Notes under the pieces: generated by a model
Database searches by the model: none
What the model saw: the letters and a program-made list of their open reading frames with translations, nothing else
Told to the model about the DNA's origin: nothing
Program-made: the position numbers and the translations under genes
Shown here: piece after piece, positions 1 to 64,000 of the stretch
How the letters are laid out: the number at the start of each line of letters is the position of its first letter
Numbering within the stretch: the stretch's first letter is position 1
Assembly (NCBI RefSeq): GCF_032854445.1
Contig: NC_088300.1
Span: 11,005,191-11,069,190, forward strand
Length of the DNA: 64,000 nt
Direction of reading: 5' to 3'
Origin: Liolophura sinensis
Lineage: Eukaryota > Mollusca > Polyplacophora > Chitonida > Chitonidae

Positions 1-160
1 GGTCTCCACGTGCCCATGTCCTACATTCTTTACAAGCTCCCATGTATGTCCATGCTCCTATGTTCTTCATACACTCCCAGGTCTCCACATGCCCGTGCTC
101 CTATGTTCTTTATAAGCTTTCATGTTTCCATATGTTCATGCACCCATCCTCCTATATTCT

Positions 161-199
<39 letters not shown>
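1..199. repeat. 79-bp minisatellite fragment and TA microsatellite before a SART1 exon
   Basis: The segment beginning 'ggtctccacgtgcccatg' recurs at about 80 as 'ggtctccacatgcccgtg', with further degraded copies of 'catgctcctatgttctt'. A run of TA dinucleotides at about 163-199 follows and ends at 'atgttcatg', a word also found inside the minisatellite. The array stops within 20 bases of the 3' splice site at 217. Confidence 0.75.
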
Positions 200-202
<3 letters not shown>

Positions 203-217
203 CATGTACTGTTGTAG

Positions 218-3200
218 GAAGAAGAGAAAGCTGTCCTGGATGATGAACCGGTTGTGAACCAGGGGCTCGGTGCTGCACTGTCACTAGCCATGAAAAAAGG
301 TCAGTTAGACTTCTGGGTAGCCCCTCCTCACAAAGTTATATAGGCCCTCCTCACACAGTTAGATAGCCATATACACACACATTTAGGCCCTCAACACACA
401 TTTAGACAGCCGCTGCAGGCACAGTTGGATAGACCCTCAACAGGTAGTTAGATAGCCCTCCACATGCAGTTACATACCCTCTCCATATGCAGTTACATAG
501 CCCTTCCACACACAGTTACATAGGCCTTCCACACGCATTTAGATAGCCTCTCCACACACAGTTGCAGATCCCCTCTACACACAGTTAGATAGCCCCTACA
601 CACAGTTAGATAGGCCCTCAACACACAGTTAGATAGCCCCTGCAGGCACAGTGAGATAGCCCCTCAACACGCAGTTAGATAGCCCCTCAACACACAGTTA
701 GATAGCCCCCCCCACATGCAGTTGCATAGCTTCTCCACACAGTTACATAGCACCTCCACACACAGTTGCATAGCCCCTCTCCACACCGTTGCATAACCTC
801 TCCCCACATGGTTGCACAGCCCCTCCCCACACGGTTGCACAGCCCCTCCACAGTTAGATAGCCCCTCTACATGCAGTTAGATAGCCCCTCAACACACAGC
901 TGGATAGCCCTTCCACACATAGTTGCACAGCCCCTCACCACACAGTTGCATAGCCCTCCACATGCAGTTAGATAGCCCCTCCACTTGCAATTAGATAGCC
1001 CCTCAACACACAGTTGGATATCCCCTCCAAACATCGTTGCACAGGCTCTCCACAGTTGTCCACACAGTTGGACAACCCCTCCACACAACAATATTCATGG
1101 TTTGGGAAGAATATGAGTAAATGATTGATCTACCCTAATTTTTCAATATCTTCAACAGCCTTTTCAAACATTCTAAAAGAACTATGGGGAGAAATAATCT
1201 GCATAGTATTGTGAAGCTTGCATCTTTAGTGACAAAATGAAATCATTTTAATATCCTTTTTGTAGTAACTATGCATAAATTACACTAAAAGAAGTGCTTT
1301 AGTGATTGAAAAGGTTGAAGATTTACGGTAAGTCTTTTACACTGTAGTTTCTTTCCATAGTGAAGACATACATGGTGTGCTGATAAGAAATCATTCCCTT
1401 CATGTCTTCTTGCAACTGACATATCACAGCTCTTGTTGTCTGTGTACACAGGTTACTTGGAGCAGGAATTTAAGAAGAAAGGGACAGCTCCGAAGCATGA
1501 ACACATCCAGGCCCAGAATTACTCCATAGAGGACAAGAGATATGAGTAAGATACCATTATTCTCTCTGTTGCCCAACTTCTCCAGTCCTAACAGGTGTTA
1601 ACTCCATTACTGTCAGATTAAAGGAAACAAGGGACACATGAAATGTTTGGTTTTTAGTCTATTGTTACAAAGTAAGGCGCGATATTGTGGGTGTGGGGGA
1701 AAGTGGAGTCGATCTTGGTGTCTGGGCAAGTCATTTTGTTAAAGGATTTTTGTCCAGATTTGTTACTTAATCATAATTAGCTATCCCTGTATATATTGTT
1801 AATTGAGTTTCAAAAAATATTAAAATAGGGTACATTAATCTGAGTAATATGACGCTTGAAATCACTAGATAATGAGGATGGTTTTATGCATTTTTTCTGC
1901 CAACAATCGGTATTATGTCATACAAGATCAACCTTTACGAGCTGTCACAGCCTTGCCATTTAGCCAATTGAATGTTGAAAAAACTACAAGAGTGACAACA
2001 AGCATATCAAATTTCTCTAGGAAATGGGTTGCTGTTCTGCACACAGTCATAAACACAGGTGGTCAAGGACACCTGACATCAGTTTTTTCAAGGCTCCAGA
2101 CGATTTGACCCTCAGGAAGGTATTGATTTACAGTACAAGATGGAAGGATTTTGTGCCCACCAAAAACATCCATGTCAGCTCTTGCCATTTTACAGCTGAA
2201 AGCTACAAGAGGAATATAGCTGAACTCAAACGATTTGGCTACTGTGGCAACAAATCTCTAATGCTGATGTCCACATGTTACATGCATGTATTGCACACAA
2301 CTATATAGACATAGGCTATTGAAAATACTGACGATACCATGCATCTGTCATCGTGCATAGGTATGAATTTAGATGACTGTGGAATAGAACGATGTTTATT
2401 GTGAAGCAGGTGAAATGTTCAATGTAACACAGGATAAAGCTATAACTTACCAGTCCGTATTGCCAGTGTGCATGGAAATGCATGGACAAATGTCACGTTC
2501 AGTGTTTGAAAACGGTGGATCTGAAAGTCTGGCCAGAGATGTCAGTGTAATAAATCAGAAATTTAGTGATGTCCACCGTCGGTTCAAATTGATTTGGCAG
2601 TACATTTCTGATTTGCATCTCTGGAGCTAAGATCTATCCAGGCTAGATATATATATGTGTAGCCTAGTCATCCTTGTGTTGGCCAAATATGACGTGACCC
2701 ACTGAGCCATACCAGGCAGCCAGCTGGAGATGGGCTAGAGCAGTAAATCTGTTGTTTTTTGTGCATTTAAAGTCATTAGTACATTTCACAGAAGCCCTCT
2801 CGGCAATATACTGTTCAATCAGGGTTTAGTCTTTAGAATTAGGAGTGCTAGCAAAATCAGAACACTAATCCTTTAATTTATTTATTTATTTGATGGTGTT
2901 GTACGCGGTACTCAAGAATATTTGACTTATATGACGACAGCCATCATTATGGTGGGAGGAAACTGGGTAGAGCTCGCGGATAACCCACGACCATCCGCAG
3001 GTTGCTGAGAGACCTTCCTAAAACAACCATGTGGGGGGAAGGGCTGAAGTAAGGAGGGCTAAGCTCTTCCTGTGTTCCCAGCAAGTTGACATCATTGACA
3101 GCAATTCTGAAAATTTTCGACTGGAGGTCCTTTTCATGTATTTTAACACTTGATTGGCCAGTTGATTGGCTGATTGATTGGCACCCCTCACCGTTTGAGC

Positions 3201-4773
3201 GGTTTAGTGAGATCCTTCTTAAAGGCTACATTAAGTTTGATCATTGAGGGATTTTTCAGCTGGAGATATTTGAGGTACACATGGCAAGATGAGAAGATTA
3301 CCAGCTGAGCTGATGAGTTGTAACGTGTTTAATACTGTATAATTGTAAACTAGTGACATGGGATGTCTCCTGTCTGTAGGGACCTTGATGAGAAGTATCG
3401 TAAGAGAGATCGCTTCAGCGGAGCTCTGGTGGACTTCAAAGAGAAGGACACGTACAAGCCAGATGTCAAACTGGAGTATGTGGATGACAGTGGTCGCAAC
3501 CTGACCCCCAAGGAAGCCTTCAGACAGCTGTCCCACCGATTTCACGGCAAGGGCTCTGGCAAGAAGAAGACGGAGAAACGGATGAAGAAGCTGGAGGAGG
3601 AGAATGTGAGTAAATCTTGGGTCTGCACACGGGTATTGTTCTCACACAGTCATTTCACATGGCAACGTGTATCCTCACCTCAGCTTAAAATACATAATAC
3701 ATAATGAAGTGCGAAGGAATCATGAGAGATTTGAGTTAGATTGTGTTACAGTAGTGATGCCTTCTGTGATAAAATCTGGCTTCAGAAATGATTTGTATCA
3801 TGGCGGTTCATGTGACATTTGTTAAGAAATAGTGTGAGATTTGGATAGACAATGTAAGTACATGAAAAGGTCTATTATATTGTATTGGATATGTTGCTTT
3901 GTACAGTTCCTGAAGCAGATATTGTACTTGAAATGTTTTTTGATTTTTTGTATAGTTGATAAAGCACAAATTTTACTGAGTATCTTGTTTTGAACAGTTG
4001 ATGAAGCAGATGAGCTCCACAGATACCCCCCTTGGGACCCTCAATTTACTAAAGGAGAAACAGAGAGCTGAGAAATCTGCATATGTCCTCCTAACAGGAA
4101 GCAAGGGAATGGCAGCGTAAGTGTGCTTTGTCAGACTGTGCCAACACTCTGATAGGTCGCCAGTGAGTCATTATGATCACATCGTCCATCAAACAGTGCC
4201 TTGTTCCACAGTAATTTAATGGAAGAAATAGTTAGCACAGGATTGGACACAATGTTCTGTACCAACATTCTGAGAGATTGCAGTCAGTCATTGTGTTCAC
4301 ATTGGACATGATGACATTTTGTGTATGATCACAATTTTTAATACCTTAATTCAGAAAGCCAATTTTAGATTGCTTTTGTTTTATGTAAATTTCCTCTGTA
4401 AACATGACTTAAAATCTTGTGAGGAATGCAATACAGGTAGTATCATCGTGAAAATTCTGCCACCCAGTACTTTTGATACACATTTTTAGAGACAGCAGGT
4501 CTCTTCTGGTCCACAGATAATAGTGTCTGTCCCAGACTACCCGCAGTGTTTGCCACCTGGTTGTACTGGTCGTACTGACATTGTGATGTGCAGCCTAGTC
4601 AACATGATTTTCACAGTGGTTTCTTGTTATCAGTAAGGCATAAGTGCAGCGATTAAGAAATTATATTTAGAATTTATTTTGTTATGTTTAATTTATGCTG
4701 ACATTACAAAAGTATGTCTCTGAGTGAGTGGTTGTTTTGTATTTCCAGGAATACCATCGTCAAAACTAGTTAG
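218..4773 (+). CDS. SART1: SART1 (U4/U6.U5 tri-snRNP-associated protein 1), 3' part of gene
   Basis: SART1 (Snu66 in yeast) is a nuclear protein of the U4/U6.U5 tri-snRNP needed for spliceosome assembly. Five exons join in phase: 218-299, 1452-1545, 3380-3605, 3998-4116, 4749-4773, giving the last 181 residues. Each has GT donor and AG acceptor. The order of motifs matches the vertebrate C-terminus as I recall it: [13 protein letters not shown], then [49 protein letters not shown], a basic [14 protein letters not shown] stretch, [14 protein letters not shown] and a final AANTIVKTS stop. The 5' exons lie left of the window, so the ATG at 3363 is not a start. Intron 1 is almost wholly a minisatellite and intron 2 holds a THAP remnant. 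The exons look intact and under constraint. Identification is confident; exon edges are by consensus only. Confidence 0.93.
300..1095. repeat. ~23-bp minisatellite filling the start of SART1 intron 1
   Basis: About 33 degenerate copies of 'cacagttagatagcccctc' with a spacer of a few bases. Variants have gttgcatagcc or gttacatagcc. The first copy coincides with the splice donor of the preceding exon: the intron starts GTCAGTTAGAC, which reads as an array unit. Antisense ORFs in this stretch come from the repeat and are not genes. Confidence 0.9.
2024..2308 (+). pseudogene. degenerate THAP-type zinc-finger domain in SART1 intron 2
   Basis: An ORF of 94 codons has the order of a THAP domain: a cysteine pair near the start (GCCSAHSH), SFFKAPDD, then [10 protein letters not shown], the HF block and a closing KSLM region. 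In active THAP domains the C2CH zinc site reads Cys-x-x-His with HF following. Here the block is VSSCHF, so the expected cysteine is serine and a cysteine sits next to the histidine, which suggests a decayed zinc site. No downstream transposase ORF is clear, although an ORF at 2415-2630 of unknown nature follows. THAP domains occur in P-element-like transposases and in host regulators; a transposon remnant inside the intron is the simplest reading. Family call is moderately sure; pseudogene status is inferred. Confidence 0.45.
2876..3025 (-). mobile_element. molluscan-type SINE, 3' part
   Basis: Read on the minus strand, this has the order 'aggttgctg', 'cgtgggttat', a block with 'cctcccaccataatg', 'aaatattcttgagtac' and a tail of AATAAATAAAT. 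Full-length copies with tRNA-like heads are at 6690 and 50100. It lies in SART1 intron 2. I recognise the core from mollusc genomes but do not assign a named family. Confidence 0.75.
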
Positions 4774-5325
4774 TGAAGAGCGTGTACATTGAGATGTGTC
4801 ACAATGTGCTTGTCACTGACCATGACCCCTCCCAGATAAGACAGAGCAGAACTGAGGTACACCTACTGCTTGACAGTATGCAAGTGATACTTGGTTCCAG
4901 TTTAGTATACAAGTGAAAAGTTTTGGTCATTACAGTGTGAGTTGTTTCCACTGAGGTTACTCTCCAGATGTTGGTATCTTGAACAGCAGTTTGTGAGTGT
5001 CTTATTCTCTAGTGTTACACAGCATCCAGTGGTAAATCTGGTCACGTAATTGGTAAAAACATAAAATACAACAAGACGCAGTACTGCAGGTCATTAACTT
5101 CTGGTATTGACTTCTGGTTTCTTACTGGTAGACAAGATGACTTGTGCTCACAGATCGTCCTCAGCCCTGACAATTATCCAGTGTCATCTTCATCTTAAAG
5201 CGCTGTATGTTATCTTATAAACTTTTCAGTTTGTAGCAGGACAAGCCCAGAACATCAGGTAACATGGGGCTGCATACGGTTTGATGGAGTGAAGTAATAA
5301 AGGGACATACCGCCAACGTCGAAAA
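4774..5325 (+). other. SART1: SART1 3' UTR with poly(A) signal
   Basis: The stretch after the SART1 stop has no coding features. A canonical AATAAA lies at 5296-5301, so cleavage is expected some 10-30 bases later. The UTR would be about 550 bases. This is inference from the hexamer only. Confidence 0.6.
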
Positions 5326-6440
5326 AAATGTGCTGTTATTTTAGACATCATCTACATAAAGCCGAGACTTCCAGAAGTCTACTAACACATGTTCGACTTT
5401 AAGTGACAATCGAATGTTCGGTTTTATCCGGGGTTTTCCTTCGGTCATCAGCTCATTCAAGTCACTGTATTTTTAACACCTGATTATCTGAGTCAGTTAC
5501 CTCCCCTTGTTGTCTAGACCACGGGTGATATTCAGTAAACTTGAAATGTAAGACATGGTATTGTGTTGTAATTATGCAGTCTACCATGTAACTGCAGTTC
5601 TGCCGTGCAGATCATTGGGAATTACGAATGCTTTATAAAACTTTATGGATGGAAAGGAAGATCGTATTTGGTTTACTAGACTGATAATTTGCATTCAATC
5701 TATCGTATTGTTTACATCTGCGATCCACAAGTGAACGTTGCATTGTGAGAAAACTTTGCTCTGCCTCATTTACATGTTATCTCCTCAGGCAGACAGTTTA
5801 GAGTGGTGACGGATTTCCCCTTGTAATTCTCTTAATTGACATTTTTCGGAAAATATAATCCCAGGATGTTTAGTCAGGAGTCAAATGCAACTCATTTTTG
5901 TATGTAGCTGAACCAACTCAAAAAATCTGAATTTCTTTTGGCAGTGTGTCCCTTTAAGGCAAGTACATGTAGTTGGGCTGTTCTCCTTTAGTTCAGGAAC
6001 AGAACAGAAATTTGCTTGATATATCACTGCAACAAGGATTGTTGTGATTCCTGGAGAATGGAACAAGACATTGAAGAGAGAGATATCTTTAAAATGCTGG
6101 GGGAGTTTAATAACTTTGGATAAGGCTCTGACATTGATAACCATGAACTGTGTTAAATACCTACATGTGTCTGGTTTATGTATACTGATGTGTTCTTATG
6201 TTGTGTCCAGTCTGATCAACATTTTTACATATGATGTAAGATGTACATTTGATTAAAAACATTTTATTTACACACTGACTGCAATTTCTTTCTCAGCCAC
6301 CCATCCCTCTCCACAATAGCTTAGTTTCCTGGCTATTGTCATAGATAGTCCATGGTTAAGATTGATTCATACATTTTATTAATGGGTTTTACTCAGAGCC
6401 GTACTCAGAAGTATTTCATCAGTACAACAAAATGCCTATT
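5326..6440. other. intergenic, no gene seen
   Basis: Between the SART1 poly(A) signal and the SINE pair. ORFs at 5881-6144 and 6044-6256 are short, overlap on opposite strands and carry no recognisable motif. I see no repeat array here. Confidence 0.5.
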
Positions 6441-6529
6441 CAAAAACTACATGACCATGGCAAATTACTTTCAAACTTGAGAAACATTTTAGTTGGAACA
6501 TATCATAGTAATGGCGATTTTGTCCATCT

Positions 6530-6690
6530 GTGTTTCCATATTTGTGTCTGGCCATTTGTACGTGGGAAGGTCTGCAACAACCTGCGGATGGTGGTAGGTT
6601 TCTTGGATTTCTCCCACCATAAAGCTGGTCACCTTCCTGTGAGTGAAATATTCTTGAGGACGGTGTAAAACTCAAATCAAATAAATCTCT
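6530..6690 (+). mobile_element. SINE copy, 3' part
   Basis: Contains 'gtacgtgggaaggtctg', 'caacaacctgcggatggt', 'tctcccaccataaagctgg', 'gtgaaatattcttgag' and ends 'aaatcaaataaat'. The order is that of the molluscan SINE body and tail. A second, fuller copy follows at once, so this is a head-to-tail pair. Confidence 0.8.
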
Positions 6691-6691
6691 T

Positions 6692-6925
6692 CTCTGTGGC
6701 CTTGTGGTTAAGAGTGCTAGTGCAACACAATGACTCAGTGTGATCACTGTGAGTTCAAGTCAAGCTCATGGTGTTTTCCTCTCTGGTCGTATATGCCAAC
6801 ATCCAGTGTGTTGTGGATTTCCCCCATGCTTTGCCCAGTTTTCTCCCACCGTAAAGCTGGCCGCCATAGTGTAAGTAAAATATTCTTGAGTAGGTCATAA
6901 AATGCCATTGAAATAAAAGGTTTTG
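6692..6925 (+). mobile_element. SINE copy with tRNA-like head
   Basis: The head has an A-box-like 'tggccttgtggttaagag' and a B-box-like 'gagttcaagtc', consistent with a pol III promoter. The body then repeats the 'gtcgtatatgcc', 'ctcccaccgtaaagctgg', 'gtaaaatattcttgag' order and ends 'attgaaataaaa'. This is among the most complete copies in the window. Confidence 0.8.
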
Positions 6926-8167
6926 CATGTGCAATTTTAGTTTTAGAGGCCGCTCGGATATATAATAGAAGTCACTTTTAGGTGTACCTTACATATAGCT
7001 CTATATTTGTCAGTTTCTGGCGTTGCCTTGGTAACCAGATATCTCAGTGAACTGTGTGCAGTCTGTGCCTGCAGTCAAGCTTTGAAACAAGGGTTCTATA
7101 TAAAGGTTTCTTAGAGTGTATGGGCAGCAGCGGTCAGTGGTGGTTTCTGTATAAAGTTTGCGTCTTGAAATAATTTGATTTTGTTAGACAAATAAGTTTG
7201 TATGACTGAATGTTGAACATTGTGCACTTAGTTAAAGAAATCACGAGGAACAAGCGTCTAAAGCTTATTAATAATTTATTAAGACCCTTCATTACAACCG
7301 TCAGAGCGATAGACACATTCTCGTTTATGTTCGTAAGTTTGCGAGTCCAGCGGACTGTTCCCGGAGTGATGGCTGAGCTATACTTGGGCAAACACCCTAC
7401 ACATGGATAATATCATACATAGACTGGTAGAAAAAGACATAGCGGTACAACCGCTGGGTAAAGCTACACATGCATGAACCGGAAGAAAACGCGCCCTTAT
7501 AACTCCTGGCTGTGTGCACACATTTATAAAATAAAACACTTCGAAATAAAATCTCTTATTTACAGGACTTAAACATGTTTCAATACAACAAACTATTCTT
7601 TTATTTGTCAGGAAATCTACATTTTGGGGGAATTATTTTGAATGACATTCAACTTCAGATTTACAAGTTCAAACCTAATGTGAGGCAGAGAAGCCCAATT
7701 TGTTTATTCCAATATGTGCACATGTAGGTAAATGAAAATCATTACAAACAATGTTTCATCACTGTTAAAAATAAGCGTCACATGAAAAATAAACTAACTT
7801 TAAAAGATTACAGTTATAACCCTACAACGTTGTGCTCATGGTGCTTAACACCATCCGGATGTGTTCTGTGCCAAAGCAATCGTGAGATTTGAAGCCCTAT
7901 GTTTTGTGTTCTGTGATGAAGAGTTTAAAGCCTAAGGCCCCAAATCCCTCATACCATGTCACATGTTTGTCACATCCGTAACTGGCTACTCACAACTTTT
8001 GTGGGGACCGGTTTTATTATGCAGAAATCGCATCGCACAAACCTCCTACTCGAAACAGTCTGAATTGTGTAATCTGTCAGTTACGAAGTGGATTGAGCGA
8101 GTGTTGTGAAAGGAAGACCTCAAATCTACCGGACGGACAGGTCGTCCACAGTTTACCACTGTGGTGT
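6926..8167. other. intergenic and probable 3' UTR of the secreted-protein gene
   Basis: No coding ORF with support. The right part should be the 3' UTR of the minus-strand gene that ends at 8168. Minus-strand AATAAA candidates (TTTATT on the plus strand) lie near 7605 and 7701. A pair of opposite-strand ORFs at 7134-7410 share the same DNA and show no motif. Confidence 0.4.
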
Positions 8168-11100
8168 CTACCCCAAGCAGCAGAGGAGTCCCGTGTACTG
8201 TGATTGACAGTCCACCTCGGCTTCCGGGGTCTTGTGGATGGTGCTGAGTCTTTCCTGGTTGGTCATTCCGCACGACTCCGACACGGTACACTGGTAGTTG
8301 ATCTCCGGGGACTCTGGTGGTGTGAGTGGCATCATTCCGGCCAACGCGGCCATGTTGCCAGCGGACGGCATGAACGGGCTCTGCTGGGACATGTTGCCAG
8401 CTGACATGAAGGGGTTCTGTTGCATGGGGTTGGGCGACTGTCCGACAGCGCCGGCCGTGCCGCTCCTAGCCGCCGACTGCGCCTGGAACATGGCCATCTG
8501 GGCCTGCCGTCGTTGCTGCTGCGCTGCCATGTACCTCATGTATTGCTGTTGATACTGTTGGTGAAGTACCTTGCTCGGTCCACACGGCTCTGAGAAAGTC
8601 GTTAAAGAAATTGGACAAAATGGTTTTCTTCCTTTGAACATATTATAAATGCGTCATTTTGACTGGGATAGGTTTTAGTTTTGTACCTTGTCGGAGGCAT
8701 CTTAACGAGAGACATGGAAAGCGGTGACCACCTGAATGTAGGCTATAAAAGTGGGGAAATGCATGGAAAATATATCAGTCTAATACATCGGAATTAGTCG
8801 GTTTAAATATATTTCATATGCTCCGTAATAATGAGACCCTGCATTAAAAATAAGTACATGAAATATTCAATAGCATCAGTACTTACTAAAAACGGACTGG
8901 GGGAGACCATTTCATCGGGGGAACCGGCGGGACCAGTGAAAACATGTATACACATGTACCTACCAGTTTCAAGACTTAAACCATTCCTGTTTTTTTTTTC
9001 TTTTGTTATGTTGATCAAAGCATATGGAGTTGTATTCAGCCGTGTGGTATGTTGTGTTTAAGATTGTCTGTTTCGCAATTCAAAGCTGTGTTAATGCTCT
9101 GTAATCATAGAGAGAAGCCGATTTTTAAAATGATCTACCGTGTATCAAATTAAGTCATTAAATTTTTAATATTTTAATTACTGTATTGTTCTTGCATAGT
9201 TAAATATTAATGTAACTGCTAAGCCAAAGCCCTGTAGTACACGTAAACACCAAAAGGATACGGTCTTGATACCGTCTGAGGAGGGCCATTCCAACCATCT
9301 GTGGTGACATACCATTCGGCATACCCGGGAATGCTGGATTCGTCCCGCCGCTCTGAGAGTTTCTCTGCCGATTGAGTAAAGCCAGGAGAGATGGATTCAT
9401 TCCGTGGAACATGGGATTGGCGTTCGGTGTTTGTCCCTGACGGATCACACCAGCACTGGAATTTGAGTGACCTTGTCCCCCAGAAGACCTCCCTCGTTGT
9501 TGCTGTCCGCGGTTGGGTGGAGGGGTGTTTCCACGGTTCGTCTGTTGGCCATTTAACCGATTACGGGCGGTTCCGAATAGAGGAGGCTGTATTTGAGGCA
9601 CCCTGCTCCGAGACGGAGGGACCCAAGCCCGCTGAATGTTTTGATTCTCTGGTGTCAATCGGACGGGTGGTTTTGGTTTTGCATTCTGTTGATTTAGAGT
9701 ATTTGGGACTTGTGTCTGTACTCTTTGTCCAGCTCCGGTTTGGTTTGGAGGTTTCTGCTCAGCGCCCGTTTGGCTTGAGGGTCTCTGTTCAAAGCCAGTT
9801 TGGCTTGGCGGTCTCTGTCTAGTGCCGATCTGGTTCGGCTGTCTCTGTCCAGCGCCGATCTGGCCTGATTGTTTCTGTCCAGCGCCAGTTGGAGGTCTCC
9901 AAGCCGGTTGAACTCTGCGTGGAGGACCGCCTCCGCTGTTATTTGGTTGATTTGAAGAATTTTCCGCTAAGGGGTTCTGTGATTGACGATTTATTTTATT
10001 CTGGTTTGATGAATTGGCGCCAGAATTTGCCAAAGGCCCGGCCTGGTTTGGTGTCCCGTTAGCATTACGGTTTCTAAATTGGAGAGAGTTCAGCGGAAAT
10101 GGCTGATTTTGCGCCACGTTGTTTCTAAGGGATGTCTGTCCTTCAGCCGCCAGTGGTTGAAACCCCTGCCGATAGTTTGGGAGCGGTGTTTGTTGCCTAT
10201 CTCTAGGCCGCTGAGGAAAGAATTGGTTTGGCCTTGGTTGAGCGGTTCGGTCTAGTCTGGGCACCGGGGTTTGTTGTCTGTTGTTCCAGAAAGGTACGTT
10301 AGGAAGACCGGGTTGAGTTTGGCCAGATCCAGAAGCTCCTTGGGAGTTCGTTCGGAAGCCTAGCCTCTGCCAGATGCTAGGAATGGGGGTCGGGTTAGGC
10401 GTGGGTTCCAGCTCTATCTCTGGGGCCTCGGTGGGCTCTGGAGTTGTGGTCGGAAGATTTAGCACAGGTGGATTGGCTGGTAATGCCGGAAGGAGCATTC
10501 CATTCCTATTTGCGGGTTGATTAGGAAAGAAGCCTGGTTGCTGTGCGGTACCTCTGTTTCCTGCGGCGTCCACTGGCCACGACTGGCCAAACATTGGCCC
10601 ATTACGGTTGTTTGGTGGCAATCCCCCTCCTGGTACAGACGCTCTGAGGGTGTTCGGTCGGAACGTCATACCAGTCGCGCTCTGGCTATTGGGAGAGTTC
10701 GTCTGTCGGCTTGGTGGAATAGGACGTGCGGTCCACGCGGGAGGAATGGCTTGAGCAGACGCACTTTGACTCCCAGGTAAAATGGATTGCTGTTGTGGGA
10801 AAAAGTGAGGAAATTGTTGACCGCCTGGTTGAGGTAGGTTATCCCTGCTTCGTGTAATTGGACCTGGGTTGTTCACAATGGGGTTAACTGGTACACCGCC
10901 CTGTGGAGTATTACCGTTCCCTCCCCCGGCATTATTTCGCTCACCTAACAAGTTAATACCAGGTATGCCGTTTGGGTTTTGAGCACCTACACCGCGGTTA
11001 AGTTCATTTAAGGAAATGGGGTTCGTATTAGAGCTACGTAACTGGTTCCTTCGAGCTTGCTCGTACTGACTTGCAATACGATTGAGGATGAGTTGAATAT

Positions 11101-13045
11101 CCATGCCAGCAGGAAAGCTGTTGGGTATACTGCCGAGCTGAACGGAAGTGCCAGGCGTGTTCATACCTCTGTTATTCTGAGGATATCCGTTTGTATTCAA
11201 CTGTGCCTGATTAGGATTCACTTCTGGATTCATTTGAGGAAAAACTGGTTGAAGTGGATTCACCGCGGATGGCCGTCGGCCTGTGGCACCTGTGTTGAAA
11301 CCAGGGTTTCCTGTTGCTTGATTCCCTGCGTTGTTATTTGCAGCGAAGTTGTTTGGGAAAGATATAACCCGTTGTGGTGGATTCCCTCGACCAGAGTCCG
11401 CTGTGTTTGGCGATGCTGGGTTGAGCCGCTCAGTCGGCCGTGATTGCCGTAAAGTAGGATGGATTTGTCCTTGGCTTGTCGTTGGAACTTGTGGAAACGG
11501 TGCCGCACCAAATCTCTGGTTTCCTGCTCTGTTCAGCGAAGGCTGTTCTGCAGGCCTAGTGGCCTGGTTAGCTGCTTGATTCCAGTTCTGCCCGTCTTGG
11601 ACTGGGCCCGGATTTTGATTGGTTGGTCTACCTCCGTTTCCATAGATTGAGCGCAGTGCACTTGGGCCAGCACGTGAGTCATGCTGATTATTGACCACAT
11701 GAGAAGGCGACTTTTGCTTTGTTGGCTGTGGTTCAACGTTTGGTTGTGGTTGTTGATTTTGGTTAGTTTGCTGGTTACCCGTTGTTGATCCTCTGTCGAC
11801 TGCTACGGAAGGATCCGAGCGAGCATTAGCCTTTCCAGTGTACTCAATCTTGCCTGACACTACAGCATTGGGTCTGTTCCGGATAATAGGTGTATCTACG
11901 GGGGCAGGTGGGGGCTTTACTGGCTGTCTGTCGGTTTGGCTAACTGACCGAGAGGGCGGCTGGTTGTTGTTGATTTTAGAAGAGGGAAGTGTTTGGTGGT
12001 TGGTAGCAGAACTCGTCTGTTGGGGAACAAATACTCGTGCGGCGGGAACAAACCCTGGTCGATTCCTCACAACTGTTGGCGTCTCAGCAACAGTTTGCAC
12101 GGGTGACCTGTTGATAGGGCCTGTGTTACGCCGCAAGGGCCTGCCACTAGGTCCTGCTGGGTTATTCGCTGGTCCATTGGTAGGAGAGTCTGGATTGAAG
12201 AAGATTGAACCAGGGTCAACCCTGGTCGGAGGCTGCGTATTAGGTTTGTTTACTACTCTGGTATTCCCCGTTTCCCGTTGCTGTAATGGTGTCTCAGCAG
12301 GCCGTTGAACACCTATGTTTCTCCAGCCCTGTTGTTGGCCTGTGTTACTAGAGGGTTGATTTCTAGTGTGGGTTCCTTCTTGATGGGCCGTATTTTGTTG
12401 AGCGGTATTTAACGACTGTTGCTGTTGAGCTGAGTTTTGCTGTCCTTGTTGTGAAGGGTTTTCTCCTCTTTTTTGTAGGCCATTTTGTGATGCTTGTTGC
12501 TGTGTCGACTGTTCTTGTTGCGATGTAGCTCGTAACCCTTGCCGATAGTTTCCCACATCTCCTTGTGAGGGCGAGTTGCCAGATGTTCCAGATTTATCTG
12601 ATGTCACGATCCTTTTATTTGAAGCGTCAAGCGGGTCAGGACGTTTACCGTTCTGTATTACAGACGATTGCTGCCAGAACACTGGGATTTTACCCTGGGA
12701 GATATTGGGAGAACCTTGTATTGGATTTTGTCCAGACGCCCAGTCTGTGGACGGACGGGCCACAAAAGCGTCTTTTAACTGCACCGGATTGCCGGTGGGC
12801 CGCGCGATGGAAGAACCAGGCTGATCCACGGCAACTGCGCCCCGGGAATTGCCAGCCCAGCGGACGATGCTGTTAGATGAAGGAAGGACAAGGATCCGGT
12901 TCTTGTACGAGTTAACTCCGGGAGGCGGAGGAATGGCGATTATTACACTGGCCGGGTCATTGCCTTTGGGCCCAGGCGTTTGCAAGCCCTGCCCGTGGCC
13001 CACGGGTGTGAGAACGCAGAAGATGGTAACGATGAGAGCGTTCAT
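8168..13045 (-). CDS. large secreted Q/N/P/G-rich protein, two coding exons
   Basis: Exon A is 9262-13045 (3.8 kb without a stop), exon B 8168-8589; the join is phase 1 at a weak donor (gacc|gtatcc) and a strong acceptor (tttaacgactttctcag). The product would be about 1,400 residues. It begins with a signal peptide, MNALIVTIFCVLTPVGHG, so it should be secreted. The body is low complexity: glutamine-rich near 175-225, many N, P, G and Q stretches, a Thr/Pro/Glu patch near 865-890 (TTTPEPTEAPEIELEPTP), and six decapeptides of type GAGQRQPNQI near 1050-1110. I see no cysteine from the signal to residue 1261; exon B adds a Q/M-rich segment and several cysteines. A 3' splice site at 13050 just before the ATG implies a 5' UTR intron. 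Extracellular or shell matrix is plausible by composition only; I recognise no family. If the join is not used, the ORF reads on to 9200. Confidence 0.7.
9755..9895 (-). repeat. 30-bp coding repeat (decapeptides) in the secreted protein
   Basis: Five to six in-frame units of 30 bases encode G-x-x-Q-[KR]-x-x-x-Q-[IT] decapeptides such as GAGQKQSGQI and GFEQRPSSQT. The period is a multiple of three, so copy number can change without frameshift. Confidence 0.85.
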
Positions 13046-13269
13046 CTCTCTACAAAATCAGACAAAAGTGGACGTCACATAGAGAATAGAATAGGTGCTT
13101 GTCTGTCTTGAAAGTAAAAATTATTAAAAATCATGAACGAATAAAATACAAAGGGTCCATATGTGTATCTTGACCTATGTTAGTGTACAATATGAGAGTA
13201 AGTTATTTCATGACTTGTCAGTATAAGATTACACTAGAGTCTGATAGTGTATATGACGTGTTGTTCCTC

Positions 13270-13625
13270 GACCTTGTCAGCATGTGTATATATCAGCGTG
13301 TGTAAGTGTATATGACGTTCTGTTCCCCAACCTTATCAACACGTGCATATATCAGAGAGTGTATGCGCATATGACTTTGTTCCCTGACCTTGTCAACACG
13401 TGCATATATCAGAGAGTGTACGTGTATATGACGTGCTCTTCCTTGATCTGGTCAACACGTGCATATATGAGGAAATATAAGTGTATACGTGGTTTTCCTG
13501 ACCTTTTCAACACGTGCATATATCAGGGAGACTAAGCGTATATGACGTTGTTCCATGCCCTTGTCAGCATGTGTATATATCAGGAAGTGGAAGTGTATAC
13601 AACGTTTTTCCTTCCCTGACCTTGC
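13270..13625. repeat. ~57-bp minisatellite upstream of the secreted-protein gene
   Basis: About six copies of a unit containing 'caacacgtgcatatatcag', 'agtgtatatgacgt' and 'ttccctgaccttgt'. It lies about 225 bases upstream of the start codon of the minus-strand gene. ORFs here are products of the repeat. Confidence 0.9.
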
Positions 13626-13629
13626 CTGT

Positions 13630-15120
13630 GAGCTGGACTGGATTCGACAAAACCATCTCTGACTTAAGGCAAAATATAAAACCTCGGTGCCGGAAGCTGA
13701 AATCGCGACAAGATAACTAATCTATTTTTTGTTAAGATTTTGATTTCTTTATAGCTGCCAGTTACACCATGTTATGCAATTACACGTAATGTGTAGTATA
13801 AATATTCCCGTGTAAGCTTATTTATAGAACCGAGAGAATCTCGGTGGCATTCGAACGGGAGACGGGACTGTGTCCGATGGAAGCCCAAACCTCCTTAAGG
13901 TTTCTTTTGGGTCTTGAATCCTATCACCTAATCAAATCACCGACAGCTGTAACATGGCTGACATGTTTTGCCTATTTGCTTGTCTTTTCCCAATTTTACG
14001 CAAAAAGCCATTGGCGTATTTTGATGAAATGCGTCAATAACCTTTTGACTGAGCTGAATTTTAGGTATGGGATATTTATTCAAGCGTGGCCAGTGCTGCA
14101 AGCTTTAACCCAAGAAACCCTGTCTCAATTGTCAGCCAATCAGCGTCAATTCTGTATTCCTGTAAGAAAGCAAAGAGCTGGATCATAAATTCACAAAGCG
14201 CGCAAGCCATCAAGAACATGGCTAAACCAGGAAACACTTCATAACGTGCTCAAAAACATGTTTCAAAATATTTCGCTGTATACTATCCCAGCGATTAATG
14301 AATACATGGGTTTTAACGTTTTAATATGACAGTTATAAGTAAAGTTTTAAAGTTTCGCAATGAAAACAACTGCAGTTGCACATAACTACCGATATGTGAA
14401 ATGATATGTTACTGGATTTCAGTCTTTTTTTCACACGTCTTTTATTCTGTTAAGTTGAAATTCCCTTTAGAAATTTAACATACAAACACAGTCTGGTCTT
14501 CGCTTGTTCTGTGTTTGATAACATTTATGTATTTGATTGGTGTTATGGCCGTGCTACAACTACTGCTATCTACCTCAGTACAATGTAACAGATTAAGACC
14601 TTAGCAGTGTTCGACAGCATGCAAACTATTAAACACTGCTTAGTCGTTCAGACCGGGGCAAGAGTCAGTCTTTCATCAAATATACCTGCATGTCCACTTT
14701 ATTTCTGTGCAATACTCAGCATGTATTCGCGTGATGCATTTTTGCACTTACTGCAGCAATGGTGAACTTTACTTGGAGGTTGTTATTTCTTTATGTTTTT
14801 TTTCTCTCTTTTTTTTAATTTATTAATGATCGCCTTATCCTCAGAAACCGGTCGGCGATGAACTTGACGCCGACGCCTTTAGCTTCACAATAGCCCGCCT
14901 TTGTTCTCTGGTCCACGAGTCATCAAGCGCAAAGCTTGAATGTAATAACACTGAAAATAGCCGTGTTCATTCTCTGTATGTTCTATATTGTATAGAACTG
15001 TGCTCTTCTTGAGGACTGGAGGCGGTACACGCTGACAATCAGTTAACCCGTGGATGGCATGGCTGGTGGGATGTGGTTCAAACCAGACGCGGAATACACT
15101 TATAAGATATTGTGGAAGTT
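13630..15120. other. intergenic, no gene seen
   Basis: No ORF with recognisable motifs. The 114-codon ORF at 13844 shows no domain. I find no tandem array. Confidence 0.45.
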
Positions 15121-15124
15121 AATT

Positions 15125-15955
15125 AATACCTTAAGTGTCCAGTAGGGGGAAGTCGGTAATGATGTTCTGGTGGGGGAAGTCGGTAATGTTGTCCAGTTGG
15201 CGATGTCGGTAATGCTGTCTAGTTGGGGGCCATCGGTAACGTTGTCCTCTTGGGGGAAGTTGCTAATGCTGTCCAATTGGGGGAAGTCAGTAACGTTGTT
15301 CAGTTGGGGAGGTCGGTAAGGTTGTCCATATGGGGAAAGTCGGAAATGTTGTCAAGTTAGGGAAAGTCGGTAACTTTGTCCATTTAGGGGAAGTCGGTAA
15401 CGTTGTCCAGTTAGTGGAAGTCGGTAGCGTTGTCCAGATGGGGAAAGTTGGCAACGTTGTCGAGTTAGAAGAAGTCTGTAACGTTGCCCAGTTGGGGGAA
15501 GTCAGGTAAGTTTTCTACTTGGGAGAAGTCAGTAACGTTGTCCAGTTGGGAGAAGTCAGGAAAGTTGTCCATTTGGTGGAAGTCCGAAAAGTTCTTCAGC
15601 TGAGGGAAGTCAGTAACGTTGTCCATTTGGGGGGAAGTCTGTAACGTTGTCTAGTCAGGGTAAGTCGGTAACGTTGTCCAGTTGGGGGAAGTCGGTAATG
15701 TTTTCCAGATGAAGGAAGCCTATAACGGTGTCCAGCTGAGGGAAGTCGGTAACGTTGTCCATATGGGGGAAGTCGGAAACGTTGCCCAGTTAGGGGAAGT
15801 CCGTAATGTTGCCCAGTTGGTCGAAGTCGGTCAAGTTGTCCAGTTGGGGGAAGTCCGTAACGTTGTCCAGCTGAGGGAAGTCAGTAACATTGTTCAGTCA
15901 GGGGAAGTCGGTAACGTTGTCTAGAAGGGGGAAGTCGGTAACGTTGTACAATTAG
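15125..15955. repeat. ~27-bp minisatellite
   Basis: About 30 degenerate copies of 'ggggaagtcggtaacgttg' followed by 'tccagttg'. Related but decayed words (cggtaat, gttgtcc) persist at the left edge and again near 16370-16500. The ORF at 15682-15924 is the array translated. Confidence 0.92.
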
Positions 15956-18670
15956 TGTAATCCAGTAAAAAGTTTTTCTTCAAAAAATCCCAATTAGGGC
16001 ATCAGTTTCCCGAAGGGGGTAGTTTGTATGGTTGTCTTGTAGAGTAGTTTCAAGTTCGAACTCTTTCATCGCTAATGTTAAATAAATTCCTATTGTACCA
16101 TGTGACCTGTCAGAAGCGGTAGGCAACTATTCTTCAATACGGGTACATTTCTATATCTCGAACGTGTCAACAAAAATTCACCCAAAACATATTTAGAGAA
16201 GAGAAAAGATGGAGAATATTTAGGAGCTGAGCGTTTGTGTACTTCAGCCACAGGTGTCTGTGTCGGGGGAGATATTGGCCGAGTCTGTAACTTTATTGTG
16301 TTGAAGATTCTGTAGTGTCCTTCGTTTTGGGTGAGTGTGTAAACTTTTCTGGCGGAGTCCCATATTTGTAAAGTTGGAGAGTCGTTACTTTGTTTAGTGA
16401 TTCTGTAACGTTGTTAGAATGGTGACAGTCGGAGGTAATTCTGTAAATCTGTAAAGTTATCCAATTGGGCAAAGTTTGTAAAGTTGTTCGATGGGGGGGG
16501 GGGGGTCTATCAGCGTTTGTCTGCATCGACATTGCACAACTATGGCGAATGTTTTCGGCATGAAACTTTCGTCTTTTTATACACTAATATGTCCACCTCG
16601 CATGCCCAGAAGTGTATCCAAAGATCTAAAAATAATAAAACCAGTCTCCCCTCAATACATATGAAATGGACATGAAGTCCAGAGTACAAGTACTAGTGTA
16701 TTCTAATGCTGATACAACTTAGAACCGATAACTCAAGGAGCTTTATGACTCAGCCTAGGTAGGTTAACGTTGATTTTAAATAAATTACTTCAAAATAAAT
16801 TATACGCGATTATGCAGCGCAAAAAAGAGTTCATTGGTACATGTCGCATTCCTCACTATAGGCCTACAATGGATGTAGTGCGGTATACCAGAGACCAGTG
16901 ACGAGAACCAGCCCGATTACAGGCTTGTCCGTGATTAGTGGACTCAACATAAAAGCCCTCTGTACAGTCATTCACCAGTGGTCAGCCGCTCAGTCATGTG
17001 AGGAGACTGTTGAATATTCATTAGCTCCAAGGAGGAAATATAGGCTTGTAACATTTTTTAAGGCAGGCATTTGAAACACCCAGAATCCGTTCCAACTGGT
17101 TTGTACATTTCACTGCATTTTAGTTTAACTGTATACCTTTTTCCTCCTGAATGGGATATTGTTCACGAGCACCTTTCTGATTGGTGGTGATTAATCAAAT
17201 GACGCCCCACTGCACCGTCTTAGTTTTATATGACGTCACGCTACACATGCTTATTGCCTATACCTAATATATAATATTAATACCGGAATACTGTACTATC
17301 GTGATGATTTGTACAGCTACAAGATCTACGTAGGAAAATCAGGTTTTAAGCCATGGATGGCTTGCACACGTAATGTTTTAAAGTTGTTCAAACAACTCAG
17401 AGCCGCCAGCAAAAAAGGGAATCCATATCATGTTTCTTTATTAATCGTTGCTGAAGAGTACATATAGAACTCTGATGATAAAACACTGTGGCAAACAGAG
17501 CTCGGAAAAATGCATTGGAAGTTATATATAAATATCTGATGTGTTATTAATATTCCAAATGAAGGGCTATTTTGAACTGTGTTGACCTCATAACACGTCT
17601 CTCCGGTATCAGTATTCTGGTGTATTCTTTAAAAAAAACACCCAGCTGTGCATTAATCATCTGTGAACGTGTTGATGAAAATGAGAGCAAAGGATGAAGT
17701 TGACATAATCATTATTACAAATGACATTTTCTTGACAGAGCACCGGAAGAAGTGCACGAACAGGCCTAATTTGAGGCCCCAAAATGGGTTTTATAATAAA
17801 AAGAACTTTTGCCATGGATTTAACGATAAAATCCACCAGGCTCCAAATGACAAAAAAAATCTATCCTTACACAACGATTTTAAAGCCGTATGCATGTAAC
17901 CACTTTTTGTTGTATTCTTTGAAATAGACATAAATGGCAATATCTTCTGTAATTAGTTGTAAAATCCTCATATTTAGAAATCTTTCACATTCTGCAATGT
18001 CCCTTTACCCTTAACACAAATTGTCGAGTTCGTTTGCAATATCTATCGATAAGCGAAGTACAATGGTTGTTATGACATAGGCTTTAAGTTTTACCCTCAG
18101 ATAAGAGATTACGACTTAAGAACGAGTATCAGGTCTTTGTTGCAAGTATTTTAACAAATGGTTATTAGCTTATTATTCTACACAGTTATAAAAAATATTT
18201 TACTTATGCAACAATGGTTATTTACTGGTACTCTTTCACTTGCACGAAGGCCTTCCCCTTACAGATACTTTTATTTTGCATGTCAGCTTTCGTGTGGAAA
18301 AGCAATGCTCCTATTCTCCACATGTAACGTTTGTGTTTACAAAATTTAAGCAAACGTCCAGCTTTGGAGCGATCTAAAGTAAGCTTCGTTACACTTTCAA
18401 GTGAAAATGAAAAGTCTTATATTTTGCTATGTTCTCTCTCATGATGGCTGTATTCCCACTTTCGTAAATGTCTAAAAACAGATCAGAAATTCAAAAGCCG
18501 AAAATCTGTGTTCAGTATGTGTATTTTCAGCTGTTCGTCTTTGCAAACAGTTCATTAACAAACCAGTTTCTCTCATTTGTAATAGTAGTAAGAGTTATAC
18601 ACCGTTTATTAATAAAGTCTTCCCACAATGACAATATGTCATTTATGGGGTTTGCTATAACAATGGTACA
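15956..18670. other. intergenic, AT-rich, no gene seen
   Basis: Apart from a G run at about 16492-16505 and decayed array words near 16400-16490, I see only short unrelated ORFs. No domain or splice-linked series was found. Confidence 0.4.
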
Positions 18671-18671
18671 C

Positions 18672-19085
18672 ATAACCCGTAATGGTGACTAACAAACACC
18701 TATGGTACCCTCAGCCATTGGTAATGGTGACTAGCAAATACCTAGGGTACCCTCAGCCACTGGTAATGGTCACCAGCAAACGCCTAGGGTACCCACTAAT
18801 GGTCACTAGTAAACACCTAGGGTACCCTCAATCACTGGTAATGGTCAATAGTGAACACCTTGGGTACTCTCAGTCACTGGTAATGGTCATTAGTGAACAC
18901 CTAAGGTACCCTCAATGACTGGTAATAGTCACTTGTAAACACCTAGTGTACCCTCAGTGACTGGTTATGGTCACTTGTAAACACCTAGGGTACCCTCAGT
19001 CACTGGTAATGGTCATTAGTGAACACCTATGGTACCCTCAATGACTGTTAATGGTTACTTGTAAATACCTAGGGTACCCACAGTC
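18672..19085. repeat. ~42-bp minisatellite
   Basis: About ten copies of a unit with 'aaacacctagggtaccctca' and 'gtcactggtaatggtcact'. The ORF at 18682-18918 is the repeat. Confidence 0.92.
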
Positions 19086-19969
19086 ACGTCCCAAACGCTG
19101 AGAACTCTCACATAGCTAACATAATCTAGAAAGGTCGCCTAATGAAAATGTTAATTAAAAACCCCCAACATATCAACAGTTTCTAATTTCCTTGTTTTCT
19201 TGTCGAAGACTATTGGTGGCAGAAATAAGCAGTTTGATTAAACGTTAAACATTACTGTAAATGATATTTTAAACACTTACCGTGCTAAACCTTTTGGAAA
19301 CTCCACCAATTTTTTAAAAAGTTTTTGTTGTTCCCAAATTCGGTCTGTGTATACCGTCGTACGTCATCCGATTACGTTCTCTGCGCAGAAATGAAGGGGA
19401 GAAAGAGACAGAGGAGAGGGATGATGTGTTCTAAGCTAGCAGTTTGCTCTGAATATCTGGTAAGTCGTGATGCACATGGCCACAAATAGATCACGTCAGA
19501 GGCGAACCGCGGCAGAATACCAGCTTTATTTACAGCTCGCTGTTTTTATCTCTCTAAATTGGCAGAAGTGTTTCAGCAGATGGTGAATAGCTCCAGGCTG
19601 TCCCATTGGCTTTGTATCCAGGTAAACGACAATTCGCACCGCATCATCACGACCCAACTGCTAGGTTTTTGTCTTAAAAATCGGAAAGTCGATGCTGATC
19701 TATTTTAAGACTGTCACAATTGTTTCGGCGTTTGCATGCTTTGCGTCAGTGATCTACTGGCAACAGATTTATACTTCAGTGTATGAAGCCGACTTTACAA
19801 AACAACAACTGATCGGACACGTGACCAAGACACAATGCCCCTAAAGGCTAGAGGAATTCCTGGGCATTGACCTCGAAATTATCTGGAATTAGTTATTCTG
19901 TCGTCTGAGTATCGCGATTAGAAATGCTTTCGTTACATATTTGTACTTGGGTATTGCGTAATACATGGA

Positions 19970-20110
19970 TAGATTGATTGGTTAATTGTTAGATTGATGT
20001 TAAACGCCGTACTCATGATTATCCATGAATGCGACTCATTTTCATGGGAGGAAACTGGATTGGCTTGAGTAAAGTAAACGCATTAGACGAGTAAGTAACT
20101 TATGAGGCAC
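19970..20110 (-). mobile_element. SINE fragment
   Basis: 'gttaaacgccgtactcatga' and 'catgggaggaaactgg' are the molluscan SINE body, in the orientation opposite to the 6690 copy. Head and tail are weak. Confidence 0.6.
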
Positions 20111-20307
20111 ATATTGCCTCCCCTAGATTAAGCCCAGTGTGTAAGTCAACATGCTCCGCTTCAAGGCAACATACTCCGCTATCATTATTGTGTATATGTT
20201 CATGGATAAAATGGCCTAACGTGCAAGACAGTGGACATGTAACTCTTACCTATGTATGAGTAAGAGACAGCGGGGTCGGGGTAGAAACAACACCAACACC
20301 CTGAAAA

Positions 20308-20892
20308 TGATGTAGAAATCATGTATTATAAAGTGCAAGTATGATACAAACGTAACAAGCTGCCGGTGGCTTACAGCGGTTATGCAGTCTAATGTGACTA
20401 AAATCAGAACGGAAACTTACTATGAAGACATATTCCTCTAGTTTCTTAAGAAAACTTCAGCCAACATCTATGCCAATTAGGGTGCTCATTACATAAGTAT
20501 TATCTCTTTCCTCTACATGTGAACGTCTATGTCTTAACATACTTTATATTATTAGTCTGAGGCTTTAATGTCATTAATTATTGTACACATACAACCATAC
20601 ATGACCGTTAAATCATATATCTTGAACTCACTGTGAACATTCAGACTGAACATGTCTACAATTTACAGGTTTACCCCCAGACTATTGCACTAGAAGACAC
20701 AATATCTCCGAGTTCGCTTCTATGGATAAATGTTACCGATCGACTAAATAACCATTTACAATGCTTATGTGACACTTCTGATCGAATCTTACCTGAAGGT
20801 GATGTAGAAATCATGTATTCTAAAGTGCAAGTATTATACAAACGTCGTAACATGCTGCCGGTCGCTTACAGCAGATATGCAGTCTAATGTGA
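20308..20892. repeat. pair of ~90-bp direct repeats
   Basis: The block at 20308-20398, starting 'gatgtagaaatcatgtatt', recurs at 20800-20892 with roughly 10-15 percent changes by eye, ending 'gcagtctaatgtgac' in both. The copies are about 490 bases apart. ORFs at 20633-20887 (plus) and 20671-20853 (minus) overlap the second copy and have no recognised motif. Confidence 0.75.
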
Positions 20893-21347
20893 CGTCAACA
20901 ACCATTACCGCGCATATTACATCTACATCTCCTTATCGCTAGCTACGCAAGTTTCAGGTCCTGACATAGGATCAATTCCCTTAGATAAGAACTGCTCGTA
21001 CAATTTGACAGTTACCCAAGAATCAAAGAATTATTTCCGGCTTAGGAATAGACTAGTAATACTTCTTTCAGTAAAATTAAACAAATCTACCGTCATTCCA
21101 GACAATTGTCGACTTCGGTAACAACTGAGTACGAAATGATTATAAGAGTTACTTTCCTTGAATGACATGACATACATTCATTAGCTGGGTCACATAACCC
21201 CCTGCTGAGGCGCTGTTTCTTTTTTTTTTGTGTGTGTGTGTGTCTGTGTTTCTATAGCGCCGGAGATTGTGTTGCAAGGGGGATAACTCGTGTCTGCAGT
21301 CTAGGAGCGGGTATGTACTCTATGGCGCGGCGTTGTTGTTGCGCCCG

Positions 21348-22132
21348 CCATCTTGAGTAGTAAATGAGAAAAACAGCTCCATAATGTGTCTTTGTTTTTC
21401 ACTCTTCCACACGTATGTAGAAGCTAATACGTGCACGACTGGTATATGAACATGTTAACTTTTAGGAGACACCGTTTCTCTGTGATGGTAGATTATCAAA
21501 TGTACGTAAGAGATAGAACGGTGAATTGTCTAATCATGATGACTGATAACATACACAAATAACGGTGATGTTCAGAATGCATGTTGTACGGCATTCCGTT
21601 TAAGATAAGATAGTGTAGGTGCATAGCGCTATTTTGTCTGAATAACTGACGTAAGATTTTGTTTTAGCATATGGTTGCTGAGTGAACATTGTTCATTGTA
21701 TTTAATTAGTGCATTGGTGTTATTGTTCGGACTGTAGGCCTATGGCTTTCATTTCTCATTCTCTCGTCGTTGCATTAATTCTTTAGTGAGTTACACAGAA
21801 AACACTTCGTCACCGCACAACTGCAGACAAAACATAAAAGCGTGCTATTCTCTATTGTTAACACTTACGCATGCGGCAGAGTATTAAGTAATGTGCATGA
21901 TAAGGTTATAACAACTGGTAATACCCTAGACAACAAACCAAGGTTACTTGTGCATTAGGAAATACCATATGCAGGATATTATAAACTGGCAGTGGTTATT
22001 TCTGTCAGGTCACATAATTCTCTGAACTACAATTATCTGTAAGAGTGAAGTGTATGGTATGTATCTGCCATCTTCAGTAGTAAATGAGAAAACCAGCTCC
22101 ATAATGTGTCTTTGTTTTTCACTCTTGCACAG
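21348..22132. repeat. pair of ~64-bp direct repeats, 720 bp apart
   Basis: 21348-21411 and 22068-22131 share 'ccatctt', 'agtagtaaatgagaaaa', 'cagctccataatgtgtc' and 'tttgtttttcactctt' with about three differences. The second copy ends in 'gcacag', a good 3' splice site; the first ends 'ccacac', where that AG is absent. Both sit next to a 'ggtatgta' word. Confidence 0.85.
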
Positions 22133-23846
22133 CCTGAACCAATGCACGGGCGTAACAAACGCAATATAGAGCTATTTATCTATATCAGACGAATCCAGGA
22201 CAAGCATCTCGAGCGCCGGCCACGAATCTTCACTATATTGCTGATCCAAGGAGAGACGCGCGCAGTGAGTCGTGAAGAGATCCAGGAAGAGATACGTGCA
22301 GTGATCTGTGAAGAGATCCATGGATTGGTTAGTAACTTTACTTGTTGCCTGGATTTATACATGGGTTTTATAGGTGATACCTGAATAGAAATGTTTTGTT
22401 ATTGATTTTGTCAGCAGGTGATCAGTGGTTAGAACTGTTTTGTTCCCTTACCTGGATATTGTCAACAGGTGATCCGTGGTTAGAAATGTTTTGTTCTCTT
22501 ACTTATATGTAGGTATATATTGTTACGGTATTGAAAACAGCAACAGAAAACAGACTCAGTGACTCAATATTACAATGTAAACAATGCTTTATATATATAA
22601 ATGAGACGTACAGTTTTACAGACAGTTCAACAACAACAACATAAAAAAAACACACATCAGTATTACCGGTCTTTAAAAGTTTCCAGTTCACCTTTGCATC
22701 CCAAGGAATGTATTCCAGGAAATCCAACGTAAAGACCATGGGATAAACACACAATTCACACAAGTCACAAATTGTCCTAGACAGGTACTTCGCCAGGTTA
22801 GCGAACACGAACACAGTACACAGGTTACACAGAACTGGAACAGTCAAGCCTTTGAATGACGTCACACCCGCAGAGCACAACACAGGGTAAATACAGGCAT
22901 GGAGGTATAATCCACTTCAGATCAGTCACAGCTCCCGCAGAAGCTCACAAACGAGCCGTTCAGAGACGTAGAGTAATGTCACCTTGTGGCAGAACGAACG
23001 TCCTTTGCCAAAACTGAAAACTTCAGTTAAGAGTCCTTGACGACCTTGTCGGTCAGGTGAGGTCAGCGTGTTAAACAAATTACACAGTCCACACTGTATA
23101 ATCATAATAAAGATCCGAACACCAATAGACGTGACTTCCGCAGAAATTCACATAAACCAGACATCAGTACTACTGTGGTACACAAACGGTGCCGGCATAA
23201 AAATCTGTCCTCCCAAATGAAACTGGCATCACCAGCTCATATAAATATAATGGACTCGATACGAGAGCGTCGCACACTCTCCTGGCTCCCAGTGGATGCA
23301 GCAAAAATACCTCCTCTCTGCACAGAAAACACGGCTTATATACGCTCCAGGTGGATTCAACTATTTTTAGACACAGAATTAACAGCCAATGTACAGCCAG
23401 TTAAATAAACAGAGCATTGAACAAGGTGCTTTCGGCCAGGTCCGCGCTGTACATATATAACAGGGCCTGTTATGCTTTCACAAAGGTCCGCAGACTAACA
23501 GTACATGAAGACGTTAAATAGTCATACATAACAATATCAAAAGGTGATCCGTGGTTAGAAATGTTCGCTCGCTTACCTGGATATTGCCAACAGGTGATCC
23601 GTGGTTAGAAATGTTTCGTTCCCTAACCTGGATTTTGTCAACAAGAGTCATTAATTGTTAAGTTATTTGTGTATTAAATACTACAGTTGTTTATACCACT
23701 ATATATACATGATGATGCAACTGTTCATGTGTGAAGGAAATCAGAGAGCCCGGAGTAAAGCACTGGCCTTCGCCAGATACCTGACGCACCTCCTGACAGT
23801 GTTGGTTCTTCTGCAGGATTTCAACCCAGCTGATGGCACATTGTAA
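22133..23846 (+). CDS. candidate plus-strand gene, two possible 3' exons
   Basis: No homology is recognised and this is a weak call. Possible exon 22133-22327 follows a strong pyrimidine tract (tctttgtttttcactcttgcacag) and ends at donor gttagt. It is 65 codons long in phase 0 and reads PEPMHGRNKRNIELFIYIRR, later EEIQEEIRAVICEEIHGL. Possible last exon 23817-23846 follows ttcttctgcag, is phase 0, and reads DFNPADGTL stop. The phases fit. Indirect support is that the tandem arrays beside each (22.4 kb and 23.9 kb) look like copies of these two junctions, as at the confirmed exons of neighbouring genes. A small ATG exon at 19391-19459 (MKGRKRQRRGMMCSKLAV, donor gtaagt) could be upstream, but nothing proves it. 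Confidence 0.25.
22395..22515. repeat. ~57-bp minisatellite, left part
   Basis: Copies of 'aggtgatccgtggttagaaa' then 'tgttttgttcccttacctgg' and 'atattgtcaac'. The array resumes at 23539 after an inserted element. The unit resembles the junction near 22315-22360 (gatccatggattggttag, then cctggatt). Confidence 0.85.
22521..23533 (-). mobile_element. probable solo LTR, 1,013 bp, inside a minisatellite
   Basis: The element starts TGTTACGG and ends CATAACA, so its ends are short inverted repeats with TG..CA termini. It is flanked by a 4-bp duplication, atat, at 22517-22520 and 23534-23537. It interrupts a tandem array whose units resume directly after it. On the minus strand a TATA-like 'gcgtatataagccgtg' lies near 23328-23343, which fits an LTR promoter and sets the orientation. 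No gag-pol, primer-binding site or second LTR is seen, so a solo LTR of a Ty3-like element is favoured. A non-autonomous element with terminal repeats is the alternative. Confidence 0.6.
23539..23650. repeat. ~57-bp minisatellite, right part
   Basis: Two units of the array at 22395 continue here (aggtgatccgtggttagaaa, cttacctggatattgccaac), separated from the left part only by the inserted element. Confidence 0.85.
23735..23810 (-). mobile_element. fragment of a second SINE-like repeat
   Basis: On the minus strand 'gtcaggaggtgcgtcaggta', 'tctggcgaaggccagtgc' and 'tttactccgggctctctg' match a dispersed repeat body that I recall from mollusc genomes. Ends are unclear. Confidence 0.4.
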
Positions 23847-23849
23847 CCA

Positions 23850-24475
23850 TTACATTGTAACCACTGTATAACCACAGTTGTAACCACAGTATAATCATTA
23901 CATTGTAACCCACTGTGGTTAATTCTTCCATACGTATTCCAGCTGATCCCACAGGATAGCCATTATTTATTTGATTGGTGTTTTACGCCGTACTCAAGAA
24001 TATTTCACCACTATGGTTAATTCTCCCATACGTATTCCAGCTGATCTCACAGGATAGCCATTATTTGTTTGATTGGTGTTTTATGCCGTACTCAAGAATA
24101 TTTCACCACTGTGGGTAATTCTTCCATACGTATTCCAGCTGATCCCACAGGATAGCCATTATTTATTTGATTGGTGTTTTACGCCGTACTCAAGAATATT
24201 TCACCACTGTGGGTAATTCTTCCATAAGTATTCCTACCCAGCTGATCCCACAGGATAGCCATTGCATTGTAACCATTTTGGTTAATTCTTCTGTGTGTAT
24301 TCCTACCCAGCTGATCCCACAGTGTAATCATTACATTGTAACCATTGTGGGTAATTCTTCCATACGTGTTCCTACCCTGCAGACCCCACAGTATAATCAT
24401 TACATTATAACCACTGTGGTTAATTCTTCTGTGTGTGTTCCTACCCTGCTGATCCAACAGTATAACCGGCGTCAT
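23850..24475. repeat. tandem array with SINE fragment captured in several units
   Basis: The unit has 'gtgggtaattcttccata', 'cccagctgatcccacag' and 'cattgtaaccat'. Three units near 23965, 24065 and 24165 also carry 'ttgattggtgttttacgccg' and 'tactcaagaatatttcacca', a piece of the molluscan SINE, making them about 100 bases long. The array begins beside the possible splice junction at 23816, whose bases (ttcttctgcag, cccagctgatggcaca) resemble the unit. Confidence 0.85.
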
Positions 24476-24599
24476 AAATAAGCTAGGTTCTAATCCGCCT
24501 CTGACCTTTTCAGTGCCTTTTGTTGTCAATTATCTAAAAAAATCACGTTAGTTTCTGGTTACTTATTTTTGCCTTCATTTATATGTTGGTGTGCGAGGA

Positions 24600-24665
24600 C
24601 AACTTTGCTTGGTGTTTTACGCCGTACTCAAGAATATTTCACTTATACGATGGCGGGAGACAACT
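24600..24665 (-). mobile_element. SINE fragment
   Basis: 'ttggtgttttacgccgtact' and 'caagaatatttcacttatac' followed by 'gatggcggga': 5' truncated molluscan SINE. Confidence 0.7.
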
Positions 24666-26180
24666 TTACAATACATATATATTTCTCCCCTGTGAATGGA
24701 TAGGATTTTGTGCCCCTTTTTGCGATTTACTTCCTGATGGCACTGGGTCACTGGTCACAGATGCTGTATATTCACGTACTAATAAAACCAAGGACAGTGT
24801 GTCCATCGTCGGAGTAATATCTACGGGTTATTACAGAATTTCGTGGTTAATTAATCTACCTGCGTCTTTGATGAGCCGCCCTGACAATATAGACATGTAT
24901 ATCACCGTTGTAACGTTTCTGTGATCACGCTGCTAGAATCCATGCTAAATAATTAAACTGTAAACATAGGGAAAAAATACAATAGGTAACCTGTTTGATA
25001 AATATGACTTACAGGTATTAAAAACTAATCATAAGCTGGTCGTTATTCATTCATGTTTCTGATGCACTAGTTCTCAGTGGTATACTCGTCCTTTGTTAGG
25101 GTCTCCATAAATATTCAACGAAGTCAAACCCGGTCACTCGTGCTTTCAGGGCTGTCACTAACTGGGGTGAATTTTATCCAGACCACAAAGTCACGCGCTG
25201 TACCTTATTTATAAGAATTGTTACCATGACCATCCCTGTCTCGCAATAATCCATGCCTGAATTTTTGGGCTTATATGGGCTCATATGTAAATATTCGGCG
25301 ACGTCAGGACTGACGTGTAAACTTCACCATATTCCGATCAAGGTCAGCATTCAATAAGATGTCGCGTTCTATTGTACCTTACTAAGTCCTCTCCCAGAAA
25401 ACGTCCTTTTGCGAAATCGCCATATAACAAGTGAGCATGAACCCCTATATCTCATTAACTCTGAGTAATTAGTATCAGAACATCAACTCTGTCTATTTAA
25501 CGTGTAAACAGCAGCTCCTAGTCAGCTGTCCTTCTTTACAACACATCTCAATTCCTATCATCCTTACATAGAAGCCAAGATCAGGTTTAATTGTATTTCT
25601 ATTCTGTCATGTCTAAAACACAACTTCACTTAAGCCGTCTCCATTCTGTGCGAAACAATGACTGATTGTGTGCAGTATATAGCCTATAATATACGAGAGT
25701 CCCGAGGTACTGGTTAACTCCGCTTATATTGGCTGTCTACACGACAAAGCCTTAGATAGCCAACCCAAGTCCTCCCTAGCTGACATTGATATATTTTAAG
25801 GTGGTTTTAGCACAACGTGGTGTCAATTTCCTTTATTCTGTTTCATCAGATTCGTAATTCATGATTCTTTAACTCGCTCTAGAGACTTGATCATGATTTA
25901 ACCATGCAGCTGAGGTTTCTACAACACGATGTCCGCTTTGACGACGATGTGGTTCGTGGTCGCCCAAACTCACTAATACTTTCCTCTACCAATAAATGGG
26001 ACCATAGTCGTACGAATGAAATATCCTTGAGTACAGCGTCAAAAATACATGAACCTGTCAAATAAATATTTCCAAAACAACGACCAAAATCAGATTTCGA
26101 ATGATTAGCAGATCCTGACCCAAAATTTAAAACTTTGGTAGTAAACAGAGGCCATACAAATCCAGTAAAAATCAATATTG
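24666..26180. other. intergenic, no gene seen
   Basis: Short ORFs without motifs. A SINE fragment on the minus strand is present at about 25965-26050 (gaatgaaatatccttgag, tacagcg). The right end borders the 3' end of the sulfurtransferase transcript. Confidence 0.4.
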
Positions 26181-26183
26181 TCT

Positions 26184-26390
26184 TTTATTGCGTTGAAATA
26201 CACATTCAGAATCAGTCAAAGAGGAAATTTCTTTGTTTACAAAGTGACGCATGGGGTCTTCAGACAGTATTTACCAGGAGCTGTGAACAGCCAGGGTGTA
26301 ACAAATAGTGTGTCCCTGACCGGCAGATATCAGCTGGTGGATGGGCAGATATCAGCTGGTGGATCATCAGATTGTGTATTGAAGGCAGTC
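26184..26390 (-). other. sulfurtransferase 3' UTR with poly(A) signal
   Basis: After the minus-strand stop at 26391 the UTR is about 200 bases. AATAAA occurs on the minus strand at 26184-26189. A short tandem copy of 'cagatatcagctggtgga' lies at about 26323-26365. Confidence 0.6.
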
Positions 26391-29313
26391 CTATGCTGAC
26401 GGGAACACAATATTGTAGGGAGGCTCGACTTCCGCTTGAGGTCCAAGAGTCACCTGATCCTTACTGGCTCTCTGCCCATATTCTACCCAGGAGCCCTAGG
26501 ATCAGAAATACAAACAATATAACAATGTATGTGTGTGTAATGTTTTACCCAGGAGCCCTAGGATCAGAAATACAAACAATATAACAATGTATGTGTGTGT
26601 AATGTTTTACCCAGGAGCCCTAGGATCAGAAATGCAAACAATATAACAATGTATGTGCGTGTAATGTTCTACCCAGGAGCCCCAGGATCAGAAATACAAA
26701 CAATATAACAATGTATGTGCGTGTAATGTTTTACCCAGGAGATCCCGGATCAGAAATACAAAAAATATAAAAATATCCGTGCGTCCGTAATGTTCTACCC
26801 AAGAGCTGTAGTGTTGGAAATACAAACATTGCAACTGTATCCTTGAGTGTAATGTTCCACCCAGGATGGGAAGGGTTGCAGACACAAACCCCCGAAACTG
26901 AGAAATAAGCACTAAAAAAGTATCCGAGGGTGTTCCCACCTGGTTTCTTAAGACAGAAAAACATATCTAATCATATAATCACCTGTACACATTTATACAT
27001 TTATTGATAAATCAAGTTAAACTTTTTAAAGTTAAACAAATATACATCCGACCCACACTGTTACTTAAAACAATAAAAACTCTCAGATCTTTTAAATCTG
27101 CAATGAAAGTCTATTTATTATGTAGTCCCAACAAAAAAAAAGTTATCTGGCTCCAAAGATGGAATTAAAAGAAGCTCTGTCCCTCTATCGGTTCGGGTTC
27201 GCCATATTGTGAACTTATAACTAGGACCATAGTCCGCCGGCAAAAGTGAAGGCCAATTTCGGGTTCTCCATAACTTCACTAAGTTTCACGTGCTCTAATT
27301 TGAATGTGTAAATACTCACGTAGTATACGGACACTTTAGTGTTCCCACAGAGATATGCTGCCATTGCAACCATGCAGGCGGTGTATCCTACGTAACAGGT
27401 GGTCATCAAAGGTTTAGTAAGGTCTACACTCGCCCACGAGAACACTGTAACACAGAACGCAGGCGGTGTAACCTACGTACTGACAGGTGGTCATCACAGG
27501 TTTAGTGAGGCCAACAACAGCCCATGAGAACACTTTAACACAGAACACAAGAGCTGTACCCTGCGTAATTACAGGTGGTCATCACAGGTTTAGTGAGGTC
27601 TACACCAGTCTATGCAAACACTGTAACGCAAAACACAGGAGCTGTTCCCTGCGTAATTACAAGTGGTCATCACAGATTTAGTGAGGTCTACACCACCCCA
27701 TGAAAACACTGTAACACAGAACACAGGAGCTGTACCCTACATAACACGTGGTCATCACAGGTTTGGTGAGGTCTACACTAGCCCAGGAGAATATTTTAAA
27801 CACAGAACACAGGCGGGGTATACTTCATAACAGGTGGTCATCACAGTTTTAGTGAGGTCAACACTGTACCCTACGTAACGCCCAGGCACACGTCAACATA
27901 GTGTGTGGCATACAGGATTAGCATAGTACGCCACTCAACACAGCTTGCTTGAAGGCTCACGTGGACAAACATTACTGTGTAAATCTAGCATATCATATCC
28001 TCTGAGCTATTCAGTGGTTATGAACTTTGCCTCAATGCAGAACCAGTTCCTGACGGAGAGTTCAACGTTCAAATGGCAAACATGACCGGTTACAGCTATG
28101 AAAAGCATTCTTGCCCAAAACAGGAAAATTTTATTACAATACCAGTCAGCAAGCTACAAACGAATAACTGTAGAAGTTTAGCGTTCCAGGATAGCATAAT
28201 CGGGTGATCTTAGAACAGACTTGATATGGGGATGACTGGTTCCTAGAGTGGAGGTGTACTTACGTTCCCGGAGTTGATTGACAGGTCGGACACTGACTAG
28301 GTCACTTCCGAACATCAAGGGGTAAGGCAGGTTCTTAGCCCCCGGGATTGTCCCTGTTTTGATGTCGGACAACGCGGAAGGATCTAACCCTACTGCTGGC
28401 ATAATCATTTTCAGTACTGCAAAATGAAATGAGAGGAAATCAACAGTGCTGATACAGAATTTTAGGCTTTTTGTTGTTTTTGTTTCTTGACTGGTCATAA
28501 ATAAATAAACTGGATAAATATGTACATCGACCTAATGATCTCACTATGCGACATAAGCCAACATTCGGCCGGTGACAAATTGGCGTGCCAAAAATTCTCA
28601 CAAGCCGTAAAAGATACATGCCAGGTCACCCAGGTTTGCCATTACTACGATATATTGTCCCGTACATCAATATTCCATTATCACTGGTCCCAACATTATT
28701 ATCACTGAAATCGAGATGATGAATTTTTATTTATTCATTCATTTATTTGTTCACTCAGTCATTTATTTTACTGTAAACCAAATTTGTCAAGCTCGTTTTA
28801 TGGCTCCCTAGTACAGAAATAAGTTGGCCAGTTTGATAACGTCTTCGTACCAAAAAAGGCATGAGGTGGTCTGAAGCCTGAAATTGCATTTTCTTAGCGG
28901 TTGCATGTGTTAGGATTTTCCGTTTTTCTACTAGCATTTCTTTTTTCAAATCTGAGGCCTGACTTTGCATTTTCTTAGCGGTTGCATGTGGTAGGATTCT
29001 CTGGTTTTCTACTAGCATTTCTTTTTCCAAATCGTCTCAGATTTTCAACCCTAGCTAAGTGGATAGTTACAAGTAGAGGGCTCCTCTTCTTTGCCCGTAT
29101 AGTTCTCGTGTGGTCGTGTGTCCAAGATCTGCGTATCTCCCTTCGAACGGATTTCCGCTAGTTCGTCGAAAGTAACCATAAGGCTTGGGTCAACCGTTAG
29201 AGAGATGTCCCCTTCCTAGAAGATAACCGTGCAATTGTATTGAGAAGAGAACAATGAAAAGTAGAATTAGGTACCAGGTCTGCATTACTCTAGCCAATAA
29301 CGGATATAATGTT

Positions 29314-29382
<69 letters not shown>

Positions 29383-32300
29383 TGATATTTGAGTTGGTAG
29401 TGCAGGAAGTTAGTGTCACTGATAGCCATAAAATCCGTCTAGACTCATTCCACATCAAACACAAGAAGCCACAAAAATATAATACGGCATAAATCAGTCA
29501 CGGCTGACAACAACCGATGAAAAATAAAACGAAGAAGCATGTAGTAACATAATCATTGAAAGTGGTTAGCGATACAACAGAGCGACATCTATGAGTTGTC
29601 CGCAGATATGCATGCCACAGACCGTAAGCCTGCCCTAAAGGAGAAGAAAACTTAAAAACATGACACAATAGGCTGAAAAGAGCACATTTTTTTCTATCTG
29701 GTGGTGCCTGCTGCATAATTTTGCGACTTTTCCTCGCTATACACGTAAAGCCTGAAAACGGCAAAGCTGGCATAAAGCGCTGAGTTCATCGCGTCCTCCA
29801 TCTTTAACACCGTGTAATTTATACTGGGGGTGTGGAGTCGTTAAAACTGCCGGCTTGTTCGTGTAAACTCCGAACCTACGTCCAACATTCCGGTTTCCCG
29901 ATCGTCAAGTGGAAAACCAACTGTACTGTTCGCTACCTTCTGAGAAGAAGCGTTCTACCGGAAATGTACGAACTGCACTTCGGCGGTTTCCGACGGCAAT
30001 TCTCCTCCTAACACAGAAGACTGCAGGACTTGTTCTTAGGCAAAATGGAGTTGCCCACAGCAGATGTTGGCGCTGACTTTATTTCTAATTTGTCAACTTG
30101 AGGTACACATTAGAATTTTTTATGGCATGCACCTGCGAGGAAATGCATACTCCTTTCAATGGTATTTGATATTTACATTTTCTTCTCCTTTAATCTTCAA
30201 GACCCACAAAGGTTCTTGAAATACAGCAATGATGTGAGAAGAAATGATTTTCGCTCATGTTAAAGTCCTTTAGAATAGTTCTACATAGGCTACATACATG
30301 TAGCATATTGGTCAAGCCCACAAGAAAAATGTGTTTTTGTTTCTTGAGTCAAAAGCCCAAAAATGAAATGGTATCATAATTTTGTGAACAAGTTCACGCA
30401 ACTTGAATAGCTCGAACTGTATGCATACCGCTAAAGACAAATCCCTAATGTGTATGTACCTGAGCGGGCAATTCTTCGGCTGTGACGGGAAATCCTGCGT
30501 CTTGCCATGCCTTCAAGCCTCCGTTTAGAACAGACACCTTCTTGTGACCGAAAGCCTGTAAACAAGTCGGGAAACACTGAAGCACGGAGAGACAACACAA
30601 AAACACAGTGGGAAACACGGAAACACGGAGTGGGAAACAAGGGAAATCAGACTGGGAACCATGGGAACACAGGGTAGGAAACACAGATTTGTACACACGG
30701 AAACAGAGTGGGAAACACGGAAACACAGAGTAAGAAGCAAAGAGTTAGAAACAGAGTGGGAAACAAGAAAACACAGAGTGGGAAACACGGAAAAACTCAG
30801 TGGGAAACAAAGTTGTAAACACGGAAACACAGTGGGAAACACGAGAACAACGAGTGGGTAACACGGACACAGAGAGCGGAAAACAATGAGTTGTGAACAC
30901 GGAGTGCGTAACACAGTGTGTTAAGGAAAGAGTGGGAAACGGGAAAACGAAAGGGTGAAACGCGGAAACACAGAGTGGGGAACAAAAAATGGGGAACAAA
31001 GAGGGGGAAACACGAAAACACACAGTGGGAAGCACGGAAACACAGAGTAGGAAACACGAGAAGACAGTTTATGTCCACTGTTTATGTCCATATTGTTAAC
31101 TATCAAATGGAAAAGGCAGTATAAAGCGTGGGAAGTGGATATATAGGGGAACATTCGTCTTCATTCACGACTGATTGGTAGATGTCATGTCTTGTAACTG
31201 ACAGTTATCTGTTGTTGTTAACTGTTATCCTATTAAATGAAAAGCCTCTCATGTAGTAATCGAAGCATGTGATGTTAGGCCACAGTGTAGCCTACAAATT
31301 GTGCACGGTATAGTCATAACAATTCTGTAAAGAATGGTCATTGCGCTTCTCATCTATTACTCGCTACGTAAGATCTGTGAAGAATGGTCATTGCGCTTCT
31401 CATCTATTACTCTCTGCGTATTATCTGTGAAGAAATGTGATTGCGCTTCTCATCTGTTACTCTCTACGTAAGATCTCTGAAGAAATGTCATTGTGCTTCT
31501 CATCTATTACTCTCTACGTAAGATCTGCGAAGAATGGTCATTGCACTTCTCATATATTACTCTCTACGTAAGATATACCTCATCATGCACATCTGACAGG
31601 GTATAGGTCCCTTAATGATGTGGTAAGTAAATTTCACAGTATTGTCAACGTATTCCTAACTTTGGATATGTTTTAATTATACATGTACATCGTAAAATCA
31701 CGAGGAATATGTTTTTGATTTGTATTTATTATTATGCTTTTACCTTCAGCATCCACCAAAGTCTCGGAGCTGCAAACGGTAAGAGCTTGGCAGTCTCATA
31801 GAGAACCACGTGAGACCCGGCGTTCACTCCCAGGCTCCTCAAGGTCTTCTGGAAGTCTTGTAGGGTGGGAATAGAGGACGGGATGTACGGCATCTGGGCC
31901 GGGCACAATCTCATCAGGTCGATGTACCGAGCGGACGGGATATGACATCTGAAACAGATACGAAAGATGGATTTGAGCCCGAGACCTTCTCGGTGTGACG
32001 AAGAAAAACGCTAACTGATTGAGGCAGCGAGGTCCATCATCTTAGAGGTGTATTAAATCAGTAGACGTTAGGACAGTAAACCTAATGCCTCTTTCGCACT
32101 GTGCGATTCCCAGTTACCACTCGAAAAGGGCAACCACATATGATTTGCTGATTTTGACTAAACATGAATCACAATTCACAATTTATGGAAATATTTACTG
32201 AATTCTGATTCGCCAAATCTGCTACCGTACAGATGGAATGGCTAATCGTCCAGCGGGGAACGGACAAAAACCCCGCGGACATAAGCCCCTCGATCAGTTT

Positions 32301-35176
32301 TAAGTGTATATGGAAAATGACATAAGTTGTTTGCTTGCTTGAAAAAACTTGAAACATTCTCCCTGAAGTGACGTTTCAGATTTCAATACATGTTTGCGGT
32401 CAATAGAATCTCGTCTTACTCGTTCAATCACCATCTATTCTAATCGTTTTTGACGTCACCGGAAAGAGATATATATCTGTCAGCGGTATACAGAATGCTC
32501 GACCTCCATTCCAGGCTTCTCTGAAAACTAAAGAAGTCTACAAGTAAGGTAAACGATTGCTGTATTGCAGCTTTAGTTAGACTTTTTTCCAATTCACAAA
32601 TCTTACATATATATGATTCTAAGAACACAAATCTTAGATATATGTCAATCGTTCCTATCTTGGAGATATAATTCACATGCTATTGCCTAACACCTCTAAA
32701 GAAAACGATTGATTCCACATACTTGTAGCAGTGATGGTTTTAACGTCAGAATCTAAAGAAAAAACAAAATGTGCCTGTTTCGATCTTTCCGAGTGTAGGT
32801 GTTTTTTTATTCTTTTTAAGAGTATTCAAAAATAATGTTTTTCTTGTGAACTATAATAAGATTTGGTTTAAATGTCTAAATAATCAAAGTTTTTTTTTTA
32901 AATAAATCTGCAATGGGGAACACATAAAATTGCATACGATACCTGTAAATGGACTCAAAATGTATAATTCACTACTGTGAATCGTAGTAAGCTATAACCT
33001 GTATACCATGTTGAAATATTTCATCTAGACAAATTAAGTATAGTGGTACTATGTAGAATAAACTTATATTTGCTCGTCGGAAAGCATTCGATAATTATAT
33101 CAGAGACATCAGAGACAGTCATTTTGGCGATATTGTTTTGAAAATGTACGTGTATAACGCTTATGAGAGGAAAGCTTTTGAACCCGAGTGACAGACTAGG
33201 ATACGCTTTGATGACAGATTTTTAGATGGAAATCAAAGTCACACTATATATGAATTCCCGTCAACAAATCTTTGACTTCATGTTTTCTAGAGTGTCGGAT
33301 ATGTTCTGCCGATTAATCAAAACGACGGGTTTTTTGTCCGCCGGGGTTTTTTGTCCGCCGGGCTTCTGTCCACGGGGCTTTTGTCCTAGACTCCCGTCCA
33401 GCAATCGTTAATGTATCCCCACGTAAAACAACTGAAATATCTCAGTGCGACATTTAATTCTGTTCAAGAAAAGTTTTTAAAAGTTAAGGCGCCTTAAATA
33501 TACTGGTTTGTTTGATTTCACGTTGTATTTGGGTTTTAAAAACATGCATTCACTTCTAGTATTTCTTCTTTTTTAATGTAGGCCTACGAGTCATATCAGG
33601 TCATCGATGCCATTCCGTATCTCACATAGGTGATTGCTACTAGCCTGTGTAGGCTGTATCATACCGTACAGCGGCGTAGGAAGCGGGCGCCCAAGGGGGA
33701 CATGCCCCACCCCCCACTTTCAAAAGTGTGTGTGTGGGGGGGGGCATATTTTTTGCCCCCATCCCCCCCCCCCCCCCCCCTTTTCAGGTTCCGGAAATTA
33801 TATATACTTGTAACACAAACAAGACCCTTCGCCGAGTAAAACATCACACTATTTGCAAATATATTTTCTCGGTAAACTAAACATGGTAAACTGCAACCTT
33901 TCCCAGTGCACATTGGTATTAATATAGGGCCTACATGTTTTTTCGGTCTTTCGGCCTACATATTATATGTTTATGAGTTAGCTCCCTTAGATGAGATTCG
34001 TCAGTCGATTGAAATGGAGCCGCCTGACCAAACTTCGTCGAGTTCAACGGTCGATAGATTCCTGCAACGTCGGTTTTGTATTTTATGCATCCATGCAACC
34101 ATGGCTGCAATTGTCATAAGTTTGTGAATTTTGATTATTTCCTCAAAGATTTTGCTTTTCCAGATCACGTGATATAGAGTCAGCAAGTTATATTTGCCTG
34201 TTTTTCCAAACAGATAATATGCCAAAATTACACAGGTTTATGTAGGTTTGCTTGTTTTAACGTTCAGTACACATGCAAAAGTAGCATATATTAATATGTA
34301 CAATTCTCCCATGGAAGGGCAAATCATCTACAGTGTAATTTGACAAAAAAGTCGGCTCATTTGTCTCCAAACACAATCTTTTTTCTGATTTAGTGACTAT
34401 GTTTTATTGCGATGACGTTGCAGTTCCATTCAGCCCAAAAAGCAGAATAATTAATATATTTGTACAATATATGCGCTCATCGGTGTTTAGTTATTTATTT
34501 CATTATGGTTTATCGTCATTCCAAGATCTTTTCACTTAGGACGGGTTGCAAGATTCATCAGTGAAGGAAAAATAAGTAACCGTTGTAACCACCGACTTTG
34601 GCGCGTTACTGACATTCCCCTAAATCAGATGCACGCCTTTCTTCTAAGCCAAAGATCTTATCAAAAAGTGTATGTATACATTTGAATGACATTGATTTCA
34701 ATCGAAATCAAGTCAGCGCGAATAGGCCGGCAAGTTTACCACCAAGGCCAGAAAAAAAATGGATGTTTCTTTCCCCCCGATCTCTCCTCCATGTGAGTTA
34801 AACATACCTCAACAATTGAGCTAACGTCTATTTCAATTTTTTGAGGCAGGCTTAAATAGTCAGTAACACTTCAGTTGACATATCTAAGATACGGCAAACC
34901 GTCTCTAAGGCGATATAGCTCCTTCAGAGCTTCCGGGGCCTTGGCGGCCCCTGGACCCACGCCTTTTTTGCTGGGACTCTTGGCCCCCCACTTTTAAATT
35001 GCTTCCTACGCCCCTGTCATATCTGTCAGGTACATACATCTTGTAGTCCTCCATCCCGGGCCGTTCTCTGTGAATGTCGTGTCCAGGACCCGGATGTCCT
35101 GGTTCTTGTTGGTTAGTTGTTCGTGAAGCCATTGGGCTGTGACCAGCGCTGGACAACACTCGTCCCCGGAGCTCAT
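26391..35176 (-). CDS. sulfurtransferase, thiosulfate / 3-mercaptopyruvate type (two rhodanese domains)
   Basis: Transfers sulfane sulfur from thiosulfate or 3-mercaptopyruvate to an acceptor through a cysteine persulfide. Seven exons on the minus strand: 35034-35176, 31744-31948, 30460-30555, 29071-29215, 28264-28416, 27320-27444, 26391-26495. All phases agree and give 323 residues. Domain 1 shows LVTAQWLHEQL, IRVLDTTF, HIPSARYID, APRLWWMLKAFGH and VSVLNGGLKAW; domain 2 shows MVTFDELAEIRS, QILDTRPHENYTG, TGTIPGAKNLPYP, LTKPLMTTCYVGYTAC and YYGSWVEYG. The nucleophile is Cys264 in the loop CYVGYT; vertebrate MPST has CGSGVT and TST CRKGVT, so substrate choice is undecided. The start is chosen because a TGA lies in frame nine bases upstream. 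No mitochondrial presequence is evident. The weakest join is exon 1 to 2. Confidence 0.9.
26485..26900 (-). repeat. ~62-bp minisatellite copying the exon 7 splice junction of the sulfurtransferase
   Basis: About six units. On the minus strand each has 'tttgtatttctgatcctag' followed by 'ggctcctgggta'. That is the 3' splice site and the first dozen coding bases (Gly-Ser-Trp-Val) of exon 7 at 26495. The unit nearest the exon is the real junction; units get more diverged away from it. The right part also carries tgtgtgtaatgttt as spacer. Confidence 0.92.
27350..27885 (-). repeat. ~87-bp minisatellite copying sulfurtransferase exon 6 with its catalytic cysteine
   Basis: The true exon (27320-27444) is the first unit; about five more follow upstream in the intron. 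Minus-strand translation of the extra units keeps segments such as GLTKPVMTTC, VDLTKPVMTTCYVGYSSC, VDLTKSVMTTCNYAG and VDLTKTVMTTCYEVYPAC. Each unit also repeats the acceptor-like 'gttctgtgttacag' that precedes the exon. Some units have a 3-bp insertion after the cysteine and one has a stop, so they are not all coding. Confidence 0.93.
28868..29034. repeat. two-unit ~89-bp tandem repeat in sulfurtransferase intron 4
   Basis: 'tgcattttcttagcggttgc' and 'ttctactagcatttcttttt' each occur twice at this spacing. The antisense ORF 28755-29030 (EKEMLVENQ, KKEMLVEKR) is the repeat translated. Confidence 0.9.
29315..29378. repeat. TA microsatellite in sulfurtransferase intron 3
   Basis: More than 28 uninterrupted TA dinucleotides. 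Length is likely to vary between individuals and to be error-prone in sequencing. Confidence 0.97.
30575..31065. repeat. ~22-bp minisatellite in sulfurtransferase intron 2
   Basis: About 20 units of 'gggaaacacggaaacacaga' plus 'gt'. The array begins within 20 bases of the exon 3 acceptor at 30556. Several overlapping long ORFs here come from the repeat. Confidence 0.93.
31320..31575. repeat. ~50-bp minisatellite in sulfurtransferase intron 2
   Basis: Five copies of 'gaagaatggtcattgcgctt' followed by 'ctcatctattactctctacg' and 'taagatctgt'. Confidence 0.93.
31965..32035 (-). mobile_element. tRNA-like SINE head
   Basis: The minus strand reads A-box-like 'cctcaatcagttagcg' and B-box-like 'ggtctcgggctcaaatcc' at tRNA-like spacing. 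It cannot be a working tRNA because the folded arms are not evident. It lies just upstream of sulfurtransferase exon 2. Confidence 0.45.
32040..34890. other. sulfurtransferase intron 1, no gene seen
   Basis: Non-coding. It holds a short tandem 'ttttttgtccgccgggg' at 33328-33385, and at about 33664-33785 a repeat block starting 'ggcgtaggaagc' with G and C runs. No supported ORF. Confidence 0.5.
34895..35020 (-). repeat. dispersed repeat next to the exon 1 donor
   Basis: Minus strand starts 'ggggcgtaggaagc', then 'aaaagtggggggcc' and 'ggccccggaagctctgaagg'. The opening word recurs at 33668 in the opposite orientation. The copy starts about 13 bases downstream of the inferred exon 1 donor (35033), so an insertion nearly reached the splice site. 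The ORF 34905-35186 joins exon 1 to this repeat out of frame and is not the protein. Confidence 0.5.
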
Positions 35177-37975
35177 TTTGCTTCACAGCTCCCTGTATCT
35201 GTCCCGTTGTTCCAGGTATGTGTACGGCGGCTTTGGGTCTGTGTCCGGTGGATTCGGATTTCTCGCTGTAATAAGACTGACATGTGTAGCTAAGAGAGTT
35301 GTATATAACTTGAATGGTTCAAATTGTGCGTTATTTAGTTAATTAGCTGTCGGATCGAATATATATAAATTCAAACAGCCACGATACATACTGGTACACG
35401 CATGGAGTATAACGTGCTGCTAAAATTCGGTGAAGCACAGCTGTGCACAATGAGGTGCAATTGAAATAACGTCATGGGCGAGGGATGGCAGTACATAACA
35501 AAACTAGGCCACAAAACTGACTAAAACATGACCTAAACTGGTAACCAGCGGATGATTTGACGTATTAATCTGCAGTCGACTCGATCTGGAGAGTAATATG
35601 TCATGGATAAAGGATGAAGCCAGAAAATCTGTCTACATTTAAATAAATATGATTGCTAGTGCAGCAGAATGACGCTGGAGCCTCTCGCCAATACAATTAC
35701 TCTCTGTTCAGATGATGCTATAGCTTCCTCTCCTATGGTTTTCTCATTCATTTAATTTGTGTTTAATTCAGTACTCAAGATGTTTTCACTTACACGACGG
35801 CAGTCAGGAGTGTCCGGAGTAATTAAACCAACCAACCAACCTGGAAAGCGACGAGAGCTAGGTTCGCCCCCGACATTACTGATGGTTTAAGTGAGGTAAC
35901 GCTCTAACCATCGGTAAAAGCAAACTGGGTTTTAAAAAAGCTACATTCTTACCCTGGATTGTTAACGTATCTGATAGGTAATGACCGCCCCAAACAAGAA
36001 ATTTCTACTTATATGAAAGATTAATGGTGAATGAAATCAGGCACAGCCCGAGGAAAGCCATTGCCCTTTATAACTTATGTAAAGCCGCGATGCAAACAGC
36101 GAGCGTTGGATTCGAACACGCGACCTTACTGATCAAAAAACTTTCGGCCGACATAATATCGCCGCATTGTTCTGCAGCTTGTGTGATGTCAGCACTAAGC
36201 GCCATGCCGTGAATATCACACCTGGGCTGGGTAACTCACAGGTGTCTAAGGTAAATAATCATTCAATCATGTCAGTCAGTTTGGATTCAAACATTCACAC
36301 TCCATACGACTCGACAACGTTTATCACAGATTCATCAGTATAGGTATAGTATTAATGTTTTTAAATGATTTTATACACAAGTAAACCTGTGTTTCTTTCA
36401 CATTGGTTAAACAGTCGATGCAGTGTACATGAACATAACTGTTTATTATAGGCCTACGTGCAACTGTAGATACAGTACTGCTGCCCACATACTACGTATT
36501 GTCCCATGACCGTACACACGGTCACTTAGTAGCTGGATTGAACTGATCCCGAATATAAGCTCCACTAAAGTATATCCACGTCTCATGTACGCTCATCAGG
36601 CTTAATAATGGGCCTATACGTAAACAGAATTTGACGGTTAACCCCTGCGTCGCGAACTTACCTGCGACGTGGATTATGTGACAGCGTAGGCTAGCTATAA
36701 GCTGACTACATAGAGAAGGCTGGTGGGGTAGGAGGCACACACACACACTCACGGTGTCACACAACCGTACAGTTATTATGTCACCCTGGGACAGCTGGAT
36801 AACGTGTGGACTGGGCTGATAGGCTGTCAGGATCAGTGATAAGTCAGTCCCAGTCTATACTGACACTGCAGGGTGGGGTTTATGGTCTAGATACTCCTAT
36901 GTATAGGCTACCACGATTGTAGATGAACACTGCAGGTCTAATGTCAGCAGGTCACCCGCCTTTCACAATGCAAACACTTCATATCTACCAACAGGGACAC
37001 ATACATGTATACAGGTTTTCTAGTGTGGGGGTCTAAAAATGGGTCGCTTAATTTCCCCTGGAGTAGGCTATACATATACGCTGCGCTGCAGAGGCGATCA
37101 AACAGAACACACTACGTGTACATGTAGGTATCCTGCGGCTAGTGCACCGATGAAAGTATTTCTGCGTGAATATCAACTAAGGGAACCTTACATTATAGAC
37201 TACATTCTTTATTAAAGTATTTGTGAGAAGAAGGCAGATATCAATATAGCTCAGAGAGTAAAACCATAACATGCAGAAACGACCATGCGAAAGTTGACCG
37301 AAACTGTCGTTAGTCATAAAAAATGTACCGTGCTAAAATTCTTACTTAAGAGCAGATATTCCTACCGGAGATGCCGAAAAGTAGAAATTACACTTCTGTT
37401 GCCGTTCTTTCGGAAAAGTAAATGTATGGATAGTTTGTTCATCAGATGGATTAGCAATGTGAGAAAATAAAAACTGTGTATTCCCTTCTACACAAAGGGC
37501 AAACTAGATATCACTCCCCCCCCCCCCCCCCCCCCAAATTAGAAGAATTAGGTATCTCAGCTGCGCTGTAAATTCAATATACAACGCGCCGATTTTATTT
37601 AACACGACGCATATACAACCCCTAGCCCCGGCTTAAAAAATGGGATTAGACAAATTATGAAGCAGAGTGGCTGATATTCCGGACACTCCATCTGAACATG
37701 TTCATGAATTAATTGTATTAATATTGTTTTAAAATATAAGACATAAATGAGTTGAAGGCGTATGATGGAATATCCTTGACACACTGGACTATTGTTTGCA
37801 ATAACAACTTGTATACGAGATATGTGTCCAAGCAATGTCCAGAATCATTTGGTATACTGCCATACTATTGCAGATATAACTAACAATGGATGTCAAAACA
37901 GAAACTCTCCATCTTGTGATAAAGGCGGGGTGACATGAAACTGTCGTCGTCTGAATACGTCTGAAGAAAACAGAC
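35177..37975. other. sulfurtransferase upstream region and intergenic
   Basis: The first part should hold the sulfurtransferase promoter and 5' UTR; no TATA box stands out. A SINE core is at about 35750-35815 (cagtactcaagatgttttca) with a tRNA-like word near 35865-35910. A C run is at 37517-37535. No gene was found. Confidence 0.45.
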
Positions 37976-37979
37976 GGCA

Positions 37980-38530
37980 CACTTAGATGGGTCCCATGTG
38001 GGCATGATCTGGGCATCTGGGTATGGGTTTGCCCAGATATATCCCATGTGGGGCCCACATGGGTAGAATAAGGGAAATTCAGTTATTTTCCCATTAAGAT
38101 CCCATGTGGGTCCCTCATGGGTAACATGTGGGTAAAAAGGAATCCAGGCAGAGACTTAGGGAAGAGTAAATATTTAGATTTCATTTGGAGTCGTCTGGGC
38201 TTGGGATGCCCATCAGGGTTCCATATACATCTGCCCATCTGGGCCTCATACACAAATACCCATCTGGGACCCATATTCAAAAACCCATCTGAGATCTATA
38301 TCTGAATGCCCATATGGCCGACATATGGAAATATCCAATCATGCATATAATGCTCCCCAGCTTATACACAAGGTTTCATGAAGGATCCCATATTCGACAT
38401 GTATTAGTATGGATCAGAGTTAATGGGCCCCACATACCTCCCGTATGGGACCCAGATGTAAATATTCATGGGCCCCATCTGGGATGGGGCCCATATCATA
38501 TGGGAACCATGTGGGCCCCATGTTCGAATG
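37980..38530. repeat. degenerate palindromic CCCATnTGGG repeat
   Basis: About 20 spaced copies of words such as 'cccatgtgggccc', 'cccatctgggacccatat' and 'gcccatatggccgacatatgg'. Each is close to its own reverse complement, so both strands look alike. ORFs here are the repeat. Confidence 0.85.
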
Positions 38531-38754
38531 CTATCTGGGAAGGTGAACCATCAAGAGAGTCTGTTGGTTCTTTTAAAATCAGCGAAGGTGGATGTGTTTC
38601 TTTCACAACCTTCAAAAAAAAAAAAAAACATAGGCCTAACACGAGTTATTTACAGCTAGCAGATCATCAAAATGCCATCTAGTGAATGAAGTAGCTTGAT
38701 AAACATTACCTGTACTCCACGACAACTTCTGTACAGTCGTATTTGTATCAATGG

Positions 38755-39560
38755 GAATACTTATATACTGTTCATATACAGTTTCGCAGAATGTATCACA
38801 CACTGTTCATATACAGTTTTCCAGAATGTATCACATGCTGTTCATATACAGTTTGAAAGCATGTATCAGACACTGTTCATATAGTTTCCCAGAATGTATC
38901 ACACACTGTTCATATAGTTTCATCAGCATATATCACACACTGTTACAAAAATGTAACACAAACTTTTCATATACAGTTTCCCAGAATGTATCACACACTG
39001 TTCATATAGTTTCACCAGCATATATCACACACTGTTACAAAAATGTAACAAACTTTTCATATACAGTTCCCAGAATGTATCACACAGTGTTCATATACAG
39101 TTTCCCAGGTTGTATCACATACTGTTCATATACAGTTTCCCAGAATGTATTACATACTGTTCATATACACTTTCCCAGAATGTATCACACACTGTTCATA
39201 TTGTTTCCCAGAATGTATCACACACTGTTCATAAAGTTTCCCAGAATGTATTACACTCTGTTCATATAGTTTCCCAAGCATGTATCACACACTGTTCATA
39301 TACAGTTTCCCAGAATGTATTACATACTGTTCATATACACTTTCCCAGAATGCATGACATACTGTTCATATAGTTTCCCAGAATGTATCACACATTGTTC
39401 ATATAGTTTCCCAAACTGTATCACAAACTTTTCATATAGTTTCCCAGAATGTATCACAAACTTTTCATATAGTTTCCCAGAATGTATCACATACTATTCA
39501 TATACAGTTTTCCAGAATGTATCACATACTGTTCATATACAGTTTCCAGAATTTTATCAC
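38755..39560. repeat. ~35-bp minisatellite
   Basis: About 24 units of 'cccagaatgtatcacacact' followed by 'gttcatatacagttt', some 4 bp shorter. The 172-codon ORF at 38751-39269 is the array translated (repeats of MYHTLFI). Confidence 0.95.
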
Positions 39561-40165
39561 ACAGATGTTAATTATCGGAAATTAAAGCAACTCAGTGAAT
39601 CTGTATGTTATGAATCTGGAGAATGCATTTGATGTAATGAAGCAGTGATCCATTAAAGTGAACACCAAAACAATTAAAGACAAGAAATTCTCTCAGTTAA
39701 ATCTCCATGATAACAGTAAAGAGTAGTAAAAAAGAGAAAAGAATGAAGAAGTATCCTAGTCCAGTCTTCATGGTGACGTTTTAATTTAAAAATCCCTCTA
39801 GAGCCGATGACTCATGTAAGGGTAATGTTATGATACATCCAGTAAAAGGAAGGCACCATAAAATATTTTTTTGGGTGGGTGGGAGGGGGGGTGTTGAGGT
39901 AAAAATTTAAAAATAGTTTTCTCAGAGTGTAGGTCGTGATCAGATTCGTTGAAGGAGCCAGGGTTACTGTTGCGTTTAACTCCTCTACCAGAACTTCAGT
40001 AATGCCAGTAGTTCTTTCAGCCTAAAAGAATATCACCAAGAGCTTTGTCTTCTGAACAATTACATATTTACCCAGAGAGTCAGCAAGTAAGAGAATAGGC
40101 TGCATGGGTAGCATTGCTATTTATATTGTGGATTGCAGACAGGACTTCCTGCCTTGACAACCCAA
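39561..40165. other. non-coding spacer, no gene seen
   Basis: No motif-bearing ORF. A short G run (gggtgggtgggagggggg) lies near 39875-39890. Confidence 0.45.
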
Positions 40166-40169
40166 GTGT

Positions 40170-40690
40170 CAACCCAAACCAATGCTGCTTGATGTACAAG
40201 GCACTGCACCAAACTCTGGTAATACTGCTTTATGTGCAAGGCACTGCACCAAACTCTGATAATGCTGCTTGGTATACAAGGCATTGCACCAAACTCTAAT
40301 AATGCCGCTTGATGTATAAGGTACTACGCCAAACTCTGATAATGCTGCTTGGTGTACAAGGCATTGCAATAAACTCTGATATTGCCTCTTAATGGACAAG
40401 GACTTGCAACAAACTCTAATAATGCTTCTCGATGTACAAGGCATTGCAATAAACTCTGATAATGCTGCTTGATGGACAATGCAATGCAATAAACACAGAT
40501 AATGCTGCTTGATGGACAATGCATTGCAAAAAACTCTGATAATGCTCCTTGATGCACCAGGCATTGCAATTAACTCTGATAATGCTGCTTGATATACAAG
40601 GCATTGAAATAAACTCTGATAATGCTGCTCGATGTACAAAAGCAATCCGCCAAACATGTAATGCTACTTGATGTTCAAGACATTCCAAGC
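40170..40690. repeat. ~40-bp minisatellite
   Basis: About 13 units of 'aaactctgataatgctgctt' followed by 'gatgtacaaggcattgcaat'. The antisense 162-codon ORF is the array. Confidence 0.95.
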
Positions 40691-41074
40691 AAGAGTTATC
40701 AAGTTATCGAGTTATCAATGTCTATCAAGTCTTGGTACACTTCTGTAAGAACATATCCATTTAACAAATGAAATCACTCACTCACAAGCTTTAGATTTTC
40801 ATTCAGTCATTTTATTTCACTACACAGTCTACCAACCGTACAGTGTCATGAAAATACATTACAATATGTTATCTTCGTATGATTAATTTTTGAAACATGT
40901 ATTTATAGATGATACAGTAATGTTAAAGAGATCTGCAGGTTGGATGAGTCTCAGCCGGTGTGCACCCAACCATGTGTATTATATGTAGCTGGCTGGTAAC
41001 ACAAATCTTGACAAGACATAAAACACATGAACACAATAGTTCTGAAGAACAATCACAAGACAATAACATGCTTG

Positions 41075-41665
41075 TTTTCTGGGGGATACAGCACTGTATC
41101 ATTACTGACAGAGGCCGACATACGTATACAAGACATTTGTGTTTTCTGGGGATACAGCAGTGTAGCATTATTGACAGAAGCTGGAGCTGATGCATATGAT
41201 GCTTGTATTTTCTGGGGATACAATACTGCACATGTAGCATTACTGACAAAAGCTGGACCTGATGGACAGGATGTCTGTTTTCTGGGGATACAGCATTGCA
41301 GCATTACTGACAGAAGCTGTACCTGATTCACAGTATGTCTGTTTTCTTGTGAAACAATGCTGTAGCATTACTAGTGGACCTGATGGACAGGGTGTTTGTG
41401 TTTTCCGGGGATACAGCATTGTAGCATTACTGACAGAAGCTGTACCTGATTCACAGTATGTCTGTTTTCTTGTGAAACAATGCTGTAGCATTACTAGTGG
41501 ACCTGATGGATAGGGTGTTTGTGTTTTCCGGGGATACAGCATTGTAGCATTACTGACAGAAGCTGCACCTGATTAACAGGATGTTTATGTTTTCTGGGAA
41601 TACAGCACTGTAGCTTTACTGACCTGATGAACATGATGTTTGTGTCTTCTGGGGATACAGACAAT
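41075..41665. repeat. ~66-bp minisatellite
   Basis: About nine units with 'ttttctggggatacagca', 'ttgtagcattactgacag' and 'aagctgtacctgat'. A longer duplication of about 132 bases (41275-41400 and 41405-41535) shows two units amplified together. Confidence 0.95.
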
Positions 41666-44430
41666 ATTGTGATTTAAACATTTTGAAAACAATTAGTGTT
41701 GTAATGAACATCTATACAACAGTTGTGAACCAAAATCTCAGTAAGCTCTACTAACACATACAAGTAATAAGTGAATCCTATACCAAGAGTTCTGGTTAAC
41801 AATAAGGAATGCTGCAGAATGAAATGCCCCTTTTCACAACGAGGTTAAGGTGACAGAGCACCAGGTAAGTGATGTGTATAACAGGTAAAAACAGACTGAG
41901 GATCAAAAAGTTCAGGGCAAAGATGTAGAATAGTAACAAGCACACAAACTTACATGGATGATCAAACAGATCTGTGTTCAGGGTAAACAGATCAGTGTCC
42001 AGGGCCCACAGTGTCAAGCACATTACATGTATGTACATTTACAAAAATGACAGGTGTAAACTGTACAAATAGCTGCTGCAAAATCTGAGCTATTTGTAGC
42101 ATTAACAAAAAGTCTTATCCCATGGCATCAATCTCATACTCATATCATAATAATATCAATAATAGGCTACTAGGGTAACTCTGGCACACTATATGTAGAT
42201 GTACCATTAGTAACTCAGCTAATAACTAGCACTATTACCCCAAGTAATTTGTACCTCCAGTAACACCGGTCTACTGTTGCATTCCATTATTTGGAATAAC
42301 AAGGTATATTATGTATAAGGACAAGCTCTTACATCTTCACATCAGTAAGGCATTCTGGCTCCACAACACACATCAACTGTCCCCCATGACATGTCAACTG
42401 TCCCCCTTGTTAACTCCCTTTGTACATTCCAACATTCAGAAAACAAAGGTAAGGAGCACTTGAGGGCATAAGGACAACAACACTATAGCAGAACACTTAA
42501 GTCATACTTAGCCATACCCCTAGGGCTTGTAATAACCTACATGTACCTCACAGATACATGTAGTAATTTACCTCAGTAAATACAACACACTAAAGACCCA
42601 GGCATATATTCTTTAGAACTTCCAAACACATACCTTTACAGTAAAGGAATAGCAAATACATCATTGTCACTAGTGTTACACAAAATGCTGTGTGTATATC
42701 CTTCACTAAGGTCAGTATAAGGAGACTTACTTTTTACAGAATACATTTTCATTAGGTTTATGAGTTTGAAGATTATTATTAAGTTCTTTTTAAGTTCCAT
42801 TTGATATTAAAGTCTTTCAAGATTCACAGAATAAAACATAGGTAAAATCCATGTACCTGTGAGCATTCAGCATTTGTGTCACAGGTACAGTCACAACTGT
42901 CTGTGGCATGTGAATGGATGGGTACCCTCATGACTACACAACCATCTGACATGCTCCTAAAATCCACAACAACCCACAAACACACCCAACTGACACAGAA
43001 CCAGAACTATATGCACTTTTTTTTTCAAAACTATTTACAAAATCCTTATATACAAAATGTATCATTAGCCTACTTATCAGAAGTCTTCAGTTATGTCAAA
43101 TGATTTTAAAAGCTTATTTTCGGCTAAGTGTTATTCAGCCACAAAAATATTCAGTCAGAAAGGTCAGGCTTAAACCTGGAGAAATTACAACAAAATCCTA
43201 AAATTCCTTTCTTGCAGCCTACATCTAAATTGTTTGAGATATATACTCTCTATTTAGAGTAGACAGCGTGCACCTTAAAAGTAGATACATGTAGCAGAGA
43301 AGTTTTCAATTCAAATTCACAAAATGATTACACATGTAAAACTGTGCCATTAGTAAAGGGGCTAGGTAGCAGCCTGTTATAGCAGGATAATGTTTCTCAT
43401 AAGCTACAAATGTAGTATCTAGAACTACTTCATACCCACATCATTGCTTAGCAACTGTAGAGAGACAAACTGAAGGCTGCCAAACTTCTCACAGCTATTC
43501 AATTTTACCCTTGCAAGAGATAAGCAAATTTTCTGTCAATACACAATAAAGATCACTTCGATACTTTAATATTGCCTAAATACAACAAAATGTTCAAGAC
43601 AATATTGTGTGCAAAGCTATCAGAGCGCAAAGGGCATACTGTCAGAACCACAGGTACACTAATGACAAAATCAATTCTCATCCCATATGCCAATTTTACA
43701 ATAATTAACACTGAACTTTATTTCATTAATTTATTCCAGACCTGCATGTACATGTATGTGTTCCTATGTGAAAAGTTGTTAGATGTGTCCAGCATTTACC
43801 CCTCCCATCAATCCGGCTCTGGAGTAACTCTAAAAGACATTACTTTATTTATCTTAAGGGGTAAGTGGTGAGCAATAATGGCAATGGACTGAGGAAACCT
43901 ATCATTCCTAGTAAAATGAAATGAAACCCTTGAATCCAACAGCCTTTCATCTGGCTGGAGACTAAGGAATCATGTGAAACATAATCCACTTATGAGTGGA
44001 GATAAAGAGCCCAAACGACACAAGACATTCAGATACGGTACATGACTTATCTTTGCAGAGCACCTTTATAGCCTCAATGCATAGCATTATTATTTAATAT
44101 ATGAATAAGTCAGTAAAAATTGATCTCTCTTTTCCAGCCTCATTTTTCATGATGTTTTTCCTAAAGGTTTCAAAAGAAAAAAAAACTTGCACAAATATTG
44201 TGGATCAACTTTTACAGTATATCTGAAGAAAGAAAATACTTCCAAAGCCATAAATAAACTGACATTGTCAAAATCTGACTTTCATTCTTAAAACGTTGGC
44301 ACTAGCTATACTGTGGTAACAATGCAGGACTATACTGGCAGTATAAGTCAAAAAGTCTCAATGAATGAGTGACAATTTCTGTTATATATTTGGTATGAAG
44401 CAGCAAATGCATTGTATACACACACACATA
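41666..44430. other. non-coding, possibly BTBD7 3' UTR or downstream sequence
   Basis: No supported gene. Minus-strand AATAAA words lie near 40812, 43722 and 43847, any of which could end the BTBD7 transcript. A long 3' UTR that runs through two minisatellites is possible but unproven. The hydrophobic ORF at 41796-42038 has no support. Confidence 0.35.
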
Positions 44431-44434
44431 CAAG

Positions 44435-46040
44435 TAGCACTGCAGGACACACCCAGGGATAACCAAAAACTTACTGATACATCAGCTTTACACTGCAGGA
44501 TAAACCTTGGGATAACAAAAAAATTTATTGATACATCAGCTTTACACTGTAGGACACACCCAGGGATAACCAAAAACTTACTGATACATCAGCTTTACAT
44601 TGCAGGACACACCCAGGGATAACCAAAAACTGACTGATACATCAGCTTTACACTGCAGGATAAACCCAGGGATAGCCAAAAACTTATTGATATATCAGCT
44701 TTACACTGTAGGACACACCCAAGGATAACCAAAAACTTACTGATACATCCGCTTTACATTGCAGGATAAACCCAGGGATAACCAAAAAATTACTGATATA
44801 TCAACTTTACACTGCAGGATAAACCCAGGGACAGCCAAAATCTTACTGATACATCAGCTTTACATTGCAGGATAAAGCCAGGGATAGCCAAAACACTTAA
44901 TGGTACACCAGCTTTATATAGCAGCATAAATCCAGGGATAGCCAGTGAGAGCTATTGGTACTTCAGCTTTACACTGCAGGATAAGTCCAGAGATAGCGAA
45001 CAACAGTTACTGGTACATATCAACATAAATCCAGGGATAGCCAGTGAGAGCTATTGGTACTTCAGCTTTACACTGCAGGATAAGTCCAGAGATAGCCAAC
45101 AACAGTTACTGGTACACCAGTTTTACATATCAACATAAATCCAGGGATAGCCAGTGAGAGCTATTGGTACTTCAGCTTTACACTGCAGGATAAGTCCAGA
45201 GATAGCCAACAACAGTTACTGGTACACCAGCTTTACATATCAACATAAATACAGGGACAGTCAGCGAGAGCTACTAGTACTTCAGCTTTACACTGCAGGA
45301 TAAATCCAGGGATAGCCAACAACTGTTACTGGTACTCCAGCTTTATACTGCAGAAAAAATCCAGGGACAGTCAGCGAGAGCTACTAGTACATCAACTTTA
45401 TACTGCAGGATAATTCCAGTGATAGCCAACAACAGTTACTGGTACTCCAGCTTTATACTGCAGAATAAATCCAGGTATAGCCAGCGAGAGCTACTAGTAT
45501 ATCAGCTTTATTCTGTAGGATAAATCCAGAGATAGCCAACAACAGTTACTGGTACTCCAGCTTTATACTGCAGAATAAATCCAGGGACAGTCAGCGAGAG
45601 CTACTAGTACATAAGCTTTATACTGCAGAATAAATCCAGGGATAGCCAACAACAGTTACTGGTACTCCAGCTTTATACTGCAGAATAAATCCAGGGACAG
45701 TCAGCGAGAGCTACTAGTACATCAACTTTATACTGCAGGATAATTCCAGTGATAGCCAACAACAGTTACTGGTACTCCAGCTTTATGCGGCAGGATAAAT
45801 CCAGGGACAGTCAGCGAGAGCTACTAGTACATCAGCTTTATACTGCAGGATAAATCCAGGGATAGCCAACAACAATTACTGGTACGCCAGCTTTATACTG
45901 CAGAATATATCCAGTGATAGCCAGCAAGAGCTACTTGTACATCAGCTTTATACTGCAGGGTAAGTCTAGGGATAGCCAACAACAGTTACCGGTACTCCTG
46001 CTTTATGCAGCAGGATAAATAGATAGCCAGTGATACTTAC
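44435..46040. repeat. ~54-bp minisatellite with ~110-bp higher-order units
   Basis: The left part (to about 44890) repeats 'cagctttacactgcaggata' and 'acccagggataaccaaaaac' at 54-56 bases. To the right, two unit types alternate: one with 'agccaacaacagttactggt' and one with 'cagtcagcgagagctactag'. The dimer became the amplified unit. About 29 monomers in total. Confidence 0.95.
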
Positions 46041-46560
46041 TGGTACATGTACATCAGTTTCACAGTGTTAATATCTTCCCTAACAGATGAAGGCTTGAGA
46101 ACACAACTTCATGACACAGTGACAAAAAAGACATACAGGATATAACAATAACTGACTACATGTATCAAGTCATTTCCTGTTCCTGTATTCCATGACAGAG
46201 TATATAATCATCAAGGGGCAGTAACTCTTGATAAGAGCACTTCACCCAGTCTATGATTATCTACCTTAATAATTGAGCACTATACAACTCCAGTTTGAAG
46301 CAACCAATAATGTTGTAATCCTCTCAGCAAACAGATGGACGATAAACTTGCTGCCTAAGAAAACCTTTTCTGAACATCCATCCATTTTGCCAGGTAAAGA
46401 CGGATGCTTAACAAAAGGACGGTTAATGTCGCTGGGAAAATCAAAGTTAGAAAGCTGGCCTGCAAATGTCTGAAATGTACGTAACTAAGATGTACAATGA
46501 TGAGACCGAGGTGAGATGAACTGAAGAAAAAGATGAATTTACACACAGTCCAGTGTGAGC

Positions 46561-49500
46561 CTATATGTACAGGGTACCATGGTGACCATTCCCATCTCCC
46601 AAGTCCAACTCCAAATCCTGCTCCTGCAAACTAATCTGGTTGATGGAGGCAGTTGCCATGGCAATGTCTGGCATCATCTCATTCAGAATACTGTCACTAC
46701 AGGCACTCGCTTCATTCTACAACAGAAAACATAGAAAAGGTGATTACTGGCAGACAGGTAACATACATGTAGCACAGGTGATTACTGGCAAGCAGGTAAA
46801 TAGCATAGGTGATTACTGGTAGACAGGCAACATAGCACAGGTGACTGTTGACAGACAGGCAAAAAACCACAGGTGATTACTGGCAGACAGGTAACATAGC
46901 ACAGGTGATTACTGGCAGATATGTAACATAGCATACGTGACTACTGACAAACAGGCAACATTGCACAGATAGACAGCTTCAGTCTACAAAAGTAACAGCA
47001 CAGGTGATTACTGGTAGACAGGTAACATAGCACTGGTGATTACTGGCAGACAGGTAACATAGCACAGGTGATTAGTGACAGACAGCTTGAGTTTAGAACA
47101 TGTAACACAGCACAGGTGATTGTTGGCAGACAGCTTCAGTCTACAACGGTAACACAGCACAGGTGATTACTGGCAGGCAGGTAACATAGCACTGATAATT
47201 ACTGGCTCACACACAACATAGCACAGGTGATTACTGGCAGACACCTTAAGATTACAACAGGTAACATAGTACAGCTGATTAAATTATCACTTTTCAGTAA
47301 TTCCTTCAACACCCATGACTGGTAACTAACTGCATCAACAGCATTATCTTGTCAACAAGGGCAATGTGATGATTACGGTTAGGCCACATCAAAGATTTTA
47401 ATATAATAAATCTTGATACCAGGCTGGCTAGGCACAAAGCAATGCTTGGCTCAGTGTCAGCTGTATGTTACTTGTGAGGAGGTAATTACAATATCCCATA
47501 TCTAACATAAATGCACATGCATAATGACAGACAATGTCAAGTCAAAACTGTGAAAGTCTACAGCCACGTTAGTTTCGTGAACTACAAATATGTGAATCTA
47601 AATGTTAAATGTGGCATACCCAAATTTAATAGAAAGCCAAGTTGGTGGAGATTTATTTTATTACTATTCTGCATAGATCAACTAAGCCAGCCTAGCTTCA
47701 ACCACGCTACCTTTCTCATAGACACGACATGCTGACTGCTGAGATGAAAACAATTACTGTGCAGGAAGCAATGGTACAGAGCTGAGGTCTGTTTACTGTT
47801 GCAGATTCTAACATTGGGGTCAAACTCAACTTGCTCATTTTCTCTAATTTTGTGTTAATAATTTTTGTCTGTGTGATAGTCTCATAAATCAAAAAGCATC
47901 AACAATGATGACTGATACAAAATATGAATCAAGTAGATCTTAATGATGACAGAATAAAACAGATGGTGACTTGAGACTTACCTCAACTGGGCTGTAGGAG
48001 TGGGTGGGTGAGATAGGGGTGGAGGAACTATGTTTGACAGGTGATGCTAGACGGCGATGACTCCGTGGGGTGGCAGTTCTGGGATAGTGACGCTCCAGAT
48101 GTACAAACTGCAAGTCCTCTGGGTAGTAAAACTGACCATTCTGCAGAACTTCCACCGTGCTGTCCGGGAGACCAAACTCACGCACGATTCGCAACTGTAG
48201 CTGCAAAGTTATGGCCCTTTTGTCGAGGTAGGGAGTAGAGTAGGCCTTGAGCACCAGGCTACTCTGCTGTAACTCATGTTCTCTCTGGGTCATTAGCAGA
48301 AGCGTGTTTCTGTCTGGAACTGAACAGAAGCATCACTTCAGCATGAGTAAACTGGTACAGAAACTCAACTAGGGTCTGAGATGGTGAAGTACACGGAAAA
48401 CAGGTTTAAAACAAGCAACAACAAATACACATACTCCAGTGTTAGTTATCTAGGAAGGAAGGATTGAAACAGATGCATACATGTATCGTCACAAACAGTT
48501 ATTTCCAATGTGCTTGGCCACTAAGTCATGGGATACGGCATGTCAGAGAAACCAGAAATGTTAGGTTATGTTACTCTTAGCACACATAGCAAAAAGGCAA
48601 CAGAGTGTTCGAATGACGACAGAGGTAACAGGTGCGTTCTTGGGTTATAAACTGGTAACATGGCCATATTTTTGATTTTCTTGAAGATTTTCTTTATTTC
48701 AAACTGCGATATCTTGGTTAGGTAACATCACAAAAATTAAAACTCATGGTTTCAAAACTTTATGTGGGATACTTTACTGATACATATATACATTTGCCTG
48801 CATTGTCTTTTTTAACGTTAATTTTCCAGCAGGACTAACCAACCTGTCCTGAGGCACCAATCAGAAGAATTAAAGGTCACTCTCACTATTATTCTTAATC
48901 AATACTAAAAAAAAAAAGACAAAAAAGAACGGCCACTTTTTTACATTTCCTTAGAACCACCGTTTAACAGATCTGTACTGTACAGACATGACATCAGTAC
49001 GTCGTAACCTGTACTTACCTGGTATTGTCCCAGCGATGATATCTACAGTGGCAGTAGAGGTGCTGATATAGTTCCCCGGTGGGTATGGAGACAAGGGGCA
49101 CTGTCGTTCATCCACCATGTACAGCGTATCTGGGATGGAAGACATGTGGATTGTGCGGATACGAGATGGCTCACTCTCCTGACCCTGGGACAATTGTTCC
49201 TCTAACAATGCCTACAATCACAACAGGGAGAATGGCAACCAAACTCTTTACAGCATCACCAAACTTACTCTGGCCCAGCCATAAAACAGATCTCTCTTTC
49301 TTTTCCCTGTACCAAATACCAACACACCCACTTCTCCCATAAGTGGAATAAATTGCTTCACAATCTTAAAGACTGGTTGTCCGTACCTGCGATTAAAATA
49401 ATCCTCACATTAGCCTATAATTTGTACATTTGTTCTATTCTACTGACAGATGCACACAAATTATAACAGCAAGATAAATGTCATGATTAATGTCCAGGCA

Positions 49501-52500
49501 TTAATCTCGATATCAGTACTTGAGAAATAACGCACCTTCATCTCCTCATAGTAGGGCATGAAGAGTCGAGGTTTCACATACATGCCGCTGTTTTTGCCGC
49601 GGATCCAGGCACAGCCCTGCAGACCGTGGGTCTCATCCGCCATCATGTGGGAGGGTGGCGTGCTGACCAGTCCCCGCTTGATGGCATTACTCAGCACATC
49701 ATTGTTAGCCGGGATCACATGGTCCATCCTCACCAGAGGCAGCAAGTCCACTAGCACATCCCGCAGCTCTACATCATTCAGGTCACGTTTCTTCACACCC
49801 TTCTTACTGACGCTGTGAGCAGTATGACTTAAGAGGTTTGGCTCTACAACGCAGAAACATCACTGATTTAGAACCACCTGAAGGGTAATACTGATCATCA
49901 TCTATACATGTACTTGAACATGATGCTACAACATCTATTTGAGCCTTTTTGGTCTTTCCTTTTTTCCCCCCCCCATCTTAAACAACTGGAAGTTTAGGCC
50001 ACGCCTCTAAACTCCTTACAGTGGAGGCATTGTCCACATTATCTGCAGATACCATTTGTTATATGTACCTATAGTGCTAGGAAGTATCCCCTAGCATATC
50101 CGAGGTGTTGAGTGTGCCAGCGCGGCGCAATGACCCAGTTGCCTCTTACTGATGGTGACTTTGTCTCTGGACATATGTGGGAAAGTTTGCCAACAACCAG
50201 CGGATAGTCATGGATTTCCCCAGTCTCTGTCCGGTTTCCTCCCATCGTAGTGCTGACCACCATCGTATAAGTGAAATATCCATGAGTATGGTGTATAACA
50301 CAATCAAATAAATTAAATACATAAATAAAGTATCCTCAGACTGAATCTGGAGGAAACAGCAGGTCATTTTTCTTGCGAATTAATCAGAAATAATTTGTCT
50401 TGCGCAATTAATAAGAAATATTTTTTCTTCAAATCAATTTACGTACCCACAAATAAAATTTAACAGCTATGAATTATCCCGTTGTACCCTTTAACATCCA
50501 TGAGAGTAGATGACAAATGGCAGGTGTGCTGTGTAATGTGTAATCTAGTTAACATGAGTTGGTAATATTTATTGTTGCACTCTTCCTTTACTATGTTTCA
50601 CAAATACATGTACTGTACTTATTCAACAGCTGATTTCTCAACACAAAGTGGAAAAACTGAGCTGACACTGTATACAGCTATACCAGTGCACTTATTCAAT
50701 CTTTGACATATAGAAAATGACAAGTTGGAAATTCTGAATCTCACTGGCAATATTCTGAAATCATATTGGCTGGATGGATATGTATTGAACAGTTTGAACA
50801 AATGAATCTCAGCACAATGGCTCTTGAACACTGTTATCAGGAGTTCCTTCATCCCGTGTATACCCTTATTGTACTTTTAATCATAGGCAAATGTCCAGTA
50901 CAATGTACAGTGTATGCTGCAAGTGTAACCAGGCAAGTCTAGGAGAGAGCACCTGGTACATGTGTACATGCTAAGGTGTGGAGATTAACACTGATATAAA
51001 CCTGTGAATGTTTCTGGACATTCTGGCACCATCATTCTGTACATCTGGCATCATCAAAGGTAGAGTTAGTCTAAACTTTACAGCCCTGGGGTCTGACACT
51101 GACCTTCTCACAGTGGTTATCATCCACATGCATACAGAGGCAGAGCAAGGGTCTACACACCACAGCCGTATCTAGTAAGTCATGTTGTCTTCTGTAGTAT
51201 GATTAGAACCCAGTGGGAATACCACACACGTCATTTTTAATACTGGTCATATTTTATGGCTTTTGGGGGAGGGGGGCAACACTATTGCTAAATGCAATAG
51301 TTATTCACTTGCAAACAAAAAAAAAAACATTCTGTTAAAAAAAGAAAAGAAAAAAATACTCAAATACTGTTAGAAAACCTATAACTAACCCTGTTCCAAA
51401 GTAACAATCCCTTTCCTAAAACATGTAAATCACTTCCCAAAATGGTAACAAACCATCACAAATCACAAAAGCCATCCCAAAACGAATATCAAACCATATC
51501 CTAAATTCTATCTTAACTCCAACTACATACTAAGTTTCAAATCCTGTAACAAACCCTCTCCCAACTCCCATCACAAACCCTGTCCCAATCCCATAACAAC
51601 CCTATATAAAACCCTATAACAAACCCTGTCCCAAATCCTGTAACAAACCCTCTCCCAACTCCCATCACAAACCCTGTCCCAATCCCATAACAACCCTGTA
51701 TAAAACCCTATAACAAACCCTGTCCCAAATCCTGTAACAAACCCTCTCCCAACTCCCATCACAAACCCTGTCCCAATCCCATAACAACCCTGTATAAAAC
51801 CCTATAACAAACCCTGTCCCAAATCCTGTAACAAACCCTCTCCCAACTCCCATCACAAACCCTGTCCCAATCCCATAACAACCCTGTATAAAACCCTTTA
51901 ACAAACCCTGTCCCAAATCCTGTAACAAACCATCACAAATATTTGTAACAAACCCTGTCACAAACACTGTAAGAAACCATCCCAATCCTGTCACAAACCC
52001 TACCCCAAATAACAATCAAAATTTTTTAATAAACCATCACAAATCCTGTAACAAAACTGTCACGCATCAAGCAGCATGATGTGCAGAGTGTTGCTCCTTA
52101 CCTCGCTCTTCCATCCTTCGGATCAGCTGGTGCTCTCCCCATTTTAAAACAGCTGTCAGCACATCAATCTCTCCCGCCTGTGAATGAAAAACATACAGTA
52201 TTAACTCAACGACTGCCACTTCGTCTGGCAAACAAACACATGTACAGTACAAACTGTTAGCACTCCAGGTAGTATAAAACTTACACACACAGGTAAACAA
52301 ACATTAACACATTCTACAGTCTTCAGGTAACTGTTCTCACACTGTAAATGTCTGCACTGTGAGATGGAAATGTACATGTAGCATATTCAGATGAATGTCA
52401 CCAAATGACAGAGAGGAAATGTCAGACAGGCAGCTTCTGTACCAATGCACCTATGAGGAACATCAATATGGATTCCCCGGTACAAGAATGATTAGGGTTT

Positions 52501-55500
52501 TATGCCACTTCAGCAATATTGCAGCCATGTTGTGAAGATGAGAGAAAAGAGGGCGACCATCAACAGACACTAATGAGGAGGTCTTTGAGAAATGCAATGG
52601 ATTGGTATGATGATGATGATTACATGTAGGACAGGAAGTGGTGATGAAATGTATGAGGCTCTATCCACACATACTGAGCAAAAAAAGAAACTTCACGAGT
52701 ATTACTTTATGTTCCAAACATATCCATGCCCATGTAGAACATAGTGTGGTGCTTGTGGATAAATCTAGTTTGTGGACATAGTGAGCGTACACTAAAACAG
52801 GATTATACATTAAGGTGTACTTGGTGCACCCCCTTGTCAAATGTAGCATAATGGGGTCTCTCGCATTCACAACAGCAAAGGAACATTGTCTCCTTGGCTG
52901 CCTTACACCCGTAAACAGAGCATTAGGCAACCTGTGCCACTGCTGTACCAACAAGGCACCCAGCTCTTAAACATTCTGGGGTTGATGTCTCAAGACGTGA
53001 GGTCTTCTTCCAAGAGCATGTTCTTCTTCCCATACATGTTCAATGGGATTGAGGTGAGGTCTCGTGTCAACAACACTTTCAAAATCAACATTTGTAAGGC
53101 TTGGCATGAGAATTGTTTGTTGCCACGTGTGAACTCAAGGAATAATGGATAACTCAAACTGACAAAGTTTAGAGTACCTTGTTCTCTTCTTTCTTTTTTC
53201 CATAGTTAGTGATATAGGTAGTCAGATACCTCAGTAATTCAGTGACAGTTCATATATTTTAAACAAAACGGTTGAGTGATTACGCTAATTTTTAATTTAC
53301 AAAGTGAAAAATTGAAAATGAAAATGAAAATTAGATCTGCAAGAAACACCAAACACCAACACTTATTTGATGAAATGCTATTAATACTAAACATATATAT
53401 GTATATGGAAAAAATATTTTCCACCGCTTCCCAGGTCAAAAGTACACGATATCGAAAAAGCGTTTCCCAGCAATTCTGAAATTCTCATGCCTGATATGGC
53501 TTTAATTTCCTAACATCCATCACTAAATCCACACCGCTGTGAGATCATATACTACAAGAAATAACATAAAATTCATTTATCAAGGTTCTACCATACTAAA
53601 ACATGTAAACAATTTCAAAAATGGCAATGTCAGTAACAGGGATTATAGTTAATTCGATACCAGTTTAGGTAACTGGGGATGACCTCCATTAAAACATGTT
53701 GAACTCTGCCCAATATCCAGCATGTCACTGGTTTTTTAATAATTATGACGTCACCCGAGGCAATAGGTTCTTGCTATCTAAACCGAGCTTATGAACTTCA
53801 ACAATGTGAATTAGAAAAGGAGTTCTCACTTAATTTTCCTAACAATAATAAGACTTCCAAAATATTCATGTGTAGAGGTGGTGTTGTTACGTGGCACTGA
53901 CTAAAGGCAATTTCGGAAGCGAATATGACTGATTTTACAGACAGCTGGATATAGGCGAGTCTCTAAAAGAAACAGACTATAAAAGTACATGCTGTATGCA
54001 TCCAGCCTGGTTCACCACAACTGTAACGGTCAGATGTGTCAGGTTAGAAATGGCCATTATGGTATTCGCCAATATTAACTACATGTACCTTGTGCTACCC
54101 TTTTCCAACATAATTCATTTCTCCAAATGTGAAGTTTCTTTTCCTGTTCGGTATACACATACACGTAGGTGTACATGTAGCTGCCAGGAGTGCTAGCAGG
54201 TGCTCTAGTTGTGTACTACAGGTATTATAGTAGTGCAGTGCCGCACATGTGGTCTTCATACCACATCGGAAGCTGTCTTACCAGCACAAACACTAGCTGT
54301 AGTGTGGTGGAGAGTGAGGGGACTTCAGATATGCCGTCTGTGAATGATACTGGGTGTTCCAGTTGTAGTACTACACATGTTCAGGGAGTATGAGATGTCG
54401 GAATGGGGGGTGGGACAAGCAATGAGAGTGACCTTAAAGGATGCATGAAACGCGTTGGTTTTATATCTTAATGTGCAGATAATGATGTGCAATAACATAT
54501 GACAGTATAAACAAATTTTTCAACTTTTGCTCTGGGGGGTAAAAATGGCTTCGAAGTACAGTTTTCTTATGGCCCCAGCGGAAAGTCTAGAAATTAAGTA
54601 GCTTGCAGCGGTGACATCAAGGATGATTCCTCTTTAAAAACAGAACTAGGGAACAAACTGAATGGGTCTGGCTGAACGGAGGGGCAGGAGTGTGCTGAAC
54701 AGACCGAATGGAGGTGGATGTAGGGGTGCGGAGGGGGCGCTAAGCTGGCCCGAAGAAGCCATACAGTATCTGTGTACTTGTCACACAGAATTCTGAGCAA
54801 GATCAATGATGATGTAATTTCCGAAAAAATCTGATTGTTGACGGAAAAATATGCATAATAGAGGGGTATTTAACAGGTATAAAAATACTCCAAAAATGAA
54901 ATGATTTTACCAAAAATTCTGGAGCATAGAAACATAATCTTTGTTTTAGAGTTCCTTTTCATGTATTCTTTAAGTCTACTCCGACTGGCCAACTTGCCCA
55001 ATGTCTCACTCTCTACTAACATATTAAACACATCTCCCTTGATAATTCACGTCTACATGTACATGTACACTATCATTCTGTTAACTCTAAACCCTCAACA
55101 CCACAAACCTGCTACTGGGTCGGCAGTTAGGCAATGTCTCTGCCCTAGTCATACAGTAGGTGAGGTCAGGACAAATGTGATTACTACATCTCCTGAACAT
55201 GGTGCATGGTATAGATACACAGCTGTCTTGTACATATACATGTACATGTACCAAGTCTCTTCAAACATCTCTGCCAGGTGACTGCCTTTACAAAGTTTAA
55301 GACATCACTTTCCCATCTACTGATGATCATTCACTTCATTACTTACATGTATATGTACATGTATCTGTCTCTCATTCATGCACTGGCAGGCAGTCACGTT
55401 TCTGGGTGGGGTTAATCACAGAGCATGGCAAATATCCGGATGTACATGTGAGTATTTATTTACTTATCATTGATGTTTTACACCATACTCACAAATATTT

Positions 55501-58500
55501 CACTCTGAAGTCTGTGTGGCCACCTAATCACTAAGACCAGAGAAGATCCAGCAAGATTCAGTCAGATAATGTCTGAACTGAAGTTGACCAGACTACACCC
55601 TTTTAAATCTGACTTTCTCTGAGCTGAGGCACACATATATGTACAGGTAGGCCAGGCTAGATGAAGCACTCACCATACAAATGTACAGGTACATGTTTGT
55701 CATGTTAATTTCATGCCACCTTCCTGATTTACCTTTAGTTTGCCCTGACTCCATGTAAATGTATCTACCCCCATAACCCCTCAACTTGCTCCTGCATGCC
55801 ACAAACATTCATGTCAAACAAGAATGCACGTAAATCACATGTCTTTACACATTCAAGTATTCATTCATAATGAAACCCAACTATTGATCTGATCTGATGT
55901 GATTATGTTCAACAGATTTATACTCAACAATTTCTCAGGTATATGTACATGTATATAATATAATAAAAAGTTATGTGCTTTGAGGTAACGGTCATTGACC
56001 CCTGACAAGTTATTGGCAAACTTTCCCGCATGTGACATACATGTACATCATACTGGTGGAATAAGGTATATGTAGGCACCATGTGATCTTACCTGGAGAA
56101 AGTCTGAGCGTAATGCCTGTATTAAGTACTCTTTGCTGAGGTCGAAGAGTATCGGTGAGTGAGCGATCTGCAGGAACTCCTCACGCAGGAAGTGGATAGC
56201 CTGGCGGTGCACCCACTTGGAGCCATGAGCCTCCGAACTCCAGCCCAGTATGGACGTCAGGTTTTCCAGATTAATACTGTCAGAGATAATATCTTCACAA
56301 CCTACAACATGTACACAATCCTTAATACTGTCAGATATAATATCTTCACAATCTAAAACATACACACACACACACACACACGCACAATCCCTATGCTGTC
56401 AGATATAATATCCTCACAACCTAAAACACACACACAATCCCAATGCTGTCAGATATAATATCTTTACAATCTAAAACACACACACACACGCACACACACA
56501 AATGCACAATCCCAATGCTGTCATATATAATATCCTCACAACCCAAAACACACACACAAAATCCCAATGCTGTCAGATGTAATATCTTCACAATCTAAAA
56601 CACACACACACAAACACCCACACACAATCCCAATACTGTCAGATATAATATCTTCACAATCTACAACACACACACAATCCCAATGCTGTCAGATATAATA
56701 TCTTCACAATCTAAAACACACACACACACACAAAACACAATGCTGTTAGATGTAATATCTTCACAATCTAAAACACACACACACACAATCCCAATGCTGT
56801 CAGATATAATATCTTCACAATCTAAAACACACACACACACAATCCCTATGCTGTCAGATGTAATATCTTCACAATCTAAAAACACACACACACACAATCC
56901 CAATGCTGTCAGATATAATATCTTCACAATCTAAAACACACACACACACAATCCCAAAGCTGTCAGATGTAATATCTTCACAATCTAAAACACACACACA
57001 CACAATCACAATGCTGTCAGATATAATGTCTTCATGATCTAAAATGCACACACACACACACAATCCCAATGCTGCCAGATATAATATCTTCACAATCTAA
57101 AATGCACACACACACACACAATCACAATGCTGTTAGATGTAATATCTTCACAATCTAAATCACACACACAATCCCAATGCTGTCAGATATAATATCTTCA
57201 CAATCTAAATCACACACACAATCCCAATGCTATCAGATATAATATCTTCACATTCTAAATCACACACACAGTCTCAATGCTGTCAGATATAATATCTTCA
57301 CAATCTAAAATACACACACACAATCACAATGCTGTCAGATATAATATCTTCACATTCTAAATCACACACACAATCTCAATGCTGTCAGATATAATATCTT
57401 CACAATCTAAAATGCACACACACACACACAATCCCAATGCTGTCAGATATAATATCTTCACAATCTAAAATGCACACACAATCTCAATGCTGTCAGATAT
57501 AATACCTTCACTACCTAAAATGCACAAACACACTCACAATCCCAATGCTGTCAGATATAATATCTTCACAATCTAAAATGCACACACACACACACACACA
57601 ATCCCAATGCTGTCAGATATAATATCCTCACATTCTAAATCACACACACAATCTCAATGCTGTCAGATATAATATCTTCACAATCTAAAACACACACACA
57701 CACAATCCCTATGCTGTCAGATGTAATATCTTCACAATCTAAAAACACACACACACAATCCCAATGCTGTCAGATATAATATCTTCACAATCTAAAACAC
57801 ACACACACACAATCCCAAAGCTGTCAGATGTAATATCTTCACAATCTAAAACACACACACACACAATCACAATGCTGTCAGATATAATGTCTTCATGATC
57901 TAAAATGCACACACACACACACAATCCCAATGCTGCCAGATATAATATCTTCACAATCTAAAATGCACACACACACACACAATCACAATGCTGTTAGATG
58001 TAATATCTTCACAATCTAAATCACACACACAATCCCAATGCTGTCAGATATAATATCTTCACAATCTAAATCACACACACAATCCCAATGCTATCAGATA
58101 TAATATCTTCACATTCTAAATCACACACACAGTCTCAATGCTGTCAGATATAATATCTTCACAATCTAAAATACACACACACACACACAATCACAATGCT
58201 GTCAGATATAATATCTTCACATTCTAAATCACACACACAATCTCAATGCTGTCAGATATAATATCTTCACAATCTAAAATGCACACACACACACACAATC
58301 CCAATGCTGTCAGATATAATATCTTCACAATCTAAAATGCACATACAATCTCAATGCTGTCAGATATAATACCTTCACTACCTAAAATGCACAAACACAC
58401 TCACAATCCCAATGCTGTCAGATATAATATCTTCACAATCTAAAATGCACACACACACACACACACAATCCCAATGCTGTCAGATATAATATCCTCACAT

Positions 58501-61500
58501 TCTAAATCACACACACAATCTCAATGCTGTCAGATATAATATCTTCACAATCTAAAACACACACACACACAATCCCTATGCTGTCAGATGTAATATCTTC
58601 ACAATCTAAAAACACACACACACACAATCCCAATGCTGTCAGATATAATATCTTCACAATCTAAAACACACACACACACAATCCCAAAGCTGTCAGATGT
58701 AATATCTTCACAATCTAAAACACACACACACACAATCACAATGCTGTCAGATATAATGTCTTCATGATCTAAAATGCACACACACACACACAATCCCAAT
58801 GCTGCCAGATATAATATCTTCACAATCTAAAATGCACACACACACACACAATCACAATGCTGTTAGATGTAATATCTTCACAATCTAAAACACACACACA
58901 ATCCCAATGCTGTCAGATATAATATCTTCACAATCTAAATCACACACACAATCCCAATGCTATCAGATATAATATCTTCACATTCTAAATCACACACACA
59001 ATCTCAATGCTGTCAGATATAATATCTTCACAATCTAAAATGCACACACACACACACAATCCCAATGCTGTCAGATATAATATCTTCACATTCTAAATCA
59101 CACACACAATCTCAATGCTGTCAGATATAATATCTTCACAATCTAAAATGCACACACACACACACAATCCCAATGCTGTCAGATATAATATCTTCACAAT
59201 CTAAAATGCACACACAATCTCAATGCTGTCAGATATAATACCTTCACTACCTAAAATGCACAAACACACTCACAATCCCAATGCTGTCAGATATAATATC
59301 TTCACAATCTAAAATGCACACACACACACACAATCCCAATGCTGTCAGATATAATATCCTCACATTCTAAATCACACACACAATCTCAATGCTGTCAGAT
59401 ATAATATCTTCACAATCTAAAATGCACAAACACACTCACAATCCCAATGCTGTCAGATATAATATCTTCACATTCTAAATCACACACACAATCCCAATGC
59501 TGTCAGATATAATATCTTCACAATCTAAAATGCACACACACACACACAATCCCAATGCTGTCAGATATAATATCTTCACATTCTAAAACACACACACAAT
59601 CTCAATGCTGTCAGATATAATACCTTCACAACCTAAAACGCACAAACACACATAATCCCCAATACAATAATATATTTTTATGGCAGTACAGTGATCCTCG
59701 CAATTTCAGCACAGGAGTACTGGCTTATATCATACATGTAGGAGCACTGGCTACTCCGAGAAAGCCATTTATCAAGAACAATATACAAGTAAGGATCGTC
59801 AGTGTCCTTGTGTTCATCCTTACACTTTAATTTCATTTATTTCACTAAAACATAAAATTAACAGGGTTAATGTGTGTACAATACACTGTGCATTTAAATT
59901 AAAATGTTTAAATTATGTTAAATTAAATGTAAATTAAGTTGCAGTGAAATATTTGGCAGGACTAAAACCCTAATTGGCTTGCATTACCCCATAAACTGAT
60001 ACTATTTTTATATTATTTATCAAGGAGATCAGTAAAGAGAATTCCCCTTGAACATGAAAAGGTGAAGGTAAAACTAAAATCATCCACATATTAACCACAA
60101 GTTTAAGAGGTATAGGAGGAAATATAACAAGTACAGTGTATAACACGTTTTTGATCATGGATATTTCTATAGTTGACACAGTGATGTGTAATATTTTCTT
60201 TCCAGGCATAGATGTATTAGGTGCAGGTACAAACTATACCTGGAGCACTGATGTAGGTATTATGAACTCACATGTGCCATTTAACAACATTTCACTTCAA
60301 CTAAATTTGAACCAAATAACATTTTGTAGGTTTTGCACTTTCAAACTGATTGACCAGCTGTTAATGAATCCACTGAAATGTGATGTATACAAATTTTCAA
60401 TTGGCCCTAAACATGCATGTAGTTACCTACAGTGCATGTAGTAACTTATGTTTTCCTACTTCTAAGAATATATCTTACCTATATATATAAAACACATGAA
60501 TGCAAAACTTCTCTAGTGACGTTACACTGGTGTCTTAAAAGCAGGCCAAAACAATATGAATAAAAATCTGAGTTGCTTTCCTGAATTGTAAAGAAACTGC
60601 TGGGTATTAAAACTGATATACACAAATACCTAGAGGTGGAGGCAGAGTGATATGTATAGGAAGAGAGGCTTACCTTGAGACAAAACAGGAAAGTCCAGAA
60701 ACTGACCGATCTGGTAAATCTCCATGGCTTCATCAGCATGAGTCATATGGCCTTTACCGGCTACCATAGCTTGCACTTCACTTAAGCTGCACATACTGGT
60801 GCTGCCACGCACAATGCAGCTGAGGTCTATGGAGTCCAAGTAGACAGCATGCAACAGAACACGTGCATACTGCCGTGGAATGACGGACTCGTCTAACACT
60901 ATACGCGTGGGAGCCTGCAACGTCCGTTCTGTGATCTCCTCTCCCGACCTGGCCCTTCGCAGGAGCAAGTTCCTGAAGAAAGGGGAGCGCGCAGCCAGCA
61001 CGGCCTTGTGGCAGCACAGCTCCTGTTTGGTGGAGTGGAAGGAGCCAGCCATGTCACACTGACTATCATGGAGGTCACAGTCTGAGGTAAACACCAACAC
61101 TGCATCACAGTAGTCCCCAGTCTCTAACAGAGTCCTCAAGTCCTGCTCCAGTGGGCTGGGCATGCCAAACTCGTCCACCAGTCTGGACAGCACTTCCACT
61201 TGAGCCAGTCGTTGTACCGTCGGTACAGAGATCGTCGGTGTACAGATAGCGCAAAAGTGCTGCAAACATGGCAACGTCCACACCTGGCGTTTTCACTTTG
61301 ATTGGAACCTGTGCCCCGTATTCGGGATACTTAGCTAAGATTTCTCTGAAGAATGGGCAGCGCACGGAGAGAAGGGCACGATGTGAGGGGAAGCAGGCCC
61401 CATGGTAGATCAGGTCCACATCTGTACAGTACTTGTAGTCAAACAGCGTTGACAGGTCCCTCCTGAGGCTGCGGGCTGGAGGCCGGGCCAGGTTGGCCGC

Positions 61501-61815
61501 TGTCGCCAGCTCCTTCAGTGTGATGGAGGCTTCATACTCTTCCACCAGCGAGCTCAAGTCACGGATGCTCCAGCTGGCTGTCAGCTCGCGCACAACTTTG
61601 GAGTAATCGAGCGAACGACTATGTCGCCTAACACGTGTCAACTTCTTCCTTAGTGTTGCGAATTTGGATGCTTTCTTTTTCTTTTCCCTAGTAACCACAT
61701 CACTTTCGGCCCCATGGGATGCTGTATGTGATGTGGCGTGTCTTGTCAAGGAGGCTGGCTTTCCTGGGGCTGCCTGCTGTGCACGCTCCTGAGTGGAGTT
61801 TGCAGCTCCCATCAT
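46561..61815 (-). CDS. BTBD7: BTBD7 (BTB/POZ domain-containing protein 7)
   Basis: In mouse, Btbd7 is reported to lower E-cadherin adhesion and promote epithelial branching. Seven minus-strand coding exons: 60674-61815, 56093-56301, 52102-52177, 49536-49843, 49019-49211, 47982-48319, 46561-46716. All junction phases agree, giving 806 residues. Landmarks: N-terminal MGAANS and a basic patch; LVEEYEASITLKELA; BTB 1 near 128-198 (YKYCTDVDLIY, CPFFREIL); BTB 2 near 235-345 (HKAVLAARSPFFRNLL, RTLQAPTRIVLDESVIP); BACK region (CEDIISDSI, GSKWVHRQAIHFLREEF, VLKWGEHQLIRR); then KKGVKKRDLNDVELRDVL, IPDTLYMV and IVREFGLPDSTVEVLQN. The C-terminus (HGTLYI) is shorter than in the vertebrate protein, about 1,130 aa. 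One extra base near 61207-61240 breaks exon 1 between the BTB domains. A TAA lies in frame 21 bases before the first ATG. Confidence 0.93.
46725..47290 (-). repeat. ~32-bp minisatellite including copies of the BTBD7 exon 7 junction
   Basis: Most units are 'cacaggtgattactggcaga' plus 'caggtaacatag'. At about 46975, 47085, 47125 and 47240 units carry 'gcttcagtctacaac' or variants. The true junction at 46716 reads 'gcttcattctacaac' and is followed by the same 'aggtgattactggcagacag'. On the minus strand these are the 3' splice site plus the first exon bases. Confidence 0.9.
47291..47981. other. rest of BTBD7 intron 6
   Basis: No gene or array seen. The ORF at 47511-47735 has no recognised motif. 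Confidence 0.5.
48320..49018. other. BTBD7 intron 5, nothing else seen
   Basis: Plain AT-rich intron, flanked on the minus strand by donor gtaagt and an acceptor 'actgaagtgatg..ctgttcag'. Confidence 0.6.
50090..50325 (+). mobile_element. full-length molluscan-type SINE in BTBD7 intron 3
   Basis: The head 'gccagcgcggcgcaatgacc' is followed by 'acatatgtgggaaagtttgc', 'tttcctcccatcgtagtgct', 'gtataagtgaaatatccatg' and the tail 'caatcaaataaatt'. The order and length equal the 6690 copy. It lies antisense to BTBD7. Confidence 0.85.
50330..51535. other. BTBD7 intron 3, unique part
   Basis: AT-rich; ORF 50619-50852 has no recognised motif. A run with 'gggggaggggggca' at 51263 and A runs near 51318-51355 are the only simple features. 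Confidence 0.5.
51540..52060. repeat. ~94-bp minisatellite in BTBD7 intron 3
   Basis: About four near-identical long units built from shorter words: 'acaaaccctgtcccaatccc', 'ataacaaccctgtataaaac' and 'aaatcctgtaacaaaccctc'. Decayed copies spread on both sides. The low divergence suggests recent amplification. The antisense 116-codon ORF is the array. Confidence 0.95.
52178..56092. other. BTBD7 intron 2, no other gene seen
   Basis: Non-coding, rich in TACATGTA words, especially 54990-56050. A SINE core fragment is near 55460-55510 (tgttttacaccatactcaca). Short ORFs at 52886, 54190 and 54901 show no motif. Confidence 0.5.
56275..59645 (-). repeat. ~54-bp minisatellite of BTBD7 exon 2 splice junctions, with ~865-bp higher-order repeat
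   Basis: About 60 units of 'caatgctgtcagatataata' plus 'tcttcacaatctaaaa' and a CA run. On the minus strand each gives a GT-rich tract, 'ttttag', then 'attgtgaagatattata' and 'tctgacagcatt'. That is the exon 2 acceptor and first 27 coding bases (CEDIISDSI). The real junction is at 56301. Blocks encoding the same string of units recur at about 56870-57093, 57739-57954 and 58599-58823, so a block of about 16 units was itself amplified. Confidence 0.95.
59650..60670. other. BTBD7 intron 1, unique part
   Basis: AT-rich intron sequence between the array and exon 1. The ORF at 60136-60441 has no recognised motif. Confidence 0.55.
61200..61245 (-). other. BTBD7: apparent 1-nt frameshift in BTBD7 exon 1
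   Basis: Up to Leu196 (codon 61228-61230) the protein reads AALLRYLYTDDL in one frame. From about 61208 on it reads VQRLAQVEVLSRLVDEFG in the next frame. Both sides match the family, and the spacing fits the vertebrate protein as recalled (12 residues between LYT and the V of VEVLSRL) if one base is removed. Removing it also restores the exon 1 phase. No intron of usable size fits. It is a base-calling or assembly error, a real loss, or frameshifted decoding. Confidence 0.8.
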
Positions 61816-61878
61816 GCACCTGAGGCTTGATTAATCAGATCCTGTCAAACCATCAGCCTGTGGATAACATCTTTGAAC
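61816..61878 (-). other. BTBD7: BTBD7 5' UTR part with 3' splice site
   Basis: The minus strand has 'tgttcattgcag' just above 61878, a good acceptor, followed by about 63 bases with an in-frame TAA before the ATG. A non-coding first exon is therefore expected further right, within or beyond the 62-64 kb array. Confidence 0.55.
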
Positions 61879-62049
61879 CTGCAATGAACAATAACTCCAT
61901 CACAAGTCACAATTTATCTACGAAATCCGGCGCACATACATGTACATGTTTTAGTAGACATTTAAGTGCATAACTATCCCACATGCACATGTACATCAAC
62001 CATTCTTAGTGGTTCTGGGCCAGAACATATATGTCATGCTCTATCTCTA

Positions 62050-64000
62050 ACAGTCAACGCTTGTGTGACCAGGGCAATGTGTGTGAAACTTTGGACAACA
62101 TCTGTGTGATCAAAATGGGATAATGTCTGTGTGACCTGAGACAAGGTCTGTGAAACCTGAGACAAGGTCTATGTGACCAGGGACAATGTTTGTGAGACCA
62201 GGGACAATGTCTGTGAGACCTTGGACAACATCTGTGTGATCAAAATGGGATAATGTCTGTGTGACATGAGACAAGGTCTGTGTAATCTGAGACGAGGTCT
62301 ATGTGACCAGCGACAACGTTTGTGAGACCTGGGACAATGTTTGTGAGACCTGGGACAATGTCTGTGTGACCTGGGACAAGGTCTGTGTAATCTGAGACAA
62401 GGTCTGTGTAATCTGAGACAAGGTCTCTGTGACCAGGGACAATGTTTGTGAGACCTGGGACAATGTTTGTGAGACCTGGGACAATGTCCGTGTGACCAAA
62501 AACAAAGTCTGTGAGGCCTGAGACGATGTCTGTGAAACCTGAGACAATGTCTGTGTGATGAGGGGCAATGTCCGTGAGACCTGGGACTATGTCTGTGTGA
62601 CCTGAGACAATGTCTGTGAGGCCTGAGACAAGGTCTGTGTGACCAGGGTCAAGGTTTGTGTGACCTGGGACAAGGTCTGTGTGACCTGAGACAATGTCTG
62701 TGTAACCTGAGACAAGGTCTGTGTGATCCGGAACAATGTATGTGTGACCTGAGACAGCATCTATGTGACCAAGCACAATGTCTGTGATACCTGAGACAAG
62801 ATCTGTGTAACCTGAGATAGTGTCTATGTAACCTGAGACAAGGTTGGTGTGACCCGCAACAATGTACATGTATCTGTGACCTGAGACAAGGTCTGTGTAA
62901 CCTGAGACAAGGTCTGTGCGATCCAGAACAATGTATGTGTGACCTGCGACAGCATGTATGTGACCAAGCACAATGTGTGTGTGACCAGGGACAAAGTCTG
63001 TGTGACCAGGGACAAAGTCTGTGTAACCTGAGACAATGTCTGTGTGACCAGGGACAATGTTTGTGAGACCTGGGACAATGTCTCTGTGACCGGGGACGAT
63101 GTCTGTTAAACCTGGAACAATGTCTGTATGACCAGGGGCAATGTTTGGGAGACCTGAGACAATGTTATGTAACATGAGACAAGGTGTGTGTAACCTGAGA
63201 CAATGTCTGTGTAACCTGAGACAAGGTCAGTGTGACCCGGAACAATGTATGTGTGACCTGAGACAGCATCTATGTTACCAAGCACAATGTATGTGATACC
63301 TGAGACAAAGTCTGTGTGACAAAGGACATAGTCTGTGTGACCAGGGACAAAGTCTGTGTAACCTGAAACAAGGTCTGTGTGACCAGCGACAATGTTTGTG
63401 AGACCTAGAAGAATGTCTGTGTGACCTGAGACAATGTCTGTGTAAACTGAACATTCTGGAACATGATCTGTGTGATCAGGGGCAATGTCTGTGTAACCTA
63501 AGACAAGGCCTGTGTGACCAGGGACAGTGTTTGCGAGACCTGGGACAATGTTTGTGAGACCTGGGACAATGTCTGTGAAACCTGAACATTCTGGAACATG
63601 ATCTGTGTGATCAGGGGCAATGTCTGTGAGACCTGAGACAAGGTCTGTGTAACCTAAGATAATGGCTGTGTAACCTGAGACAAGATCTATGTGACCCAGG
63701 AGAATGTATGTGTGACCAGGGGCAATGTCTGTGAGACCCCGAGACAAGGTCTGTGTAACCTGAGATAATAGCTGTGTAACCTGAGACAAGGTCTGTGTGA
63801 CCCAGAGCAATGTATGTGTGACCTGAGACAGCATCTATGTGACCAAGCAAGTCTGTGATACCGGGGACAAAGTCTGTGTGACCAGGAACATTGTATGTGT
63901 GATCTGAGACAATGTCTGTGTGACCAGGGACAATGTTTGTGAGACCTGGGACAATGTCTCTGTGACCGGGGACAATGTATGTGTGATCTGAGACAATGTC
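62050..64000. repeat. 21-bp minisatellite upstream of BTBD7, running off the window
   Basis: About 90 units of the type 'gtgtgacctgagacaatgtct', 21 bases with some 20- and 22-base variants. Because 21 is a multiple of three, several frames stay open for 80-311 codons (repeats such as GHTDIVPGLTDIV or QTLSQVS). I treat these as translated repeat, not genes. A segment of about 180 bases (around 63440-63500 and 63575-63640) repeats 'gaacattctggaacatgatc', showing block duplication. Confidence 0.93.

Follow-up and report, generated by a model that had tools for sequence, protein, structure and literature searches.

Minisatellite arrays in genes of Liolophura sinensis show the unit size, the border-spanning unit and the use of both intron borders of the tandem repeats across exon-intron borders that have been named "mirages" in amphioxus genes (PMC3087553, PMC3902484), a pattern which an earlier sequence-only reading had believed to be without a name. 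The exon beside each array is intact, the decoy splice sites in the copies are mostly intact, acceptors and donors are both affected, and the placement of the arrays is near random. We consider it probable that the founding unit of each array was a gene stretch that chanced to straddle an exon edge, in a process nearly blind to borders.

All four arrays that the sequence-only reading had placed at acceptors in the window (the whole 64,000-base stretch of DNA analysed) were found there by TRF (Table 1). Its description of the units as the 3' splice site plus coding bases held for three clear cases, while the fourth, at BTBD7 exon 7, was weak; the coding overlap, given as 9–90 bases, measured about 8 bases at BTBD7 exon 7, 12 at sulfurtransferase exon 7, 31 at BTBD7 exon 2 and no fewer than 50 at sulfurtransferase exon 6. 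At sulfurtransferase exon 7 the unit comprises the intron end, the acceptor AG and 12 coding bases, with identities of 61/63 and 56/59 in the copies nearest the exon and 46/58 at the far end, and AG is intact in 2 of the 5 junction-spanning copies. At exon 6 the unit is mainly the coding start of the exon together with its acceptor, with at least 50 coding bases within the array as delimited by TRF and an intact AG in 3 of 4 junction-spanning copies. Two copies of this array were also matched in a protein search. The exon edges are borne out insofar as the reading frames join, in sulfurtransferase exons 5–7 and in BTBD7 exons 2–7, and the alignment with bovine rhodanese (1boh), which crosses the exon 6 junction (LRELF/SWASVDLTKPL) and includes exon 7, itself in open frame with exon 6, is gap-free at both sulfurtransferase junctions. 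The array near exon 4 contains no copy of that exon's edge (junction score 11).

Table 1. Exons and repeat arrays of the two window genes (positions in the window)
Feature	Position	Strand	Description	Basis
Sulfurtransferase last coding exon (exon 7)	26391..26495	-	start GGCTCCTGGGTAGAA (GSWVEY)	
Sulfurtransferase exon 7 minisatellite	26484..26828	-	62-bp unit x5.5	TRF
Sulfurtransferase exon 6	27320..27444	-	acceptor ttctgtgttacag / TGTTCTCG	frame and rhodanese alignment
Sulfurtransferase exon 6 minisatellite	27393..27864	-	88-bp unit x5.4	TRF
Sulfurtransferase exon 4	30460-30555	-		
Repeat array near sulfurtransferase exon 4	30569..30876	-	ends 13 bp short of acceptor	
BTBD7 last coding exon (exon 7)	46561..46716	-	frame open to stop codon	
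BTBD7 exon 7 minisatellite	46728..47280	-	32-bp / 159-bp higher-order units	TRF
BTBD7 exon 3 neighbour array	51538..52010	-	94-bp higher-order; 91 bp downstream of donor (52102)	TRF
BTBD7 exon 2	56093..56301	-	exons 2-7 join in one frame	
BTBD7 exon 2 minisatellite	56271..59652	-	~50-bp unit x58	TRF

In BTBD7, the exon 2 unit consists of the acceptor, about 30 (31) coding bases and a CA/TG run, and AG is intact in 35 of the 36 located junction-spanning copies. The protein joined from exons 2–7 matches Pfam BACK (9.1e-08) and gave no match to solved structures at E 0.1. The exon 7 array stops 11 bp ahead of the exon; when a longer intronic part was used, the junction was crossed by 2 of 8 located units, in which 7 of the first 8 coding bases match (P ~4e-4, fixed register). 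No copy of the exon 3 edge was found in the array neighbouring that exon (junction score 10).

Intronic copies scored 41, 34 and 39 at sulfurtransferase exon 6, exon 7 and BTBD7 exon 2. These values exceed the top score of 20 that shuffling gave at any junction (10 shuffles for each) and the respective maxima of 15, 14 and 22 obtained with 50 shuffles per junction. BTBD7 exon 7 scored just 16, a value that the highest of its 50 shuffles also reached. All four arrays sit at acceptors of minus-strand genes, so that 4 of 11 window acceptors (the weak BTBD7 exon 7 included) and none of 10 donors (top score 12) carry a junction array, a one-sidedness that runs against a both-sided model. That chance placement on acceptors is unlikely, as had been claimed, agrees in direction with 3 junction overlaps against 0.9–1.3 expected on random placement of the 13 arrays, or of only the 8 scoring at least 150, with P at 0.04–0.14 over eight variants. 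Together with the absence of donor cases, this makes the clustering on acceptors suggestive, not overwhelming.

Beyond the window, we analysed 30 gene stretches (283,600 bases) picked by protein family with repeats ignored, in which TRF repeats cover 13.8% of the bases in 93 arrays. Junction arrays occurred at 10 of 267 modelled splice junctions (3.7%), five in each class, out of 133 acceptors and 134 donors. The proposed recurrence of a process that leaves decoy splice sites was thus upheld; the proposed specificity for 3' junctions was not, and an acceptor-only origin is ruled out by the sampling. AP_g exon 4 is counted although it is absent from the TRF list, hence 10 junctions but 9 arrays. 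The sample was drawn from dense exon clusters, six of them from among the 81 matches of PF00063, most of which were passed over, as were matches of PF00118, PF01602, PF00995 and PF00133 that stood isolated or comprised a single exon; long repeat-filled introns may be under-represented in consequence. The exon models rest on family matches, not on RNA, and the junction count takes in three intron-bridging Sec1 matches. Scores of 15–19 were not counted (for example, the donors of RS_c exon 1, CCT_f exon 1, MYO_e exon 4, MYO_d exon 2 and SEC_c exon 1), and junctions rejected as mirages stayed in the denominator of 267. Among these, the acceptor of CCT_e exon 1 scores 21 at its true position, 549, with 5 coding bases, and the array merely abuts it, so that in this gene two donors are overlapped by arrays and one acceptor is abutted; the donor of MYO_a exon 1 and the acceptor of exon 2 (scores 35 and 37) belong to a duplicated exon pair.

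In the sample, 87 of the 92 junction-spanning copies that could be located retain canonical decoy sites, as do 42 of 47 in the window, with AP_g exon 4 (just 1 of 3 copies intact) at the low end; the low intactness there and at sulfurtransferase exon 7 looks like loss of some decoys and speaks against the explanation proposed below. About 40 decoy acceptors stand at MYO_d exon 2 and 10 decoy donors at CCT_e exon 3. Across the nine arrays measured, the splice dinucleotides persist in 114 of 124 copies as against about 74% for other dinucleotides (weighted sum), the retention being above that of other dinucleotides in seven arrays, equal in one and below in one. Copies are 74–100% identical to the exon edge and number 2 to 58 per array, and the arrays are spread over different contigs. 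The base period is 31–109 bp in 13 clear cases (12 by TRF), and since just two of the periods, 60 and 66, are divisible by three, nothing points to a use that preserves the reading frame, although unit length modulo three tells little because copy spacings vary inside arrays (75, 92 and 88 at AP_g exon 4). Copies farther from the exon are less identical to it in CCT_a (rho -0.87, P 0.02) and in SEC_b (rho -0.87, P 0.05); the other five of the seven arrays having enough copies show no such gradient. The nine arrays measured do not include the three myosin arrays, and sulfurtransferase exon 7, whose segment was too long, yielded no usable copies in this comparison.

To account for these structures, we infer a duplication mechanism in which minisatellites would arise densely in gene bodies with little regard for exon borders and would grow by tandem duplication, then by slippage or unequal exchange. 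A founding duplication wholly within an exon would alter the protein and be removed, while one crossing an exon edge would leave one intact exon with its splice site at the exon-proximal end; the surplus copies would land in the intron and be neutral, tolerated at acceptors and donors equally. The exon-proximal site is presumably chosen by exon definition, because it pairs with the exon's other end, even where decoys are equally strong, as they often are, and edge-capturing arrays would survive because that site still defines the exon.

The earlier idea that arrays are seeded at junctions bears directly on this explanation, and it found weak support. In the sample, 9 TRF arrays lie over junctions against 3.2–6.5 by random placement, a ratio of 1.4–2.8 with P 0.004–0.17 over nulls that combined two placements, two unit-length definitions and two score cut-offs. 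A process of the genome that favours splice junctions as founding sites of tandem duplications, for instance owing to problems of repair or replication at transcribed edges or to AG/GT microhomology, is in our judgement unlikely, though it would fit several observations: 13 of the 93 arrays lie across an exon edge or stop within 15 bp of one where about 6 are expected, an approximately twofold excess that vanishes at 16–150 bp; the four gene-wide nulls gave P 0.004–0.043; a smaller sample, taken before the last batch, gave P 0.010–0.163 when pooled with the window (9 against 3.7–6.5); and arrays cluster, as in the CCT_e gene and the window. The localised excess speaks against near-blind founding, as do the placement nulls that used base periods and arrays scoring at least 150, with P 0.004 (gene-wide) and 0.03 (intron-wise). 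On the other side, the four intron-wise nulls gave P 0.03–0.17, and the smaller sample alone had 6 arrays against 2.8–5.4 (P 0.055–0.47); the earliest count was 7 arrays, one later dropped, where random placement predicted 3.7 or 5.5 (P 0.06 or 0.25). Since the sample was enlarged twice after earlier batches were seen, these P values lack the meaning that a design fixed beforehand would give them. The verdict on strong junction seeding varies with the choice of null.

A match between exon start and repeat unit would likewise result if an older intronic array had lent its last unit to an exon whose edge moved, the coding part being repeat-derived. This is possible at tiny coding overlaps, as at MYO_d exon 2 (9 bases) or BTBD7 exon 7 (8 bases), but it is very unlikely as a general account, given that the coding parts lie mainly in conserved domains, as the gap-free rhodanese alignment illustrates, and that in eight of the ten cases from the sample the family match extends far into the repeated part, entering it by 2 (MYO_a exon 3) and 5 bases (MYO_d exon 2) in the other two. 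We give slightly less credence still to the arrays being remnants of introns that arose when exon sequence was duplicated in tandem, an intron-gain model of the kind proposed for globins (PMC3087553). A sulfurtransferase paralogue (C1:35975702-35977771), in which no TRF repeat was found over 3,101 bases, reads without interruption through both array-bearing intron positions of the window gene, but intron loss in the paralogue accounts for this equally, only two introns are concerned, and a gene lacking them is uninformative on the age of the arrays. When the donor end was compared with the acceptor end in the introns that precede exons 6 and 7, the scores were 10 and 9, no better than chance, since 8% and 26% of 500 shuffles did as well; decay could, however, have erased an old copy. 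Assembly artefacts or false exon calls are scarcely credible as the source: long arrays are classically hard to assemble, the sample models lack RNA backing and one acceptor call (CCT_e exon 1) was set wrongly, but the units are diverged, the arrays differ widely in copy number and contig, the window frames join and the models have family matches behind them.

Founding nearly blind to borders remains our preferred account. A wider reading, which we hold as doubtful, would have about one junction in 27 carrying a mirage with an approximately twofold edge excess, through lineage-wide, edge-favouring duplication that exposes coding sequence to repeat turnover and leaves rows of decoys ignored by the spliceosome. 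If this were true and conserved genes typical, thousands of mirage junctions would exist genome-wide. Mirages figure as single-gene amphioxus observations in the parts of the reports drawn on here (PMC3087553, PMC3902484), and their presence at a few per cent of the junctions sampled from a distant lineage suggests that they are a general product of minisatellite-rich genomes. The arrays offer naturally occurring sets of nearly identical splice sites in competition for tests of exon-proximal choice and a testable source of intron gain and exon-edge shifts, and they are likely to complicate the annotation of exons and isoforms in genomes of this kind.

According to those parts of the amphioxus reports, mirages occur in Adh3, the globins BflGb6 and BflGb9, troponin C and PGBD5, with units of 10–72 and 150–160 bp, with lengths that vary between haplotypes or somatic cells, and with homogenisation within the cluster from which edge units are excluded (PMC3087553, PMC3902484); RT-PCR showed normal splicing of mirage-like structures (PMC3087553). 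The arrays described here resemble them in their minisatellite-sized tandem units across the border with exon part and splice site, in the use of both 5' and 3' borders, in the retention of AG/GT in many copies and in the intact flanking exon. They differ in belonging to a lineage other than cephalochordates and in having a sampled frequency and a placement null in place of gene-by-gene reports. The mitochondrial gene order, ND3-ND2-COI-COII-ATP6 with ATP8 presumed to stand between COII and ATP6, and a repeat known from molluscs suggest a molluscan genome. The intron-gain model in which an AGGT-containing segment is duplicated in tandem (Rogers 1989, cited in PMC3087553; also PMC4974935) likewise has splice-like words copied by tandem duplication within a gene; as outlined there, however, the duplication makes an intron inside an exon, whereas here many copies lie in an existing intron, next to its donor or its acceptor, and in the two introns compared the ends do not resemble each other beyond chance. 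Mutually exclusive or tandemly duplicated exons also copy exon sequence inside a gene, but as whole exons with both sites, as in the pair formed by MYO_a exons 1 and 2.

Within the assembly (609 Mb in 632 contigs), the part of the window concerned holds two genes, both on the minus strand, and a tandem-repeat finder (TRF) returned 79 repeat rows across the 64 kb. One gene encodes a thiosulfate/mercaptopyruvate sulfurtransferase (Pfam Rhodanese 1.7e-13; rhodanese 1boh 3.2e-39) and the other a BACK-domain protein (Pfam BACK 9.1e-08), which we take to be BTBD7. The exon edges are supported by reading frames that join across them, and alignment to bovine rhodanese passes both sulfurtransferase junctions gap-free. 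Sulfurtransferase exon 7 starts GGCTCCTGGGTA and the adjoining 62-bp unit ends TGATCCTAG-GGCTCCTGGGTA; exon 6 starts TGTTCTCGTGGGCGAG, preceded by ttctgtgttacag, and its 88-bp unit takes in the junction together with 50 or more coding bases. At BTBD7 exon 2, ttgtag is followed by GTTGTGAAGATATTATC and the array has 58 units (TRF) of about 50 bp with TTTAG-ATTGTGAAGATATTATATCTGACAG, while at exon 7 the junction is reached in two of eight located units (ttgtag-ACTGAAGC versus ttgtag-AATGAAGC). Self-copy scores of the junction sequence in the flanking intron were 41 for sulfurtransferase exon 6, 34 for exon 7, 39 for BTBD7 exon 2 and 16 for exon 7, and only 9-15 for the remaining 17 window junctions (seven acceptors, ten donors). 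The first three exceeded all shuffles, both in a first set (ten per junction, overall maximum 20) and in a second of 50 per junction (maxima 15, 14 and 22, respectively); the BTBD7 exon 7 score equalled the best among its own 50 shuffles. Of the four acceptor arrays claimed by the sequence-only reading, three therefore stand and the fourth, at BTBD7 exon 7, is weak.

Coordinates of the features, with observations and readings
Feature	Location	Observation and reading
Window	G000:C6:11005191-11069190	
BTBD7 array	window 56841-58650	~850-bp blocks recur almost unaltered (by eye); recent higher-order amplification
BTBD7 intron	window 51538-51931	94-bp higher-order unit x4.2, 99% identity; very recent amplification
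BTBD7 exon 1	window 61215-61292, minus strand	Open frames 61105-61830 and 60630-61292 overlap; they seem to be successive BTB-region parts in different frames, hence a frame break, either assembly indel or real frameshift
N/Q/P/G-rich frame	window 9200-13057, minus strand	Single 1285-aa open frame, very N/Q/P/G-rich, apparent signal peptide near start; could be a secreted matrix protein
Sulfurtransferase paralogue (L035)	C1:35975200-35978300	Zero TRF repeats; reads through both array-bearing intron positions
CCT_e gene (L007)	C8:53403700-53413000	Two donor mirages, one array abutting an acceptor, another beginning 13 bp past a donor; 36% of stretch is repeats
Myosin heavy-chain exon (L036)	C1:26641900-26650500	Tandemly doubled, 296-400 and 1392-1487 (family positions 118-152 and 121-152); likely mutually exclusive exons
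Cytochrome oxidase I matches	G000:C99:8348-102844 (108,685-bp contig)	Seven at ~15.5 kb spacing, six equal in score, one shorter, with an additional match on C632; C99 is probably a mitochondrial genome concatemer

Beyond the window, the genome was searched with five families and gene bodies were fetched by exon matches, the repeats being looked at afterwards. The sample comprised nine chaperonin (CCT_), eight adaptin (AP_), four tRNA-synthetase and three Sec1 (SEC_) genes and six myosin (MYO_) regions, in total 30 stretches of 283,600 bases. Splice sites were predicted near match edges by splice-site score and a frame rule. Each junction query (20 intronic and up to 40 exonic bases) was run against the intron beside it, over a maximum of 4 kb, with ten shuffles per junction (highest 20). 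Among 267 junctions (133 acceptors, 134 donors) 13 scored at least 20, and ten of those 13 had copies with at least nine coding bases and scores of 29-60. These ten are mirages, that is, minisatellites whose unit spans an exon-intron border; they make up 3.7% of sampled junctions (95% interval 1.8-6.8%, computed for 10/266) and lie in eight of the 30 stretches. Recurrence outside the window was thus borne out in stretches picked by family, and border-copying arrays are a real, recurrent feature. Their supposed restriction to 3' junctions was not, since 5/133 acceptors (AP_g exons 3 and 4, SEC_b exon 1, MYO_f exon 2, MYO_d exon 2) and 5/134 donors (CCT_a exon 7, CCT_e exons 2 and 3, AP_c exon 2, MYO_a exon 3) were affected. 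The window's higher acceptor rate (3 or 4 of 11 versus 5/133; Fisher 0.015 or 0.002) comes from a stretch selected because of these very arrays. Three scores of at least 20 were left uncounted: CCT_e exon 1 (score 21) had five coding bases and an array merely abutting acceptor 549, and two belong to one duplicated myosin exon. Junction arrays may cluster by gene, as in CCT_e.

The arrays had been attributed to a process that seeds repeats at splice junctions, and we weighed this against random placement of the 93 arrays (13.8% of bases) in the 30 stretches. One null placed each array anywhere in its gene and the other confined it to the inter-exon interval where it lies; in both, an array could extend into an exon by no more than about one unit. 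Nine junction arrays were seen versus 3.2-4.7 expected gene-wide (P 0.004-0.043) and 5.1-6.5 under the inter-exon null (P 0.030-0.168), and the window alone gave three overlaps versus 0.9-1.3 expected (P 0.04-0.14). Under the gene-wide null, an overlap of at least 6 at the nearest known exon edge occurred nine times versus 4.1 expected; four arrays lay within 15 bp of an exon edge versus 1.9, two at 16-50 bp versus 3.3, and nine at 51-150 bp versus 8.5. The junction excess is at most modest, and sharply local; since sampling was extended on two occasions, we do not regard it as established. Arrays falling almost at random in a genome rich in minisatellites could largely account for the pattern. 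Birth of the sulfurtransferase introns themselves by duplication would accord with a paralogue lacking both, but their donor and acceptor ends are no more alike than chance and this origin is not supported; the two introns were either gained in the window gene or lost in the paralogue.

Exon definition is established knowledge. In the mechanism we propose, founding tandem duplications would arise throughout gene bodies; those within exons would change the protein and be eliminated, and after an edge duplication one exon and splice-site copy would keep contact with the remaining exon, the others turning intronic. An established array would then expand and contract as an ordinary minisatellite. 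From exon definition and the RT-PCR results reported for amphioxus mirages in PMC3087553, we infer that the exon-proximal site would win.

On the whole, decoys (extra splice-site copies inside the arrays) escape purging. At MYO_d exon 2 the acceptor was canonical in 40 of 41 junction-spanning copies of gctgtgtttgtag-GTTTGAGCG; canonical among located copies were, at other acceptors, 14/14 (AP_g exon 3), 5/5 (SEC_b), 2/2 (MYO_f) and 1/3 (AP_g exon 4), and at donors 10/11 (CCT_e exon 3), 6/6 (CCT_a exon 7), 3/3 (MYO_a), 2/2 (AP_c) and 4/5 (CCT_e exon 2). The totals, 87/92 for the sample and 42/47 for the window (BTBD7 exon 2 35/36, sulfurtransferase exon 6 3/4, exon 7 2/5, BTBD7 exon 7 2/2), count located copies, which are fewer than all units owing to greedy cutting by the copy finder. 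Splice dinucleotides were retained in 114/124 copies versus ~74% for other dinucleotides (weighted sum, nine measurable arrays), a count in which copies within one array are non-independent and BTBD7 supplies 61; by array, retention was higher in seven, equal in one and lower in one. Most decoys were lost at sulfurtransferase exon 7 and AP_g exon 4. Decoy site scores often match the authentic site, and at CCT_e exon 3 all ten canonical copies score 5.2, so strength alone cannot separate decoys from the true site there. The base period was divisible by three in two of 13 clear cases.

The mitochondrial gene order is ND3-ND2-COI-COII-ATP6, with ATP8 presumed between COII and ATP6, under translation table 5. 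This order and table fit the ancestral mollusc arrangement; the amphioxus mitochondrial order differs. The junction pattern, thought to be nameless, is already called a mirage in another phylum, from amphioxus genes (PMC3087553), to which PMC3902484 adds PGBD5 and troponin C. Among titles and abstract starts of the open-licence literature, which is weak evidence, no report of border-spanning arrays outside amphioxus was recognised; the accessible part of an earthworm metallothionein paper describes intronic minisatellites and exon-4 duplications, with no border-spanning units. Our results extend the phenomenon to another lineage, give its frequency there and show that it is two-sided.

What the first reader, a model, noticed from the sequence alone, without database searches (positions are those of the whole stretch)
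27320..27885. Tandem copies of the sulfurtransferase active-site segment
The array upstream of exon 6 repeats LTKPVMTTC with the nucleophilic cysteine about five times beside the real exon, each behind its own acceptor-like gttctgtgttacag. Some units are open through the loop and differ in it (CYVGYSS, CNYAG, CQYVGYT). This could be a set of mutually exclusive mini-exons that vary the catalytic loop, or simply decayed copies.
Basis: partly seen in the sequence, partly recalled or inferred. Interest (0 to 1): 0.8.

Follow-up and report, generated by a model that had tools for sequence, protein, structure and literature searches.

The report
Duplicated splice-acceptor array in chiton gene
In a chiton gene for a sulfur-transfer enzyme, the end of an intron and the start of the next exon have been copied in tandem, giving decoy splice sites rather than working spare exons, and the same layout is seen in neighbouring genes.

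Summary
The array is real. Upstream of exon 6 of a thiosulfate-sulfurtransferase-like gene of the chiton Liolophura sinensis (minus strand) lie five partial copies of the 3' end of intron 5 plus about the first 70 of the exon's 125 nt, at an 88-bp period. They are unlikely to be mutually exclusive catalytic-loop exons. No unit carries the last ~54 nt of the exon; 2 of 5 upstream units keep the TTACAG acceptor; one has an in-frame stop; read-through from each of the four unit starts tested meets stops; no unit ends in a convincing donor. The only L. sinensis model found uses the last acceptor.

The better description is a 'mirage', the amphioxus name for minisatellites that duplicate an intron-exon boundary. 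Exon 7 of the same gene, BTBD7 exon 2 (61 upstream copies, 60 with AG intact), a SART1 exon and, weakly, BTBD7 exon 7 show the same layout. Gapped junction copies beat all shuffles at 4 of 16 acceptors and 0 of 16 donors (one-sided p about 0.05), but against random intron points acceptors are not enriched. In my searches mirages appeared only in amphioxus papers. Transcripts and a genome-wide count are missing.

The parts
27320..27444 (-). Exon 6 of thiosulfate sulfurtransferase-like gene (authentic; ends with donor TAC|gtgagt)
   Evidence: Matches P0001, NCBI model of Liolophura sinensis
27393..27864 (-). 88-bp tandem array: end of intron 5 plus about the first 70 nt of exon 6, five upstream partial copies plus the exon
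   Evidence: TRF; unit cut; junction copies
27794..27879 (-). Outermost unit u0, rearranged 5' end, no acceptor in the usual place
27709..27793 (-). Unit u1 (CYVGYSS), acceptor AG lost (tttaaaa)
27621..27708 (-). Unit u2 (CNYAGNSS), intact TTACAG acceptor, 3-nt insertion in loop
27533..27620 (-). Unit u3 (CNYAGYSS), intact TTACAG acceptor, in-frame stop TAG, 3-nt insertion in loop
27445..27532 (-). Unit u4 (CQYVGYTA), acceptor TTAAAG; 3-nt insertion in loop; holds the best non-authentic donor (last exon base 27477, score 4.9)
28264..28416 (-). Exon 5
26391..26495 (-). Exon 7 (GSWVEYG...)
26484..26828 (-). Second boundary-spanning array in the same gene: 62-bp units with the exon-7 acceptor and its first ~12-15 nt
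56271..59652 (-). Boundary-spanning array at BTBD7-like exon 2: 61 upstream junction copies, 60 with AG intact
46728..47280 (-). Array upstream of BTBD7-like exon 7 with two copies of ttgtag|ACTGAAGC; weak case (fails the gapped test)
3900..4116 (+). SART1-like exon (about 3998-4116) with degenerate junction copies about 91 and, seen by eye, about 42 nt upstream of its acceptor

Best explanation
The array is a mirage-type minisatellite. [quoted passage not shown] The copies lie on the intron side; only the innermost is joined to the rest of the exon and its donor. Shown: the structure and its direction, its relation to a conserved coding exon, the decay of units, and the same layout at further acceptors in three genes. 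Inferred: the copies arise by slippage or unequal exchange; splicing normally uses the innermost acceptor because only it is followed by a complete exon and donor (exon definition); the upstream copies are removed with the intron, with at most occasional use as alternative 3' splice sites.
For: 88-bp array joined to the exon. The exon is taken as ancestral because it aligns with solved rhodaneses over VDLTKPL..TC..G.TAC and is in the species' own gene model. Units lack the exon's last ~54 nt; acceptor lost, altered or absent in 3 of 5 units, a stop in one, spacings 86, 85, 88, 88, 88. No convincing donor. Same layout at exon 7, BTBD7 exon 2 and a SART1 exon: 4 of 16 acceptors exceed all 100 shuffles, 0 of 16 donors do. 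Copies of the last 30 intron nt at 4 of 16 acceptors, of the first 30 intron nt at 0 of 16 donors; exon-first-30 copies at 2 of 16, exon-last-30 at 0 of 16. Amphioxus mirages have the same anatomy and, by the authors' RT-PCR, do not disturb regular splicing (PMC3087553, section read).
Against: Unit u1 differs from the exon by 9 synonymous and 3 non-synonymous changes, more constrained than a neutral copy should look; I read this as the exon's own silent changes recorded in successive copies, which is untested. Arrays are so common here that 467 of 1500 random intron points also have copies, against 3 of 12 acceptors in the same test, so acceptors are not enriched over intron background. The exon-side contrast alone (2 of 16 against 0 of 16) is not significant (p 0.24). 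No transcript was seen.
Confidence: 0.86

Rival explanations
1. Mutually exclusive mini-exons that swap variants of the catalytic loop.
For: Loop variants exist and several units are open through the loop; pN/pS between u1 and the exon is low (0.05/0.55), and third positions are in excess with the exon included (18 of 36, p 0.03). One phase-compatible 56-nt mini-exon (27532-27477) can be drawn using the GT scoring 4.9.
Against: No unit carries the exon's last ~54 nt; that 56-nt mini-exon would cut the loop two residues after the Cys and drop 23 residues. Acceptor lost, altered or absent in 3 of 5 units; u2-u3, u2-u4 and u3-u4 lie nearer to neutral (pN/pS 0.10/0.11, 0.18/0.28, 0.18/0.28). No such isoform was listed (109 rows).
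Confidence: 0.04
2. Alternative 3' splice sites: the upstream acceptors are used at a regulated level, giving truncated or altered products (a premature stop at exon 6, an altered C-terminus at exon 7).
For: At exon 7 the nearest upstream acceptor is identical to the authentic one over the 45 intron nt shown and the next nearly so; both would give GSWVKHYTHIHCYIVCISDPRAPG* in the last exon. At BTBD7 exon 2 the nearest upstream acceptor adds 17 residues in frame. Decoys score close to the true site.
Against: NCBI models of both genes use the last acceptor. Of 61 BTBD7 copies 13 are in frame and only one is open. Amphioxus mirages were reported not to interfere with regular splicing.
Confidence: 0.08
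3. Chance placement: introns of this genome are full of minisatellites and a few happen to overlap exon starts, with no special link to acceptors. (This concerns why the arrays sit there, not what they are, so its odds do not compete with the best explanation.)
For: 467 of 1500 random intron points have copies; other arrays lie inside introns, and one starts about 18 nt after a SART1 donor. The 4-of-16 against 0-of-16 contrast has p about 0.05.
Against: The units of four arrays carry the acceptor together with exon sequence, with copies on the intron side; interior exon 30-mers have copies in 0 of 50 and exon ends at donors in 0 of 16, though 9 of 229 interior points had copies in the earlier 40-nt test.
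Confidence: 0.35

Closest known systems
Mirages: minisatellite-like duplications of intron-exon boundaries in amphioxus (globin BflGb6 and BflGb9, Adh3, troponin C, PGBD5)
   Same: BflGb6 units join the 3' end of an intron to the 5' part of the next exon; many but not all units keep splice signals; units 81-100% identical there, 80-89% among u1-u4 and the exon here (PMC3087553 section read; PMC3902484 passage read).
   Different: Mollusc rather than cephalochordate; up to 61 upstream copies at one exon; acceptor-side cases only among the 32 junctions tested, while amphioxus BflGb9 has a donor-side case. Length polymorphism and regular splicing are reported there, not tested here.
Mutually exclusive tandem exons (type recalled from general knowledge, no call)
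   Same: Several similar exon-like units in a row.
   Different: Units here are partial exons without convincing donors and with decayed acceptors.
Intron gain by internal tandem duplication (Gao and Lynch 2009; Zhuo et al. 2007; titles seen in a reference list, and their use cited in PMC3087553)
   Same: Tandem duplication that copies splice signals inside a gene.
   Different: No new intron position is seen here; an existing intron is longer.

Membership tests
Mirage (boundary-spanning minisatellite) | Tandem units that span an intron-exon boundary | tested here: met
Mirage (boundary-spanning minisatellite) | Units derive from an authentic exon boundary of the same gene | tested here: met
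   Exon 6 is in P0001 and alignable to rhodaneses
Mirage (boundary-spanning minisatellite) | Many but not all units keep splice signals | tested here: met
   AG kept in 3 of 5 units at exon 6 (TTACAG in 2), 60 of 61 at BTBD7 exon 2
Mirage (boundary-spanning minisatellite) | Regular splicing is not disturbed | not testable with these tools
   Only gene models, which use the last acceptor
Mirage (boundary-spanning minisatellite) | Length polymorphism between haplotypes | not testable with these tools
   One assembly; no reads or second haplotype available
Mutually exclusive exons | Each unit is a complete exon with acceptor and donor | tested here: not met
   Units lack the last ~54 nt; no convincing donor; acceptor lost, altered or absent in 3 of 5
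Mutually exclusive exons | Alternative transcripts each with one unit | tested here: inconclusive
   One protein model only; no RNA data
Rhodanese / sulfurtransferase (host gene) | Two rhodanese domains with a catalytic Cys loop CxxGx[TS]A in the second | tested here: met
   PF00581, 2 stretches; loop CYVGYTA

The most novel reading that the evidence does not exclude
In chitons, introns grow from their 3' ends by repeated tandem duplication of the acceptor together with the start of the exon. Such mirages are a leading source of intron length genome-wide, and the spliceosome routinely passes dozens of near-identical decoy acceptors (60 with intact AG in BTBD7 intron 1) to use the innermost. 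This would be a natural test of how a 3' splice site is chosen, and the arrays would hold frozen copies of earlier exon states.
Probability: 0.35. Interest if true: 0.68.

Novelty: new member of a known kind. Interest (0 to 1): 0.45.

Why it matters
If arrays of this kind are as common as this one window suggests, the phenomenon is not an amphioxus oddity but occurs in a distant phylum. BTBD7 intron 1 would be a strong natural experiment on splice-site choice: tens of near-identical acceptors, one of them correct. It also warns annotators that exon-like units next to real exons need not be exons.

Tried and rejected
Mutually exclusive mini-exons: rejected on anatomy (see rivals). Recursive-splicing ratchet points: considered and rejected, because 55 of 61 BTBD7 copies have A, not G, after the AG position, and the exon-6 and exon-7 units that keep the AG read AG|TG and AG|GG.

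Selection on units: I counted changes by codon position for u1-u4 and the exon, leaving out u0 because its 5' end is rearranged (a first count with a slightly different alignment gave 9, 8 and 15 for positions 1, 2 and 3). The result is ambiguous and is strongest for u1, which has lost its acceptor.

Enrichment: a first ungapped test gave 3 of 12 acceptors and 1 of 12 donors (the donor at the threshold, 26/40, 1549 nt away), with 9 of 229 exon-interior points and 467 of 1500 random intron points. So against intron background acceptors are not enriched. The gapped test on 16+16 junctions gave 4 against 0; BTBD7 exon 7 failed it (29 against a shuffle maximum of 35) but has copies of its last 30 intron nt. 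Array cover of the last 200 nt is 0.78 or more in 5 of 12 introns, of the first 200 nt in 1 of 12 (SART1 introns not in that count). Splice-site matrices were trained on 12 donors and 12 or 16 acceptors of this window only, so they are crude. Scores of array sites use a matrix that includes the authentic site; leave-one-out, the exon-6 donor scores 4.4, no better than the 4.9 of the GT in u4.

Literature: (61 found no paper). Mirages appeared only in two amphioxus papers. Passages of PMC3862624, PMC12005716 and PMC11545220 were looked at and gave nothing on the question. Canestro 2002 is not held; what I say of Adh3 comes from PMC3087553 and PMC3902484.

Full report
Identity of the locus. The search with the joined exon translation returned P0001, 'thiosulfate sulfurtransferase-like [Liolophura sinensis]', 100% identical over 86% of the query; the next row is 35% identical. 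L. sinensis is a chiton. Mapped back by tblastn, P0001 has seven exons on the minus strand between 35132 and 26391, with exon 6 at 27444..27320 and exon 7 at 26495..26391. Exon 6 is a conserved piece of the C-terminal rhodanese domain: VDLTKPLMTTCYVGYTAC aligns with VDLTKPLIATCRKGVTAC of a solved rhodanese, 1dp2. I therefore take the exon as the ancestor and the array as the derivative.

Anatomy of the array. The 88-bp array at 27393-27864 consists of five upstream partial copies and the exon itself, with exon-equivalent starts at about 27879, 27793, 27708, 27620, 27532 and 27444. A complete unit is about 14-16 nt of intron end (..gttctgtgttacag) followed by about 70 nt of exon start, 3 nt longer in u2-u4; where the exon goes on with MVAMAAYLCG, the unit goes back to the intron end. 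u1-u4 are 80-87% identical to the exon's junction region, the outermost unit 71%. Acceptors: TTACAG intact in u2 and u3, TTAAAG in u4, lost in u1, no acceptor in the usual place in u0. u3 has an in-frame TAG. u2-u4 share the position of a 3-nt insertion that would lengthen the loop by one residue; none of the 109 proteins matched the one narrow pattern I tried for such a loop.

Why they are not alternative exons. A replacement exon needs a donor and the rest of the domain. No unit has the exon's last ~54 nt. The best GT in the scanned stretch other than the real donor scores 4.9 and lies inside the loop of u4; the others score 3.2 or less. The 12 authentic donors score 0.9-12.1 leave-one-out, so the weakest overlap with it. 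Read through from each of the four upstream unit starts u1-u4, the frame hits stops. Unit spacings are 86, 85, 88, 88 and 88. One search listed no second L. sinensis isoform among 109 rows.

Selection. Among u1-u4, 13 of 27 minority states are at third codon positions (p 0.087); with the exon 18 of 36 (p 0.03). Pairs u2-u3, u2-u4 and u3-u4 lie nearer to neutral, while u1 differs from the exon by 9 synonymous and 3 non-synonymous changes. Since u1 has lost its acceptor, present use as an exon is unlikely. Successive copying from an exon that itself changes mostly silently would give the same pattern; this is inference.

The same layout elsewhere in the window. (a) Exon 7 of the same gene begins inside a 62-bp array (26484-26828) whose units carry tttctgatcctag|GGCTCCTGGGTA; two upstream copies have an intact acceptor, in the outer ones it is lost or shifted. 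(b) A BTBD7-like gene (P0110, 'LOW QUALITY PROTEIN', same species) lies at 61815-46564 minus. Its exon 2 (56301..56093) is preceded by 61 copies of the junction over 3.3 kb; 60 have AG directly before the exon-equivalent start; mean identity 0.90 among copies and 0.84 to the true junction. Arrays make up 0.77 of the 4.4-kb intron 1. (c) A SART1-like gene (PF03343, E 3e-40) on the plus strand has an exon at about 3998 with a degenerate junction copy 91 nt upstream (score 37, shuffle maximum 30) and, by eye, another about 42 nt upstream. (d) BTBD7 exon 7 has array copies of ttgtag|ACTGAAGC upstream, a weak case. In gapped alignments 4 of 16 acceptors beat all 100 shuffles and 0 of 16 donors did (Fisher one-sided 0.05).

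Limits. Minisatellites are dense in these introns: 467 of 1500 random intron points have copies, and one array starts about 18 nt after a SART1 donor. Taking exon sequence alone, copies exist for 2 of 16 exon starts and 0 of 16 exon ends (p 0.24). The acceptor bias is therefore suggestive only. Leave-one-out acceptor scores rank the true site near the top of each array (upstream AGs at least as good: exon 6, 1 of 19; exon 7, 1 of 6, with a second equal after rounding; BTBD7 exon 2, 2 of 207; BTBD7 exon 7, 2 of 24), but the matrix is small.

Comparison. [quoted passage not shown] PMC3902484, passage read). Regular splicing and instability could not be tested here. In some searches I found mirages described only in amphioxus; the library holds open-licence papers only.

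Mechanism. Shown: duplication of the boundary, decay of units, innermost copy complete, same pattern in three genes. Inferred: slippage or unequal exchange at the low-complexity intron end as the source; choice of the innermost acceptor because only it faces a complete exon and donor; occasional use of decoys. The nearest BTBD7 decoy would add 17 residues in frame, and the two intact exon-7 decoys would change the C-terminus within the last exon; these are the best places to look for leaked isoforms.

Noticed in passing
35176-35038 (-): The conserved rhodanese N-terminus (ALVTAQWLHEQL..LDTTF) is in another frame than the rest; the NCBI model starts at an ATG in the other frame (MASRTTNQQ..). 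Either a sequence error or a real lesion of the gene.
   Followed up: partly
near 61221 (-): BTBD7-like exon 1 also carries a 1-nt frame break; the NCBI model is labelled LOW QUALITY PROTEIN. Two such breaks in one window may point to sequence errors.
   Followed up: partly
27320-27444 (-): The active-site loop of the real exon is CYVGYTA. Of 109 proteins, 90 matched CxxGx[TS]A; P0001 alone has YVGYTA, 51 have GSGVTA, 19 did not match the pattern. Substrate preference may differ.
   Followed up: partly
318-1054 (+): 23/46-bp array starting about 18 nt after a SART1 donor: a donor-adjacent array.
   Followed up: no
30599-31067 and 31324-31574: Further arrays in an intron of the sulfurtransferase gene; the first ends about 44 nt from the exon-3 acceptor and is pyrimidine-rich on the coding strand, the second has acceptor-like ttcttcacag in some units.
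   Followed up: partly
9203-13057 (-): Uninterrupted 1285-residue frame rich in N, Q and P, with a hydrophobic start by eye; not identified.
   Followed up: no
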